Positions 1-64,000 of a stretch of DNA of 64,000 nt are shown piece after piece. A program made the translations under genes and the position numbers. The DNA comes from Nesterenkonia pannonica (lineage in GTDB: Bacteria > Actinomycetota > Actinomycetes > Actinomycetales > Micrococcaceae). The stretch lies in contig NZ_CP080575.1 in NCBI RefSeq assembly GCF_019575955.1, positions 1-64,000 on the forward strand, in the 5' to 3' direction. A model generated the notes under the pieces. It saw nothing but the letters and a program-made list of their open reading frames with translations, was not told the DNA's origin and did no database searches. Position 1 is the stretch's first letter. Each line of letters begins with the position of its first letter.

Positions 1-150
1 GCGAGGGCCGGTCCAGGCCGCGGCGTCCTCGTCGGTGCCGAGCCAGGCGATCCGACCGTCGACGACTGCTGCGGCCGTCGGGCGTGTGTGCGCGTCGGCG
101 TCGTGGGCCATTGTGCGGATGTGCGCGCTGCGGATGATCAGGTCACTCAT
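1..150 (-). CDS. Amidohydrolase family protein, N-terminal fragment
   Basis: Only the first 50 residues lie in the window; the gene runs off the left edge. The protein begins MSDLIIRSAHIRTM and continues to a VVDGRIAWLGTDEDAA stretch, the usual opening of metal-dependent amidohydrolases of the YtcJ/imidazolonepropionase type, where a small beta-sandwich precedes the metal-binding barrel. The barrel and metal ligands are outside the window, so the substrate is unknown. Its ATG overlaps the last codons of the upstream amidase (stop at 143-145), which implies translational coupling and places it as last visible gene of the agmatine/putrescine operon. Family call is from the N-terminal pattern only. 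Confidence 0.6.
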   Translation of the reverse strand, partial: MSDLIIRSAHIRTMAHDADAHTRPTAAAVVDGRIAWLGTDEDAAAWTGPR

Positions 151-1891
151 GGTCTGCTCTCTCGGGGTGGTCGGAGGAGGTGTTCAGGCGCGGGGTCCGG
201 GCCGGTTCGGTGCGCCGCGGACGCAGCCGCTCGAAGGCGGCGGCGATGCGCAGCAGGGTCTGGTCGTCGTACGCCCGGGACGCGAACGTAAGCCCGACGG
301 GCATGCCGGTGTCATCCATCGTGCCCATAGGCACGGTGACGGTGGGGATCCCCAGGTGACGGGGCACGAGGTTGCCGTTCGCCACCCACACGCCGTTCCT
401 CCACGCCGCATCGGCTGCGGCGGGCTCCGTGTCGGCATCCGCGGGTCCCACGTCTGCCGCGGCGGGAAGGCCACCACGTCGAACCCGTTCCGGTCCATCC
501 AGTCCTCAAGGTCGACGCGGCGCGTCTCCTCCAGCCCCGCAGTCCGTGCTCGACTCCGGGCAGGGACTCGAGCGTCGGAGCGCCTGTCCTTTGAATGAGA
601 TCCGGGTATGTGCTGATGTCGTCGTCGAAGCCGTCGTACCTGTCGGGCAGTGCGCCTTCCGGGTGCGGGAAGATGTCTTCGCCTCGAACCTGTGTGAGGC
701 TGCTCAGCGCGGGTCGCCGTTGGCCTGAAGGAAGTCCTCCCACGCCCATGCGGCCAGTTCGTTGACCTCGAGCTTCAGGTAGTCGGGGTCGACGAGTCCT
801 CGGCTGAAGACTGTCGGAGCACCCGCGCGGTCCCCTTCGTAGCGGCTCACGGCGGGAAAGTCGGTGACCTCCACGCGTGCTCCGGCGCCCACGAGATCCG
901 CCTCGGCCTCCCGCCACAGCTGCAGGATGCTGTCCCGCACGCGGATCGGCTGGCCGGTGGGCCCTCCGATGCTTAAGCACTTTCGCGGCTGCCCGCCTCA
1001 TGGTCCTCACCGATGTACATTCCAGGCGCCGCGATGCGCAGACCGCTGAGGGTTCCGTGGGCGCGCTCTTCGGAAGGGCAGTCCAACTCACGATGGCTGC
1101 GGGGACTGACGTCCGAAGCCTTGGGCAGTGCGATCCAGGGCTGGGTGCGCCAGAAGTCTCCGCGGGAGTCGTGGTCGTCGGCGACGATGACGTCGAGCAC
1201 CTCAAGCATGTCGGTCATCGTCCGCGTGTGCGGGACTACCACGTCCATAGTGGGGACCAGCGGCCAGTTGCCCCGCACGGAGATCACTCCGCGTGAGGGC
1301 GTGTAGGCGCAGAGCCCGCTGTTGGAGGCGGGCGCCCTGCCCGAGGACCATGTCTCCTCCCCAGCCCGAACGCTGCGAAGCTCGCCGCAGTGGCCGTTCC
1401 CGACCCGTTCGAGGAACCGGACGCGAAGGCGGCGGCGAGATAGTCGGCGCTGTAGGGACTCTCGGCTCGGCCGTAGAGGCCCCTCTGCATCCCACCGTTC
1501 GCCATGGGCGGCATGTTCGTCAGGCCCAGGAGGACCGCTCCGGCCCCGCGAAGCCGCTCGATGGTGAAGGCGTCCTGCTGAGCGACCAGGTCTTTGAACG
1601 CCGGGGACCCCGCCGCGACGGTCATGCCTCGGACCTTGTAGCTGTCCTTCGCGGTGTACGGGATTCCTTCCAGCGGCCCGAGAGGGCGCCCTTCGGCGCG
1701 GCGCCGGTCGGAGGCTCGGGCTTCGGCCAGCGCCTCCGCGTTCCGGACCACCACAGCGTTCAGGCAGGGTCCCTGCTGATCGTAGGCATCGATGCGGCGC
1801 AGGTAGGCGCCCACAAGCTCTTCGGAGGTCGTGCTCCCGTCCTCCAGGGCGGCGCGCAGCTGGGGATGGTGGCTTCGACGACGTCGATCAT
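143..1891 (-). CDS. Amidase signature (AS) family amidase
   Basis: AS-family amidases hydrolyse carboxamides with a Ser-Ser-Lys triad. The start ATG at 1891 gives MIDVVEATIP, and after restoring one C in a C run near 1857 the frame continues through VGAYLRRIDAYDQQG. The triad region is visible: lysine in YTAKDSYKVRG and the serine loop GSSNGSGTATA. The frame breaks again near 1420, at 972-979 (a GCCGGC lesion; restoring it gives RESAGIGGPTGQP in frame) and near 450-700. The C-terminus reads HLGIPTVTVPMG and VGLTFASRAYDDQTLL, standard for the family; total about 580 codons. It lies 10 bp after agmatine deiminase, so N-carbamoylputrescine or another product amide is a possible substrate. That is inference: the classical enzyme for that step is a nitrilase-family protein. 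Confidence 0.8.
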
Positions 1892-1901
1892 CGGCTTCCT
1901 C

Positions 1902-2956
1902 TCAGGGTGCGGGCACTGCGCCCGGCGCGGTCGGGGACGATGGCTGCTGCTGGGTGATGCAGTGCACTCCGCCGCCGAACGCGAAGATGTCACGGGCGTC
2001 GACGCGTTCGACGGTGCGTCCCGGGTATTGCTCCTCGAGGATCTGCTGGGCCTTCTCGTCGCTGGGGTCCTGGAAGGCGCCCATGATGACGGCTCCGTTC
2101 GCGACGTAGTGGTTGATGTAGGACCAGTCGGACCAGCCGCTCTCATCCTGGAGCTGCTTCGGGGCGGGGAGCTCGGTGATGCTGATGGGGTCTCCGCTTA
2201 CGACTGTCGCGCTCTCCAGCACCTCGCGCAGCTCGCGGCTCACCTGATGGTCAGGGTGGCTGCGGTCCCGCTGGGTGTGCAGCAGGACCGAACCTGCCGG
2301 GGTGAAGCAGGCGACGATGTCGACATGCCCGCGAGTCCCGAACTCGTCATAGTCGCGGGCGAGGCCCGGGGAAGCCACACTGCGTGGTGGGTGCCGAGGC
2401 GCTGGTGGATCTCCGCCTCGATCTGCTGCTGGGACCACCCTGGGTTGCGCCCCGGATCCTGCTGGACGGTCTGTGTCAGCAGGACGGTTCCGCGACCGTC
2501 CACGTGGAGCCCGCCTCCTTCGTTGACCAGGGTGCTGGCGATGCGAGGGACCCCGGCCAGGCTAGGCGATCTGCTCCCCGACCCGTTGGTCCGCCTCCCA
2601 GGCGGCCCAGGATTGGGCTCCCCAGCCGTTGAACACCCAGTCCACGGCTGCCACCGCGCCGCTCTCGTCCCGCACGAAGGTGGGGCCGGAGTCCCGCACC
2701 CAGGCGTCGTCGAGGGAACGGCGTGGAGCTCGACGGCCTCAGGGAGAAGCGTCCTCGCCACCGCGATGTCCTCTGGCCTGACCAGCATTCTGACCGGCTC
2801 GTAGCCGCAGACGGCGGCGGCCACGTTCGCCCACGCCTGTCGGGCACGCTGCAGCGACGCAGAGCCGTGAGCGCCGAAGGTCTCGTTGGTAGGCGGGAAG
2901 GCCATCCACGTGCACTCGTGCGGCTCCCATTCGGACGGCATGCGCCATGAGGTCAC
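1902..2956 (-). CDS. aguA: Agmatine deiminase
   Basis: Hydrolyses agmatine to N-carbamoylputrescine and ammonia through a catalytic cysteine. The protein starts MTSWRMPSEWEPHECTWMAFP, the typical opening (RMPAEWEPH). DDAWVRDSGPTF is encoded around 2690-2720, the conserved guanidine-binding segment, and ALVNEGG-type sequence (TLVNEGGGLHVDGRG) follows. The end carries GGGVHCITQQQP with the nucleophilic cysteine. About 351 codons, normal for the family. The frame breaks in several places; at 2571-2577 the reading GCCTAGC is explained by GCCGGC, giving EQIAGLAGVPRIAS. The start overlaps the putrescine oxidase stop (2953), so the two are translationally coupled. Together they suggest arginine-derived agmatine and putrescine are used as carbon or nitrogen sources. 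Confidence 0.9.
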
Positions 2957-4339
2957 GACCGGGCCTCCAGGATCTCTTCGGCCGCCAGCCTACTCTGGCG
3001 CAGCGCACCGTCGACGTGCTGGTACCCCTCAGCGGCCAGATCGGAGCAGGCCCAGCGGATCGGCCCCACGGGGTCGCGCTGGTGGGCGCCGTATCGGTGC
3101 AGTCCGCCCAGGTCGTAGCTGGTGGCGTAGGCGCCTCTGGTCCACTCCTCGGAGGCGAAGTCCGACTCGTAGTACACCTCTGGGGTCAGCGCCTCCTTCC
3201 CGAGATAGTTCGCGAAGGAGCGCAGGATCCTGCTTCGGCGCTCCTCGTCGGGCAGGGCGAACAGCGCGTCGGCCACCTCGTCGGTGGCGAATCCGACCAG
3301 GGTGCCGCGGGCGTCGCCGTAGTTGGTGTTGTCATAGACCTCCTGGCACACCTCATCGGCCCCGAAGCCGGTGCCGGAGAGGCCCTTCTCACGCCAGAAC
3401 GGACGGTCGTAGACGGCGTGGACCTTGATCACCAGACCCATGGCCTGGTGCTGGTGCATCTGGTGCTGCAGGCGCGGCAGAGGCGGCTCGAAAGAGATGC
3501 GGCTGTAGAGGTTGGGCGGGACGGCGACGATCACATCGTCAGCCTGAACGGTGACACGGTCGGACCACAGGGTCGCTCCGCCTGTCTCGTTCCAGCGAAT
3601 CGTGCGCACGGGGGTTCCCAGGTGCACGGCCTCGCCCAGCTCTTCGGCCAGGGCGACGGATACGGACTGCATGCCGCCCACCACCCGGCGGTCGAGGATG
3701 AAGCCTTCGTCGACGAGATTGCTGAAGGAGCCCGCGGAGGCCGCCATCAGAACGGCCTGGAGCGCCGAGAAGGCGTGCGCGGGCTTGGTGAGCATGCCTC
3801 CTGCGACGAAGATGCCGATGTTCCGGCAGGCCTCCTCATCCGATGACTGCGTCCTCAGCCAGTCGTGGAAGGAGATGGTGTCGAGCTCGCGCGCCTTGGG
3901 GTGCGCCCACGGCTCGTGCGGCCCGATCTCAGCGGCCAGCTGGTCGAGGACCCCGGTCAGCCGCTCGATCTCTTCGGCCGTCTCCGAGGCGACGGGGAAT
4001 GTGTCGCCGGTGTAGACGTGCCGGACTCCGTCGGAGCCGATGAAGACGTTCGAGCCCTCCCGGTAGCGCTGGTAGGTCTCCTTGCCCAGCTCCTCCACCA
4101 GACCGAGCAGCTCGGTCTGGTCGGGCGAGACCCACTGGCCCCCGATTTCGAGGAAGGCACCGTCGACGGTGTCAGACCATGTGCGTCCGCCGACGCGGTC
4201 GCGGGCCTCGAGCACGACCACCCGCAGGCCCCTGCGCGCTGCGGTGCGGGCAGCCATCAGGTTTAGCAGGCCCAGCCCCTACGATGGCCAGGTCGCACGT
4301 CACGACGTTTTCGCTGCCTATGTGCCGGATGTTCTCCAC
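2953..4339 (-). CDS. puo: Putrescine oxidase (FAD-dependent amine oxidase)
   Basis: Flavin amine oxidase that oxidises putrescine to 4-aminobutanal with release of ammonia and hydrogen peroxide. A Rossmann FAD motif (DLAIVGAGPA) is followed by VLEARDRVGGRTW, GGQWVSPDQTELL and AHPKARELDTISF, segments I recall as closely matching the Kocuria/Micrococcus rubens enzyme. Near the C-terminus lies TRGAYATSYDLGG, part of the FAD-binding end. The frame breaks once, at about 4260, where GTTTAGC stands for GCCGGC; restored it gives GPAGLMAARTAARRG. I chose a GTG start at 4337-4339 because GGAGGT sits just upstream of it; an in-frame ATG at 4381 is an alternative. First gene of the minus-strand operon and divergent from the TetR gene, its probable regulator. 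Confidence 0.9.
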
Positions 4340-4367
4340 AGCACCTCCCATATGTCTGCGCATCAGA

Positions 4368-4389
4368 TTAATGAACAGCATTCATATTA
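4368..4389. promoter_or_regulatory. Candidate TetR operator (imperfect inverted repeat)
   Basis: The divergent promoter region between puo and the TetR gene contains TTAATGAA, a five-base spacer, then TTCATATTA. The core TGAA-N5-TTCA is symmetric and the outer arms match except for one extra base. It is AT-rich in an otherwise GC-rich region. Position and symmetry fit an autoregulatory TetR operator; this is inference. Confidence 0.45.
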
Positions 4390-4464
4390 CAGCTTCTGTG
4401 TTGCTGGCGTGTTACTTCCATCACTAGACTTGCAAAGTTCCCACCCCTGCCGATAGGAGCCCCT

Positions 4465-5162
4465 GTGCCGACCGATCAGCCGCGTCGCGGCAGGGGACGT
4501 CCCCGCCAGCCCATCCTCTCCGGACAGGCGATCACCGATGCTGCGCTGAAGATAGCCGCCGATCGGGGCCATCATCAGCTGACGGTGGCGAGCCTGGCCC
4601 GCGAGCTGGGCGTCTCTGCGTCGGCGCTGTACAACCATGTGAGGTCCAAGGACGAGCTGATGCTCTGGGTCCAGGATCGGCTGAATGAGGAGATCGACGC
4701 GTCGGTCTTCGACCGCCTGCCCTGGCATGAGGCGCTGATCGCCTGGGCACGCTCCTACCGGAACTGCTTTGCCCGGAATACGGCCATGATCCCCATCATG
4801 GCGGTGCTCCCGATCGCTGACGCGCCTCGCACCCTGGACATGTACGAGCGGGTGATCCGGGGCCTCACCGATGCCGGGATCGATCCGCAGGATGCCCTGG
4901 AGATCATTGTCGCGGTGGAGGCGTACGCCTTCGGCGCCGCATATGACGCCACAGCGCCATGAACATCTTCGAACCGGGCGACCCGGAGCGGGCCCCCACC
5001 TTCGCCGCCGCGGCAGCGGCCCGCGCCAAGGAGCCCTCAGAGGCTGCCGATCGCGCCTTCGAGCGAGGCCTGTCGGCGATGGTGCGCGGCTTCAGAGCCG
5101 ACGTCGACAGCGTCGACGCCTCGGGCGCTACGCGCCGGGCAGAGCCAGGGCCTGCTTGCTGA
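4465..5162 (+). CDS. TetR/AcrR family transcriptional regulator
   Basis: An N-terminal helix-turn-helix reads AITDAALKIAADRG, then LTVASLARELGVSASALYNHV, a textbook TetR DNA-binding domain with the conserved tyrosine. A basic arm (RRGRGRPRQP) precedes it. The ligand domain contains WHEALIAWARSYRN. A stop at 4960-4962 is probably a lost base: the next frame continues at once with MNIFEPGDPERAP and ends at 5162, giving about 230 residues, the normal TetR_C length. The GTG start at 4465 has AGGAG six bases upstream. Divergent from puo, so the likely role is repression of the polyamine operon. Its 3' end overlaps the convergent histidine phosphatase by about 35 bp. Confidence 0.85.
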
Positions 5163-5832
5163 GCTCGCGGTTGGGCTCCTCGTAGCTGACGGCCTCGACC
5201 CCGCGAGGACCGATGTGCAGGCTGGTGATGCTGGTCAGTGTGCACTCGCGGGAGCGTGGGTCGTGGAAGAGCGGCCGCTGCTCGGCCCATAGACGGGTCA
5301 CGTAGATGGGGAGCTGGTGGGAGACGAGCACCGCCTCGGACCCGTCGCCGTGCTCGGCGATCGCTTCGTCGGCCAGGTCCTTCACCGCGGCCAGCACTCG
5401 GTTCACCTGTGCTTTGTAGGGCTCCCCATGAGGGGCGGATCGGGTTGATGAGCAGTGGCCAATGCTTGGGCCGTCGCAGCTGACGACGCACCGAAGACAT
5501 GCCCTCGAACTTGTTCTCCGCCTCCAGGACCCGCCCTTCGATCCGTACCGGCAGGTTCAGGGCGGAGGCGACGGGGCAATCGTCTCTTGGGCGCGCTGAA
5601 GCGGGGAGGACGCAAGAATCACCGGGCCCTGGCCACGCTCAGCTCGTGCCGCGAAGTGATCGGCCAGCCCCTGCGCCATCTCTTTGCCGAGCTCGGAGAG
5701 GCCGAAGCCCGGCAGTCTTCCATAGAGCACGCGGTCAGGGTTGTGCACCTCGCCATGACGGACCAGGTGCACCGTGGCGTAGCCGGTGGTCGGGACGGGC
5801 TCAGCAGAGTGGGCGGCGGCGGAAGAGGTCAT
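5128..5832 (-). CDS. Histidine phosphatase family protein
   Basis: Phosphoglycerate-mutase-like phosphatase using a phosphohistidine intermediate. The N-terminal signature LVRHGEVHNPDRVLYGRLPG contains the RHG motif; ASSPLQRAQETI is the second conserved segment and the second catalytic histidine sits in EAVLVSHQLPIYV. Restored length is about 235 residues. Frame breaks occur near 5405 and 5575, both in C or G runs. The substrate cannot be told from sequence; actinobacterial relatives are annotated as broad-specificity phosphatases. It lies downstream of purN on the same strand with a 32-bp gap. Confidence 0.85.
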
Positions 5833-5864
5833 GCGGTCCAGTCTTCCAGAATCGGGCCTGACTC

Positions 5865-6468
5865 TCAGCGCAGGCCGTGCTCATTGCGGGCGATCTGGGC
5901 GAGCACCTGGTTCAGCAGGGTTCGCTCGGCAGTTTTGATGCGCTCGTGGAGGGTAGCCTCATCATCCTCAGCCCTCACCTCAACGGGGTTTGGGCAAGGA
6001 TCGGGCCGGTGTCGACGCCGGAGTCCACCTGGTGCACGGTGCAGCCGGTCACCTTCACCCCGTGAGCAAGCGCATCACGCACCGCATGGGCGCCCGGAAA
6101 GCTGGGCAGCAGGGCCGGGTGCGTGTTGATCATCGGCACTGCGCGGCCATCCGCGCGCCTCAGGGTGTCGAGGAACTCTGCCGAGACGATCCTCATGAAC
6201 CCGCTGGAGACCAACACCTCTGGGTCGTAGGAAAGCACAGCATCGCGCAGCCTGCTGTTCCAGTCGGCCCGCTGCTCCGCGTCTGCCCCGCGCTCGAGGG
6301 GGACGCTGAACGTCTCGATCCCTGCAGTCCCGGCTCTCACCAGCCCGTAGGCATCGGGGTTGTCCGAGCCGACCGCCGCGATCTCCACGGCTAGCTCCCT
6401 GCCTGGGACGCGTCGATGACCGACTGAAGATTGGACCCCGAGCCGGAGATCAGCACCACGATTCGCAT
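5865..6468 (-). CDS. purN: Phosphoribosylglycinamide formyltransferase
   Basis: Transfers a formyl group from 10-formyl-tetrahydrofolate to glycinamide ribonucleotide in purine synthesis. The start MRIVVLISGSGSNLQSVIDA is the phosphate-binding loop of the family. The active-site segment INTHPALLPSFPGAHAVRDA contains the catalytic Asn and His, and VDSGVDTGPIL carries the catalytic Asp. The frame breaks near 6385 (lost base in QAGELAVEI) and near 5977; after repair the C-terminus reads HERIKTAERTLLNQVLAQIARN and ends at 5865. About 200 residues, as expected. purH is not adjacent in the window. Confidence 0.92.
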
Positions 6469-6507
6469 AGGGCTCAGCCTACGTCCGCGCTCGCCTCAGC
6501 TCTGCGG

Positions 6508-7406
6508 TCAGCGGGGCGCCTGGGCGCGCCGAGCGATCTTCCACTGGCGCCGCTGCCGGAAGAAGGCGTTGGAGCTCGGGAGGAACATCATCACGATCGC
6601 GAGGACGGACAGCGCAACCACCGCGCCCACGAGCGCGAAGGCGGCGGGGTGAAGCCGAAGAAGAGCATGAAGACGCTGAGTGCGCACCAGACGGTCGCAA
6701 TGATGCGGCAGGCGTTGTTGACCATCGTTCCGAGGAATCCCCAGAGGATGTACATGCAGAGCACAAAGATGCCCCACACCAGTGCCAGCCCGCCGAGCAT
6801 CGTCATGCTGAGCTCCAGAAGCTCCTGCGGCGCCATGTCGTTGAGCTCCGGGTTGGCCTCAGCCTGACGCTCCATCTCCTGGAGGAACATGTCGTACTGC
6901 TCCGGAGACATCAGCTCCTCAATGCTGGCCGTGCTCGCGACCACCATGCCGTAGATGCCCCAGGCCAAGGCCGCGACGCTTACGCCGATCATCGCCAGCA
7001 GCGCCACCAGCAGAGAGGCGGGCCGTTTGGGCTTGTCCACGGGTGCTGGTGCGTAGCCGTGCTCGCCCTGCGAAGGCGAGCCGTGGCCGTAGGGCACCGG
7101 CTGATACCCGGTGTGGTGCTCGCCGTCGGCGGGAGGCTGGCCGTAGGGGTTCTGACCGTAGGGACTCTGGGCGTACTGGCCCCCATCATGCGCAGAGGGA
7201 GCGGCGGAGGCGCTTCCGCCGGGCTGCCCCCACACCGGCTGGTAAGCGGGTCCGGGCTGACCTGCCTCCTGCGGGGCGTATGCCCCGTACTGCGGACGTG
7301 GTCGCTCCTGCTCCCCCTGCGGCTCGTCAGGGCCTGCGGGGTCGCGCTCTGATGGGCGCTGACCGGACGGATTCTCTGGGGCGCTGTCACCATTCGGCGT
7401 CGTCAT
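6508..7406 (-). CDS. Membrane protein with Pro/Gln/Tyr-rich N-terminus
   Basis: I do not recognise a named family. The first ~140 residues are disordered and rich in Pro, Gln, Gly and Tyr, with short repeats such as YGQNPYGQPP, then PKRPA and a membrane segment (LLVALLAMIGVSVAALAWGIYGMVV). A short soluble stretch (SPEQYDMFLQEMERQAE) follows and then three more hydrophobic helices (LVWGIFVLCMYILWGFLG; IIATVWCALSVFMLFFGF; FALVGAVVALSVLAIVMMFLP). The C-terminus ends with RRQWKIARRAQ. One frame break near 6660. Such Q/Y/P-rich N-termini are common on small actinobacterial membrane proteins. Divergent from the next gene. Confidence 0.6.
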
Positions 7407-7489
7407 ACCCTCAGCCTACGCTTCCCCTCAGCGGACGCATCATCCCTGAGGAGGACTCCCCGGCCCCGGCGTTGGATACCATCACGGTG

Positions 7490-7955
7490 ATGACCGCGAC
7501 ACCGCCATCCGGCCAGCGGCCGGGCAAAGATGACCAGTCTTCCCGCTCAGACCCTGAAGGGAAGCGCAGCCGACCATCCCAGAGTCTGGCCGCCGATGCC
7601 AGATGGCTGGGCTGGGGCCTGCTGGCCATCGTGCTCACCTGGGGCGGCTTCCAGCTGCAGCTTCCCTGAAGCTGCTGGCAGTGCCTGCAGGACTGGCCGG
7701 GGTCGCCGTCGGCACCTTCATGGTGATCCGCGCCGTGCGCACCAAAGCGGGCGCCATGCTGCTTCTGTCCGGCGTGCTCACCGCGCTCAGCTGCGGACTC
7801 TTCGGCGTCAGCGCGGGGCTCAGGCCCTCTTCTGGGACGCGACATCCGAGTTCGAAGCATGCACCGACCGCGCGGTCACTGACCGTGCCCTGAATCAGTG
7901 CCAGCAGGAGTACGAGAATGCCATTCTCCGACCCTTTCCGGGGACCGGAGGCTGA
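7490..7955 (+). CDS. Small two-helix membrane protein, hypothetical
   Basis: About 155 residues after joining frames. A polar N-terminus (MTATPPSGQRPGKDDQSSRS) precedes two hydrophobic helices (WLGWGLLAIVLTWGGF, then LLAVPAGLAGVAVGTFMVI, with a third weaker LLLSGVLTALSCGLFGV). The C-terminal soluble part has two cysteines in FEACTDRAVTDRALNQCQQEYEN. I do not recognise a characterised family. Frame breaks occur near 7665 and 7830, in short G or C runs. Stops two bases from the end of the convergent DUF6350 gene. Confidence 0.55.
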
Positions 7956-7956
7956 C

Positions 7957-9276
7957 TCAGCTCGCTGAGCTGCGCGTGAAGAGCCTACGCATGGGGCGAC
8001 CAGGTAGCTTACTGCGCATCCCGCAGCAGCCCAGGCCCCCAGGAGCCCGGCTGCGACCAGCGCATCGGGGCCCACGTCGACGAAGCGCCCCACCCCCAGC
8101 GACAGGTGCGAGAGCCACAGCGGACCCACGAGCAGCAGACCCGCCATCAGGCCTGTCAGCGTGCCCAGCACCGCAGTGGACACCAGCAGGGAGACGGGCC
8201 GGAAGCGGATGGTGCGGGCGCACCAGTCGTCGAAGTGGTTCTCGCCCTCTCGAGCCAGCCAGATGCCGGCTGCAGAGCCCAGCAATGACCGGCAGAGCGA
8301 GGACCAGCCACGCGTGCTCCAGGCCCTCCTGCGGCACTGCTGCCAGCAGCGGAGATGCTCAGCCGCGGAGGCACCCGCCGTTCCGGGCTGCACAGTGGTG
8401 CTTACCCTACGCTGAAGCTTAAGCACCGGTGGTGTAGGCGAGCGTCCACATCACCATGTTGGGCACCAGAGCAAGCTGGAGAACCGTCAGGCCCACGGCG
8501 CCTACCACCCCGCCTCGGCCTGCTGGTAGGCGTTGGCGATGTCGATCCACTGCACGAGCACCACGACGGCGAAGAGAGTCCCGGCGAGCGCGAGAGAGGC
8601 CGCCGCGGCGACGGCACCCGCTCGAGTGACAGCCCACAGGTAGGAGCCGGTCCATTTGATCCGGGCGGACCAGCGATCGATGCGCTCGTCCATGTCCATC
8701 CCGAACATGCGCGTCACGCTCCGGGCCTCCCAGACGCAGCCTCCCGCAGAGGCGAGCACGGCAATTCCTCCTGCGGCCGCGGCAGCCCACACCGGTGAGG
8801 TAGCGCCGAACGGCGTGTCCACCCAGGCGGCCAGCTGCACCGCGGCGAGCACGACGATCAGGACGAACATGAGCAGCCCCAGCCACAGCTGCGTGGGATA
8901 GGCCCCATCGCCAGTTACGCCCGGAGCGCCAGCAGAGCATCGCCGGAATGAGCGTCAGCCCCAGGGGCACGGCATGGAACGCGGCCTCACGGCCCACCTC
9001 GCCGCCTCCCAGATCCAGGGGCTGCGAACATGATGAGCCACAGCTGCCCGGCCAGCTGGGCCGCACCGATGACATCCCACGCGGCGGGCTCGGCCAAGAA
9101 CGTGAGCAGCCCCACCGGGATCGCCACCAGGAGAGCTGTGAGCAGAACGACCTGAACCCCTTCGAGCAGTCCGAAGAGCCACAGCGGCGCCGCTTAAGCA
9201 GGCGCAGCCAGCGCCGACGGCGGCCGGCGGAGGCGTCGTCACGTGCGGGTTGAGGGTCCTCGGACATCGTTCCCAT
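7957..9276 (-). CDS. DUF6350 family multi-pass membrane protein
   Basis: A long hydrophobic protein of about 440 residues, the size and composition of actinobacterial DUF6350 proteins (related to PerM-like proteins in corynebacteria). Membrane helices visible in the different frames include VVLLTALLVAIPVGLLTF, LMFVLIVVLAAVQLAAWV, LAGTLFAVVVLVQWI, LTVLQLALVPNMVMWTLAY and LLVSTAVLGTLTGLMAGLLLV. The middle is badly broken: GCTTAAGC at 8417-8424 and 9193-9200 and GCTTAC near 8008 are explained as GCCGGC, the remainder as lost bases. Function is not established; an envelope or cell-division role is only suggested by relatives. The next gene starts divergently at 9344. Confidence 0.65.
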
Positions 9277-9343
9277 CGTGCCAGCGCGCGGCCGAGTCCA
9301 CGCGGTGAAACCCCGGGAGGCCGGACGGTGATTATGATGAGCG

Positions 9344-10526
9344 GTGATGATGTCCTCCGACGATCGACGCCCGCAGGACCACCCGGGCGCGCCTTCGTGG
9401 GCGAACCAGGATCTTGCCGCGCTGCGCCGCCACTACACCGACGCAGGCCGCAACAAGGCGATGAAGATCGAGGACCGCTGGCATCAGCTGCGGCTGGGAC
9501 TGGCCCGTCGTCGCGGCCAGCAGGTGACAGTCCTCTCGCTCGCCGGGTACGGGTCCCCCGCTGGGTCCGAGTCCTCTCACGGGTAGTCATGGCCCCCGAC
9601 CAGGACTTCGAGAATGGTCGGCGGGTCGCCAAGGTCATCGCCGACGGGGTGCGCGGCTGGCGGAACTTCGTCTCTGCGCCGGTTCCCTTCGCTCAGCTCA
9701 AGGTGACCATCGCGGGCCGGGAGTACGACATCGCAGCGGACCGCGGCGGCATCGTCGACGAGGTGGTCGAGCTGAGGGGTGAGCCGCTGGAGTCGGGGTG
9801 GACCCGCATCACCCTCCAGGCGCCCGGGGAGCAGCCCACCAGCGCCGGGGTTCGGATCATCGGTGAGGACACCGCCGCCGGCATCATCTGCGACATCGAC
9901 GACACCGTCGTGGTGACCAAGCTTCCGCGGCCCTTCCTCGCCGCATGGAACTCCTTCGTGCTCGACGAGCATGCCCGCACCCCCACACCCGGCATGGCGG
10001 TGACGATGGAGAGGCTGAGGTCATCCATGCCCGGCTCCCCGGTGCTGTACCTCTCGACGGGCGCCTGGAACGTCGCGCAGACCCTGACCCGCTTCCTCAG
10101 CGCCAACCTGTACCCGTATGGGCCCCTGCTGCTGACCGACTGGGGACCGACGGAGGAGCGCTGGTTCCGGTCCGACGCCTGCACAAGGTGGAGCAGCTCG
10201 AGCGGCTCGCCGAGGAGTTCCCGCACGTGCGATGGGTGCTCATAGGCGACGACGGGCAGCACGACCCGGCGATCTACGCCGATTTCGCCCGGGCGCACCC
10301 CAGAACGTTCAGGCAGTCATCATTCGGGAGCTCACCTACACCGAGGCGGTGCTGGTTAGGCGGCCGCGCCGAGGCGCCTGAGGGCCAGGAGCTGCTGCAT
10401 GCCGGCGAGCCCGGCGAGGATACGCACGGCTACCAGCACGTGGGCGAGAACCGGATCCCATGGATCTACGGCCCGGACGGCAAGGCCATCAGCGAGCAGC
10501 TCACGGAGCTGGGGCTGCTCCGCTAG
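9344..10526 (+). CDS. App1-family phosphatase (DUF2183)
   Basis: Contains CDIDDTVVVTKLP, the DxDxT nucleophile motif of the HAD-like App1 phosphatidate-phosphatase family, followed by SPVLYLSTGAWNVAQTL and later VRWVLIGDDGQHDPAIY, the acidic metal-binding motif. The N-terminal half (ALRRHYTDAGRNKAMKIEDR, then FAQLKVTIAGREYDI) matches actinobacterial App1 proteins of about 370-390 residues. Frame breaks occur near 9575, 10185 and 10310-10380. The start could be GTG 9344 or the ATGs at 9347 and 9350; no clear ribosome site decides it. The C-terminus reads IYGPDGKAISEQLTELG. Substrate is unproven; relatives act on phosphatidate or inositol lipids. Confidence 0.85.
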
Positions 10527-10559
10527 GCAGGGCAGCCGCAGCGAGCGCAGCGCGCCGCA

Positions 10560-11781
10560 TCATCCGGGAAGCAGGTTCGTGAACAGGCGGCTCTGCGCCC
10601 GCAGGTATGTCTTGGCGCGCATCGTGCGAATTCTGCGGTTGACCTCGACGGCGCGGGCGTAGTGCCCCACGAGCTCGTTGCAGATGGCCTCCCAGGTGCG
10701 GCCCTGCACCTCTGTGTGCGCGGCATCCGCGAAGTGCCTGCGCGCCGCGTGGTCGCTGACCAGGTGCTCCACCCTGCGGCGCATGCCGTGGAGATCCCCG
10801 GGGCCGTAGAGCCATCCAGTGCGGCCCTCATCCACCAGGTCGAGCGGGCCGCCCCGGCCCACCGCCACCACCGGCAGCGCTGCGGCCTGGGCCTCCTGGA
10901 TGGTCTGGCAGAACGTCTCCGCCTCACCGGGGTGGACGAAGATGTCGAGGCTGGCGACGTGAGCACCGAGGTCCGCTCCGGACTGGAAGCTAAGCAAAGT
11001 GCGCTCGTGGGAGCCTCTTCGCCAGTGAGCTCTCCATCGGGCCGGAGCCGATGATGACCAGACGGGTGCCGGGGATGCCGTCGAGCACCGCAAGGTCCTC
11101 GACCTGCTTCTCCGCTGCCAGGCGACCCACGAATCCGATCAGGAGCTCGCCGTTCGGAGCGATGCGCGCTCTGAGCTCGGCAGAGCGCCGGGCGGGGCTG
11201 AACAGGTCGGTGTCCACTCCGCGACGCCACGTGCGGAGCCGTTTGACGCCCCGCTCGCGCAGCTGCTGCTTCGCGAAGGTGGAGGGCACCAGTGTGTAGG
11301 TGCAGGCCTGGTGCATCCTCTCGACGTGCTGCCACAGCAGCTCCTCGGCCCATGGCACTCTGTAGCGCGCGGCGTAGGCAGGCACCTCTGTCTGATAGAT
11401 CGACACCGCCGGCAGGCCCAGCGCCTCAGCGGCCTGTATGGCCCGCCATCCCAGCACGAACGGTGAGGCGATGTGCACGACGTCCGGGCGGAGCTCCTCC
11501 AGAAGGTTGCGGATGCGCAGCACCGAACCGGCCGCGACCCGCACTTTGGGGTAGTCCGGAAGGGGCAGCGAGGGCACTCGGATCACCGGATACCCGTGGC
11601 AGCGCTCTGCGGAGCTGCTGATCTGATCGGTGAGCGGGTGGGCGTCGAAGGCCGAGTCCGCCGGGGCGATCACGGTGACGTCGTCGCCGCGGCGACGCAG
11701 GTGAGCAAGCACCTGCAGAACGGAGTTGGTGACCCCGTTCATGTGAGGGAGGAAGCTTTCGGCAACAACCGCAACTTTCAT
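10560..11781 (-). CDS. GT4-family glycosyltransferase (mannosyltransferase-like)
   Basis: GT-B fold transferase of family 4. The N-terminal domain starts MKVAVVAESFLPHMNGVTNS and contains DVVHIASPFVLGWRAI; the nucleotide-sugar domain contains LIGFVGRLAAEKQVEDL and the E-x7-E-type segment PGEAETFCQTIQEAQA, then LYGPGDLHGM. This pattern resembles GDP-mannose-dependent alpha-mannosyltransferases (MgtA/PimB group) used for actinobacterial glycolipids. The single break at about 10991 is a GCCGGC lesion (GCTTAGC); restored it reads RAHFAGFQSGADLG. About 407 residues. Convergent with App1, divergent from the inositol-phosphatase-like gene. Exact acceptor cannot be told. Confidence 0.85.
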
Positions 11782-11898
11782 CGCTCCCAGGCTACGACGC
11801 CGTGGGTGACCCCAGGAGGCTCCCAGGTTGAATGATGATGAACTCTCCATGAACAGAAACGCGGGGTCAGGCAATGCGAGGGCGGTAGCCTGTGGCGG

Positions 11899-12756
11899 GT
11901 GAACTCCATACCCTCCTCCGCGTCCCTGAGGACCATTGCCGTCTCCGCCGCGCACGCGGTGGGACAGCCGCTCCGGGAGGCCTTCCGGGCCTCCATGGAG
12001 GTCCAGATGAAGACGTCCAACAGTGATCTCGTCACCATCCACGATCAGCAGACGGAGGAGGCCCTGATCCGGCTGCTCTCCGAGGCGGTGCCGGACTCGC
12101 GGTTCACCGGTGAGGAAGGCGGTTCGCACGGCGAGGGCTTACTGGAGTGGATCATCGACCCCATCGACGGCACGTCCAACTTCGCCCACGGCTTCGACCA
12201 CTTCAGCGTCAGCATCGGGGCCGCGATCGACGACGTCGTGGTCGCCGGGGTGGTCCATGACCCCATCAATGAGCTCACCTTCTCCGCCGACGATGACGCC
12301 GCATACCTGTCCACCCGGGACGCGTCCGAAACGGTGCTGGCATCAGCTCCGAAGACCGGCACCGCCGAACCTCACCTGAACCTGCTCACCAACTTCCCGG
12401 CCCACGGATCGTTGCCGAGTACGGGACCGAGGCGCTGGAGGTGTTCGGGCATCTGGTGGGCACCTACGCCACGGTGCGCCGCATCGTCTCCGGGGCCCTG
12501 GAGCTCTGCTACGCCGCGGCGGGCTGGGCCGATGTGGTCATCAACTGCCGCACCAGCCCGTGGGACATCGCACCCGCCCAACTCATCCTCACCCGTGCCG
12601 GGGCACGTTCCTGCCCTACGGCACCCGCGGCGAGCGAACCTTCGACGGCACCTCGTCCCCCCACGCCCACCTGGCTCCGGGATACGTCGGGCTGGGCCCC
12701 GGCGTGGACTCCCCAGCGCCCTCGCCCCGGTCGAACGGTTCGTGCTGAACCAATAG
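11899..12756 (+). CDS. Inositol monophosphatase family protein
   Basis: Metal-dependent sugar phosphatase fold. Motifs in order: RFTGEEGG (metal-binding Glu), EWIIDPIDGTSNFAHG (the DPIDGT signature) and GWADVVINCRTSPWDIAPAQLI (the C-terminal WD motif). Reading GGCTTACTG at 12137 as GGCCGGCTG gives EGRLEWIIDPIDG, the usual Arg. Frame breaks lie near 12405 and 12600; the C-terminus is then FLPYGTRGERTFDGT and ends with ERFVLNQ. About 285 residues. It could be a histidinol-phosphate or inositol-phosphate phosphatase; the sequence does not decide. The GTG start at 11899 is 117 bp from the divergent mannosyltransferase, so a shared role in inositol-lipid synthesis is possible. Confidence 0.85.
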   Translation: MNSIPSSASLRTIAVSAAHAVGQPLREAFRASMEVQMKTSNSDLVTIHDQQTEEALIRLLSEAVPDSRFTGEEGGSHGEGLLEWIIDPIDGTSNFAHGFDHFSVSIGAAIDDVVVAGVVHDPINELTFSADDDAAYLSTRDASETVLASAPKTGTAEPHLNLLTNFPAHGSLPSTGPRRWRCSGIWWAPTPRCAASSPGPWSSATPRRAGPMWSSTAAPARGTSHPPNSSSPVPGHVPALRHPRRANLRRHLVPPRPPGSGIRRAGPRRGLPSALAPVERFVLNQ

Positions 12757-12871
12757 CTGCGCGTTTCAGCTGAGGCAGACGCTCAGCAGCGGACACTGTT
12801 CGCGGGAGTTCAGGCCTGGCCCCACTCCTGAGGGAAGGTCTGCTGCGCCACATGCCCCACGTGCAGAGGAC

Positions 12872-13027
12872 CTAGACCGCGCCCGCCAGGAAGGCAAGCA
12901 GCAGCCAGCGCAGGCTGTAGGAGTGGAACATAGTGACCACCAGAAGCATGAGGCAGGCGGTCGTCAGGACGAGACCGACGAGCCAGAAGATGAAGCGGCT
13001 GTCCTGATCCTTGATCAACCGAAGCAC
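12872..13027 (-). CDS. Small membrane protein, hypothetical
   Basis: A 51-residue protein from a GTG at 13027 preceded by a purine-rich stretch. It has a charged N-terminus (LRLIKDQDSRF) and two hydrophobic segments (FWLVGLVLTTACLMLLVV and LRWLLLAFLAGAV) ending at the C-terminus. The same frame is open upstream to 13111, so the start is uncertain. I recognise no family. It sits between the inositol-phosphatase-like gene and the divergent rubrerythrin-VIT gene. Confidence 0.4.
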   Translation of the reverse strand: MLRLIKDQDSRFIFWLVGLVLTTACLMLLVVTMFHSYSLRWLLLAFLAGAV

Positions 13028-13213
13028 CTCACAGTACGAATCTATCCGTACGTGACGCAGAGGCTGAGCCCATCCCCGTCTCGGCGCCGATTGTCCACCA
13101 CAGGGGTACATGTGAGCAGGCTTGAGGTGCGTCGACGGCTTAGGGGTGCTGAAGCTTCGTCATGCAGCGAGTCGAGCCGCCGCCCGGCCGTGAAGTGTGC
13201 GCACCATAGTGCC

Positions 13214-14321
13214 GTGAGCGATACACCTGAGACGGTACGGCCGGAGGGCGAACCCACCCCGAAGCAGGTCCGCCGGTGGCGCAGATACCTGGCCGATGAG
13301 GAGGCCGAGGCGAAGCTCTACTGGAAGCTCGCGCAGAAGCGCACCGGTGAGGAGAAGCAGATCCTGCTTGGGCTCTCCGAAGCCGAGAAGCGCCACCAGG
13401 AGCACTGGAGGCAGCTGCTCGGCCCACACTCGTACAACCTCCCGCGCCCCAGCGCACACCGCGTTCTGCTGGGGTGGATGGCGCGCGTCTTCGGCTCCGT
13501 GTTCGTGCTCGCCCTGGCTCAGCGCGCCGAAGGCGACTCTCCCTACGCCCGCGACGATGACGCCACCCCGCGCATGGCTGCGGACGAAGAGGTGCACGAG
13601 GAGGTCATCCGCGCCCTCGCCGCCCGCGGCAGAGAGAAGCTCTCGGGAGGCTTCAGAGCCGCCGTATTCGGAGCCAATGACGGGCTGGTCTCAAACTTCG
13701 CACTCATCATGGGCATGGGCGGCACCGGAGTCGGCCCCACCGTGGTGCTGCTGACCGGCATTGCTGGGCTGCTGTCCGGGGCGCTCTCCATGGCCGCCGG
13801 GGAGTTCATCTCAGTGCGCAGTCAGCGGGAGCTTCTGGATGCCACACGGCCCACCCAGGCGACCCTTCGTGCCGCGCCTGACCTCGATCTTGATCACAAC
13901 GAGCTGATCCTGGTCTACAGGGCACGGGGCCTGAGCGAAGCCGACGCTGAGCACCGGGCCCTGGAACGGCTCAACGTCTTCGACTGCAACTGCCGCCCCG
14001 AACTGTCGCACGACCCGGACGAGCTTCATGACGAGCACCGCGCCGTAGGTTCTGCGTGGACCGCCGCCGGGTCAAGCTTCTGCTTCTTCGGGCTCGGAGC
14101 GATCATCCCGGTGCTGCCCTATCTCTTCGGCGCCGAGGGCTTGCTCGCCGTGGGGCTCTCCACCGGCCTGGTGGGCCTGGCGCTGCTGTGCACCGGCGGC
14201 GTCGTGGGGCTGCTCTCCGGCACGAACCCTCACCCGCGGGCTGCGCCAGCTGGCGATCGGCCTGGGTGCCGCCGCGGTGACCTACGCGTTGGGCTCCGCC
14301 CTCGGCGTCACCGTCGGCTGA
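13214..14321 (+). CDS. Rubrerythrin-like/VIT1 fusion, iron or manganese transporter
   Basis: Membrane protein of the erythrin-VIT group. The N-terminal ~150 residues are a ferritin-like di-iron domain with regularly placed acidic and His residues (YLADEEAEAKLYWKLAQ; SEAEKRHQEHWRQLLG; AADEEVHEEVIRALA). The C-terminal half is a VIT1/CCC1 domain: FGANDGLVSNFALIMGMGG, then LSGALSMAAGEFISVRSQRE and four further hydrophobic helices. VIT1 proteins export iron or manganese from the cytosol; the ferritin-like part is thought to sense or deliver it. The GTG start at 13214 gives VSDTPETVRPEGE. One break near 14225; after it the end reads LAIGLGAAAVTYALGSALG. About 369 residues. Convergent with the NarL-type regulator. 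Confidence 0.88.
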
Positions 14322-14367
14322 CCACAGCTCCCTCCTCTTGCAGATCCCAGGGGTTGACTGTGAAGCC

Positions 14368-15034
14368 CTATCCCAGGCGCGGCTCGACGAAGCCCAGCTC
14401 TGCGGCACGCACCAGCAGCTGCGTCCGATCATGTGTGCCGAAGCGCTCGTTCAGGCGCTTGCTGTACGTCTTCACCGTCTCCCGGCTGAAGTGCAGCTCC
14501 CGAGCGATCTCTGTGTTCGTCCACCCCCGCGCGATGCCCTCAGCACCTTCAGCTCTCCAGGCGGAACGTGGGGCATACCAGCCTGATGGGCAACCGCCTC
14601 GGCGATATCTGTAGGAGCCGTGTCATGAGTCTTCTGGGCCGCACGGGCGCTGGGCGCGGTGAACGGGTGCTCCCCGCGGCCACTGAACGGATCGCGTCCA
14701 GCACTGTGCTGGCGTGTGCATCCTTCGTCACATACCCACGGGCACCAGCACGCAGGGCGCGCACCACATGATGATCGGTGGTGAACGTCGTCACCACGAG
14801 CACCCTGATGTCCGGGCTCTCCTCCAGGATCTCCCGTGTGGCAGCCACACCGTTCTGCCCGGGAAGGTCTACGTCCATCACGACCACGTCCGGGGCCGAC
14901 TCGCGCACCATCTCAACAGCGTCCACACCGTCGGCGGCCTCCCCTGCGAGCACCAGGTCATCAGTGGAGTCCAGGTAGAGACGCAGGGCCTCCTGCATCA
15001 TGGGCTGATCCTCGACAAGAAATACTCGAATCAT
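14368..15034 (-). CDS. NarL/FixJ-family response regulator
   Basis: Receiver domain MIRVFLVEDQPMMQEAL with phospho-acceptor Asp in VVVMDVDLPGQNG, Thr in LVVTTFTTDHH and Lys in GYVTKDAHAS. The C-terminal LuxR helix-turn-helix is encoded in another frame around 14375-14560: LKVLRGIARGWTNTEIAREL followed by FSRETVKTYSKRL. Breaks near 14540-14680 fall in C or G runs. Restored length about 222 residues. The partner sensor kinase lies divergently at 15298, with a tiny secreted-peptide gene between them. The signal is unknown. Confidence 0.88.
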
Positions 15035-15148
15035 CGGAACCTCCTCTGCAGAAGCCTAGATCGAAGACCAGCAACATCACGAGAGGCGGCGAGAACTGTC
15101 CACCACAGGGGACTCTTCGAAGCCGGACACAAGAAATAGTCTGCTCAG

Positions 15149-15286
15149 ATGAACCGGATCCTGCACGCCGCGGTCGTCATCGCGGCCTGCGTGCTGCTGC
15201 ACACGGCGGGGGCCGATGTTCAGCGTGACTCCTGGCTCGGGGAGCAGTGGTGCGAGCTCTTCCCGAACCATTCGGCCTGTGATTGA
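15149..15286 (+). CDS. 45-residue secreted peptide, hypothetical
   Basis: An ATG at 15149 opens a 45-residue protein with a classical signal peptide: MNR, a hydrophobic core (AAVVIAACVLLHTAGA) and a small-residue cleavage-like site, then a short mature part DVQRDSWLGEQWCELFPNHS ending CD. The mature part has two cysteines that could form one disulfide. Its stop (15284-15286) overlaps a possible TTG start of the sensor kinase, so the two are probably co-transcribed and coupled. No family recognised. A role as ligand or accessory of the kinase is inference from position alone. Confidence 0.5.
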   Translation: MNRILHAAVVIAACVLLHTAGADVQRDSWLGEQWCELFPNHSACD

Positions 15287-16449
15287 CTGAGATCCAAATG
15301 GGGTTCGAAGCAGCTGCGGAGTGGCGTGCTGAGAAGCCTGACCGGAAGGTCCTGAGTGCGCTGACCGGCATATCAGCTGCCTGGATTCTCCTAGACCTGA
15401 GCCTCTTCGGAGTTTTCAGCACTGGCCCTGTCTCGGTCGGCGCCCTCGTGTCGCTGCTGCTGTGGACGCTCTGCCTCTGCCTCCTATGGGTAGGCGTCAT
15501 CCCAGGGGCGACAGCTGCCCAGGCGGCATTGGCGGCTATCCTCGTCGTGGGCTACATCCCCTCTACCAGGCCGTTTTCCTCGTGCTGATGAGCGCGGTCG
15601 TGGCGATGTACGCACCTGTCCGGCCTCGACGGCTCTACGTCGTCACCTCGGTGCTCTGGACGGGCGCTGTGGGAGCACAGTTCGGCGACTGGGAGACCGC
15701 AGCTTACGCCGCTGCATTCCTCAGCCTGCTGGTGCTGATCGCCTACGCGATCGGCCGAGGCATCAGACGAGTCGCAGACCGTGCGCGGGAGGAGCGCACG
15801 CAGAGACTCCACGCGGAGCAGGCCAGGGCGCACGCACTGCAGCAGGAGCGGCGCCGCTTTGCCCAGGAGCTCCACGACAATATCGGCCGTGATCTGACCA
15901 TTCTGGCCATGCGGGCTGATGCCATGAGCCTCCACCCCCACGCGGCCGCACCGGAGGCGGTGCAGGTGCTGGGAGACACTGCACGCTCAGCGCTGGACGA
16001 CCTGCGCGAGATGGTCATCCTCCTGAAGGGACAGGGCGTCCTTCCCTGCCGTCGACGGCAGAACATTCCCTGAGGACCTTGAGACGCTCCGCAGCGGACT
16101 ACGGCCCGAACGAGGCGTCTTCGAGGCGGACGTGCGCGGAGACTGGTCACGAGTGGCCCAATGGGTGCGCACACAGCTGTTCGCCATTGTGGGCGAGGGA
16201 CTCCTCAACGCACAGAAGCACGGCGCAGCGCCCGACGGCGGGATCGCGGGCATCAGGCTGGATGCTGAAGCCGCTGCCGACGCGTGGTCAGTGACGATCG
16301 AGAACGACGCGGCGCCGGTGCCCGACGGGCCGGAGAGCTTCCCTACGGCTCCTCGAGCGTCGGCCTGGAGGGCATGCACGTCCGCGCACAGTCGATCGGC
16401 GCCCGTCTGGAGGCCGGACCCTCAGAATCCGACCGTTGGGTGCTGAGAA

Positions 16450-19142
<2,693 letters not shown>

Positions 19143-19260
19143 GCGTCTACCTTCTCACTGACGCGGGGCCTCCGAAGCTGGGGCCAGCTCCCCGTATTGC
19201 CGAGACCCTCAGCACGTTTCTGCGACGGGCGGAGCAGCACTGTGGCGGCGGACGCAGAAA

Positions 19261-19297
19261 CGCCCTCGCCCTCCGCGCGGAACGGAGGGCGAGGGCG
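19261..19297 (-). terminator. Terminator of the sucCD operon
   Basis: Perfect 15-bp GC-rich inverted repeat (CGCCCTCGCCCTCCG and its complement) with a 7-base loop, 27 bases past the sucD stop. Confidence 0.85.
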
Positions 19298-19323
19298 TCA
19301 GGCTGCAGAGAAGCTGAGGGGCG

Positions 19324-20237
19324 TCAGCCCTTGAAGATCTCCCGCAGCAGCTCGGCGGTCTCGGAGGGCGTCTTGCCGACCTTCACGCCTGCCGCTTCGA
19401 GTGCTTCCTTCTTGGCCTCGGCCGTGCCCGAGGAGCCGGAGACGATGGCGTTTGCGTGGCCCATGGTCTTGCCCTCGGGAGCGGTGAAGCCTGCGACGTA
19501 GCCGACGACCGGCTTGGTGACGTGGGCCTTGATGTACTCCGCGGCGCGCTCTTCGGCGTCTCCGCCGATCTCGCCGATCATCACGATCGCCTTGGTGTCC
19601 GGGTCGTTCTCGAACGCTTCGAGCGCATCGATGTGGGTGGTGCCTATGACCGGGTCGCCGCCGATTCCGATGCTGGTGGAGAACCCGATGTCTCGGAGTT
19701 CGTACATCATCTGGTAAGTCAGAGTGCCGGACTTGGACACCAGTCCGATGGGGCCGGACTCCGTGATGTTCGCCGGGGTGATGCTTACCAGCGCCTCACC
19801 GGGGTGATGATGCCGGGGCAGTTCGGGCCGATGACGCGGGTGATCGGGTTTCCGTCGTCGTCAGTGGTGGTCGCAGCCAGGTTGTAGAACTCGGCTGTGT
19901 CCTGCACCGGGATGCCCTCGGTGATCACCACGAGCAGGCCGATGCCTGCCTCGATGGCCTCGATCGCAGCATCCTTGGCGAACTTCGGAGGGACGAAGGC
20001 CACGGACACGTCGGCGCCGGTCTTCTCCATCGCTTCGGAGACGGAGCCGAAGACGGGCAGCTCTGTCTCGTAGCCGTCCTTGTGGATGTGGGTGACGTGC
20101 GAGTTTACTTTGCGGGCGTTGACTCCGCCCACGATGTTGGTGCTTACCCTGAGCATCAGGGCGGTGTGCTTGGTGCCCTCGCCGCCGGTGATGCCCTGGA
20201 CGATGACTTTGGAGTCTTTGTTGAGGTAGATCGACAT
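19324..20237 (-). CDS. sucD: Succinyl-CoA ligase [ADP-forming] subunit alpha
   Basis: TCA-cycle enzyme subunit that binds CoA and carries the phosphohistidine. The N-terminus reads [21 protein letters not shown], then [44 protein letters not shown] and the active-site loop [13 protein letters not shown] with the phosphorylated His. About 303 residues. Three GCCGGC lesions are diagnostic: GTAAGC near 20143 (restores MLRAGTNIVGG), GTAAAC near 20105 (restores ARKAGSH) and GTAAGC near 19790 (restores EALAGITPANIT). One C is also missing near 19801. Follows sucC by 16 bp. Confidence 0.95.
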
Positions 20238-20253
20238 ATGTGTCTCCGTCCCT

Positions 20254-21416
20254 TTACTTGTTCGCCAGCTCGGCGGCCTGGTCGGCCCCTGCGTCCATGG
20301 TGTCGGCCGTGGTGACCAGCGGGTGGTTGGCGTCGGCCAGGATCTTCCGGCCTGCCTCCACGTTGTTGCCGTCCAGGCGCACGACCAGCGGCTTGCTGGC
20401 GGTGTCGCCCAGAATGTCCAGAGCCTTGACGATGCCGTTGGCGACGGCGTCGCAGCTGGTGATGCCGCCGAAGACGTTCACAAACACCGACTTCACCTGA
20501 TCGTCCGACAGGATCACGTCGAGGCCGTGCGCCATGATCTCCGCGGAGGCACCGCCTCCGATGTCGAGGAAGTTGGCGGGCTTGACCCCGCCGTGAGCCT
20601 CCCCGGCGTACGCGACCACGTCGAGAGTGGACATCACGAGACCGGCGCCGTTGCCGATGATGCCGACCTGACCGTCGAGCTTCACGTAGTTCAGCTCGTG
20701 CTCGGCTGCCTTGGCCTCGAGCGGGTCCACAGCGGACTCGTCGATCAGGTCAGCGTGCGCGGGCTGGCGGAAGGCGGCGTTCTCGTCGAGGGTGATCTTG
20801 CCGTCCAGCGCGATGATGCTGCCGTCGGCAGTCCTCACCAGCGGGTTGACCTCCACCAGCGAGGCGTCCTCTTCCTTGAAGACTCTCCAGAGCTGCTTGA
20901 AGACCTTGGACAGGGCAGGGGCGTCGGCTGCGTCGAATCCTGCCTTGGCGGCGATGTAGCCGCCCATGGAGCCGGTGATGCCCACGTTGGGGTCGAAGTT
21001 GACCCTTGCCAGCTTCTCCGGGGACTCCACGGCGAGCTGCTCGATCTCCACGCCGCCCTCCTTGGAGCTCATGGCGAGGTACTGGCGCTCTGCGCGGTCC
21101 AGGAGGATGGAGAAGTAGTACTCTTCGACGATCTCGGCGCCCTGGGCGATCATGACCCGGTGCACCGTGTGGCCTTTGATGTCCATGCCGAGGATGGCCT
21201 CGGCGTGCTCGTAGGCCTCCTGCGGCGTCTTGGCCAGCTTCACGCCGCTTACCTTGCCGCGGCCGCCGACCTTCACCTGGGCCTTGATGACCACTGTTCC
21301 GCCGATCTTCTCAGCGGCGTTCTTTGCTTCTTCGGGCGTGGTGGCGACGATGCCGCGAGCACGGGGACACCGTGCGCCTCGAACAGATCGCGCGCCTGGT
21401 ACTCGTAAAGGTCCAC
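20254..21416 (-). CDS. sucC: Succinyl-CoA ligase [ADP-forming] subunit beta
   Basis: ATP-grasp subunit of succinyl-CoA synthetase. I chose GTG 21416, giving [20 protein letters not shown], the canonical start; the frame shifts near 21360 by one lost G and then runs uninterrupted. Visible motifs: [42 protein letters not shown] (metal-binding Asn and neighbouring Asp), [21 protein letters not shown] and [20 protein letters not shown]. At 21248 GTAAGC replaces the expected GCCGGC of GRGKAGGVKLAK. About 388 residues. First gene of the sucCD operon, downstream of pcrA. Confidence 0.95.
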
Positions 21417-21491
21417 AGGTGTGTCCTTCTGCGTTGACGACAAAGCGAGTGATGAGATGCTCGCTGGGCCGCACCGCAGGACGGCGTCGGC

Positions 21492-23931
21492 TCAGCCGAG
21501 TTTCTCCAGGGAGCATATCGCAGGAGAAGACGCTTCTCGGCACCGCTGAACGCGACCTTCGCCACTGTCTTGTCCCCTGAGCCCTCCACGGACAGGACCT
21601 CGCCGATGCCGAACTTGCCGTGCTTCACCTGGTCCCCGGGGCTGAGCGAGGGAATCTCCCGGTCGGGGTTCACGTTCTTCGGCGGCGCCGAAGCGGGCGC
21701 TCCCCATACGACCCCTGGTCAGGGCCTCGTCGCCGCCCCAGCCTGTCCTGCCGAGACTTGAGCCTGAGCCGAAGCCCGACAGTGCCGAGCCGCGGGAGCC
21801 CGGGGTGCGGCTGGTGACGGAGTCCGGGCTCAGGTGGAGGAGGTGCTCCGGGATCTCCGCGAGGAACTGGCTGGGCGGGTTGTAGGAGACCTGGCCCCAG
21901 AGGCTTCTCGACTCAGCGCGCGTCAGGAAGAGACGGTGCTCAGCTCGTGTGAGGCCCACGTAGGCCAGACGACGCTCCTCGGAGAGCTGGTCTGTGTCGC
22001 CCATGGCGCGCTGGTGGGGGAAGACACCGTGCTCCATGCCGGTGAGGAAGACGACAGGGAACTCCAGCCCCTTGGCGGTGTGCAGCGTCATCAGAGTGAC
22101 CTGCCCTGCTCGGCCGCCAGCCGGGCCGACTCGTCATCGGGGGCGTTGGGTATCGCGTCTGCGTCAGCGATGAGGCTGACCTGCTCCAGGAAGCCCTCCA
22201 GGGAGGCGCCCTCCGTGCCTACTCTCGTACTCCTTCATCACCGCGACCAGCTCGCCGAGGTTGTCCGCGCGGGACTCGTCCTGAAGGTCCTTCGACTCTC
22301 GCAGCGCCGCCATCATGCCGGACTGCTCCAGCACCGCCTCCAGCACCACGGAGGGGTTCTCGTCCGCTGCGAGGCTGGTGACATCGTCGATCATGCGCAC
22401 GAAGGAGGCGATCTGCTTCACCGCGCGGGTGGAGGCTGCGGTCTCGTCCGCCCGGCGCAGCGCTTCGAGGAACGTGATCCGGTCCCGGCCTGCCAGCTGG
22501 GCCACCGCACTCTCCGCCTTCTCACCGATGCCCCGCTTCGGCTCGTTGAGCACCCGCCGAAGATTCACGTCGTCATCGGGGTTGTTCACCACGTGCAGGT
22601 AAGCCAGAGCATCCTTGATCTCTTTGCGGTCGTAGAACCGTGTGCCGCCGATGACGCGGTAGGGGATGCCGCGGTGGATCAGGCGCTCCTCCAGGGACCT
22701 GGACTGGGCGTTGGTCCGGTAGAACACCGCCACATCCGAGGGCTTCACGCCCTCATCGTCTCCGAGACGGTCGATGGTCCGAGCGATCCACGCTGCCTCG
22801 TCCGACTCCGAGTGTGCCACGTGGAGGGTCACGTCCGGCCCAGCGCCGGACTCCGTCCAGAGGCTCTTCTCCTGACGGGCGGTGTTCTGGGAGATGACCG
22901 CGTTGGCGGCGTCGAGGATGTTCTGGGTGGAGCGGTAGTTCTGCTCCAGCTTGATGACCCGCGCCTGCGGGTAGTCCCGCTCAAACTCGGTGATGTTGCG
23001 GATGTCTGCGCCGCGGAAGGCGTAGATCGACTGGTCGGAGTCGCCGACCACCGTCAGCTCGGCAGGACTGGTCTCCACCTCGTCGTCCGGTGCTGTGAGC
23101 TGCCTGATGAGGCGATACTGGGCGTGGTTGGTGTCCTGGTACTCGTCGACGAGGACGTGTCGGAATCTGCGGCGGTAGCTGTCGCGCACCGCGGGAACGC
23201 CTCCAGCATGTAGACGGTCTCGGTGAGGAGGTCGTCGAAGTCGTAGGCGTTGGCAGCTCGCAGCCGCGCGGAGTATTCGCCGAATACCGTGGCGACCGCC
23301 TCGGAGAACGGCTCGCTGGGAGCCGTGGCGCGGAAGCTCTCCGCATCGACCAGCTCATTCTTCAGCGCGCTGATCCTGTTGCGCAGGGCCCGGGGTGCGA
23401 ACCGCTTGGGGTCCAGCTGGTGCTCCTTTGCGATCTGGGTGACCAGGCGCAGGGAGTCTGAGGCGTCGTAGATGGTGAATGTGGACTTGCGGCCGATGGT
23501 GGACGCCTCCGCCCGGAGGATCCGCACGCAGGAGGAGTGGAACGTGGAGATCCACATGCGCTGGGCGGCCTACCCGATGAGCCGTTCGATGCGCTCCTTC
23601 ATCTCCCGGGCGGCCTTGTTGGTGAAGGTGATCGCCAGGATCTCGTGCGGCCGGGCCGCTCCGGTGCGGATCAGGTGGGCGATCCGCCGGGTGAGCACCG
23701 CCGTCTTGCCCGAGCTTAAGCACCGGCGACGATCAGCAGCGGAGAGCCGCCGTGGAGGACGGCCTCCCTCTGCTGCGGGTTGAGCCCCTCGACGGCTGTC
23801 TCCGAGGGCGCTGGAGGCTCCTGAAGAACGGCCGGGCCGCTGTGGTCGTGGACGCCGTCCCGCTCGTCGTTCCGGGCTGAGCGAGGCCTCTCGCCTACGC
23901 GCTGCGAAGGCGGAGTGAAGAGAAAATCCAT
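21492..23931 (-). CDS. pcrA: ATP-dependent DNA helicase PcrA/UvrD
   Basis: Superfamily 1A 3'-5' helicase for repair and rolling-circle replication. The N-terminus includes [22 protein letters not shown]; the Walker A region is split by GCTTAAGC near 23715, and reading it as GCCGGC gives [18 protein letters not shown]. Then [18 protein letters not shown] (motif Ia), [10 protein letters not shown] (motif II), [16 protein letters not shown] (III), [10 protein letters not shown] (IV), [20 protein letters not shown] (V) and [15 protein letters not shown] (VI). The C-terminus has the PcrA-type tail [16 protein letters not shown] and ends LEKLG. About 813 residues. Further breaks near 23570, 23180, 22225, 22105 and 21690. 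First gene in its strand block; the divergent EamA transporter begins 100 bp away. Confidence 0.93.
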
Positions 23932-24030
23932 GGCGGCACCAGTGTAAGGGTGCTGCCTGACACGGCCTCCGCGGCGGGCCCTGAGGCGCACCTCTGCACC
24001 CGCGGCGGCACGTAGGGTGATGAGCATGCT

Positions 24031-24923
24031 GTGCTCATCGGTGGCCATAAGTGCGGCCGCTTGAGCGGCGTCGCCCTGGCGATGGTGCTGTCCGCCGCGG
24101 TCTTCCACGCAGTGTGGAACCTGGCGGCCAAGACTGCCCGCGGGGACACCACCGTCCTCATCTGGATGTACTACTCGATGGGCTGCCTCATCACCCTGCC
24201 GATCGGCATCGTCCGCGCCGTCGTCACTGGAGCTGACCATGGCTGGGAGCTTCCCTGGCGGCCTTGGTCACCGCGGTGCTGCACATCGTCTACGCCCAGC
24301 TGCTGCAGACCGGCTACCGGAAGGCCGAGCTGGGCGTGGTGTATCCGGTGGCCCGCGGCGTCGGCCCGGTGCTGACGATCGTGGTGGCCGTCGCCGTCCT
24401 GGGCGAGCGGCCCGAGAGCCTGGCGCTCCTCGGCGGGCTGGTGGTGATCGGCGGCATCCTGCTCGTGACGGGGCGGAGGCTGCTTCGGCGGTCCTCCGGG
24501 CTGGGAGTGGGGCTCATGTACGGTTCGGCCACGGGCGCGGCCATCGCGGCGTACACACTGTGGGACAGCTTTGCGGTGAACGGCCTGAGCATCGACCCGA
24601 TCCTGTACTTCGGGCTCAGCGGCGTGCTCCAGTCTGCTGTGATGCTCCCGTGGGTGGTGCGGAAGCGGGAGCTCATCGCCCCCACCTGGCGCAGCGACCG
24701 CCGAGCCGTCGTCACCATTGCGGTCCTGTCCCCGCTGGCGTACATCCTGGTGCTCTACGCCATGACGACGACGTCGGTCGCCCTGGTCGCCCCCGTGCGG
24801 GAGTCCTCCATCATCATCGGTTCTCTGCTGGCCTGGTGGCTGTTCAAGGAGAGGGATCCTCTCCGCCGGCTGGCAGGGGCCGCAGTGGTCGCCGCGGGGA
24901 TCGCGCTGATTGCCATCAGCTGA
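24031..24923 (+). CDS. EamA/DMT-family transporter
   Basis: Ten-helix drug/metabolite transporter built from two EamA repeats. Helices visible: [86 protein letters not shown] (the typical GERPS-type turn), then the second repeat ending [28 protein letters not shown] and [16 protein letters not shown]. The duplicated GER/KER motif before the last helices is diagnostic. One frame break near 24258. The start is GTG 24031 or TTG 24061. Substrate unknown. The ~130 bp that follow hold an open fragment but nothing I can call. Confidence 0.85.
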
Positions 24924-25061
24924 TCAGCCGCGGGGTCAGCGCCGAAGGCATTGCACCCGACGACGGGAGCTTCCTCGTGGAGGTGGAGGGCGCACCGGAG
25001 GACAGCGTCTGGTCACTCCAACCAGGCGTCGCCGCCGAGTGAGCGTCTTGGGGCTGAGCGC

Positions 25062-26138
25062 TCAGCCGACGTAGAAGGGGTAGTCGGTGTAGCCGCGCTC
25101 CCCGCCGACGTAGAACGTCTCCGGCTGCGGTTCGTTCTCCTCAAGCTCCTCCCGCCACCGGCGCGCCAGATCCGGGTTGGCGATGACCGCCCGTCCCACG
25201 CTCACAGCCTCAGCCAGGTCATGGTCCACGAGCTGCTCGGCGGTCAGCCGATCCGTAGGAACGCCGAAGCCGGTATTGGCCACCAGCGGGGCACCCGACA
25301 TGCTGCGGATGACCTGAACCATCTCCGACGCAGGGTCAGCACTGAGCACATCGATGTGTGCCATGCCGAGGGGTGCAAGCCCTTCGGCCAGCGCCCGGTA
25401 CGTGGCCAGGGCGTCGGCGTCGTCCTCCTCGAGAGCGCCCTGAATGTTGTGCTGAGGCGACAGGCGTATGCCGGTCTTGTCGCCGCCGATGGCCTGGGCG
25501 GTCGCGGCGGCGATATCGATCGCGAACCTGGCGCGGTTCTGCGGTGAGCCGCCGTACTGGTCAGTGCGATGGTTGGTGGTGGCGGCGATGAACTCGTGGA
25601 TGAGGTAGCCGTTGGCGCCGTGGATCTGCACACCGTCCATGCCTGCCGCCACGGCGTTCTCTGCGGCGCGGGCGAACTGCTGCACGGTCTGCTGCACCTC
25701 GTCGGTGGTCAGGGCGTGCGGCACCGGGTGGGGCTGCTTGCCCTCAGGGGTGCGGATCTCGCCGGGAGCGGCGATCGATGATGGTGCGGTGACCCGGCCC
25801 GTGGCGGAGATGGAGGGATGGCCGATCCTGCCTCCGTGCATGATCTGCATGATGATGCGTCCGCCCTCGGCGTGCACGGCCTCAGTGACCCGGCGCCACC
25901 CTCGATGTGCTGCTGCGTCTCGATGCCCGGCTGGCCGATCCAGGTCCGGCCCTCGCCCACCGGCCACGTGCCCTCGGTGGTGATCAGCCCCATGCTGGAC
26001 CGCTGCCGGTAGTACTCCACCACCGCATCGTTGGGGTGCCGTCCTCATCGGAGCGGATGCGGGTCAGCGGCGCCATCACCAAGCGATTGGCAAGGTTCAT
26101 GCTGCCGAGCGTCACGGGCGTGTAGAGAGCGGAGGTCA
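25062..26138 (-). CDS. NADH:flavin oxidoreductase, Old Yellow Enzyme family (alkene reductase)
   Basis: FMN-dependent ene-reductase of the NemA/YqjM class. Starts MTSALYTPVTLGSMNLANRL and contains VMAPLTRIRSDE, then a middle segment IIMQIMHGGRIGHPS, the active-site region MDGVQIHGANGYLIHEF (HGAN: His and Asn that hold the substrate) and YGGSPQNRARFAIDI. The C-terminal FMN phosphate site reads VSVGRAVIANPDLARRW and the end is YPFYVG, typical of the class. About 359 residues with breaks near 26030 and 25900. Physiological substrate unknown; relatives reduce nitro compounds and unsaturated carbonyls. Confidence 0.9.
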
Positions 26139-26264
26139 TCGGAGTCCTTGATCGAGAAGCAGGGGTACGGTCAGGGCCAACCCGCCCGTCCCCTCAGCAT
26201 TCCGCACCGTGGCAGACCCCACACCCGGTCGGCCCGAAAGCAGGCTTACGGTGCGGGGGCAGGC

Positions 26265-27904
26265 TCAGCTGCTGCCCGCAGCCGCGGAGGCGAGCTCCTC
26301 CATCTGGTCCCGGCGGTCGACGACGTATCTGGTCTGCCGCATCCGCGACGTCACCGGCCGCATGAGCACGTCTCCCAGCGCGATCCCGCCGGCGATCGCC
26401 AGAATGATGATCAGCGCGGTGAAGAGCTGGTGAAGCCCAGCATTCATCATCTCGGATGAGGAGCCGAGGGCGATCTGGTACATCCCGCGGAAGATGATGA
26501 GGCCTGGAAGCATGAACATCATGGCAGGCACTGCGATGACGAGGATGGGCGCCTGCATGCGCAGCGCGATGATGCGGGCGAGCGCCCCGATGACCACAGC
26601 CCCACGATGGGTGAGAACCAGATCCCCAGCCCGAGAGTGTCGGCCGCGTAGTACGCCGAGAATCCCAGACAGGCCACTGCGCCGGTGGGCAGCAGCAGAC
26701 GCCAGGGGCCTGTTCGACGATGGCTGCCGTCACACCGGTGGCCAGGACGAGGACCGCGAGCGCGGACGGGTGGTAGAGGTGCGTGATGCCCTGGACGATC
26801 TCCACCTCAGGGGCGCCCAGGACGTCGGCGACGATGACCGCCGTCATGATCCCCGCCGTCATTCCGGCGAAGGACACCAGCGTGGAGACCAGGCGGTAAG
26901 CGGCGGTGATGGGGAAGGAGTGGATGACGTCCTGCATGGCGTTGACGATGCGCACACTGGGAAGAAGGATCATGAGGCCTCCGGCGACCACCATGGAGGG
27001 GGTGATGTCGGCCCCGAGCCAGAGGGCGGAGAGCGCGACCGAAGTGGCTGCGAATCCGCTTACTGCGAGGGTGAAGATCTCCGGGACCCTCCACGCATGC
27101 AGCTGGCGCGTGATGCCCAGCACCAGGAGTGTGGCGGCGAAGCCGAGGAACGCATCCAAAGGTGGAGCGCCGGTGTAGCTGGCGAACAGGCCCGCGAACA
27201 GTGCGCCCGAAACCGTCACGACCCAGCGGGCGTAGGGCTTGGGCTGGCGTCGGATGTCCCGCAGGCGCTTCTTCGCCTGCGCACGCGTGACGCGGCCGGT
27301 GATGATGTCTGTGACCATCTGGTGCAGCTCGCAGAGCGCACGGAAGTTGCCGGACCAGGATCGGACCACGCGGACCCGCGAGTAGGGGAACCTCCTCGGG
27401 CGCCCAGTTGAAGATGATCGACTGGTTGGTGATGTCCACGTCGGTGTGGTCCATGCCGTAGGCGGCAGTGACCGCGATGATGCTGGTCTCTACGTCGAAG
27501 GCTCCCGCCCCGTAGCGGAAGAGGGTCTCGCCGAGGTCGAGGACGAAATTGATGGTCTCCAGCTCGTCGGCCTCGTGGGTCTGCTCGGCGAGGATGGGGT
27601 TGGCGTAGGGCGTGCCGGTGAGCCGGTCGACCAGCGGCAGGACAGCGGTGGCCGTCTGCACAGGCTCGATGACGCGCCGGAAGATGTGGCGCGTGTCGGC
27701 CCTCTGCTCGAAGGCGGACGGGTCGAAGGCCTGCTTCTTCGGTGCGCGGCCGCGCCGCTGCTCCCGAGGCTTGCGGCGCGGATCCTTCTTCGGTTTCTCG
27801 GCCTCCTCGTCGGCAGCAGGCCTGACCACCGGCATCAGCTGCGAGGTGGTGTCAGGCTTCGAGACGGTCGGGTCGATGGGGACTGGTGGGCGGTGAGGCG
27901 GCAT
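26265..27904 (-). CDS. ThrE-type threonine/serine exporter
   Basis: Membrane exporter of the ThrE/YjjP-YjjB family in one chain of about 546 residues. A ~115-residue charged, Pro/Lys-rich N-terminus (AEKPKKDPRRKPREQRRG) is followed by the ThrE signature DLGETLFRYGAGAFDVETS and ITNQSIIFNW, then ten hydrophobic helices, ending MFMLPGLIIFRGMYQIALG and VLMRPVTSRM. GTAAGC at 27058 and GCTTAC near 26894 are GCCGGC lesions: the restored sequences TLAAGGFAAT and AAGRLVSTL match the second ThrE copy at 60848-62845. Breaks near 27390 and 26700. Follows the gas-vesicle operon by 200 bp on the same strand, with no clear terminator between. Confidence 0.88.
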
Positions 27905-27977
27905 AGGCCCTCCAAGGCATCTGTGAGGGTTGCAGGGGATGAACAATCGGATCGAGGCGGCGTGAGGCTCGGGACTG

Positions 27978-28001
27978 CACTTTGACGGCGTCGTCAGAGT
28001 G
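27978..28001. promoter_or_regulatory. Inverted repeat upstream of the ThrE gene
   Basis: CACTTTGACG, spacer GCGT, CGTCAGAGTG: ten-base arms with one mismatch. It lies 74 bp upstream of the ThrE start and 103 bp after the last gas-vesicle gene. There is no T run on either side, so an operator is as likely as an attenuating hairpin. Confidence 0.35.
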
Positions 28002-28103
28002 CCAGAAAAGTCCCGTGAGAGATGTTGAATACCCTTCGAAGCTCCGGTCCTCGACAATGCTCCCACGCGCGGGAGGCACGGCACAACGCCTCGGGCGGGG
28101 CGC

Positions 28104-28903
28104 TCAGCCGCGGCTCTCAGCGCGCTCGCCGCCCATGGGCACCTCGAGGGCCGAGAAGGAGTAGGAGGCCACGGGCCGAGGAATCGAATGCGGGTCCCCG
28201 GGGCCTCGTCCTGGATGGCGGAGAGCTCGGCGCCCAGGTCCTCGATGCGGTCCGCGCGAAGCAGACAGGCTGCCGAGAGCACGCGCACGAGCCCCTTCGC
28301 GTGCTGAGCGCTGGTGTACTCCTGAAGCTCCGAGCTGTGCTGGGCGATTCGCTGCCGATAGTCGGGGTAGAGACGGTCGGCGGCCTGGTCCGTCAGCTGC
28401 TTCTGCAGCTTCTCCAGGCGCTTCTCCAGCAGCCGACGCACGCCTGCGGGCCTGGACTCCATCTCCTCACGGAGCTGAGCGACCGACGGGTCGTCCTGAG
28501 CGAACTCGTCCGGGTCGAGGCTGATCTCGACGCGGAGCTCCGAGGAGCCCTCCAGCTCATCGAGCCGAGTGCGCAGCTCGTCCCCAGCGCTGTTCAGCCA
28601 GGCCTGAAGCTGGTCGTCGGCCGTGGCGCCGCCGTCCTCGTCCGGTCGGACGATGACGTTGAAGGAGACCGGCAGCACACTGGCCGCGCTGCTCCAGCAC
28701 GCCTCCACGACGTCGCTGTGCTGGAGCACCCACCGCTTCACGTCGTCATCCGGACCTTCGTACGGGGCCGCGTCGTGGGTGTGCACCACCGCCGCGACTC
28801 CCGAGGGTGCGCTCACGATGTGGAGGTCAGCACCGTTGATTCCCCTCTCTTCGGGAAGCGGGCTGTTTACCGGGACCAGGGCGTAGATGTACAGGGTCCT
28901 CAT
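28104..28903 (-). CDS. gvpL: Gas vesicle protein GvpF/GvpL family (distal copy)
   Basis: GvpF/L proteins are minor gas-vesicle components thought to help nucleate assembly. Starts MRTLYIYALVPV and contains VAAVVHTHDAAPYEGPDDD, SAASVLPVSFNVIV (the LPLxFGT-like motif of the family) and a long charged coiled coil (LLEKRLEKLQKQLTDQAADRL). The end, RFLGPWPPYSF followed by a short acidic tail, is the family hallmark and appears after restoring one base near 28170. About 266 residues. GTAAAC near 28868 read as GCCGGC gives VPAGSPLPEERG. Last gene of the operon, 2 bp after gvpK. Whether it is GvpF or GvpL by orthology cannot be told here; I use gvpL by position. Confidence 0.85.
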
Positions 28904-28905
28904 AG

Positions 28906-29229
28906 TCAGCCGGATCCTCTCTCGGTCTCGTCGGCCCACTGCTGCGGGTTGATGAGCTTTCCCACGACCTCATCGACGACTTCGTCCAGACCGCGGTGCA
29001 GGTCCGAGACGGAGCCGGTGATGCCGTGATCGGCTTTGATCTGGTCCATCGCCTCATCGAGCTCCAGCAGTGCTTCGCCGAGGCGGTTCTGCTCCTCCTC
29101 CGTGAGGTCACCGCCTTCCATGCGTCGCACCGCCTGGGTCTCCAGCGCCTCCTGAATGACTTCGACCAGGGTGACGACGAGCGTGAGCACGCCGTGCTTC
29201 AGGCTTTCTTCGTCAACCTGCAGCGCCAT
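28906..29229 (-). CDS. gvpK: Gas vesicle protein GvpK
   Basis: A 107-residue acidic protein with an intact frame. DEESLKHGVLTLVVTLVEVIQ, ETQAVRRMEGGDLTEEEQNRLGEALLELDEAM and the C-terminal DEVVDEVVGKLI helix match GvpK. GvpK is needed for vesicle assembly but its mechanism is not settled. Its start overlaps the stop of the upstream GvpA-family gene by 17 bp and its stop is 2 bp before the next start, so the four distal genes are tightly coupled. Confidence 0.92.
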   Translation of the reverse strand: MALQVDEESLKHGVLTLVVTLVEVIQEALETQAVRRMEGGDLTEEEQNRLGEALLELDEAMDQIKADHGITGSVSDLHRGLDEVVDEVVGKLINPQQWADETERGSG

Positions 29230-30138
29230 CGCCTACCTCCTTCGCCTCGGTGCTCCACTCGGTGAGGTGCTCCCTCCAGCGCTCCGGGTGGGACGATGCC
29301 AGGCGGAGCACGGAGTGGGATGTCTCCACCACCAGGATCTCACTCTCATCGGTCGGGTTGGACCGGCGCTCGAGCGCGACGGACAGCACATCCGCCGGAT
29401 CCAGCCGCACGGAGGCCCGGGAATCCATCGGCGATCTCCAGGTGAGCTCCGTCCTTCCGGACGCCGAATCCGCGCCCAGCGTCGCGCGTCCCCGCGCCAG
29501 GTGGTGCTGTTCGCCAGTGTCTCCAGGTACCAGACGTGCCCGCTCATCCGGGGAGTGGCTGCCTGATCCGGCAGCAGGCTCTTCGAGCTCCGGGGCGCAC
29601 CGATGCTCTCCTGAACGAGGCTGGCGAGCCGTTGCGGATCGGCGGCTGAGAGGGTGGCCTCGCTGCCTCCCTCAGTCCGTACGAGCAGCCGCGTCCGGGC
29701 TTCGCCCCAATCGACGCGTCCTCGAACGGCTCGATGCTCTCGATCGCTGTGAGGGGCGCCTCCCAAAGCGTCTCCGCGGGATCGCGGCGATGGATGAGGA
29801 GCCGCTCGGTCGTCACATACGCCCTGCCGGGGCGCCAGGTCCGATGGAAGCCTGGTAGTGGCTGGCGGCCATGGCTGCGATGACCTCTTCGTCCGGGCCC
29901 ATGGCCAGGTGCTTCGCCAACGACTTCTGCACCCACGCGCGCGTCTGGTCGTCCCACTGCCGCATCATGCCGTACTCGAGCATCGTCTCAATGCCGGCGA
30001 TGGTCGCCCGCAGATTGACGCCGATCAGCGGGATGTCGGCCACGGAGATGATGAGGTCCAGATTGAGGTGGACCCCTTGTTCAGGAGGACCTCGAGGAGG
30101 TCGGGCAGGGTGGCATTGGGATCGCGGGTGGGCTCCAT
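29213..30138 (-). CDS. GvpA-family protein fused to two PH-like domains (GvpS position)
   Basis: ATG 30138 gives MEPTRDPNATLPDLLEVLLN; one G restored near 30076 continues as VHLNLDLIISVADIPLIGVNLRA, a GvpA/J/S shell-protein domain (residues ~10-75). Shell proteins normally stop soon after; here the chain continues for ~230 residues. Residues ~105-190 read AYVTTERLLIHRRDPAETLWEAPLTAIESI and later LLVRTEGGSEATLSAADPQRLASL, alternating hydrophobic strands and a last helix as in bacterial PH/GRAM-like domains. A second similar unit covers the rest: VWYLETLANSTTWRGRATLG, SRASVRLDPADVLSVAL, ILVVETSHSVLRLAS and a final helix HPERWREHLTEW. Frames break near 29835, 29700 and 29470. The PH-like assignment is from pattern only. 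I do not know a characterised relative. Confidence 0.6.
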
Positions 30139-30188
30139 GGCCGACCGGTCCGCGTCAGCCGTCGAATGTGGCTGCTTCACAGCGCTGC

Positions 30189-30656
30189 CTACTCGGCGCT
30201 GCGGGCTGAGAGCGACTCCTCTTCGGCGTCCTCACCCGTCGTCTCGGGAAGCGGCTCGCCCTCGTCGCTCTCGAGCTCTTCGGCGCCGCTCTGCTCCAGG
30301 CTGCGCGCGTAGGCGCTCTGCCACCCGCACCATGGGCAGAAGGTGTCCATCAGCTGCTTCAGCGACGCACGCTTCCCGCACTCGGGGCAGGTGTCCTTCT
30401 CCTCCATGGCTTCCTGCCATGCGGCCGTCTCACGGTCCGTTCCCGCGGGGAAGTCCAGACCGAACTTCGCTGCGGTTTCGAAGGAGGCGAGGGCCGCACG
30501 GATGCGGATTCCGAGAAGCTCCACCCCGGCGACTGAAACCATGATGTCTGCGTTGAGGACCAGGCCCTTGTCCAGGAGGGTCTCCACGACCTGCATCAGC
30601 GTTCCTTCGCGGTCCCGCTGCGGTTCCATCGCCTTGCCGGGCTGTCTCGTCGCCAT
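30189..30656 (-). CDS. gvpJ: GvpJ-like gas vesicle protein with C-terminal zinc ribbon
   Basis: Intact 155-residue frame. Residues ~17-70 are a GvpA/GvpJ-type shell domain (LMQVVETLLDKGLVLNADIM, VSVAGVELLGIRIRAALASF). A linker leads to two CxxC knuckles, C90-P-E-C93 and C107-P-W-C110, spaced like a rubredoxin-type zinc ribbon (DTCPECGKR ... FCPWCGWQSA). The last ~40 residues are acidic and disordered. GvpJ is thought to cap or shape the vesicle tip; a metal-binding ribbon on such a protein is unusual in my experience. The frame is unbroken, so the fusion is not an assembly artefact. Lies 50 bp upstream of the GvpA-PH gene and 55 bp after gvpO. Confidence 0.8.
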   Translation of the reverse strand: MATRQPGKAMEPQRDREGTLMQVVETLLDKGLVLNADIMVSVAGVELLGIRIRAALASFETAAKFGLDFPAGTDRETAAWQEAMEEKDTCPECGKRASLKQLMDTFCPWCGWQSAYARSLEQSGAEELESDEGEPLPETTGEDAEEESLSARSAE

Positions 30657-30711
30657 AGTGCTCTCCTCAGGGGTAGGTGAGTGCCGCCGGAGCGGGCACT
30701 GGGTCGAATCC

Positions 30712-31247
30712 TCAGCTGGGGCGGCCGCGGACGTAGCGGCTGGTCCTGCTGTAGCCGAGGAGCTCCGCGTCGGGGCTCAGACTCACCTCATACTCTGCCA
30801 GGAGGTCGGCGGTGTCAGGCACGCGCCTGGACTCCACCACTTCCATGCTCACTGTCCACCCCTCGCTGGTCTTCTGGACTCCGATGATGGACTCCGGGGT
30901 TCGGCCCACGAGGCTCTCGAACTGCTCCCGGGCTTTGCGACTGGCAGCCACCGCCGTCACCTTGGACGACCGCTCGCTGCCTGATGCCTTCTGAGCCTCG
31001 GCGGACTTCTGACCCTCCGAGGACTTCTGCCGCTCGGGCGACCTCTGACTCTCAGTCCGCTCCGACTGGCTGCGGGTGCGGGCAGTGCCTTTGGCGGCGG
31101 TGCCGCTGCTTGAGCTGCTCTTGGTGCTTGAGGACGCAGTGCGCTTCGAGGCGTCGCCCCCGCTCTGCTTGGAGCTCTGCGAGGAGCTGCTCCGCTTGGC
31201 GGGGTCCGCTGGCTGCTCGTGCTCTTCTCTGCTTCGTCTTCACTCAT
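30712..31247 (-). CDS. gvpO: Gas vesicle protein GvpO with long basic disordered N-terminus
   Basis: The C-terminal ~90 residues are the GvpO domain: AREQFESLVGRTPESIIGVQ, GWTVSMEVVESRRVPDTADL, LAEYEVSLSPDAELLGYSR and a final RYVRGR. In halophiles GvpO is a regulatory or assembly protein; the actinobacterial domain is always in the gvp cluster. The first ~90 residues after MSEDEAEKSTSSQRT are Ser/Lys/Gln-rich (KSSSSSGTAAKGTARTRSQ, SPERQKSSEGQKSAEAQKAS), reconstructed across breaks near 30957 and 31200. Start ATG 31247 has AAGGAGG upstream. It overlaps the gvpG stop by 8 bp. Confidence 0.87.
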
Positions 31248-31499
31248 GGGTCCTCCTTGTAGGGTTTCGGCGCTGACTGGCCTCCATAAGTCGCGCAATG
31301 AGCTCTCGCTCCAGCGCTGCGGCCTCGTCCTCGCTCAGCTCTCCAGCATTCCGGGCGTTCTCCACCTCGAGGAGCTGACGCCGGATGGTGTGCGGATCGT
31401 AGTGCTGCTGCTCAGCCTCCTGGGCGATCTGCTCCGCAAGCCACACAGTGCCGCGCAGGGTGCCAGCGGCAGGCCCAGCAGCGATGTGAACAGCCCCAC
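31240..31499 (-). CDS. gvpG: Gas vesicle protein GvpG
   Basis: GTG 31499 gives VGLFTSLLGLPLAP, the standard hydrophobic GvpG start; after restoring one C near 31462 it continues RGTVWLAEQIAQEAEQQHYD, PHTIRRQLLEVENARNAGEL and SEDEAAALERELIARLMEAS. About 86 residues, usual for GvpG. The family is a small coiled-coil accessory protein needed for vesicle formation in heterologous clusters. It begins two bases after the gvpF stop and overlaps gvpO. Confidence 0.88.
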
Positions 31500-31501
31500 G
31501 G

Positions 31502-32254
31502 CTACACCTCCGGTACGAAGTCATAGGAGCCTGCGGCCCCACCAGGCGGAACCTGAGCCGGGGTGATGCTCCCGGGCGAGATCCTCCACAGCCTGCTCGA
31601 AGTCCTCGAGCTGACCGTACTCTACGAGGACCGCCGCTTCGACCACATCATCGGGCTGGCGACGGTCATGGATCATCAGATCGCTCGTGACCTCCTCCAG
31701 CCGGTCGATCACCGGCTCGGCCGCCTCAGGCTGACGCTCCTCGAGCGCCCGCACCATCAGCTCGCCGAGCTGGATCCGCTGAGGACGCGTCTCATCCTCC
31801 GTCGTGCCCGCTATGGCGGCCTGGAGCTCCGCCGCAGCGGGAACCTCCTCGACGATGGCTCGGAGCTCGTCGTCCCGGCTGAAGGTCACCGTGACGGTGA
31901 ACTGCGTCCGCCCGGCGACCGACTCGAGCCCAGCGGCATACGCATCCTCGTTGGGCTCCAGGACCTCGGCCTCCACGGCATCGGCTCCGGGAATGATGGT
32001 GCCGAAGGCCAGCGGAAGGACAGGCCCGGCGGCTGCGAGCGCGTCCAGAAGCTGCGTGTGGGCCAGCAGGTCCGCCGGGGTCCCCAGCACCTCATCAGGA
32101 TCCGTCTCGCTGATCACCGCAGCCACTCGCCCATGAGCCACGAGGCGCACGGCACCTCCCTGCACACCCTCGGATGAGGGCGGCAGCTCGGCATCTGCGG
32201 GGACTACGGCGTAGAGATACGTGTCCTGGGGGAATCCCCGGAGGCGTCACTCAT
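31502..32254 (-). CDS. gvpF: Gas vesicle protein GvpF (proximal copy)
   Basis: ATG 32254 overlaps the gvpA stop as ATGA. After restoring one C near 32233 the N-terminus reads [20 protein letters not shown], then [40 protein letters not shown] and [12 protein letters not shown] (LPLxFGT-type motif). A ferredoxin-like first half and a helical second half ([20 protein letters not shown]) follow. The C-terminus, reconstructed across two breaks near 31530-31560, ends [17 protein letters not shown], the GPWPPYSF-like hallmark. About 250 residues. GvpF is thought to bind GvpA and nucleate the shell. Confidence 0.88.
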
Positions 32255-32643
32255 TCAGATCGGCTGCCTGCTCGGGAGCGGGTGCCCTCTTCCTCTTCGT
32301 CGTCGTCGCCTGTGACGGCTTCCTTGAGACCTTCGACGGCACCCTGCGTCTTGTTCTTGGCGCCGCCCTGAGCCATGCCGCTCATGAGGTCGGGCAGGTC
32401 ACGTCCGCCCTGGTTGCTGAGGTCCAGCCGGTTGGTGGCCTCTGCGAAGCGCAGGTAAGTGTCGACGCTGGCGATCACGATGCGCGCGTCGATGGTGAGC
32501 ACCTCGATGCCCACCAGAGAGACCCGGACATATGCGTCGATGACCAGACCTTTGTCGAGGATGATCTCGACGACGTCCGCCAGCGAGCTGGAGGAGGGGC
32601 GGTCAACGTAGCTCCCTTGGGAGCGCGATGTTCCTACACTCAT
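32251..32643 (-). CDS. gvpA: Gas vesicle structural protein GvpA
   Basis: Intact frame of 130 residues. The shell core is [40 protein letters not shown] and [15 protein letters not shown], an unmistakable GvpA amphipathic helix-strand-strand-helix. Actinobacterial GvpA often has an extended C-terminus; here ~50 residues end in an acidic-basic tail ([19 protein letters not shown]). GvpA polymerises into the rib of the gas-filled cylinder. It is the third gene of the operon, 64 bp after the SRPBCC gene. Confidence 0.95.
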
Positions 32644-32707
32644 TTCGATTACCTACTTTCACAGTTCGGCTCAGGGGTCCCTGAGCACATTGGGTTTCGG
32701 CCGCTTC

Positions 32708-33852
32708 TCAGTCTTCTTCCTCCGCTGGAGCCTCTTCCTCGGCGGGCTCTACGTCCTCTTCGTCCTCGGCAGGAGCGTCATCCTCCTCAGCGACGGGCTC
32801 CTCCTCGACGTCCTCAGGAGTAAGCTCTTCCTCGGGCTCGGCCTCATCCTCAGGTGCCGGTTCCTCCTCGACGTCCTCAGGCTCGGCCTCATCCTCGGGG
32901 CGGGCTCCTCGTCGACGTCCTCAGGCTCCTCCTCGGCGTACTGCTCCTCAGACTCCTCGGCGGGGACGTCCTCCTCGCCGCCTTCATCCTCCGGGGCGGT
33001 GTCCTGCTCGGATTCGGCGCTCTCGTCCTCGGCCGCCTCAGACGCTGCCTCCTGCTCCTGCTCCACTGCTTCCTCGTGGGACTGCACGAGCTCTCCGTCG
33101 CGGATCTCCCGCGCCATCCCTCGACAGAGTCGGGGTCCTGGATGACTTCGGTCATCACGTGATGGACGAAGAACTTCAGCTCGAGCCTGAACCGGCGGCC
33201 GACTGCTCGCCAGAGATTTCCGGTGCGCTCCACGAACCCTTGCGGGTGGTACTCGCCGATGGTGAGCATGCGGGTGAGCGTGGGCGTCACTTCGTGGAAG
33301 GACACGCTGCCGCTGATGCTGCCCTTCTCCCCGTGGATGACCACACGATGTGCGAGTCAGCCACCTGTTCGGTGATGGTCGCCTCCCAGGTTCTGTGGGA
33401 GAGGAAGACCTGTCCCTTGAAGCTGAGCTTGGTGTCGTCCACACGCTCGACGTTCTCAACCTTCCTCATGAAGGTGGGCCAGTCCTCGAACTGGGTGAAC
33501 GCGTTGTACGCGACGTGGAGAGGGACTCCGATGTCGGTCCACTCCACGATGTTGATGAACTTCTTTCCGGAGGAGGAGCTCGAGGACCCGGACCCCCGGG
33601 CAGCGCGTCCTTCACCTTCGCCTGGGCTCCCGACGCCACGCCTGATGCTGCGGCGGAGACCGGCGACTTCCCTTCGGCCATCTTCTCCGCGCCTGCCTTG
33701 ACGCCTTCTCCTGCGGCACCTCCGCCGCTTTCGATCCGCTCGGCGAAGTCGTCGACGCGGTCGCTCACGGAATTGATGGCTTTGCGTCCGAGGGCCTGTG
33801 CGTAGTCACCCAGCTGGGACTTCAGCCCTCCGAGCATGTCCTGATCGCTCAT
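32708..33852 (-). CDS. SRPBCC-family gas-vesicle cluster protein with acidic repeat tail (GvpZ position)
   Basis: About 381 residues. The N-terminus MSDQDMLGGLKSQLGDYAQA leads into a Gly/Ala/Lys linker. Residues ~105-250 are a START-like SRPBCC (polyketide cyclase/dehydrase) fold: WTDIGVPLHVAYNAFTQFED, WPTFMRKVENVERVDDTKLS, WEATITEQVADSHIVW and GSVSFHEVTPTLTRMLTIG. The remaining ~130 residues are almost all Glu, Asp, Pro and Ala, with a repeat built on PEDVEEEPAPEDEA. One repeat reads EEELTPED at 32818-32823; restoring GCCGGC gives EEEPAPED like its neighbours. SRPBCC genes occur in Streptomyces gvp clusters at the gvpY/gvpZ position (from memory). START the overlap: its ATG overlaps the preceding stop as ATGA. 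The ligand of the hydrophobic pocket is unknown. Confidence 0.75.
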
Positions 33853-34519
33853 TTCTTAGCCCCTGGCTCTTGGATGCGGTCGATTTCCCGGCGTTGGACG
33901 ACTTGCGCGTCGTGCTGCCGGTGCCGCTCTTGGCACGCGAGTTCGAACGGCTTCCGGAGCTGCCCGAGCGCGCCCTGCTCTGTGAGCTGCTGGAAGACTT
34001 CCTGCTCGAGGAGGCGGACCCCGTGCCGGACTTCGCCGTGGAGCGGCTGCGCTGCGAGGAGGACCTCTTCGCCGCGGGCTTCTCCTCCTCCTCGGATGAG
34101 GAGTCGTCAGCCTGGGGCTCCTCGGCCTCCTGCTGCTCCGGCTCGCTCGATTCGCTCTCCGCGCTCCTCGGAACCCTCTGGTTCAGCCTCCGCAGGCTCC
34201 TCAGCCGCGGATTCTTCCTCGCCGGAGTCAGGGCTCTTCTGCTTCAGCGAGGAATTGATGCTCTCGGTCTGCTGCTCAAGTCGGGAGCCGACCTGGCTCA
34301 GACCGGCTGATGCGACTCCCTGCACCGAACTGGCCAGACGGCCAAGTTCGGGTGAGCCCTCTCGAGGGAGCCCAACGCTTTGCTGATCTCTTCGCGCTGG
34401 CTGTACAGCTTGGAGCCGCCGACCGTCGCTGCGACGGTCAGAGCAAGTTTGAGCTTCTTGCCTCGGCCCAGCATGTAGCCGCCGAGCAGAAGTCCTGCAA
34501 CTTTCGCTTTGTTGCCCAT
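33849..34519 (-). CDS. Gas-vesicle cluster protein with glycine-rich helix and basic tail (GvpY position)
   Basis: First gene of the gvp operon. MGNKAKVAGLLLGGYMLGRG, KKLKLALTVAATVGG and KLYSQREEISKALGSLER form an amphipathic N-terminus; a coiled stretch LARLASSVQGVASAGLSQVG follows, then an acidic segment (GEEESAAEEPAEAEPEGSEE) and a long Ser/Lys/Arg-rich tail (KSGTGSASSSRKSSSSSQSR, KSGTGSTTRKSSNAGKSTAS). Similar proteins in Streptomyces clusters are, as I recall, sometimes mis-annotated as DNA primase because of the basic tail. The end is inferred as QGAKK with a stop overlapping the next ATG, requiring one G restored near 33857. Breaks near 34345 and 34105. ATG 34519 has GGAGGG upstream. 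Confidence 0.6.
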
Positions 34520-34759
34520 AGATTTCCCTCCGTCATGCGCTGACCAGCGCTAGGAACCTGCGTGAAGTGTTCTGGATTACATCTTTCCGACACGCTAGGG
34601 GCGTCAGCTGGAACAAAACATGAGGTTTTCTGATCGCCACGTGGATGCGCCGCGGCCAGTATCCTGGGCTCTGCACAGGAAGAATCATGGCCTGAAGAAC
34701 ACCCGGGAACCCACGATGAGGCACATGACCCCGTTCTCGAGCGGAGGAGGAGCATCACC

Positions 34760-35339
34760 ATGAGCGGCATCCACCCCCAAGACCTGCTCCAGGTGCAGGA
34801 CGCTGCGGAGCAGACCGTGCTGATCGACGTCCGATCGGCCGCAGAGTTCGAGAGTGTGCGCATTCCCGGCTCGCACAGCCTTCCTCTGGACCTCCTGCAG
34901 CAGAGGCCTGACGCGGTGGCAGCGAACCTTCCCGCCGGAAGTGTGCTGCTCTGCCAATCCGGCGTGCGCAGCCAGCAGGCGCTGACTGCGGTCTCGGCAG
35001 CGGGAGGGGCGACGCGCAGGTGCTCGTCGGAGGCATCAATGCGTATGAGGACGCCGGGGAAGCTCCTCCGCGGTCGCAGCACCTGGTCCATGGAGCGCCA
35101 AGTGCGGATGGCCGCGGGCAGCCTGGTGGCGGCTTGGCGTGCTGGGAGGTCGCCTCATCCATCCGAAGCTCACATGGCTTTCGTTCGGGGTGGGCTCCGG
35201 CCTCATCTTCGCCGCCGCATCGAACACCTGCGGCATGGCATACGCGCTCAGCCGCATGCCGTGGAACAGAGCCGAGAGGGTGCCCACCCTCGACTCCGCC
35301 CTCGCGAGCATCGCCGAGACGCCGCCCTCGACTCCCTGA
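34760..35339 (+). CDS. Rhodanese domain protein with C-terminal DUF2892 membrane segment (YgaP-like)
   Basis: The N-terminal rhodanese domain contains VLIDVRSAAEFESVRIPGSH and the active-site loop LLCQSGVRS with the sulfur-carrying cysteine. It ends VLVGGINAYEDAG. After a break near 35010 and another near 35130 the chain reads RQVRMAAGSLVLGG, a membrane hairpin LTWLSFGVGSGLIFAAASNT, then CGMAYALSRMPWNR: the DUF2892 module with its conserved Cys and MPWN motif. This is the YgaP architecture, a membrane-anchored sulfurtransferase. The CstR-like gene 142 bp downstream suggests a persulfide-responsive unit. Confidence 0.85.
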
Positions 35340-35481
35340 ACCGATCGGCGCTCACGGCCGCGCATCGGGAACGCCGCCGGGACGGCTTCGAAGAGGACAC
35401 GCGTGGCAGGATGCTGCCACGCAGGGCTCGTGGGATCATTGTGCTCCCCACGGCCGTTCCACAATCTCCGGAGGATCATCG

Positions 35482-35759
35482 GTGCGCAGCGCAGACGCAG
35501 AGACCCAGCGCAAGATCGTCAACAGGCTTAAGCGCGCCCGAGGTCAGCTCGACTCGGTGATCAGCGCGGTGGAGGGCGGCGGCTCCTGCCGCGATGTGGT
35601 CACCCAGCTCGCTGCGGTATCCACCGCCCTGGACCGGTAGGCTTTCTGGTGGTCTCGGGCGCGATGCAGTACTGCATCGCTGAGCCTGATAAGGCAGCTG
35701 AGGACGAGGACGGGCTGACCGTCGAGGAGTTGGAGAAGCTGTTCCTCACCCTGTCTTGA
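35482..35759 (+). CDS. cstR: CsoR/CstR-family (DUF156) transcriptional regulator
   Basis: About 92 residues after restoring a base near 35638. The helical bundle reads VNRLKRARGQLDSVISAVEG, GGSCRDVVTQLAAVSTALDR, AGFLVVSGAMQYCIAE. There are two cysteines, in GSCRD and MQYCI. Copper CsoR proteins need a His four residues before the second Cys; here that position is not His (GAMQYC), which fits the persulfide sensor CstR. With the rhodanese gene just upstream this suggests sulfide/persulfide control. The CTTAAG at 35525-35530 is genuine here because RLKRARGQL is the family motif. GTG 35482 follows GGAGGATCATC. Confidence 0.8.
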
Positions 35760-35887
35760 GCTCCCGTCGTCGAAGCAGGGCAGCCGCACGCCCGGTTGCG
35801 CCCAGACTGCCTCGACAGGGTGCGAACACAATGCGCATCGAGCTCCCGCCGCGAGCTTGCGGAGGACGCTAGACTCAGTTGCGACGC

Positions 35888-37019
35888 ATGAGCCTGGCGC
35901 CCTTTTGTGCCTCAGACCCGGGGAGACTGGATGTTCGAGCTGTGAGGAGAGCCCCTTCAGCTGCGACCGACGGCGAGTCCGGGTCCCGCATTCAGGCTCT
36001 GGACGCCGCCCGAGGGCTGGCCATAGTCGGCATGATCGCAGTCAACGTGGGGCCCCTCGACGGCACATCGTTCTGGGACTCGCTCTACCGTCTCCCCACG
36101 GACGGGCATCTCTCCTCTTCATCGTCCTGGGCGGCATCGGCTTCACACTCATCACCCGCCGGGCGAGGTCCGGTCACCTCAGGATCCCCTGGGGAACGTT
36201 CCTGTATCGCAGCGGCCTCCTGCTGCTCCTCGGCCTGCTGCTCCAAGAGCTGGACCACGGTGTCCGGGTCATCCTGACCAGCTATGCCGCTCTCTTTCTT
36301 CTGGGACTGCCGCTGGTAAGAGTAAGCAGCAGGGTGCTTCTTGCGCTGGTTACACCAGCGTGGCCCTCGGCCCGTTGGCATGGATCGTCATTCACGATGA
36401 CCATCCGACCGGCTTCAAGCGCGAACCGATCACCGCAGACCAGCCCGCCCTTGAGATAGTGGCCGACATCCTGGTGACCGGACCCTACCCCGTGGCGGTA
36501 TGGGCCGCACCCTTTCTGCTGGGCATGTGGCTCGGCCGACTGAACCTGCGGGACCCCCGCGTCAGCCTGCGCCTGATTGTCTGGGGCGGACTGACAGCCG
36601 TGTCCGCCCGCGCTGCATCTGCGCTGCTCATTCGGGCCCTCGGCGAACCGTCCAGCCACAATGACTGGCAGAGGCTGGTCAGCGATGTCGCCCACTCCGA
36701 AATGCCTCTATGGGTGATCGGCGGCACAGGCTCCGCCGTCTTCGTTCTCGGCCTCTGTCTCAGAGTTCCGACGTGGAATCGGCCCTGGCTGTCTCCCCTC
36801 ACCTCACTGGGGCGTCTCGCGCTGACCGCCTACGCAGCGCACCTGGTGGTGCTGGCCCTGCTCGTGAGACCAGGCCCTGAGGGACTTGCGGCTGGGGCCG
36901 CCGCGACTGCGCTGCTGTGCGGCGCGCTCATGCTCTTTGCCGTGATCTGGCTGCGCGTGATGCAGAGGGGGCCTCTCGAAGCGCTGCTCAGGCTCCCGAG
37001 ACAGGCCAAGGCCCCATAG
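35888..37019 (+). CDS. DUF418/DUF1624-type multi-pass membrane protein
   Basis: Starts with an unconserved N-terminus, then RIQALDAARGLAIVGMIAVN, the hallmark of the acyltransferase-like DUF418/DUF1624 proteins (first helix RxxxLDxLRGxAIxGM). Further helices: LLFIVLGGIGFTLITRRARS, FLYRSGLLLLLGLLLQEL, LTSYAALFLLGLPLVRV, APFLLGMWLGRLNLRD, VFVLGLCLRV and LTAYAAHLVVLALLV. About 377 residues; breaks near 36105 and 36340. Homologues are thought to modify envelope glycans, but no reaction is established. The 170 bp that follow, up to the tRNA, show nothing I can support. Confidence 0.75.
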
Positions 37020-37187
37020 CACCCCGCGCGGCAGGACTCGAAGAAACAGGCTGCGGAGGCCGCACGGACGGCCGGAAAGAAGCAGCCTGCCGAGCCCAGC
37101 CCTCGTCAGGCGACCTAGACACACCGACCGGCTCACCAAGACCGGTGCGGCAGACAGCGCATGCGCACCGACGAAGGCTTCGCTTGT

Positions 37188-37259
37188 GCCCCAGACAGGA
37201 TTCGAACCTGTGACACCCGCTTTAGGAGAGCGGTGCTCTATCCCCTGAGCTACTGAGGC
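37188..37259 (-). tRNA. tRNA-Arg (anticodon CCT)
   Basis: Cloverleaf on the minus strand: acceptor GCCTCAG/CTGGGGC (one G-T pair), D arm GCTCAGGGGATAGAGC, anticodon stem CCGCT/AGCGG around loop CTCCTAA (anticodon CCT, reads AGG), variable GTGTC and T arm ACAGGTTCGAATCCTGT. CCA is not encoded. Confidence 0.95.
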
Positions 37260-37349
37260 GGGGCGCGACCATCCTACCTCTCATCGACGTGTGACCCCAC
37301 GTGAAGGGGCTGTAACACTGCCATTACACATCACCCCTACTCTTGAAGA

Positions 37350-38162
37350 ATGATTGAACAATCTTCGTCGCACGGGGGCGTGTGACCCTGGTGGGCGCAG
37401 GGCCGGGCGCGGCCGACCTGATGACGGTCCGGGCTGTGCGAGCCCTGCAGTCGGCCGATGTGGTCTTCTATGACCGGCTTGCCCCTACCGACGCGCTGCG
37501 CGAATGGGCTCCGCAGGCACGGCTGTTCGACGTGGGGAAGCGTCCGGGGCATCACCGGGTGACGCAGGAGAATATTCACAGCATGATGCTCTCCTCGGCC
37601 AGCACGGGCCAGCATGTGGTCCGCCTCAAGGGCGGAGATCCGTTCGTCTTCGGCAGAGGGTGCGAGGAGGTCGCGGCCTGCAGGGAGGTAAGCGTTCCCG
37701 TCACCGTCGTTCCGGGGTGACCTCGGCGATCTCTGTGCTTAAGCAGCCGCCGGGATACCCGTGACCGCTCGCAACGTCACACGCACCTTCACCGTGATCT
37801 CGGGGCACGATCCGCTCAGCGAGGACGAGCTCTCCGGGCTGGTCTCCCTCGGCGGCACTGCCGTCATTCTGATGGGCGTGGGAACGCTCGGGAACACGCT
37901 CACCGGACTCCACCGCATGGGGATGAGCCCCACAACGCCGGTCGCCGTGGTGGAGCGCGGCTTCAGCGACGAGCAGCGTGTGCTCATCGACGGTTCAGCG
38001 AACATGATCGCGACCGCTGCCGCAGCGAAGATCCGACCCCCTGCCGTGCTCGTCGTGGGCGAAGTGGTCAGCCTCGCGGCAGCCAGCGACGACGAAGGAC
38101 GTGCCGTGCTGAACCCTGACAACGCCCTCTCAGAGCTTCGCGCCATGGCGAACCAGAGCTGA
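37350..38162 (+). CDS. cobA: Uroporphyrinogen-III C-methyltransferase
   Basis: SAM-dependent methylase making precorrin-2 for siroheme or cobalamin. VTLVGAGPGAADLMTVRAVR is the SAM-binding loop; DVVFYDRLAPTDALREWAPQ, GKRPGHHRVTQENIH and VVRLKGGDPFVFGRGCEE follow. GTAAGC at 37689 restored to GCCGGC gives REAGVPVTVVPG and GCTTAAGC at 37737-37744 restored gives ISVPAAAGIPVT, both canonical. The second half contains FTVISGHD, GTAVILMGVGTLGNTLTGLH and PVAVVERGFSDEQR. About 271 residues. ATG 37350 requires one G restored near 37375. Convergent with cspA across a shared terminator. Confidence 0.92.
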
Positions 38163-38194
38163 TGCGGACCGCCGGAAAAATCCTCCGGACATGG

Positions 38195-38230
38195 CTGTGG
38201 CCCCTGATCCGTGAAGATCAGGGGCCACAG
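38195..38230. terminator. Bidirectional terminator between cobA and cspA
   Basis: Perfect 15-bp inverted repeat (CTGTGGCCCCTGATC and complement) with a 6-base loop, between two converging genes. A shorter CCGGA/TCCGG hairpin lies just before it at 38172-38188. Confidence 0.85.
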
Positions 38231-38273
38231 TATGCGTCAGGCTGCTAGCGCCTGATCATCGCTGCTCTGCGGA

Positions 38274-38476
38274 TCAGAGCGGGCTGACGTTCTCAGCCTG
38301 CAGACCCTTGGGTCCGCGGGCAGTCTCGAACTCAACCTGCTGGTTCTCCTCGAGCGAGCGGAAGCCTGAGCTGTTGATCGCGCTGAAGTGCACGAACACG
38401 TCGTCGGAGCCGTCCTGGGGGCGATGAAGCCGTAGCCCTTTTCGGCGTTGAACCATTTAACTGTGCCAGTGGCCAT
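38274..38476 (-). CDS. cspA: Cold-shock protein CspA
   Basis: A 67-residue single-stranded nucleic-acid binding protein: [63 protein letters not shown]-1 (KGYGFI) and RNP-2 (VFVHF) are both present. A C/G-run loss near 38420 splits the frame. The 200-bp region upstream has no gene and probably holds the long 5' leader typical of csp mRNAs; I see no defined structure in it. Confidence 0.95.
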
Positions 38477-38676
38477 GGTGTTTCCTTACTGCTGTTTCTC
38501 TTGCACCGATGAGTTCACGGCGCATTTCTCCCGCAGGCCTGGCTAAGCTCGCAGGAGAGGTGCTTCGGCCACTAACAGGTTCTGCAAATGACGTACTGCA
38601 TGAGAGTCTACGCGAGAACGGGGCCCGAAGATAGCCCGGACCCCGTTCTGACGCTCCCACTGGCCGCAATCGGCCC

Positions 38677-41055
38677 CTAAGCGGCTACGCCAACCTCGAT
38701 CTGATGGTTGATTGTGGTGCGCTCCGAGCCGGTCGACGGAACGAAGCGGACCATCATGGCCTTGAACCCAGGAGTGTTGGACTCTCGAGCCTTCAGGTCG
38801 CGGTGGACCAGAGCGTTCGCCTCCGGGTAGTACGCCGCCACGCAGCCGCGGGCCGTCGGGTACTCCACCAGGGTGAACTGGTTGGCGCGGCGCTCCTCAC
38901 CGTCGAACACGGAGATGACGTCGACGACTTCGCGGTGCTGGTAGCCTACCGCCTTCAGATCATCCGGGTGGATGAGGATGACGCGGCGCCCGCCCTTGAT
39001 CCCGCGGTAACGGTCGTCAAGGCCGTAGAAGGTGGTGTTGTACTGGTCGTGGGACCGCATGGTCTGCAGCACCAGGTGGCCCTCCGGGGCTTGAGGTACT
39101 CCATCTCCCGCACGGTGAACGACGCCCGCCCATCCTCTGTGGCGAACTGCCGGTGATCCCGCGGGGGTTCGGCAGCACGAAGCCGTACTTCTGCCGGATT
39201 CGCTTATTGAAGTCCTGCGTACCGGGGATCACACGCGAGGCGTGGTCACGGATGACGTCGTAGTCGTCTGCCATGGCCTGCCAGTCGATCTCATGGTCGG
39301 CGTCATCCTTGAAGATGGCCTGGGCCATCCCCGCAAGGATCGCCTACTCGGACAGCAGGTGGTCCGAGACGGGCTCGAGCTACCCTGGGTGGAGGAGACC
39401 ACGGACATCGAGTTCTCCACCGAGAGGAACTGCCTTCCGCCGGGGTGCTTGTCATCCCGGTCGGAGCGCCCAAGGGTGGGGAGAATGATGCTCGTCTTGC
39501 CGTGGGTCACATGCGAGCGGTTCGGCTTGGTCGAGATGTGCACCGTGAGACCGGTGTTCTTCAGGCCGTCCTCCATGATCGCGGTGTCCGAGTTGGCCAT
39601 GGCAAGGTTGCCGCCGAGGGAGACGAAGACGTCGACATTGCCCTCTGCCATTGCGTACATCGTGTGTGTGGAGTCATGCCCCTCTTCGCGCGGAGAGACG
39701 ATCCCGAACTCTGCGTCGAGCGCCTGCAGGAAGTCCTCCTTGGGCTTCTCCCAGATGCCGAAGGTCCGGTCCCCCTGCACGTTGGAGTGGCCTCGGACGG
39801 GGCACGCCCCGGCGCCCGGCTTGCCGAAGTTGCCCTGCATCAGCAGCAGGTTCACGATCTCCTTGATGGTGTCCACCGAGTGGGGCTGCTGGGTGATGCC
39901 CAGCGCCCAGCAGAAGATCGTGGCCTTGGACTTGGCGAGCAGATCGCCGATCTTCTCGATCTCCGCCCGCTCGAGGCCCGTCGCCTCCTCGACCTCAGCC
40001 CAGTCGAGCCTCAGCGCGCGCGGCCTTGTAGTCCTCCCAGCCCTTGGTGGACTGCTCGAGGAAGTCGCGGTCCAGGACCGACCTGGGGTTCTCCTCCTCC
40101 TTCTTCAGGAGAAGGTGGCCCAGAGCCTGGAGCAGAGCCTGGTCGCCGCCCACCTTGATCTGCAGGTACTCGTCGGAGATCTTGTCGCCGGTCAGAACTT
40201 TGTGGGACTGAAGCGGGTGCTCCATGGGCGCCTGTGGGTCCTTGAACTTCATCAGGCCAGCCTCTGGCAGCGGGTTCACCGAGACCACCTTGCCGCCGCG
40301 GTGACGAGCCTTGGCCAGCGAGCCCAGCATGCGGGGGTGGTTGGTCCCGGGGTTCTGACCGATGACGAAGATCAGCTCGGAGTTCTCGATGTCCTCCAAC
40401 GAGACAGTGCCCTTGCCGATGCCGATGGTGGGGTTCATCGCTGTGCCGGAGGACTCGTGGCACATGTTCGAGCAGTCAGGGAGGTTGTTGGTGCCCAAGG
40501 AGCGCGCCATCAGCTGGAACATGAACGCCGTCTCGTTCGGTGTGCGGCCCGAAGTGTAGAACACCGACCGCTCCGGAGTGGTCGCCCGGATGTGCTCACC
40601 GATGGTCTCGAAGGCCTCATCCCAGGAGATGGGCTTGTAGTGGGTCTCCCCTCGCGAATGATCATCGGGTGGGTGATGCGCCCTGACTGGCCCAGCCAGT
40701 ACTCCGTCTTCTTGTCCAGCTCAGAGATGGAGTGCTGCGCCCACCATTCCGGCGGGCAGATCCTCTTGGTGTGCTCCTCGGCGAGAGCCTTCGCGCCGTT
40801 CTCGCAGAACTCGACCTGCTTGCGGTCGCCTGTGATGGATTCGGGCCACGCACAGCCGGGGCAGTCCACACCCTTGTCCTGGTTGACGCGGTAGAAGTTG
40901 CCCACGGTGCGGCGCACACCGCCGTGGAAGAGGCTTCGCTTGAAGGACACCTGCACCGCCTTCAGCCCAGCGGCAGAATCCTTCTTGGGTGAGATCTTGA
41001 GATTGTTCTCGTCAATGTCTTTGAAATTGGCTATGCGGCCGCGAACGTCGTTCAT
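38677..41055 (-). CDS. Formate-dehydrogenase-like molybdopterin oxidoreductase alpha subunit (YdeP/FdhF type)
   Basis: Bis-MGD molybdoenzyme of about 793 residues. The N-terminus carries GVDCPGCAWPES and later VEFCENGAKA, the reduced cysteine pattern of the YdeP-like subgroup. Next come WDEAFETIGEHIRATTPERS, VFYTSGRTPNETAFMFQLMA, NLPDCSNMCHESSGTAMNPT, VIGQNPGTNHPRMLGSLAKA and GACPVRGHSNVQGDRTFGI. The C-terminal cofactor domain reads NTTFYGLDDRYRGIKGGRRV, MNPDD-like LIHPDDLKAVGYQH and KARESNTPGFKAMMVRFVP. No separate iron-sulfur or cytochrome subunit follows, as usual for this subgroup. FdhD, MoeA and an OFA transporter are adjacent, which supports a formate or oxalate role, though activity is unproven for many members. 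Breaks near 40650, 40010, 39345 and 39150. Confidence 0.88.
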
Positions 41056-41124
41056 GGGGTGCGCTCATCCTTCACAGTGGGCTGAGATGTTCGTGGTTGA
41101 TCGGACTTCATCGTATCGAGCGCC

Positions 41125-42072
41125 TCATACGGGAGCATTCACGCGGCGTTCAGGGTCCCCGGCAGCCGCGGCGGACGCCTGCCGCACCGGAGGCTGCGCG
41201 TCCGGCTCCGCCTCCTCCTCAGCATCGAGGTCCATGATCCGCTCCGGATGGGTGTAGACGTTGATGGTCTTCCCTCGGGAGAAGCCTGCAAGCGTGATCC
41301 CGGCGCGGTCGGCCAGGTCCACCGCGAGAGAGGACGGCGCCCCCACTGCGGACAGCAGCTCGACGCTTAAACCAGTGCGGCCTTCTGCACAAGCTCGAAG
41401 CTGGCACGCCCGGAGACCTGAAGAGCCGTCCCTCGCAGCGGAAGCCTGTCCTCCATGAGCCCCCAGCCGACCACTTTGTCGACTGCGTTGTGGCGCCCGA
41501 CGTCCTCCCGCAGGCACAGCAGCTCCCCGGCGGCGCTGAAGAGCCCCGCAGCATGAACGCCGCCCGTCTTGGAGAAGAGCGCCTGCGAATCGCGGAGGGC
41601 GTCCGGAAGATCGAGCAGCTGCTCCGCCGATATGCGAAGCTCGCTGGAGGTGCTTATGGCGGGAAGGGTCTTCTCGACCGCGTCGATGCTCGTCGTCCCG
41701 CAGATTCCGCAGGCTGAGGTGGTGGTGACGTTGCGCTTGCCGGACAGAGCCGCCTGCGCGGCCAAATGATCGAGTCCGACATCGATGACGTTGTACGTCT
41801 GATTCCCGAACTCATCCTCTCCTGAGCAGTAGCGCAGCCCTCGCAGCTGCTCAGCGGCAGCAACCAGTCCTTCAGAGACCATGAAGCCATGGCGAGCTCA
41901 AAATCGTTGCCGGGGTGCGCATCGTGACCGAGAACGACTCGCCTCCCACGCGCAGCTCAAGCGGCTCCTCGACGGCGAGGGAGTCGAGCTTGGTGCGGTG
42001 GCTGGCGGTGTCCTCGCCCTCGGGGGCGCGGATGACGCGGGTTACGCGTTTGCGCTGGATCAGTCGGCCCAT
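41125..42072 (-). CDS. fdhD: Formate dehydrogenase accessory sulfurtransferase FdhD
   Basis: FdhD passes sulfur from a cysteine desulfurase to the molybdenum cofactor of formate dehydrogenase. The N-terminus [39 protein letters not shown] and [12 protein letters not shown] are typical; [13 protein letters not shown] is the CxxC sulfur-transfer loop. Then [33 protein letters not shown] and [16 protein letters not shown]. At 41365-41372 GCTTAAAC restored to GCCGGC gives [21 protein letters not shown] ~35-residue acidic tail ends the protein. Its start overlaps the moeA stop as TGATG. Confidence 0.93.
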
Positions 42073-43272
42073 CACTGCTCCTCAGGAATATGGCGTAGAG
42101 GGGTGAACGCCCCGGGGACCTGCAAACATTCCGCCGACCTTCCTGGATCCACTCCCTCAGGCGGAACGAGCGCGAACAGCTCGGCCTCAGCCAGGCCGCG
42201 CATCATGTGGGATTTGCTGTGCCCGGCGGCGCGGATGCCGTCGGGGTCCTGCGCACCGGCAGAACTCTTAGGCCGCGGCGCGCACCGGTGAGCTGCTCCG
42301 CTGCGGTGAGTTCGATGCTGGGCTCCGCCCGTCCGGCCAGTGCCGCCAGCAGAGGGGCGCCCAGTGCGGCGAGGGCGGCGAAGCCTACCAGAGGGTTGCC
42401 GGGCAGTCCCAGAATCCAACGCTCCCCAATCTGGCAAGAAGGGCAGGATGGCCGGGTCGCATGTCGACGGAATCGACGACGATGCGGGCTCCCAGCTGCT
42501 CAAGCGCCGGGCGAAGAGTGTCAGCACGCGAATGCGCGGTCCCGCCGGTGGTGATGAGCACGTCCTCCGATCCGCTGCCGAGCTCTGCTCTCATAGCGTC
42601 AACGTCGTCCCTCAGCCGCACGGAGTCGACCTGCTGGATCCCGAGGCGGCGAGCATGCCGGGCAGCGCTACCCCGAACACGTCCCGGACCTGCCCCGGCT
42701 GGGGCATCCCGGAGGTGATCACCTCCGAACCCGTGAGGATGAGACGAACAGAAGGGTTCGGATGGGCGAACAGCTCGTCGTGGTTTAGCGACTGCCGCCG
42801 CCGCGGCGCGAGCGGGCGTGATGCGCGAACCGGCCGAGAGCAGCCGGTCCCCTCCGCGGCCTCCACCCGCGGGGCCGGATGTTGCGGCCCGCATCGAGAT
42901 CCGGGGTGTGCGCCTCCGCGGTGAGGATGCTTGCGCCTTCGTCATAGGCGCTGTGCTCCTCACGCAGCACGGAGAGAGCACCCTCCGGCATCGGAGAGCC
43001 GGTCACCACTCCTGCCGCCTCACCGGGCCTCAGCGGGGAAGAATGTCTGCGGGCCCCTCCGCGCTCTGCGGAATCACCGACCAGCCCACCGCAGCCTTCG
43101 GCACGCTGACCGCCCAGCCGTCCATGGCTGAGGTCGAGACGTGCGGGATATCCAGCCGGGCAAAGACGTCTTGGGCGCAGATCAGACCCACGGCCTCCGC
43201 AAGCGGCACGCGTCGTGGCGCGATGGGCTCGGCTTCAGCCGCCAGGCGTCGTGCCTCGTGAAGGCTCAGCAT
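42072..43272 (-). CDS. moeA: Molybdopterin molybdotransferase MoeA
   Basis: Inserts molybdenum into adenylated molybdopterin. MLSLHEARRLAAEAEPIAPR, VPLAEAVGLICAQDVFARLD and IPHVSTSAMDGWAV (the SAMDG(Y/W)A motif) form the N-terminus. GEAAGVVTGSPMPEGALSVL, AGRNIRPRGG, RLILTGSEVI, EDVLITTGGTAHSRADTLRP (the TTGG motif) and LGLPGNPLVGFAALAALG follow in shifting frames. At 42784 GTTTAGC restored to GCCGGC gives AAVAGHDELF. About 400 residues. Sits between DUF6457 (12 bp upstream) and fdhD in one operon. Confidence 0.9.
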
Positions 43273-43284
43273 GATGCGCGCAGA

Positions 43285-43605
43285 TCAGCCCTCGGCGTGG
43301 CCGCGCTGCTCCAGGAGCCCTTCAGCGACGCGCGAGGCAGCGTTGAACGCCTGCTCGTAGGTAGCCTGTCCTGAAGCCTCCGCCAGACCGACCACATAGC
43401 CGATGACGTATGTGCTCACCGGAGCGGCAGGCCGAACCACCGTGTGAGCAGCCACTCCGGCGAGCTTGAGAAGCCGGTTGATGTCGATGTCAGTCTCTGG
43501 AATCTCCAGATGCTCCTTGAGCTCATCGATCCAGAGCTCAATCGATTCTTTGGTGATTTGGGACTCAGACTTCTCGGCGTTTTCGGAGTTTTCGTTCACA
43601 GACAT
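43285..43605 (-). CDS. DUF6457 domain protein
   Basis: A 106-residue acidic protein with an intact frame: ELWIDELKEHLEIPETDIDI, LLKLAGVAAHTVVRPAAPVS, TYVIGYVVGLAEASG. DUF6457 proteins accompany molybdenum cofactor genes in actinobacteria; their function is not known. First gene of the DUF6457-moeA-fdhD operon, whose promoter region is shared with the divergent OFA transporter. Confidence 0.82.
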   Translation of the reverse strand: MSVNENSENAEKSESQITKESIELWIDELKEHLEIPETDIDINRLLKLAGVAAHTVVRPAAPVSTYVIGYVVGLAEASGQATYEQAFNAASRVAEGLLEQRGHAEG

Positions 43606-43702
43606 TTCAGGTTCCTTGGAGCTTGAGACGTTCGAATGCGTGGACAGCTGCTCTAAAGGGTCTCACAGGCCTGGCTGCCGCAGCAGACGCTGGTGCTCTC
43701 TT

Positions 43703-43719
43703 TTCTACTGACAGTAGAA
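43703..43719. promoter_or_regulatory. Perfect 17-bp palindrome in the formate-block divergent promoter
   Basis: TTCTACTG-A-CAGTAGAA: 8-bp arms with a single central base, perfect, inside the 191-bp gap between DUF6457/moeA/fdhD (minus) and the OFA transporter (plus). Size and symmetry fit a dimeric repressor operator. No regulator gene lies next to it in this window. Confidence 0.6.
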
Positions 43720-43796
43720 CAATGGGCTGAATACCCGGTGATAGCGTTCAATGACTGTTCTTCCCGCACGTAACTAATATGAGGAGAGTTGCACCC

Positions 43797-45529
43797 ATGG
43801 CTCCAAGCGCCGACACGCGCGCAGACTCCTACCGCAAAATCACTGCGGGTCCGGGGTTCAATCGCTGGCTGATTCCGCTAACCGCCCTCGCCATCCATAT
43901 GTGCATCGGCCAGGTCTACGGCACCTCGGTGTACCAGTCCCGCCTTGCAGAGCACTTCTCCGATGACCCGCTGGTCGGCATCTTCGGCCAGGTCCTGGGC
44001 CCCATCTTCGGAGGCGAGGACGCAGCGCAGACAGCAGTGGCGTTCTTCGCCTTCTCACTGTCGATCGTTCTGCTGGGACTTTCCGCGGCCCTGTTCGGCA
44101 AGTGGGTCGACTCTCGCGGCCCGCGGATGGCGATGCTCGCCTCGGCCGCCTGCTGGGTCTCCGGCTTCATCGTCGGCTCCGTCGGCGTGTTCACCCAGCA
44201 GCTGTGGCTCGTGGGTCTCGGGTACGGAGTGCTCGGCGGCATCGGCCTGGGCATCGGCTATATTGCGCCGGTCTCCACGCTGATGAAGTGGTTCCCGGAC
44301 CGTCCCGGCTTGGGCACCGGCATGGCTATCATGGGCTTCGGCGTGGGTGCAATGATCGCCGCACCCTTCTCGAACATCATGATGGGCCTCTTCGACGACC
44401 TCGGAGCCGACCCAGGCGACTCGGTGGGCTTCCTCTACCTGACCATGGCCGTCGCGTACGGACTGATGATGCTCTTCGCCGCCTGGATCGTGCGAGTGCT
44501 TACTGACGACTGGAAGCCGGAGGGCTTCGACCCGGAGAAGAAGAAGACCTCGAAGATGGTCTCTGCGGGGAACGTGACGGCGAACAACGCCATCAAGACT
44601 CCCCAGTTCTGGCTGCTCTGGGTGCTGCTGTTCGTCAACATCACCGCATCCATCGGACTGCTTCCGCAGGCCGCGAACTTTGTGCAGGACTTCTTCCGCG
44701 AGGAGACCGGCGGCGAGACCTTCGCTCAGCCTGAAGTCGCAGCCGTGGCCGCGGTAACTTCGTCGGCTACCTCTCGCTGACCAACACTCTGGGACGGTTC
44801 ATCTGGGCCTCAACCTCGGACAAGGTGGGCCGCAAGCCGATCTACATGCTGTATCTGGGCCTCGGCGCCGCCCTGTACGTGGCCCTGGGCATCTTCGGCG
44901 ACACCAGCATGGCCGCCTTCGTGATCCTGACCGGACTCGTCCTGTCCTTCTACGGCGGCGGGTTCGCCACCATCCCCGCCTACCTCAGGGACATGTTCGG
45001 CACACTGCAGGTGGGAGCCATCCACGGTCGCCTGCTGACCTGCTGGTCGGCCGCCGGCATCGTGGGCCCGGCGATCGTGAACATCACTCTGGATGCGGCT
45101 GAGGGCGCACCGGGCGAGGATCTCACGGCGGCGGACTACCGCCCGGCCCTGTTCATCATGGCTGGCCTGCTCGCCGTCGGTTTCATTGCCAACCTGCTCG
45201 TACGGCCCGTCAATGAGAAGTGGCACGAGAAGTCTGAGCCCTCCGATGAGGAGAACGGGAACGGCTCCGATGCCGACAGTGCGGCAGAGGAGAAGAGCTC
45301 CGACGTCAAACAGGCGGGGAACCCGATCGTGCCGGTTCCCGTCGCGTGGATCATCGTCTCCATTCCGATGCTCTTCGGCTTGGTGTACACCTTCATCAAC
45401 GCTGCGCAGCTGTTCATCCAGCCCGACGCTGATGAGGTGGACGGCGATGAGGCCGAGGCAGGCGCGGCTGCGACCGCGGTGCGCCTGGCCGCCGTCGTCC
45501 TGAGGGGAACGCACACCCTCGTCAGCTGA
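43797..45529 (+). CDS. OFA-family MFS transporter (oxalate/formate antiporter type)
   Basis: Twelve or thirteen membrane helices. LIPLTALAIHMCIGQVYGTS and VYQSRLAEHFSDD start it; SRGPRMAMLASAACWVSGFI, GVLGGIGLGIGYIAPVSTLM and KWFPDRPGLGTGMAIMGFGV are the OFA-type signatures (KWFPDRxG). After a GCCGGC-type lesion near 44753 the chain continues FVGYLSLTNTLGRF, then GRKPIYMLYLGLGAALYVAL and SFYGGGFATIPAYLRDMFGT. An acidic loop (SEPSDEENGNGSDADSAAEE) precedes an extra C-terminal helix and a Glu/Asp-rich end. About 577 residues. ATG 43797 is preceded by GAGGAG. Divergent from the formate-dehydrogenase accessory operon, so formate, oxalate or a related acid is the likely substrate. Confidence 0.88.
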
Positions 45530-45545
45530 GCCCGAACGCTCTGCG

Positions 45546-45577
45546 TGCCCCGGTCCGCTCTTTCGGCGACCGGGGCA
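45546..45577. terminator. Hairpin terminator between OFA transporter and mobA-like gene
   Basis: TGCCCCGGTC and its perfect complement (10 bp) around a 12-base loop, between converging genes. Confidence 0.75.
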
Positions 45578-45602
45578 CAGCTGTGCTCAGGAAGGTGAAC
45601 TC

Positions 45603-46200
45603 CTAGACGGGCCGCGTCGGCTGGGCTGTCCACGTCGTGGCCGATGTGCTCAGGCATGGGCGGCTGGGTTCGTGGGATCTGCTCAAGCAGCTGCCGCACA
45701 CGACCGCCGTTCACATCCTGCGGGCTCAGGGGAAGCAGCTGGGCCCGCAGGGCCGGGATCGCGATCGCGCAGCTCAGGTGCTGCTCCCGGCCGTTCACAT
45801 CGATCGGCACCACAGCATCGGCCGGGCTGGAGCGGGCTTCCTCAATGAGCCAGCGCAGCAGCAGGGCTTACTCCACCACATCCACGGCGAGCAGCAGCAC
45901 GCGCCCCTGCATGGCCTCCAGGGCTTTCATCCCGGCGTAGACGGCGGCGGCAGGCCCTCCGAAGGGAGGGTTCTCCCTCACGAGTTTGGTGTCACCTTCG
46001 GCATCGCATAGCGGCCGCAGCTCGTCGGGGCCCACCACGACAATTTCCGGGATTCCTTCGCTGCGGAGCGCGGTCAGCCAGTGCTGCAGGAGAGTGCGTC
46101 CGCGAAGCAGTAGGGAGGCCTTGTCCTCACCTCCCAGACGTCTGCCCTGTCCGCCTGCAAGGAGGACTGCGGCGGTCGGGACACGGTGGGGTTGGGACAT
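45603..46200 (-). CDS. mobA: MobA-like nucleotidyltransferase
   Basis: NTP-transferase fold that adds GMP to molybdopterin. AAVLLAGGQGRRLGGEDKAS is the GTP-binding loop (LAGGxxRRxGxDKA) and VRENPPFGGPAAAVYAGM and LLLAVDVV the metal-binding Asp region. A stop codon at ~45867 is a GCCGGC lesion (GTAAGC): restored it reads VEPALLLRWLIEEA. The C-terminus is RVRQLLEQIPRTQPPM, then DVDSPADAAR, the usual DxDTPED-like end; the exact stop is inferred (45603) and needs one restored base. About 199 residues. Next to moeA, fdhD and the molybdoenzyme, which supports a molybdenum-cofactor role. Confidence 0.85.
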
Positions 46201-46215
46201 GGCGTGGGGTCTCGT

Positions 46216-46710
46216 CTAGGCGGCGGCGGTGTTGAGGAACGGCATCCATGCCCGCTGCGGGGCGTCGAGCTCCTGAGGGAGCCAGACCTGGTGAGCGGGC
46301 TGCCGAGGCGTCACCCTGAGCGTCCAGCCGAGCTGCTCGAGGGTCTTGTCGCCTTTTCGGATGTTGCAGGGACCGCAGCAGGCGACCAGGTTCTCCCATG
46401 AGGAGCTGCCTCCACGTGCACGGGGATCACATGGTCGACGGTGGCTGCGGCGCTGCCGCAGTAGGCGCACGTGCGGTGATCGCGTCGGAGAACCCCTCGG
46501 CGTGAGGGGTACGAGGATCCTCGCCTCACGACGCGCACGTAGCGGGTGAGGAGGATGACAGTGGGCCGGGAATGAGCGCGGACGGGGAGCTGATGGGGTG
46601 GAGTCCTCGGCGAGGACGCTCGCCTTTCCTCGCATCACCAAGAGGGCGGCGCGATGGCACGAGACAACGCTCAGCGGCTCGTAGCCCGCGTTGAGCACCA
46701 GCGTGCCCAT
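46216..46710 (-). CDS. HNH endonuclease
   Basis: Actinobacterial HNH protein of about 165 residues. MGTLVLNAGYEPLSVVSCHR, AALLVMRGKASVLAED and VILLTRYVRVVRRG precede SRRGVLRRDHRTCAYCGSAA and TVDHVIPVH; WENLVACCGPCNIRKGDKT supplies the remaining zinc cysteines and ends with LGWTLRVTP. Two CxxC knuckles and the DH pair of the HNH motif are visible. Breaks near 46500 and 46410. The family is widespread and uncharacterised; restriction or repair roles are guesses. Confidence 0.88.
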   Translation of the reverse strand: MGTLVLNAGYEPLSVVSCHRAALLVMRGKASVLAEDSTPSAPRPRSFPAHCHPPHPLRARREARILVPLTPRGSPTRSPHVRLLRQRRSHRRPCDPRARGGSSSWENLVACCGPCNIRKGDKTLEQLGWTLRVTPRQPAHQVWLPQELDAPQRAWMPFLNTAAA

Positions 46711-46825
46711 CCGATCAGCCTCCCGTGCGTACGTTCCGCGCGAGGGAATCGCGTACGCTGCGAATCTGTCCGATATTTACTATATGCCATCTGCTGCCGG
46801 TGCCCTGGTGGGGCGGGGAACGCGT

Positions 46826-46857
46826 AAGGGGTGCAGCCCCGTAGGACTGCACCCCTT
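46826..46857 (-). terminator. Terminator of the first NlpC/P60 gene
   Basis: AAGGGGTGCAG and its perfect complement (11 bp), loop CCCCGTAGGA, 27 bases past the stop. Nearly identical to the terminator at 47886-47920. Confidence 0.8.
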
Positions 46858-46883
46858 GTGATCACGCTGAGTATTGGCTCAGA

Positions 46884-47772
46884 TCAGCCGCCCGGACGCA
46901 GGTAAGCGACAACACCGGAGTAGCCGGTGCTGTGCTGGTGCACACCGCCGCCGTTTGTTGTGGCGGAGATGGACTGGCCGTTGCCGATGTAGATCTCGGC
47001 GTGGCCGCCGCCGTTGGAGATCACAATGTCTCCCGGCTGGGGCTTGAGACCCGAGGGAGGGAGGCCAGCATTCCACCGGTGGTGCGGGGAAGGCTGGGGC
47101 CGCCAGCACGGGCGTATGCCCAGTTGACGAACCCGGAGCAGTCCATGCCGGAAAGGCTGGATCCGGCCCACACGTAGGGGTGCCGATCGCTGCGTATGCG
47201 GAGGAGACGATGCCGCCGCCGCTCGCGGCGGGCTGAGCGGGTGCAGCGGGCTGAGTCGATGCTGCCATCGACTCGCCGGTGGCCTGCTGCTGGCCAGCGC
47301 CCGTGCCCTGGTCTGCGGTGCCCTGGTCGTAGGACTGGGTCCCACCGGTCTGCGTGGACTCACCGGTCTGTGCGGACTCTGCAGGAGCTTGCTGGGCCTC
47401 TTCCGTTGCGGGCTCGGGCTCAGCTGCCGGTTCGACTGGAGCAGCGCGCTCGGCGGTCACAGCTGCCCGCTCGAAGGCGAGCTCTGCAGTCGCTTCCGCA
47501 GACACTGTTGCGGTTTCGGGGACTCCACCTGGGAGGCGCGCTCGGCACCTTCGAGAGTCAGGCCGATCTCCTGGGAGGCCCTGCTGCTGTCTGACGCCTC
47601 GGCGGCGTCTGCGACTGCGGGGCTGCGGCCAGGAGGCCGGGGCGGTGAGTGCCAGTGCGGCAACTCCACCGGTACGGGCAGTGAGCTTCGCGGCGCGGGC
47701 CTGTGCGGCCTGCTTGCCAGCGGCTTCGCGGCGCTCGCGGCGGCTCTTCGGAGTGGTCTCTGTGATCAGCAC
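46884..47772 (-). CDS. NlpC/P60 peptidoglycan hydrolase (copy 1)
   Basis: Secreted cell-wall endopeptidase. The start is GTG 47772 (VLITETTPKSRRERR); a basic N-region and hydrophobic stretch (VAALALTAPA) form an export signal. The middle is disordered (AELAFERAAVTAERAAPVEP, then Glu/Pro and Gln/Thr/Gly-rich repeats). The C-terminal NlpC/P60 domain reads SSAYAAIGTPYVWAGSS, GMDCSGFVNWAYARAGG (catalytic Cys), KPQPGDIVISNGGGHAEIYIG (catalytic His) and VVAYLRPGG. About 296 residues with breaks near 47600 and 47120-47180. ATG 47808 upstream is also in frame. Likely cleaves D-Glu-diaminoacid bonds during division; paralogue of the next gene. Confidence 0.88.
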
Positions 47773-47803
47773 GGGAGAAACTTTATAACAGAAAGGTCTC
47801 GAT

Positions 47804-47819
47804 GTCACATTTTCATCAC
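47804..47819 (-). promoter_or_regulatory. GTGAT/GTGAC direct repeat upstream of NlpC/P60 copy 1
   Basis: On the minus strand GTGAT-N6-GTGAC, an 11-bp period, followed by TCGAGACC, three variable bases, and CTGTTATAAAGT. The second GTGACA could serve as -35 and TATAAA (47782-47787) as -10. The same arrangement precedes copy 2 (49088-49103). An OmpR-type regulator such as MtrA binds direct repeats with this period and controls wall hydrolases in related bacteria; assignment is inference. Confidence 0.5.
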
Positions 47820-47885
47820 GAACTGCGCTGACCAGGCCTTATGCAGGCTGAATGCAGCCTGGAAGGCGGAGGGTGCAGGGACGCA

Positions 47886-47920
47886 GAAAGGGTGCAGTCC
47901 CGTAGGACTGCACCCCTTTC
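47886..47920 (-). terminator. Terminator of the second NlpC/P60 gene
   Basis: GAAAGGGTGCAGTCC, loop CGTA, and the complement with one extra C; 20 bases past the stop. Shares almost the whole hairpin with 46826-46857. Confidence 0.85.
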
Positions 47921-47939
47921 GGAGCGTGCTGCGAAGTGG

Positions 47940-48950
47940 TCAGCCGACCCGCAGGTAAGCGGTCGGGTTGTGCCACCCTGCGTGGAGGGAGTGAATGCTC
48001 ACACCGTTGGACACAGTGGCGGAAATGACCTGCCCGTTGCCGATGTAGATGCCGCCGTGGGACTGGCCGTTGGCGATTACGATGTCGCCGGGCTGCGGGC
48101 TTGAGACGCGGCTCAAGGACGCCATCATGCCGTGGGTGGTGCGCGGGACGCCGTTGACACCGGCCCGGGAGTAGGCCCAGTTGATGAAGCCTGAGCAGTC
48201 CATGCCGGAGGTTGTCGAACCGCCCCAGCTGTAGGGGGTGCCGAGTGCTGCGTGCGCCGCTGCGACAATGGAGCTTGAGCCTCCGCCGGAGGATGGCGCC
48301 TCAGAGCTCGAGGATCCGCCGGATGAGCTGTCGCCGTTCGAAGCAGGCTGAGGGCTGGACGAAGCCTGCCCCTGCTCAGCCTGGCCGCCGCTTGAGTCAG
48401 CCGAGCCCTGACCTGAGGAGCTCTGACCCGACTGACCCTGGGCCTCTGGTGCTGGCTCGGGCTCTGGTGCCGCTCGGGAGCTGGCTCCGGCTCAGGCTGC
48501 GGCTCGGGCTCTGGTGCTTACTGGGAGCTGGCTCCGGCTCAGGCTGCGGCTCGGGCTCTGGTGCTTACTGGGAGCTGGCTCCGGCTCAGGCTCCGACTCG
48601 GGAGCTGGCTCGGGCTCTGGTGCAGGCTCGGGCTCAGCGGCTGGCTCAGACGTGACGGAGGGACGCTCGAATGCCAGCTCGGCACCCTGCGATGCACTGA
48701 CGCTCACAGGCGCTGATGTCGATGCGCGCTCGACGTTCAGGTCAGTGGTGGAGATCTCGACGGTAGTAGCCTCACGGCCCTCGTCAGCCTTCGACTCAGA
48801 TGCATTTGCGGCGATGCCGGAGCTGATGATCAGACCGGATGCGGCGAGCGTTGCTGCTGCCGAACGTCCAGCATGGGCAGAGACGGCACCGGCCAGACCA
48901 CGGGTCTGACGACGAGTGCGGCGTGAAGCCAGTTCAGTTTTGTCAGTCAC
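47940..48950 (-). CDS. NlpC/P60 peptidoglycan hydrolase (copy 2)
   Basis: GTG 48950 gives VTDKTELASRRTRRQTRGLA and a signal-like helix (SAAATLAASGLIISSGIAA) ending ANAS. The protein then has AELAFERPSVTSEPAAEPEP, matching copy 1, and a Pro/Glu repeat with a ~48-bp DNA period (48480-48600), each carrying GCTTAC where GCCGGC gives EPAPEPEP. The C-terminal domain reads YSWGGSTTSGMDCSGFINWAY (catalytic Cys), VSSPQPGDIVIANGQSHGGI (catalytic His) and TAYLRVG. About 337 residues. GAAGAGG lies upstream of the start. Tandem paralogue of copy 1 with its own promoter and terminator. Confidence 0.87.
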
Positions 48951-49087
48951 GGTAGAAACCTCTTCCCGGAATGCGGTGGATGCGTGCGCCCAAGTCCAGC
49001 TCAGGAGTTCAGCTGCTCCCGGCCGAACCAGGCGGTTTGGACGTTCGCCCAAGTTCGATGACGACTTTATAACAGTTTGGTCTCGAT

Positions 49088-49103
49088 GTCACGCTAAGGT
49101 CAC
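49088..49103 (-). promoter_or_regulatory. GTGAC direct repeat upstream of NlpC/P60 copy 2
   Basis: On the minus strand GTGAC-N6-GTGAC with 11-bp period, followed by ATCGAGACC, AAA and CTGTTATAAAGT, matching copy 1 base for base around the variable triplet. Here about 110 bp separate the -10-like TATAAA from the GTG start. The 343-bp gene-free stretch 48951-49293 holds this element and the repeat at 49205-49220; I see no gene in it. Confidence 0.5.
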
Positions 49104-49204
49104 AAAATGGCTTCATTTGTGAGCGGATCGGCCACGACAGCACGCCCAGCGCCTGACTATGGGGAGCAGAAAGTCGCGACAGCGCAACGAACGCTCGACA
49201 GTTT

Positions 49205-49220
49205 GTCACAGAATGGTCAC
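49205..49220. promoter_or_regulatory. Third GTCAC direct repeat with 11-bp period
   Basis: GTCAC-N6-GTCAC on the plus strand, about 110 bp upstream of the copy-2 element and 75 bp from the end of the DtxR gene. Same half-site and period as the two promoter elements, so it may be an extra site for the same regulator. Confidence 0.35.
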
Positions 49221-49293
49221 GGGGTGAAGGACCCGCTGTCCGCCCAGGTCAGAGGCGACCCATCGCCGTCACTCGTCGAAAGCGGCGAAGTGC

Positions 49294-51199
<1,906 letters not shown>

Positions 51200-51215
51200 A
51201 ACGGGCATCGGCATG

Positions 51216-51251
51216 AGTGAGGGCGGGGGCCCGATAGCCCCGCCCCTCACT
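51216..51251. terminator. Terminator between serC and the OmpR-type regulator
   Basis: GC-rich inverted repeat with arms GAGTGAGGGCGGGG and CCCCGCCCCTCACTC, loop of about 7 bases and one bulge, between converging genes. Confidence 0.7.
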
Positions 51252-51272
51252 CACGCCTGCGGCAGAGCCGTA

Positions 51273-52001
51273 CTAGCTGATGCCCTGCGTCTTCTGCCGA
51301 CGCTCCCAGGTCTGCAGCACGTAGCCCACCCCGCGCTTGGTCTGGATGGCCGGGGCCCCATCGGCTCCGGAGTCGATCTTGCGACGCAGGTAAGAGATGT
51401 AGGACTCGACGATCGATGCGTCGCCGTTGAAGTTGTACTCCCACACGTGGTCCAGGATCTGCTGCTTGGAGAGCACCCTGTTGGGGTTCATCATCAGGTA
51501 GCGCAGAAGCTTGAACTCCGTAGGAGACAGCTCGATGATCTCCCTTCGCGCCGCACCTCGTGCGCGTCGTCGTCGAGCTCCAGGTTGTCGATCGCAAGAA
51601 TCGCGTCCTCGCCGTCATCGGGGCCGTCCTGCGCAGCACTGCCTTGATCCTCGCGACCACTTCGTCCAGCGAGAACGGTTTGGTCACGTAGTCGTCCCCG
51701 CCGACGGTCAGCCCGGTGATCTTGTCATCGGTGTCGTCCCGGGCGGTCAGGAACACGACAGGGAAGAGCTTGCTTACAGATCGCAGCCGACGAGTCACGG
51801 TGAATCCGTCCATATCCGGCAGCATCACGTCCAGGACGGCGAGGTCCGGGGAGAACTCCTCCACCGTGTCCAACGCCTCACGCCCGTTGGCGGCGGCAGC
51901 GACCTCAAAGCCCGCGAACCGCAGCGAGGTGGCGAGCAGCTCACGAATGTTCGGCTCGTCGTCCACGACGAGCAGCTTGCCTTCGCTCTTTTCTCAGTCA
52001 C
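51273..52001 (-). CDS. OmpR/PhoB-family response regulator
   Basis: Receiver: LLVVDDEPNIRELLATSLRF, LAVLDVMLPDMDGFTVTRRL (phospho-acceptor Asp), VVFLTARDDTDDKITGL and DDYVTKPFSLDEVVARIKAV. The winged helix is in another frame: ELSPTEFKLLRYLMMNPNRV, LSKQQILDHVWEYNFNGDAS, VESYISYLRRKID and GVGYVLQT. About 242 residues. GTG 52001 (VTEKSEGK) is the likely start, needing removal of one base near 51985. GTAAGC at 51771 restored gives RSAGKLFPVVF. The only nearby unpaired kinase is at 54189, 2.2 kb away on the other strand; pairing is possible but unproven. Confidence 0.88.
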
Positions 52002-52090
52002 GGCGCCAGTGAACACCCGATTTCTGAAAGTCTGCTGAACGTCTCCTGGCCGGGCAGTGAGCACTGCCTCACTCGGGTCAGCGGCTCAGC

Positions 52091-52358
52091 TCAGCGACGA
52101 TCGCCCGGCACGCGCAGCCGTCGCGCATGCTGGCGGCGCCGCAGGGCAAGGAGCACGTAGCTGAGCATCAGCACAAATCCGATGGGAAGCCCCCACAGGA
52201 GAGCCAATACAGGGAGGCATGAGGGACGGTGTCGGCGAAGTAGAGCACCAGCACCAGGAGCAGAGCGACGAATGAGACAGCGGTGACTGCGACGCCGAGA
52301 ATCAGTATGCCCTGGGAGAGAGGCCCGGCGCGGGCAGGGCTGCGGGGACGTCAGGCAT
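52091..52358 (-). CDS. Small two-helix membrane protein, hypothetical
   Basis: Reconstructed from ATG 52358 (MPDVPAALPAPGLS) across two frame breaks in C or G runs (near 52313 and 52200): helix one GILILGVAVTAVSFVALLLV, helix two LWGLPIGFVLMLSYVLLALR, then a basic end RRRQHARRLRVPGDRR. About 90 residues. Positively charged C-terminus suggests it stays in the cytoplasm. No family recognised. Divergent from the Csp-like gene. Confidence 0.5.
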
Positions 52359-52415
52359 GAACCTCATTGTATCGGCGTTACTCTTGTAGCTTCTGTCAGA
52401 AGGAGGTTATCCGCA

Positions 52416-52796
52416 GTGCCTACTGGAAAAGTAAAGTGGTTCGACGCTGAGAAGGGCTTCGGCTTCGTCACCGACGAGCACGGTGAAGAGGCGTACCTGC
52501 ACTCTTCAGCCCTGCCCGACGGCGCCGCGGTCAAGTCCGGCACTCGTCTGGAGTACGGCGTCGCCGACGGCCGAAGGGGCAAGCAGGCCCTCTCGGTACG
52601 CCTGCTCAGCGAAGCTCCCTCCGTGGCGAAGGCTTCGCGCAAGCCCGCTGAGGAGATGGGCGAGCTGGTGCAGGACCTCGTGACGATGCTGGACAACACC
52701 ACGGGTCAGCTTCGCAAGGGGCACTACCCCAAGCCCGAGCGCTCGCGGCAGATAGCTGCTCTGCTGCGCCGCGTTGCCGACGATTTCGACGTCTGA
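52416..52796 (+). CDS. Cold-shock domain protein with C-terminal extension
   Basis: Intact 126-residue frame. The CSD (MPTGKVKWFDAEKGFGFVTD, GEEAYLHSSALPDGAAVKSG) has KGFGFV and AYLHS, a variant RNP-2. The C-terminal ~55 residues are helical (MGELVQDLVTMLDNTTGQL, RQIAALLRRVADDFDV). This longer type is widespread in actinobacteria next to DUF3027. GTG start 52416 with AGGAGG upstream. Precedes the DUF3027 gene by 10 bp. Confidence 0.92.
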   Translation: MPTGKVKWFDAEKGFGFVTDEHGEEAYLHSSALPDGAAVKSGTRLEYGVADGRRGKQALSVRLLSEAPSVAKASRKPAEEMGELVQDLVTMLDNTTGQLRKGHYPKPERSRQIAALLRRVADDFDV

Positions 52797-52806
52797 GGAG
52801 ATCCCC

Positions 52807-53128
52807 ATGGCTACCCCTGATCAGCCGCTGGCGGCCGCCGTCGCCGCAGCACGCGACGCTGTGGAAGAGATCGCAGAGTCCGGCGAAGTCGGAGAGCACC
52901 TCTCCGCCGCTGCGGACGACCTGCGCCTGGTGACCCACCGGTTCGCCGCCAGCCGCCCCGGCTACGGAGGCTGGGAGTGGTTCGCGACGCTCGCGCGCGC
53001 CCCCGCTCCCGCAAGGTGACCGTCTGCGAGGTCGGCATGCTGCCCGGGAAGGACGCCCTGCTGGCGCCGGAGTGGGTTCCTGGGAAGAGCGCCTCGACGA
53101 GGGCGAGAAGGACCCTGTCGAGGCCTGA
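52807..53128 (+). CDS. DUF3027 domain protein (short form)
   Basis: MATPDQPLAAAVAAARDAVE, LVTHRFAASRPGYGGWEWFA and, after a break near 53000, RSRKVTVCEVGMLPGKDALL and APEWVPWEERLDEGEK: the DUF3027 core (LVTHxF...GYxGWxW...LLPG.DALLAPxWVP). It stops after ~107 residues, whereas many members, as I recall, have a much longer C-terminal region; this may be a short form. Ends 5 bp before the convergent hydrolase stop. Function unknown. Confidence 0.82.
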
Positions 53129-53132
53129 CCGC

Positions 53133-54096
53133 TCAGCGGTCCAGGGCCGCTTCGACCTCCCCGGAGATCTCAGCGATCTCATCCCAGCTCGACCCCTCGG
53201 TGAGGATCGTGAGGACCCAGACTCCCGCATCGTCGTGGACGATGGCCGCATCGTGGAGATAGGGGCCGCGGAATCCCACCTTGTCGCTGACGTCCCCGGA
53301 GACGCCCGCTGGGATCCCATCCCGGTGGATGTTCTCCGCCATGGCGCCCATGAGGGCATCCCCGTCCTGCTGCTGCACCGGCAGCTCGCCCGCCTCCCAC
53401 CGGGCGAGCATGCCGGTGAGATCTGAGGCGGTGGTGCGGACATCGCCGATCTCGAAGCTGGTGCTGAGAGCGCCGACCTCTGGGAGATCCGCGACGATCT
53501 GCTCCCGCCCGACCACGTCGTTGAGGAGCGCCTCAGCGCACGCGTTGTCCGAGACGGCCAGCATGTCGTAGAAGCACTGGTCGAGATCTCGTCCGTCCAC
53601 GATGCTCTGCTCCCACTGCAGCTCATCCTCTTCCACCTGCTTCAGAGCGCTGTACGCGACATAGAGCTTGTAGGTGCTCGCAGGATCCACCGGATCCTCT
53701 GCGCTGTGCTCTGCGCGACGTCCCTCGCCCGACAGCTCGGCGACGCTGACGCTGTAGCGGCCCGGACGCCCTCAACGGCTTCGGCCAGCGCCTGATCCAG
53801 CTCCGCGTCTGATGCCGCAGAGAGCACCTGGACGCTCTGGCGGCACTCGCCGCCGGGCCCTCCGCATCCTCAGCTCCTCCTGCACCCTGATCCTCGTCCT
53901 CAGCGCGCTCCGCGTGGGGAGCAGGGTCAGTGGGACTATCAGGCGCGGCCTGCGCATAGGGCTCATCAGACTCCCCAGCGGAGTCCCTCTGCTGGAGCTG
54001 ATCCACCAGCAGCGCGCTGCCGCCGATGACGATCGCCGGAACCAGCACCACCACTGCTGCGACGAACGCAGCCCAGCCCACTATGGTGCCTCTCAT
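53133..54096 (-). CDS. Membrane-anchored class A beta-lactamase-like serine hydrolase
   Basis: N-terminal anchor MRGTIVGWAAFVAAVVVLVP, AIVIGGSALLV, then an acidic Pro/Ala linker. The C-terminal domain has DPASTYKLYVAYSALKQVEE with the S-x-x-K pair (Ser-Thr-Tyr-Lys), DMLAVSDNACAEALLNDVVG with the SDN motif, DLTGMLARWEAGELP and SDKVGFRGPYLHDAAIVHD in place of KTG. This is a class A beta-lactamase fold (beta-lactamase2); resistance cannot be inferred, since such proteins are often of unknown function. About 320 residues with breaks near 53850 and 53700. The sensor kinase starts 93 bp away on the other strand. Confidence 0.82.
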
Positions 54097-54188
54097 TCGA
54101 AAAGCCTCTCCTCCGACATCGTGTGCGCGCACAGCACCCTAACGCACGCTGAGGGACTCTGAACTGCCGCCGGGGATACACTGAATCC

Positions 54189-55772
54189 ATGCCCCGCCGT
54201 GCCGCCCAGAAGCTCTCGAGCACGTGGCGCAGCTCCTCGCTGCGCACACAGCTGGTCACCATCACTACGGCACTTCTGCTGCTCACCCTGGTGGTCACGA
54301 CGTTCGTCTCAGCGTCCCTGTTCCGCCAGGAGCTGCTGCGCAATATGGATGAGGACCTGACCGCCAACGCCGAACTGGTCTCCGGGTACCTGCATCAGCA
54401 GGTGGACCCCGGCCAGCCGGAGGTGGACCACGGCAGCATCGTCCGGTTCCACGGCTGGATCGTCGACACCGAGGGCGACCCGGTCCTGCGCACACACTGG
54501 CCGTCCGAGAACCAGGATCACCCGGCCCTGCCCCGCCCCACCATTGACGAGGCCGAAGACCTCATGGGCGAGTCCTTCGACGTGCCGGGCACGCTGGAGA
54601 ACAGCCGCGGGTGGAGGGTTCAGGTTCATCCGCTGAGCAGCGGAGAAGGCTCTCTGGTCATCGCCCTGCCTCTGCGTTCGGTGGAGACATCGGTGGAGCG
54701 CGCCACGTTCCTCGTGGCCACCATCGGGCTGCTCGCCACCCTCGGCGCCTCAATCATCGCCTACTCGCTCGTCACCCGAGCATTCCGGCCTCTGCTCCGC
54801 GTGGAGCGGACCGCGGGGGCCATCGCCGCGGGAGACTTTTCACAGCGTGTGCAGACCACTGCTCCGCGGGAGACCGAGGTGGGGCGGCTGGCTGCCTCGC
54901 TGAACGTGATGCTGGAGCACATCGAGCAGGCCTTCGACGCTCGCGTGGCGTCCGAGGAGAAGATGCGGCGCTTCATCCAGGACGCCTCGCACGAGCTGCG
55001 GACCCCGTTGGTCACCATCCGAGGGTTCTCCGAGCTGTACCGTCAAGGCGGGATGGAAGGGAACGACGAGGCTGTGCATGCCGCCATGGGCAGAATCGAA
55101 TCGGAGGCCACGCGGCTCGGCGACCTGGTGGAGGACCTGCTCACGCTCGCCAGGCTGGACGAGCAGCGCCCCATGAAGCCGATGCCCCTGGACCTCAACA
55201 TCGTGGCGCATGAGGCCATGATGGACATGAGCGTCAACGCTCCGGATCGTGAGGTGCGGGTCATCGGCCTCGACGATGGACCAGCTCGGCTTACCCCGTC
55301 ATCGGCGATGAGGGGCGCATTCGACAGGTCGTTACCAACCTGGTGCAGAACGCCCTGCGCTACACACCTGCTTACCACCGATCGAATTGGCGGTCGGCAC
55401 AGAGAGTCTGATCGAGGGACGGCCCGAATCCGTCATCCAGGTTCGCGATCACGGTGAGGGCATCAGCCATGAGGACGCGGAGAAGATCTTCCAGCGCTTC
55501 TACCGCGCCGACATTTCGCGACAGCGCGAGACCGGGGCACGGGCCTCGGTCTGGCAATCTGCGCCGCCATCGCGGCCCAGCACGATGGAAGCGTCCGCCA
55601 CTCCGAGACGGAGGTCGGAGGCGCAACGATGACGCTTCGGCTGCCCAAGGCCGAAGCTCCTGACGACGACGGCTCCGATGACGATGCTGATGCCCTGGAG
55701 GAGGACCAGACCTTCGACACAGGAGACATTGAGCACCTGCGTGAGGCCGCTCTCCAGCACCGCAGCGACTGA
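54189..55772 (+). CDS. HAMP-domain sensor histidine kinase (PhoR/BaeS type)
   Basis: Helix one (LVTITTALLLLTLVVTTFVS), a ~150-residue extracytoplasmic domain, helix two (ATFLVATIGLLATLGASIIA), a HAMP linker ending GDFSQRVQTTAPRETEVGRL, then RRFIQDASHELRTPLVTIRG (H box), NLVQNALRYTP (N box), VRDHGEGISHEDAEKIFQRF (G1) and the restored GLGLAICAAIAAQHDGS (G2). The C-terminus is acidic (DDDGSDDDADALEEDQTFD). About 528 residues. GCTTAC at 55289 and 55371 are GCCGGC lesions; a further loss near 55545. Likely partner: the OmpR-type regulator at 51273 or one outside the window. Confidence 0.87.
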
Positions 55773-55931
55773 TCCCGCAGCACAGGCTCCCTCTTGCACA
55801 GGCGCGCAGACTCCTGCCGACGCCCCACCTTCCCCACAGCTGAGGCCGAGAGCCTCGGCGCACCACTTGCGCCTCCATAGCGTCGGCGCAGAAGGAAAAG
55901 CCTTCGAGGGACGCACGGAAGGGAACCGATC

Positions 55932-56222
55932 ATGGCAGTTTTTCAGATCGACACATCAGACCTGCTGGCCAAGAGCCAGAACGTCGAGGCGACGCTGGGC
56001 CGCATTCAGTCCGACGTCAATATGATGGAGGGCCAGCTCAGGCAGCTGCAGGAGACGTGGAAGGGATCAGCAGCCGTCGCCTTCCAGGACGTGCTCACAC
56101 AGTGGCGCTCCACGCAGGCGCAGGTGGAGCAGTCCCTGGCCAGCGTCAGGCAGGCCATGGCCTCGGCGTCCAGCCACTACGAGGAGACGGAGTCCGCGAA
56201 CACCCGCATCTTCGGCCGCTGA
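55932..56222 (+). CDS. WXG100-family protein
   Basis: Intact 96-residue helical hairpin: VFQIDTSDLLAKSQNVEATL, SDVNMMEGQLRQLQETWKGS, AAVAFQDVLTQWRSTQAQVE. The turn motif is W-K-G (WXG). These small proteins are substrates of ESX/type VII secretion in actinobacteria; no ESX ATPase or second WXG100 lies in the window. It ends in a strong terminator shared with groL. Confidence 0.88.
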   Translation: MAVFQIDTSDLLAKSQNVEATLGRIQSDVNMMEGQLRQLQETWKGSAAVAFQDVLTQWRSTQAQVEQSLASVRQAMASASSHYEETESANTRIFGR

Positions 56223-56243
56223 GCTGAGACCGCGCAGACCAAC

Positions 56244-56288
56244 GACGAAGGGGCCCCGCAGACGCGCAGTCTGCGGGGCCCCTTCGTC
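56244..56288. terminator. Bidirectional terminator between WXG100 gene and groL
   Basis: Perfect 20-bp inverted repeat starting GACGAAGGGGCCCC, 5-base loop GCGCA, between converging genes. Confidence 0.92.
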
Positions 56289-56311
56289 GCATTGAGCGGA
56301 TTATGCGGAGA

Positions 56312-57947
56312 TCACATCATTCCGCCCATGCCGCCCATCGGGTCCATGCCTTCGGCTCCGCCTCCGGCTGGGTGCTTCTCCGGAATGTCAGCCACCACTG
56401 CCTCAGTGGTGAGGAACAGCGAAGCGATGGAGGCAGCGTTCTGCAGCGCAGAGCGCGTCACCTTCACCGGGTCGTTCACGCCTACTCCAGGAGGTCCTCG
56501 TACTCGCCTGTAGCGGCGTTGAGGCCCACTCCGTCGGCCAGGCCCTTGACCTTCTTCCGCCACAACGCCTACCTCGAGGCCTGCGTTGACGGCGATCTGC
56601 TTCAGCGGGGCTTCGACCGCGAACTTCACGATGTTCGCACCCGTAGCCTCGTCGCCCTCGAGCTTCAGGCTCGCGAAGGCTCGTGCGCCTACCTGGATGA
56701 GAGCCACGCCGCCGCCTACGACGATTCCCTCGTCCACGGCTGCCTTCGCGTTCCGGACAGCATCCTCGATGCGGTGCTTGCGCTCCTTGAGCTCCACCTC
56801 GGTGGCGGCGCTAACTTTGATCACGGCCACACCGCGGCGAGCTTGGCCAGGCGCTCCTGGAGCTTCTCGCGGTCATAGTCGGAATCCGAGTTGGAGATTT
56901 CGGCCTTGATCTGGTTGACGCGGCCAGCGATCTCGTCCGCATCGCCTGCACCCTCGACGATGGTGGTCTCGTCCTTGGTCACGACCACCTTCCGGGCGGT
57001 GCCGAGCAGGTCGAGGGTGGTGTTCTCCAGCTTCAGGCCGACCTCTTCGGCGATGACCTGGCCGCCGGTGAGGACCGCGATGTCAGCCAGCATGGCCTTG
57101 CGGCGGTCGCCGAAGCCGGGAGCCTTGACAGCCACGGACTTGAACGTGCCCTTGAGCTTGTTGACCACCAGTGCGGCCAGGGCCTCACCCTCAACGTCCT
57201 CTGCGATGACCAGCAGCGGCTTGCCGGACTGCATGACCTGCTCGAGGACTCCGATGACGTCCTTCACGGACGAGATCTTGGAGTTCGCAATGAGGATGTA
57301 GGGGTCCTCGAGGACTGCTTCCTGACGCTCTGCGTCGGTGACGAAGTAGCCGGAGAGGTAGCCCTTGTCGAAGCGCATGCCCTCTGTGAGCTCGAGCTCC
57401 AGGCCGAAGGTGTTGGACTCCTCGACCGTGATGACGCCTTCCTTGCCGACCTTCTCGATCGACTGGGCGATGAGGTCGCCGATCTGCTTGTCAGCAGCGG
57501 AGATGGAGGCCGTCGCAGCGATCTGCTCGGTGGTCTCGATCTCCTTGGCGGCCTTGAAAAGCTCTGCTGTGACTGCCTCCACGGCCTTGTCGATGCCGCG
57601 CTTGAGTCCGACCGGGTCAGCTCCGGCTGCGACGTTGCGCAGGCCTTCCTTCACCAGAGCCTGTGCGAGCACAGTGGCAGTGGTGGTGCCGTCGCTTACG
57701 ACGTCGTCGGTCTTCTTGGCGACCTCCTTGACCAGCTCGGCCCCGATCTTCTCGTAGGGGTCCTCGAGCTCGATCTCCTTGGCAATGGAGACGCCGTCGT
57801 TGGTGATGGTGGGGGCGCCCCAGGACTTCTCGAGCACCACGTTGCGGCCGCGGGGCCCAAGGTGACCTTGACGGCGTCGGCGAGCGCGTTCAAGCCTCGC
57901 TCGAGACCGCGTCGGGCCTCTTCGTCGAATGCAATGGTCTTGGCCAT
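56312..57947 (-). CDS. groL: 60-kDa chaperonin GroEL
   Basis: ATP-driven folding chamber, about 545 residues. [60 protein letters not shown] (nucleotide site), [19 protein letters not shown] and [19 protein letters not shown] are all canonical. The C-terminus ends GGMGGMM, the GroEL2-type tail. Breaks near 57855, 56830, 56560 and 56490. Six places where actinobacterial GroEL has Ala-Gly read as Val-Ser or Val-Gly here and are explained by GCCGGC lesions. No groES adjacent, so this is the stand-alone groL copy. Upstream are two CIRCE operators, so regulation by HrcA is expected. Confidence 0.95.
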
Positions 57948-58076
57948 ATGTGCACTGTCCTTCCTGGACCTTTTGATCTGACGATATTGGGGGAACCCTG
58001 TCAGATGCCCGCGACGGACGGCCCGCTCCCGCGTCACCGGGAGCATGGAATGGCCTTCACCTGTCAGGTTCAGCTT

Positions 58077-58103
58077 TTAGCAGTCTCACTCTGAGAGTGC
58101 TAA
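58077..58103. promoter_or_regulatory. CIRCE operator 1 upstream of groL
   Basis: TTAGCAGTC-N9-GAGTGCTAA: matches the HrcA operator TTAGCACTC-N9-GAGTGCTAA with one mismatch. Confidence 0.85.
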
Positions 58104-58110
58104 CACAATT

Positions 58111-58137
58111 TTAGCACTCACCCCCGGCGAGTGCAAG
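58111..58137. promoter_or_regulatory. CIRCE operator 2 upstream of groL
   Basis: TTAGCACTC-N9-GAGTGCAAG: perfect left arm, two mismatches in the right arm, seven bases from operator 1. Tandem CIRCE copies are known upstream of actinobacterial chaperonin genes. Confidence 0.7.
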
Positions 58138-58184
58138 GGAGGGGGCACCTGGAAGGACGCCGTCCTGCCGGTATTGTTGGCGCG

Positions 58185-59326
58185 ATGACAGCTGTGACAG
58201 TACGCCCCTCTCTGCCCAGGAGCACCTTGACTTTCTGGCTTAACAGGCCGGAGGCGAGCTTCCTGCAGAATCCGCACTGGTCGCAGGTCAGCTCGTGGCG
58301 CTCCCAAGCCCTCGGAATCCGCCGAGGCGAAGAGCTCGTGGGCGCGGTCCTGGTGCTCGGCAAACGGGTGCCGCTCCCCGAGCGGGTGCCTGTGCTGGGA
58401 CGCAAGCATTTTGCGTACATCCCTGAGGGGCCTGTCCTGGACACCTCCCGATGCTCCTACGCGGAGGCGCTCCCGCCCTCGTGCAGCATCTGAAGGACAG
58501 CGGAGCCTTTCTGATCCGTATGGGTATGCCCACCGTTGCCCGCCGGTGGACTGCGGCCACCATTCGCCAGGCTCTGGCCGACGGGAGCGCCTCCACCATC
58601 CCGGACATCGAGCCCGACTATGTCGATGACCAGGCCCTGGCGCTTCAGGCCGACCTGCTCGACCTGGGATGGAAGGACCTGCCGATCAGCATGAGCCTGG
58701 AGGCAGGCTGGCCTCAGTTCCAGGCGCGCATTCCGCTGGCTGACGAGGACGGCCGATCCCGGGACCTGGACGGGGTGCTCTCAGGAATGAGCTCGAGTGC
58801 ACGCAAGTCCATGCGAAAGTCCGCTCGAAGCGGCGTCGAGGTCAATCTCCACGGGCCGGAGGCTCTGGAGGACTTCTACGCCCTGCACCACCAGACCGCG
58901 CAGCGTCACGGATTCACTCCTCGCAGCAAGGAGGGCGTGCGGACCCTCATGGATGCGCTGGCCAGCTCAGGCATTGCTGAGACGAAGATCTTCCTCGCAG
59001 AGTTCGAGGGGAGAAGCTTGCGACGAGCCTCTACGTGGGCCAGGGCGAGAGCGGCCACGCCCTGTATGCAGGCTCCTCGGAGAGCCGGAGGAAGCTCGAA
59101 GCTCCCTCTGCCTGAAGATGCAGCAGATCGAGCACCTGCTGGCCAACGGCTCGCGCTGGTTCAATCTCGGAGGCGTGAGCCCGTCCTTGGACCCGGCCGC
59201 TGCGACTACCGGAATCACGCAGTTCAAGACGAAGCAGGGGGCAGAGCTGATGCAGACCCTCGGCGAGTGGGACTACGCCGCTGAGCCCTCGCGGCCCTGT
59301 ACAACAGGTACCGTCCGCGCCGGTGA
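58185..59326 (+). CDS. FemAB/FemX-type peptidyltransferase (GNAT fold)
   Basis: Adds amino acids to the peptidoglycan stem from aminoacyl-tRNA. ASFLQNPHWSQV is the FemABX opening; GIRRGEELVGAVLVLGKRVP, FAYIPEGPVLD and GAFLIRMGMPTVARRW form the first GNAT half. In the second half SSSARKSMRKSARSGVEVNL, FYALHHQTAQRHGFTPRSKE and, restored, ATSLYVGQGESGHALYAGSS and NLGGVSPSLDPAAATTGITQ then FKTKQGAE, the conserved C-terminal segment. About 380 residues; breaks near 58455, 59015, 59105 and 59295. Number and kind of residues added cannot be told. Confidence 0.88.
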
Positions 59327-59356
59327 GAGCACGCGATGCCCGCCGGAGGGCGCGTG

Positions 59357-60070
59357 CTACTCCGCGTCCACGAACTGCTGAAGCTCGTCCGTGGAGTTCT
59401 GCAGGGAGTACTCAGGGCCCACGACGATGACGGCAGTCTCCCACGCAGGGTTCAGGGATGTGTTCTCGAAGCCCATCGCCTCAGCGACCTCCTGAGCAAA
59501 CTCCGCCTGACCCTCCTCAGGGTAGAAGACCACCGGCGTGCCGACTTCGCCCCATGAAGGCTCCCAGTCCAGGCGTCCCGTCACATTGAAGCCCTGCTCG
59601 GCCAGCCGGTAGTTCACATCGCTGGCCGACCAATCGGGCGCACCCGCGTTGGCAACGCGCACGGGGGTGTCGAGATCGACGCCCTCCTCCTCGTCCTGAG
59701 CGGCATCCTCAGCGTCCTCTTCCTCCTCGGGAGCAGCCTCGTCCTCCGCGGCCTCCCCTTCAGCCTCGTCGTCCGCCGCGCCCTCTTCAGCATCGTCGCC
59801 CGGCTCCTGCTCCTCGAGCTCATCCTGGTCGCCCGCCTGGTAAGCCTCCGGGTCCTCGTCGGAGCCGAAGAGAGGCAGAATCAGGTACACGGCCACCACC
59901 GCGACCAGCACCACAGCAGCCGCCAGGCCGATCCACTTCATCGGACCGGAGGCTCCCGATGCCGCCGCCGCTCCGCCGCCATGGGATACGCTCCGTAGGC
60001 GCGGTGCTTTCCGGCCTCGCCTGAGGAATAGGGGCGACGTCGTCGAACTCGTCGTGGGGAACTGGCTCAT
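59357..60070 (-). CDS. LytR C-terminal domain protein, membrane anchored
   Basis: About 237 residues. The N-terminus probably reads DEFDDVAPIPQARPESTAPT in the alternative frame near 60030; one helix follows (WIGLAAAVVLVAVVAVYLIL), an extracytoplasmic acidic stretch of ~80 Glu/Asp/Ala residues, and a LytR_C domain: VRVANAGAPDWSASDVNYRL, FNVTGRLDWEPSWGEVGTPV, VFYPEEGQAEFAQEVAEAMG and VIVVGPEYSLQ. LytR_C domains occur on wall-associated proteins; function unproven. The stop is 30 bp from the end of FemAB. Confidence 0.8.
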   Translation of the reverse strand: MSQFPTTSSTTSPLFLRRGRKAPRLRSVSHGGGAAAASGASGPMKWIGLAAAVVLVAVVAVYLILPLFGSDEDPEAYQAGDQDELEEQEPGDDAEEGAADDEAEGEAAEDEAAPEEEEDAEDAAQDEEEGVDLDTPVRVANAGAPDWSASDVNYRLAEQGFNVTGRLDWEPSWGEVGTPVVFYPEEGQAEFAQEVAEAMGFENTSLNPAWETAVIVVGPEYSLQNSTDELQQFVDAE

Positions 60071-60153
60071 GGACGCGATTCTACGGGCGCAGCAGCAAGC
60101 AGTCCCGCATTTCGCGGCCTGATCCCGGCGGGTGCTTCATTAGGGTGACACCT

Positions 60154-60838
60154 ATGGGAGTGAGTGATGAAGCATCTGCCCCGCTGGACCCGGGCTGGGA
60201 GCGAGCGCTCGAGGGGCTCGAGCCTCAGTTCGCGAAAGTCCGCGAGGAGCTCGTCGCGCGCCGCAGCGGAGGTGAGCAGATCCTTCCCGAGCCCCACCAT
60301 GTGCTGCGTGCGTTCAGGCAGCCCTTTGAGCGCGTCAGAGTGCTCATCCTGGGTCAGGACCCCTACCCCACGCCGGGCCACCCGATCGGGCTGTCCTTCG
60401 CCGTGGAGGAGAGCGTGCGGCCCCTGCCGAAGTCGCTGAACAACATCTTCAAGGAGCTGGAGTCCGACTGCGGCGTGCCCCGAGCCCCCACGGCGATCTC
60501 ACTGCGTGGGCTGACCAGGGGTGCTGATGCTCAATCGTGTCCTGACCGTGGCCGCGGGAAGGCCCGCCTCTCACCGGGGCATCGGCTGGGAGGAGATCAC
60601 GGAGACGGCGATCCGGGCGCTGGCCGGGCGCGGCACCCTCTGGTGGCCATCCTGTGGGGCGCAGAAGCCCGTCGGCTCCAGCCGCTGCTCCATGACGGAC
60701 CGAACACCGAGGTGATCGTTTCCCGCACCCTCGCCGCTGTCCGCCTACCGAGGGTTCTTCGGCTCCCGGCCGTTCAGCAGAGCGAATCAGGCCCTGGAAG
60801 CTATGGGTGCGGCTCCAGTGGACTGGCGGCTGCGGTGA
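60154..60838 (+). CDS. ung: Uracil-DNA glycosylase
   Basis: Family 1 UDG, removes uracil from [23 protein letters not shown] carries the catalytic Asp (GQDPYP), then [40 protein letters not shown] with the Asn-binding pocket region, [17 protein letters not shown] and the reconstructed [20 protein letters not shown], the catalytic His loop. About 228 residues; breaks near 60515, 60640 and 60735-60745. ATG 60154 chosen ([10 protein letters not shown]). The stop is 9 bp from the ThrE stop. Confidence 0.92.
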
Positions 60839-60847
60839 GACCGCCGA

Positions 60848-62845
60848 TCAGCGTCGGCGGGAGCGCGAGCGTTCGTTCGACTTCAGCGCCGTGGTGAAGG
60901 GGCGCATGATGACGTCGCCCAGCACGATGCCGGCGGCGATCGCCATGATGATGATGAGCGCGTTGAACAGCTCGAACAGTCCGCCGATCATGGAGGCCGT
61001 GGTGTTCTCGATGGCCAGCTGATACATGCCGCGGAAGACCATCAGCCCAGGCAGCATGAACATCATCGCCGGGACCGCCACCACCAGCTGAGGGGCGCCC
61101 AGCCGCAGCGCCACCACACGCCCGAGGGCTCCGACGATCGCCCCGCCGATCACAGGGGTGAAGCGCTCGCTGAGCCCGATGAGTTCGCCAGCATAGAGCC
61201 CGCAGAACCCCAGAGCGCCCACCGCCCCGGTGGGGAGGATGAGCACCGGGCGGCTCTGCTCGACCACCGCGGCGGCCGAGCAGGCCAGGAACACCAGCGC
61301 GATGAGGATCAGCGGGTGGTAGAGACGCTCCAAGCCTTGGGCCAGCTCCTGCTGGCTGACGCCGAGCAGGTCGGAGATGACCACGGCGGCCATGATGCCA
61401 AGCAGTCATTCCTGAGAAGGCCATCAGGGAGGAGACGATCCTTCCGGCGGAGGTCAGCGGAAAGCCGTTGATCGTATCCTGCAGGGCGCCCACGATCCGC
61501 ACACTCGGCAGCAGAATCATCAGCCCGCCGGCGACCACCATCGAGGGGTGACCTCCGCATCCAGGCCGAAGACCGTCATCGCGAACGCGGAGGCGATGAA
61601 GCCGCCCGCCGCGAGCGTGAAGAACTCCGGAACACGCCATGCTGCAAGCTGGCGGGTCGCCCACAGGACAAGGAGCGTCGCCGTGAAGCTAGGCGATCGC
61701 GTCGAAGATCGGCGCTCCGAGGTAGCTGACGAAGAATGAGGCGAAGATCCCGCCGCAGAGCGTGACGAGCCATCGCGGATACGGCTTCGGCTCACGCGTG
61801 ATCTCCGTGAGCCGAAGCTCCGCCTCGCTTCGAGTCAGGCGGCCGGAGGTGATGTCCGTGACCAGCCGGTGCACGGCGGAGAGCGCGTTGAAGTTCGAGG
61901 ACCACGACCGCACCACGCGCACCCTGGAGTAGGGGATCTTGCCCCGGGCGCCCAGTTCAGGCTGATGGACTGGTTGGTGATGTCCACCTCGGTGTTCTTC
62001 ATGCCGAACGCGGCCGTAGCGGCGATGATCGATGTCTCCACCTCGAGCGCCCCAGCGCCGTAGCGGAAGAGCGTCTCGCCCAGGTCCAGCACAAAGCTGA
62101 TCGTCTCCAGCTCATCCGCCTGGACGGGAAGCTCCGTGTGCTGGCTCTGGGGAGACCGCTGGACGTGCTCGTAGGGCGTTCCGGTGAGCCGGTCCACGAT
62201 CGACGTCTGGCGCGTGGCCAGGCGCTCGGGCTTCATCAGCCGGTTGAAGACGTGCTGGGGGCTCACGCGGAGGTCGAAGACCGTCCGGTCGAGAAGCTGC
62301 CCTTGGAGGCCTGGTGCCCGATCCGCTCCTTCAGCCAGGAGGGGTGAAGCACAGACCGCCGCCGCAGCGGGGAGGCGGGCGGCTGGTCGGATCCCGCAGC
62401 CTCAGCGATGCCGAGAGCGGGGTCCCCGGCGTGGTCGGCGCGGGTCCGGTCTGGGGCTCCGCAGAGTCGGCGAGGAGAATTCGTTGGAGTACGAGTGCCG
62501 CGTCTGCTGCTGAGTCTCGGCCTCTTCTAGCGCCCGGGCGGCGGCTTCGGCGTCGTACTCCTCCCACTCGAGGGTGGCCTCCTCCGCCGCGGACCGCCAG
62601 GAGGAGGCGATGGAGCCGGTGAGGCTGGAGACGAAGCCTTCGTCCTCCGCGGGCACGTCCGCGCTGGGCTTCACGAGCGGTATCAGGCTCGTGTCCACCT
62701 CAGGCTCTGAGATCACAGGATCGATCGGCTCTGACTCGTAGCCGGTCAGACCTGTCTCTGAGCTGAGGGGATCACGGGGCTTCTCTCCGGCATTCGAGCT
62801 CCGGCGGTGCTCCTGCTCCACAGCACCCTCCTCCGGAATCATCAC
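60848..62845 (-). CDS. ThrE-type threonine/serine exporter (second copy)
   Basis: Paralogue of the 26265-27904 gene, about 665 residues. The ~210-residue N-terminus is longer and acidic (SEPIDPVISEPEVDTSLIPL, TLEWEEYDAEAAARALEEAE). DLGETLFRYGAGALEVETSI, ITNQSISLNWAPG and VRVVRSWSSNFNAL match the family; the transmembrane half ends MFMLPGLMVFRGMYQLAIEN and VIMRPFTTALKSNERSRSRR. GCCTAGC near 61688 and GCTTGGC near 61401 are GCCGGC lesions: restored IAGFTATLL and TAGIMAAVV. Other breaks near 62460, 62310, 61935 and 61550. It ends convergently with ung, and tRNA-Val lies 42 bp upstream of its start. Confidence 0.87.
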
Positions 62846-62886
62846 TGCGACTGCGGACGCAGCCAGAAACCCGACGGTCGTTCGGT

Positions 62887-62959
62887 GCTCGCCACTGGAT
62901 TCGAACCAGTGACCTCACGCGTGTGAAGCGTGCGCTCTAACCAACTGAGCTAGGCGAGC
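62887..62959 (-). tRNA. tRNA-Val (anticodon CAC)
   Basis: Minus strand: acceptor GCTCGCC/GGCGAGC, D arm GCTCAGTTGGTTAGAGC, anticodon stem CACGC/GCGTG around TTCACAC (anticodon CAC), T arm ACTGGTTCGAATCCAGT. CCA not encoded. Confidence 0.95.
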
Positions 62960-63019
62960 GGACTGATGCCGCGAACGGCAACGCCCAACCTTATCAGGAT
63001 TATCGAGCTGCCTTCCAGT

Positions 63020-63682
63020 TCAGCGGATCGCTTCGGCGATCGGGGTGCTTCCGTCGAAGAAGTTCACCCGGGTGCGCTCTGCGGCACCGCTCTGGAGGAC
63101 GTGACGAATCACTTCAGCAACATTCTCGCGGCCGGTCGAGGCGACCTCAGCATCGTCGGCTTCGACGACGCGAACAGTCCCGCTGGCTAAGCTCTTCAGT
63201 CAGCTTGCCGGGACCGAGGATCGCATAGTTCAGCTTCGTGCTGCGCAGGTGATTGTCGGCGTGGTGCTTGGCCGCCGCGTACGGATAGAAGCTGCTGTCA
63301 GTGTCCAGGGTGTGGATGTCCGTCTCACTGCGGGCGTAGGAGACCATCACATACCGAGACACCCCGGCCTGCTCTGCGGCATCCATGCTTCGGATGGCCG
63401 CGTCCTGGTCCACCGCGCGCGTCCGCTCGGGGTTGCCGCCGCCTGCTCCGGCGGAGAATACGACTGCCTCAGCACCTGCGAACGCTTCGGCCAGGGCAGC
63501 GGTGTCGGCCTCTTCGACGTCCAGGACGACGGGTTCTGCCTGCGCGCTGCGCACATCCTCGGCCTGCTCCGCCTTGCGGATCAGGGAGCGGACGGAGAAT
63601 CCGGCCTCTGCCAGCTTGGGGCGGCGAGCAGGGCAATCTTCCCGTGGCCTCCGATGATGACGACGGTTCCGCGTTCAGCCAT
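63020..63682 (-). CDS. NAD(P)H-binding NmrA/SDR-type protein
   Basis: Atypical short-chain dehydrogenase. MAERGTVVIIGGHGKIALLA holds the GxxGxxG dinucleotide loop; VVLDVEEADTAALAEAFAGA, VVFSAGAGGG, YVMVSYARSETDIHTLDTDS and YPYAAAKHHADNHLRSTKLN (YxxxK) follow, with the PGKLTEE stretch typical of NAD(P)-binding SDR5-like proteins. A GCCGGC lesion near 63186 restored gives TEEPASGTVRVV; the C-terminus NFFDGSTPIAEAIR ends at 63020. About 221 residues with another break near 63620. Reaction unknown. Confidence 0.85.
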
Positions 63683-63826
63683 GTGAATCCTCCTGTGTCG
63701 TGGTGACATGCCTTCGGGGGCGTCAACACTCGGTCCGGCGACCTATTCCCGAGATTTACCAAGACAAGTGTTTGCTAATAGGGGCAGGCGTGTATAAGGT
63801 AGGACTCACTTGGGTGCGACAAGAAA

Positions 63827-63859
63827 GAGGCCCGGCAGATGGTGCGTCTGCCGGGCCTC
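63827..63859 (-). terminator. Terminator of the gene at the right edge
   Basis: GAGGCCCGGCAGA and its perfect complement (13 bp) with a 7-base loop, 19 bases past the stop at 63878. Confidence 0.8.
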
Positions 63860-63877
63860 GCCCATGTTCGGAGCTTC

Positions 63878-64000
63878 TCAGTTCTCGCAGCTCAGTGCGA
63901 TGCCCCTGTCGCTCGTCCGAGGGTTCCGCCGCCGCGTGGCCCGCAGCGTGAAAGCCAGGATGAGCGTCAGCACGCTCAGTGCGGCGGCGAACCGGAACGC
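63878..64000 (-). CDS. C-terminal fragment of a membrane protein
   Basis: The last 40 codons of a gene that enters from the right edge: a hydrophobic helix (AALSVLTLILAFTL) followed by a basic end RATRRRNPRTSDRGIALSCE. Helix then positive charges suggests the last transmembrane segment of a transporter. Too little is present for a family call. Confidence 0.5.
   Translation of the reverse strand, partial: AFRFAAALSVLTLILAFTLRATRRRNPRTSDRGIALSCEN

Follow-up and report, generated by a model that had tools for sequence, protein, structure and literature searches.

Motif-specific loss of GCCGGC from a Nesterenkonia pannonica assembly, probably through misreading of methylated sites

The first 64,000 nucleotides of the Nesterenkonia pannonica contig NZ_CP080575.1 (the window) repeatedly show words such as GTAAGC and GCTTAC where the encoded proteins appear to call for GCCGGC, which raises the question whether these words are true bases or errors of the assembly. 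The first-pass annotation had proposed a consensus corrupted at modified GCCGGC, and, as far as sequence can speak, the motif-specific loss of the word and the disagreement of the contig with itself support this proposal. The likeliest explanation, with a probability of about 0.93, is a nanopore consensus that was left unpolished and is wrong at GCCGGC sites bearing 5-methylcytosine, the odd words being errors and not real mutations.

Loss of GCCGGC and the words in its place

The footprint is real and genome-wide, as borne out by whole-genome counts and eleven sampled 20 kb stretches. On the whole contig GCCGGC occurs 686 times against 2715 occurrences of the reversed word, a ratio of 0.25, while the 29 other genus genomes searched range from 0.919 to 1.461. 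After correction for composition with a Markov model it shows the strongest depletion among 2570 hexamers, with 66 copies seen against 221 expected (728 against 768 in the relatives), and the other 15 NCCGGN words lie at 0.76-1.35 of expectation here and at 0.80-1.20 in the relatives. Without correction these 15 words are also lowered, to 0.59-0.91 of the relatives' density, and GCCGGC to 0.14. CCGG as a general motif was dropped, since the loss is specific to GCCGGC once corrected. The 312 kb sampled hold 66 correctly read copies against 466.5 expected, and the + strand of the window holds 13 where the density over 473 kb from two relatives would predict 98.5 per 64 kb.

The same counts bear on the possibility that GCCGGC is simply a difficult sequence context for the basecaller, in which errors would arise without any modification. 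Homopolymers are contracted in this assembly (CCCCCC/GGGGGG is seen 2 times against 84.6 expected), so the basecaller is evidently weak in G+C-rich contexts, and the lowered raw density of the other NCCGGN words points the same way. These words are, however, not depleted after correction, and the coincidence of one strict motif with a NaeI-type gene set would be hard to explain by context alone, which makes this account highly improbable. Homopolymer length errors are also the usual companion of modification-mediated nanopore consensus errors.

The most enriched of 1606 words is GCTTAC/GTAAGC, seen 136 times against 18.6 expected. On the + strand of the window, with expectations per 64 kb from the same 473 kb, there are 11 copies of GTAAGC (2.6 expected), 20 of GCTTAC (1.9) and six of the 8-base GCTTAAGC (0.0), as well as two of GTTTAC, three of GCTAAC and none of GTTAGC. 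A maximum-order Markov test inside the window gave no excess of GTAAGC or GCTTAC because the flanking words share the excess, and the comparison with relatives is therefore needed. Most substitutes change two to four adjacent bases or alter the length. With 165 copies, GCTTAAGC is more frequent in this genome than in any other of the 390 family genomes searched; G170, second with 154 copies, was considered as another case and rejected, as GCCGGC is not depleted there.

Comparison with relatives and of the contig with itself

GCCGGC is the reading of half or more of the aligned relatives at nine places, five of which are clustered inside 500 bases, and the window keeps the word at none of them. 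In the same alignment it keeps 2552 of 4422 hexamers other than GCCGGC; for those composed of G and C only the figure is 89 of 168, and for the palindromes among these 10 of 24. TCCGGC at 56363, one of the nine places, may be a genuine difference. In the alignment to the closest relative, G015, GCCGGC is kept at 3 of 90 places against a hexamer mean of 0.30; five of the 20 matching segments were removed before counting, four being repeats of a region elsewhere in the window and the fifth (window 35996-36988) a poor match of 67% identity. At aligned window places G015 reads GCCGGC opposite GCTTAC in 7 of 14 cases and opposite GCCTAC in 6 of 16, and opposite GTAAGC in only 1 of 8. GTAGGC, which had been listed among the substitutes, faces GCCGGC in 0 of 10 cases and looks native in that alignment.

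All 12 sites first named as examples have a word resembling the footprint no more than about 8 bases away; at 4260, 10991, 41365 and 42784 it takes a looser form. The sites in sucC and sucD were upheld by strand-consistent alignments of 19 relatives (Table 1), and the stretch named pcrA in the first-pass annotation, aligned to relatives, has no place with a GCCGGC majority. Among the ten named sites that align to G015, four have GCCGGC nearby in that genome; with ordinary hexamers kept at only 0.30, the other six are neither confirmed nor denied. For the intact copies, four of the five positions first given are right to within one base, and the one placed at 61518 lies at 61527. Their suggested context CCGCCGGC is only partly right: the 13 copies of the window are preceded by CC in seven cases and AT in five, and the 66 copies of both strands by C or T at a frequency of 0.80, against 0.58 in the relatives.

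Positions 1..38480 (+) of the window recur at the opposite end of the contig (G000:C1 2660977-2699453; 38.5 kb). Between the two copies there are 22 differences, classed by eye as 10 in homopolymer length and 12 others, and such disagreement over the same 38.5 kb means that the assembly holds consensus errors. At the alignable non-homopolymer disagreements G015 has GCCGGC in only one of five. In the list of open reading frames sucD and the pcrA-named stretch are broken up between frames, and the genome completeness score is only 62.5%, both consistent with errors of reading.

Table 1. Positions of GCCGGC sites, substitute words and the NaeI-type genes.
Feature	Position	Strand	Remark
Span first assigned to the footprint	972..63190	.	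effect runs on across the 2.7 Mb contig
Footprint GCTTAC in sucC	21247..21252	.	GCCGGC in 18/19 genus relatives
Footprint GTTTAC in sucD	20103..20108	.	GCCGGC in 17/19 relatives (18/19 in another alignment)
Altered site GCCTGC in sucD	19944..19949	.	GCCGGC in 14/19 relatives
Altered site GTTTGC	19450..19455	.	GCCGGC in 11/19 relatives; second copy differs at 19453
Footprint GCCTAC	56567..56572	.	GCCGGC in 17/29 relatives
Footprint GCCTAC	56687..56692	.	GCCGGC in 17/29 relatives
Footprint GCCTAC	56714..56719	.	GCCGGC in 21/29 relatives
Altered site, one base short of motif	56834..56838	.	GCCGGC in 24/29 relatives
GCTTAAGC, pcrA-named site	23714..23721	.	word search
Further GCTTAAGC copies	971, 8417, 9192, 35526, 37737	.	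word search
GCTTAAGC site read two ways	8417..8424	.	GCTTAAGC in window copy, GCTGGC in second copy
Site read two ways	8500..8505	.	GCCTAC in window copy, GCTTAC in second copy
Intact GCCGGC	8265..8270	.	one of 13 in window
Intact GCCGGC, second copy one base shorter	26388..26393	.	G015 also GCCGGC
Intact GCCGGC besides 8265 (12 copies)	9223, 9877, 10401, 11408, 17475, 18168, 24865, 26388, 29993, 45053, 60929, 61527		
C5 methyltransferase	174687-175313; second piece 175409-175564		PF00145, 182.1 bits, E 1.1e-53; both pieces match
NaeI-family endonuclease	174.7-177.1 kb		PF09126 above cut-off on four pieces; E 2e-27 and 7.3e-21 on separate pieces
Vsr endonuclease	174.7-177.1 kb		TIGR00632, E 1.2e-35

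A NaeI-type locus and the proposed mechanism

The known site of NaeI is GCC^GGC, and a candidate for the methyltransferase that a modification at this motif would require was indeed found: at 174.7-177.1 kb of the contig a C5 cytosine methyltransferase lies beside a NaeI-family endonuclease, present in pieces, and a Vsr endonuclease. One endonuclease piece also matches PDB 1ev7 (E 1.7e-19). The methyltransferase and endonuclease genes are themselves read in broken frames. Footprint-like words and runs of C within the locus are compatible with consensus error in genes that may be intact, and activity of both enzymes is an assumption. A relative of this methyltransferase lies within 1.5 kb in nine of the ten full-length NaeI loci fetched from the family, whereas only 6 of 29 named methyltransferase relatives have NaeI nearby. 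A methyltransferase search of genome contigs returned 29 loci, the nearest in Glutamicibacter nicotianae at 75%, and a literature search for M.NaeI gave no paper on the enzyme by title.

The gene set also bears on the possibility that the substitute words are true bases, with GCCGGC either avoided owing to the cell's own restriction system or mutated through deamination of 5-methylcytosine. A NaeI-family endonuclease is present, 5-methylcytosine is mutation-prone and avoidance of restriction sites is a known effect. However, 14 other genomes with a match to NaeI (PF09126), taken whatever their sequencing platform, keep normal counts with a GCCGGC/reversed-word ratio of 0.85-1.70, and avoidance was rejected on these grounds; the match is full-length in ten of them, partial above the cut-off in G020, G252 and G364 and below the cut-off in G199. 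The width and length changes of most substitutes, the split frames and low completeness, the stretch read differently at the two contig ends and the presence of a Vsr-family gene likewise argue against true bases, for which we see hardly any chance.

With misreading of methylated GCCGGC as the preferred explanation, the C5 methyltransferase of a NaeI-type Type II restriction-modification system would mark the motif on both strands as 5-methylcytosine, shielding it from the cell's own NaeI-like endonuclease. Native DNA would have been read on a nanopore by a basecaller untrained on this mark and assembled with no polishing against short reads or unmodified DNA. One strand would then be read as GTAAGC-like words and the other as GCTTAC-like words, and the consensus would keep one of them or fuse both as GCTTAAGC, with a frame shift as the result. 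A symmetric mark by itself leaves unexplained that, on the + strand of the whole genome, GCTTAC outnumbers GTAAGC by 732 to 506 (P 1.4e-10).

The mark could alternatively be set by a second C5 methyltransferase or be something other than 5-methylcytosine. A second PF00145 match exists at about 1.761 Mb (G000:C1) and may contribute, and the chemistry of the mark is deduced indirectly, but it is the first methyltransferase that adjoins the NaeI-family endonuclease, as do its relatives in the fetched loci, so this alternative appears unlikely. There is also a slim chance that GCCGGC carries a less usual modification than plain 5-methylcytosine, which would account for misreading this strong, with only 66 of 466.5 expected sites correct and most errors spanning two to four bases.

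Known systems and implications

Both the restriction-modification system and the type of error are of known kinds. The NaeI system (Type IIE, PDB 1ev7/1iaw) shares with the present case the PF09126 endonuclease, the linked C5 methyltransferase and the GCCGGC site at which the footprint falls; here, in contrast, it is known from broken-frame genes alone and with a linked Vsr. Dcm-motif (CCWGG) and homopolymer errors in consensus sequences are described in parts of PMC6591954, and modification-mediated nanopore errors (Listeria strains, Modpolish) in parts of PMC10687267; passages of PMC12506013 report mismatches at 5-methylcytosine in Neisseria. The mismatches bound to a motif and accompanied by homopolymer errors are common to the first two of these cases and ours, whereas here the motif is GCCGGC, the errors extend over two to four bases and include fused 8-base forms, and they were deduced from the consensus alone. 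The errors fall on this one motif and spare other words of similar composition.

The genome as deposited is thus misleading: reading errors are the probable source of many of its odd residues and split genes, and the low completeness is probably a consequence. At the same time the consensus, without the reads, defined a methylation motif with single-base precision and guided the search to the restriction-modification genes that match it. Methylation specificities could therefore be sought in public nanopore assemblies that were left unpolished, and such assemblies could be marked for renewed polishing.

5-Methylcytosine at GCCGGC itself has precedent in sections of PMC8565308 and PMC6789123, the latter for NgoAIV of Neisseria gonorrhoeae, an organism other than N. 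pannonica and one for which the sections make no mention of footprint words. In pilE and pilS of N. gonorrhoeae, 32 of 33 GCCGGC sites were methylated by nanopore calling, according to a portion of PMC12871193.

Depletion of GCCGGC and the identity of the motif

The 64-kb window (G+C 66.5%) contains 13 copies of GCCGGC, 20 of GCTTAC, 11 of GTAAGC and 6 of GCTTAAGC, as compared with 98.5, 1.9, 2.6 and 0.0 expected, respectively, from the density in 473 kb of sampled stretches of the two genus relatives, G015 (the closest) and G018. The window opens the only contig of the genome, which has 2,699,453 bases and a given completeness of 62.49%. This contig has 686 GCCGGC versus 2715 copies of the same word spelled backwards, and this ratio of 0.25 lies far below the 0.919-1.461 found in the 29 other searched genomes of the genus. 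GTAAGC, counted on both strands, reaches 1238 copies versus at most 544 in each of those genomes, and the effect noted in the first-pass annotation is genome-wide. The 165 copies of GCTTAAGC are the most among 390 family genomes searched. The second-highest count, 154, occurs in G170 from another genus of the family, where the reversed word is found 5 times and GCCGGC is not depleted (1986 versus 740 reversed); the high count there has a cause other than a GCCGGC footprint.

When hexamers in 312 kb of the genome (the window and sampled stretches) were compared with the 473 kb of the relatives, the strongest enrichment among 1606 hexamers was that of GCTTAC/GTAAGC (136 seen versus 18.6 expected), and GCCGGC (66 versus 466.5) was second among the depleted ones after CCCCCC/GGGGGG (2 versus 84.6). 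The shortage of six-C/six-G runs is a second source of frame breaks. With expected counts corrected by the shorter words of each genome, GCCGGC shows the strongest depletion among 2570 hexamers, with TCCCCC and GGGGGA next, and homopolymers aside, no further motif of comparable strength appears among the depleted hexamers of this list. The remaining 15 NCCGGN words occur at 0.76-1.35 of the corrected expectation (0.80-1.20 in the relatives), and their raw density is 0.59-0.91 of that in the relatives versus 0.14 for GCCGGC. Both outer letters are therefore needed, and the footprint motif is GCCGGC.

Comparison with relatives and between the contig ends

Three stretches of the window (18.8-23.0, 22.0-25.0 and 53.0-63.5 kb) were compared with aligned relatives, and a place was considered if 10 or more relatives aligned there and half or more of them read GCCGGC. 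Nine were found, four in the sucD/sucC stretch and five at 56.36-56.84 kb, with none in the aligned pcrA stretch. The window keeps GCCGGC at 0/9, having instead GTTTGC, GCCTGC, GTTTAC, GCTTAC, TCCGGC, three copies of GCCTAC and a variant that is one base shorter, whereas other hexamers are kept at 2552/4422 places (P 4e-4, the nine places not all being independent), other G+C-only hexamers at 89/168 and other G+C-only palindromes at 10/24. The TCCGGC site (56363) may differ genuinely from the relatives. Aligned to G015, the window keeps GCCGGC at 3/90 places, with an all-hexamer mean of 0.30. G015 has GCCGGC under GCTTAC at 7/14 and under GCCTAC at 6/16 aligned places, versus 1/8 for GTAAGC, so the substitutes in the window lean to one strand. 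GTAGGC, which the first-pass annotation had counted among them, coincides with GCCGGC at 0/10 places, thus looks like a native word and is set aside.

Positions 1-38480 of the window recur at the far contig end (2660977-2699453, 99.93% identity by blastn); the chromosome is circular, with an end overlap of ~38.5 kb left untrimmed and the genes there counted twice. The two copies disagree at 22 places, by eye 10 in homopolymer length and 12 of other kinds, and since the same piece of DNA is read in two ways, such places mean consensus error. Five of the 12 can be aligned to G015, one of which has GCCGGC there, and at the disagreement site 19450 the word is found in 11/19 relatives.

Features of the NaeI-type locus and readings in the overlap copies
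Position	Strand	Feature
G000:C1 (the contig) ~174.7-177.1 kb	+	C5 cytosine methyltransferase, two frames
G000:C1 ~174.7-177.1 kb	-	NaeI-family endonuclease, four pieces
G000:C1 ~174.7-177.1 kb	+	Vsr, open, 145 residues
8500-8505		GCCTAC in one copy, GCTTAC in the other
8417		GCTTAAGC in one copy, GCTGGC in the other
26388		GCCGGC in one copy, one base shorter in the other

A NaeI-type gene set and the proposed origin of the footprint

The known NaeI site is GCC^GGC. A predicted C5 methyltransferase lies together with a NaeI-family endonuclease and Vsr. Among the endonuclease pieces, one hits the solved NaeI structure (PDB 1ev7) with E 1.7e-19. A passage of one review prints the site as GCC|CCG, taken here as a misprint (PMC4081073). 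A relative of the methyltransferase is found within 1.5 kb in 9 of 10 fetched NaeI loci, and among 29 named loci with such a relative, NaeI is nearby in 6 and Vsr in 8. PF09126 matches in 15 of 395 family genomes, 14 above cut-off (this genome included in both), and among the genus genomes in that scan only in this genome and G020. The locus (L030 6601-9150) has a G+C of 59.9% versus 65.6% in the genome sample and was possibly acquired by transfer. A second C5 methyltransferase (L031 6675-7592, ~1.761 Mb) lies in what, judged by eye from the ORF list, resembles a prophage; no separate footprint motif for it was seen in the corrected hexamer test.

Avoidance of the restriction site was rejected as the cause of the loss, because the 14 other genomes with a NaeI match, 10 of them full-length, retain the word at ratios of 0.85-1.70 to its reversed form; judging by these gene predictions, carrying such a system does not strip GCCGGC from a genome. 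The data themselves display motif-specific loss, repeated substitute words, homopolymer shrinkage, self-disagreement and NaeI-type genes. In the proposed mechanism, the methyltransferase would place 5mC on GCCGGC, and a nanopore basecaller untrained on it would misread the marked strand, one strand giving GTAAGC-like and the other GCTTAC-like words, while GCTTAAGC would represent both fused in the consensus. As precedents, accounts report that in a benchmark on Klebsiella, Dcm sites made up ~70% of consensus errors of the nanopore basecallers current at the time (PMC6591954), that Listeria strains were rescued by whole-genome amplification (PMC10687267), and that GCCGGC carries 5mC in Neisseria and Aeromonas (PMC6789123, PMC12871193, PMC8565308, PMC8112702). 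GTAGGC excepted, the earlier reading of modification-linked consensus corruption at GCCGGC is supported. What was found is an artefact whose biological cause is clear. Both the restriction-modification system and the error type are already known, and the finding serves as a warning and as a route to a methylation motif from the consensus alone.

On the + strand of the contig, GCTTAC outnumbers its complement GTAAGC (732 versus 506, P 1.4e-10), with a ratio that differs from stretch to stretch, and the excess could come from consensus tie-breaking or uneven strand coverage. Finally, C or T precedes intact GCCGGC at a frequency of 0.80 versus 0.58 in relatives, which suggests that the survival of individual sites is decided by basecaller context.
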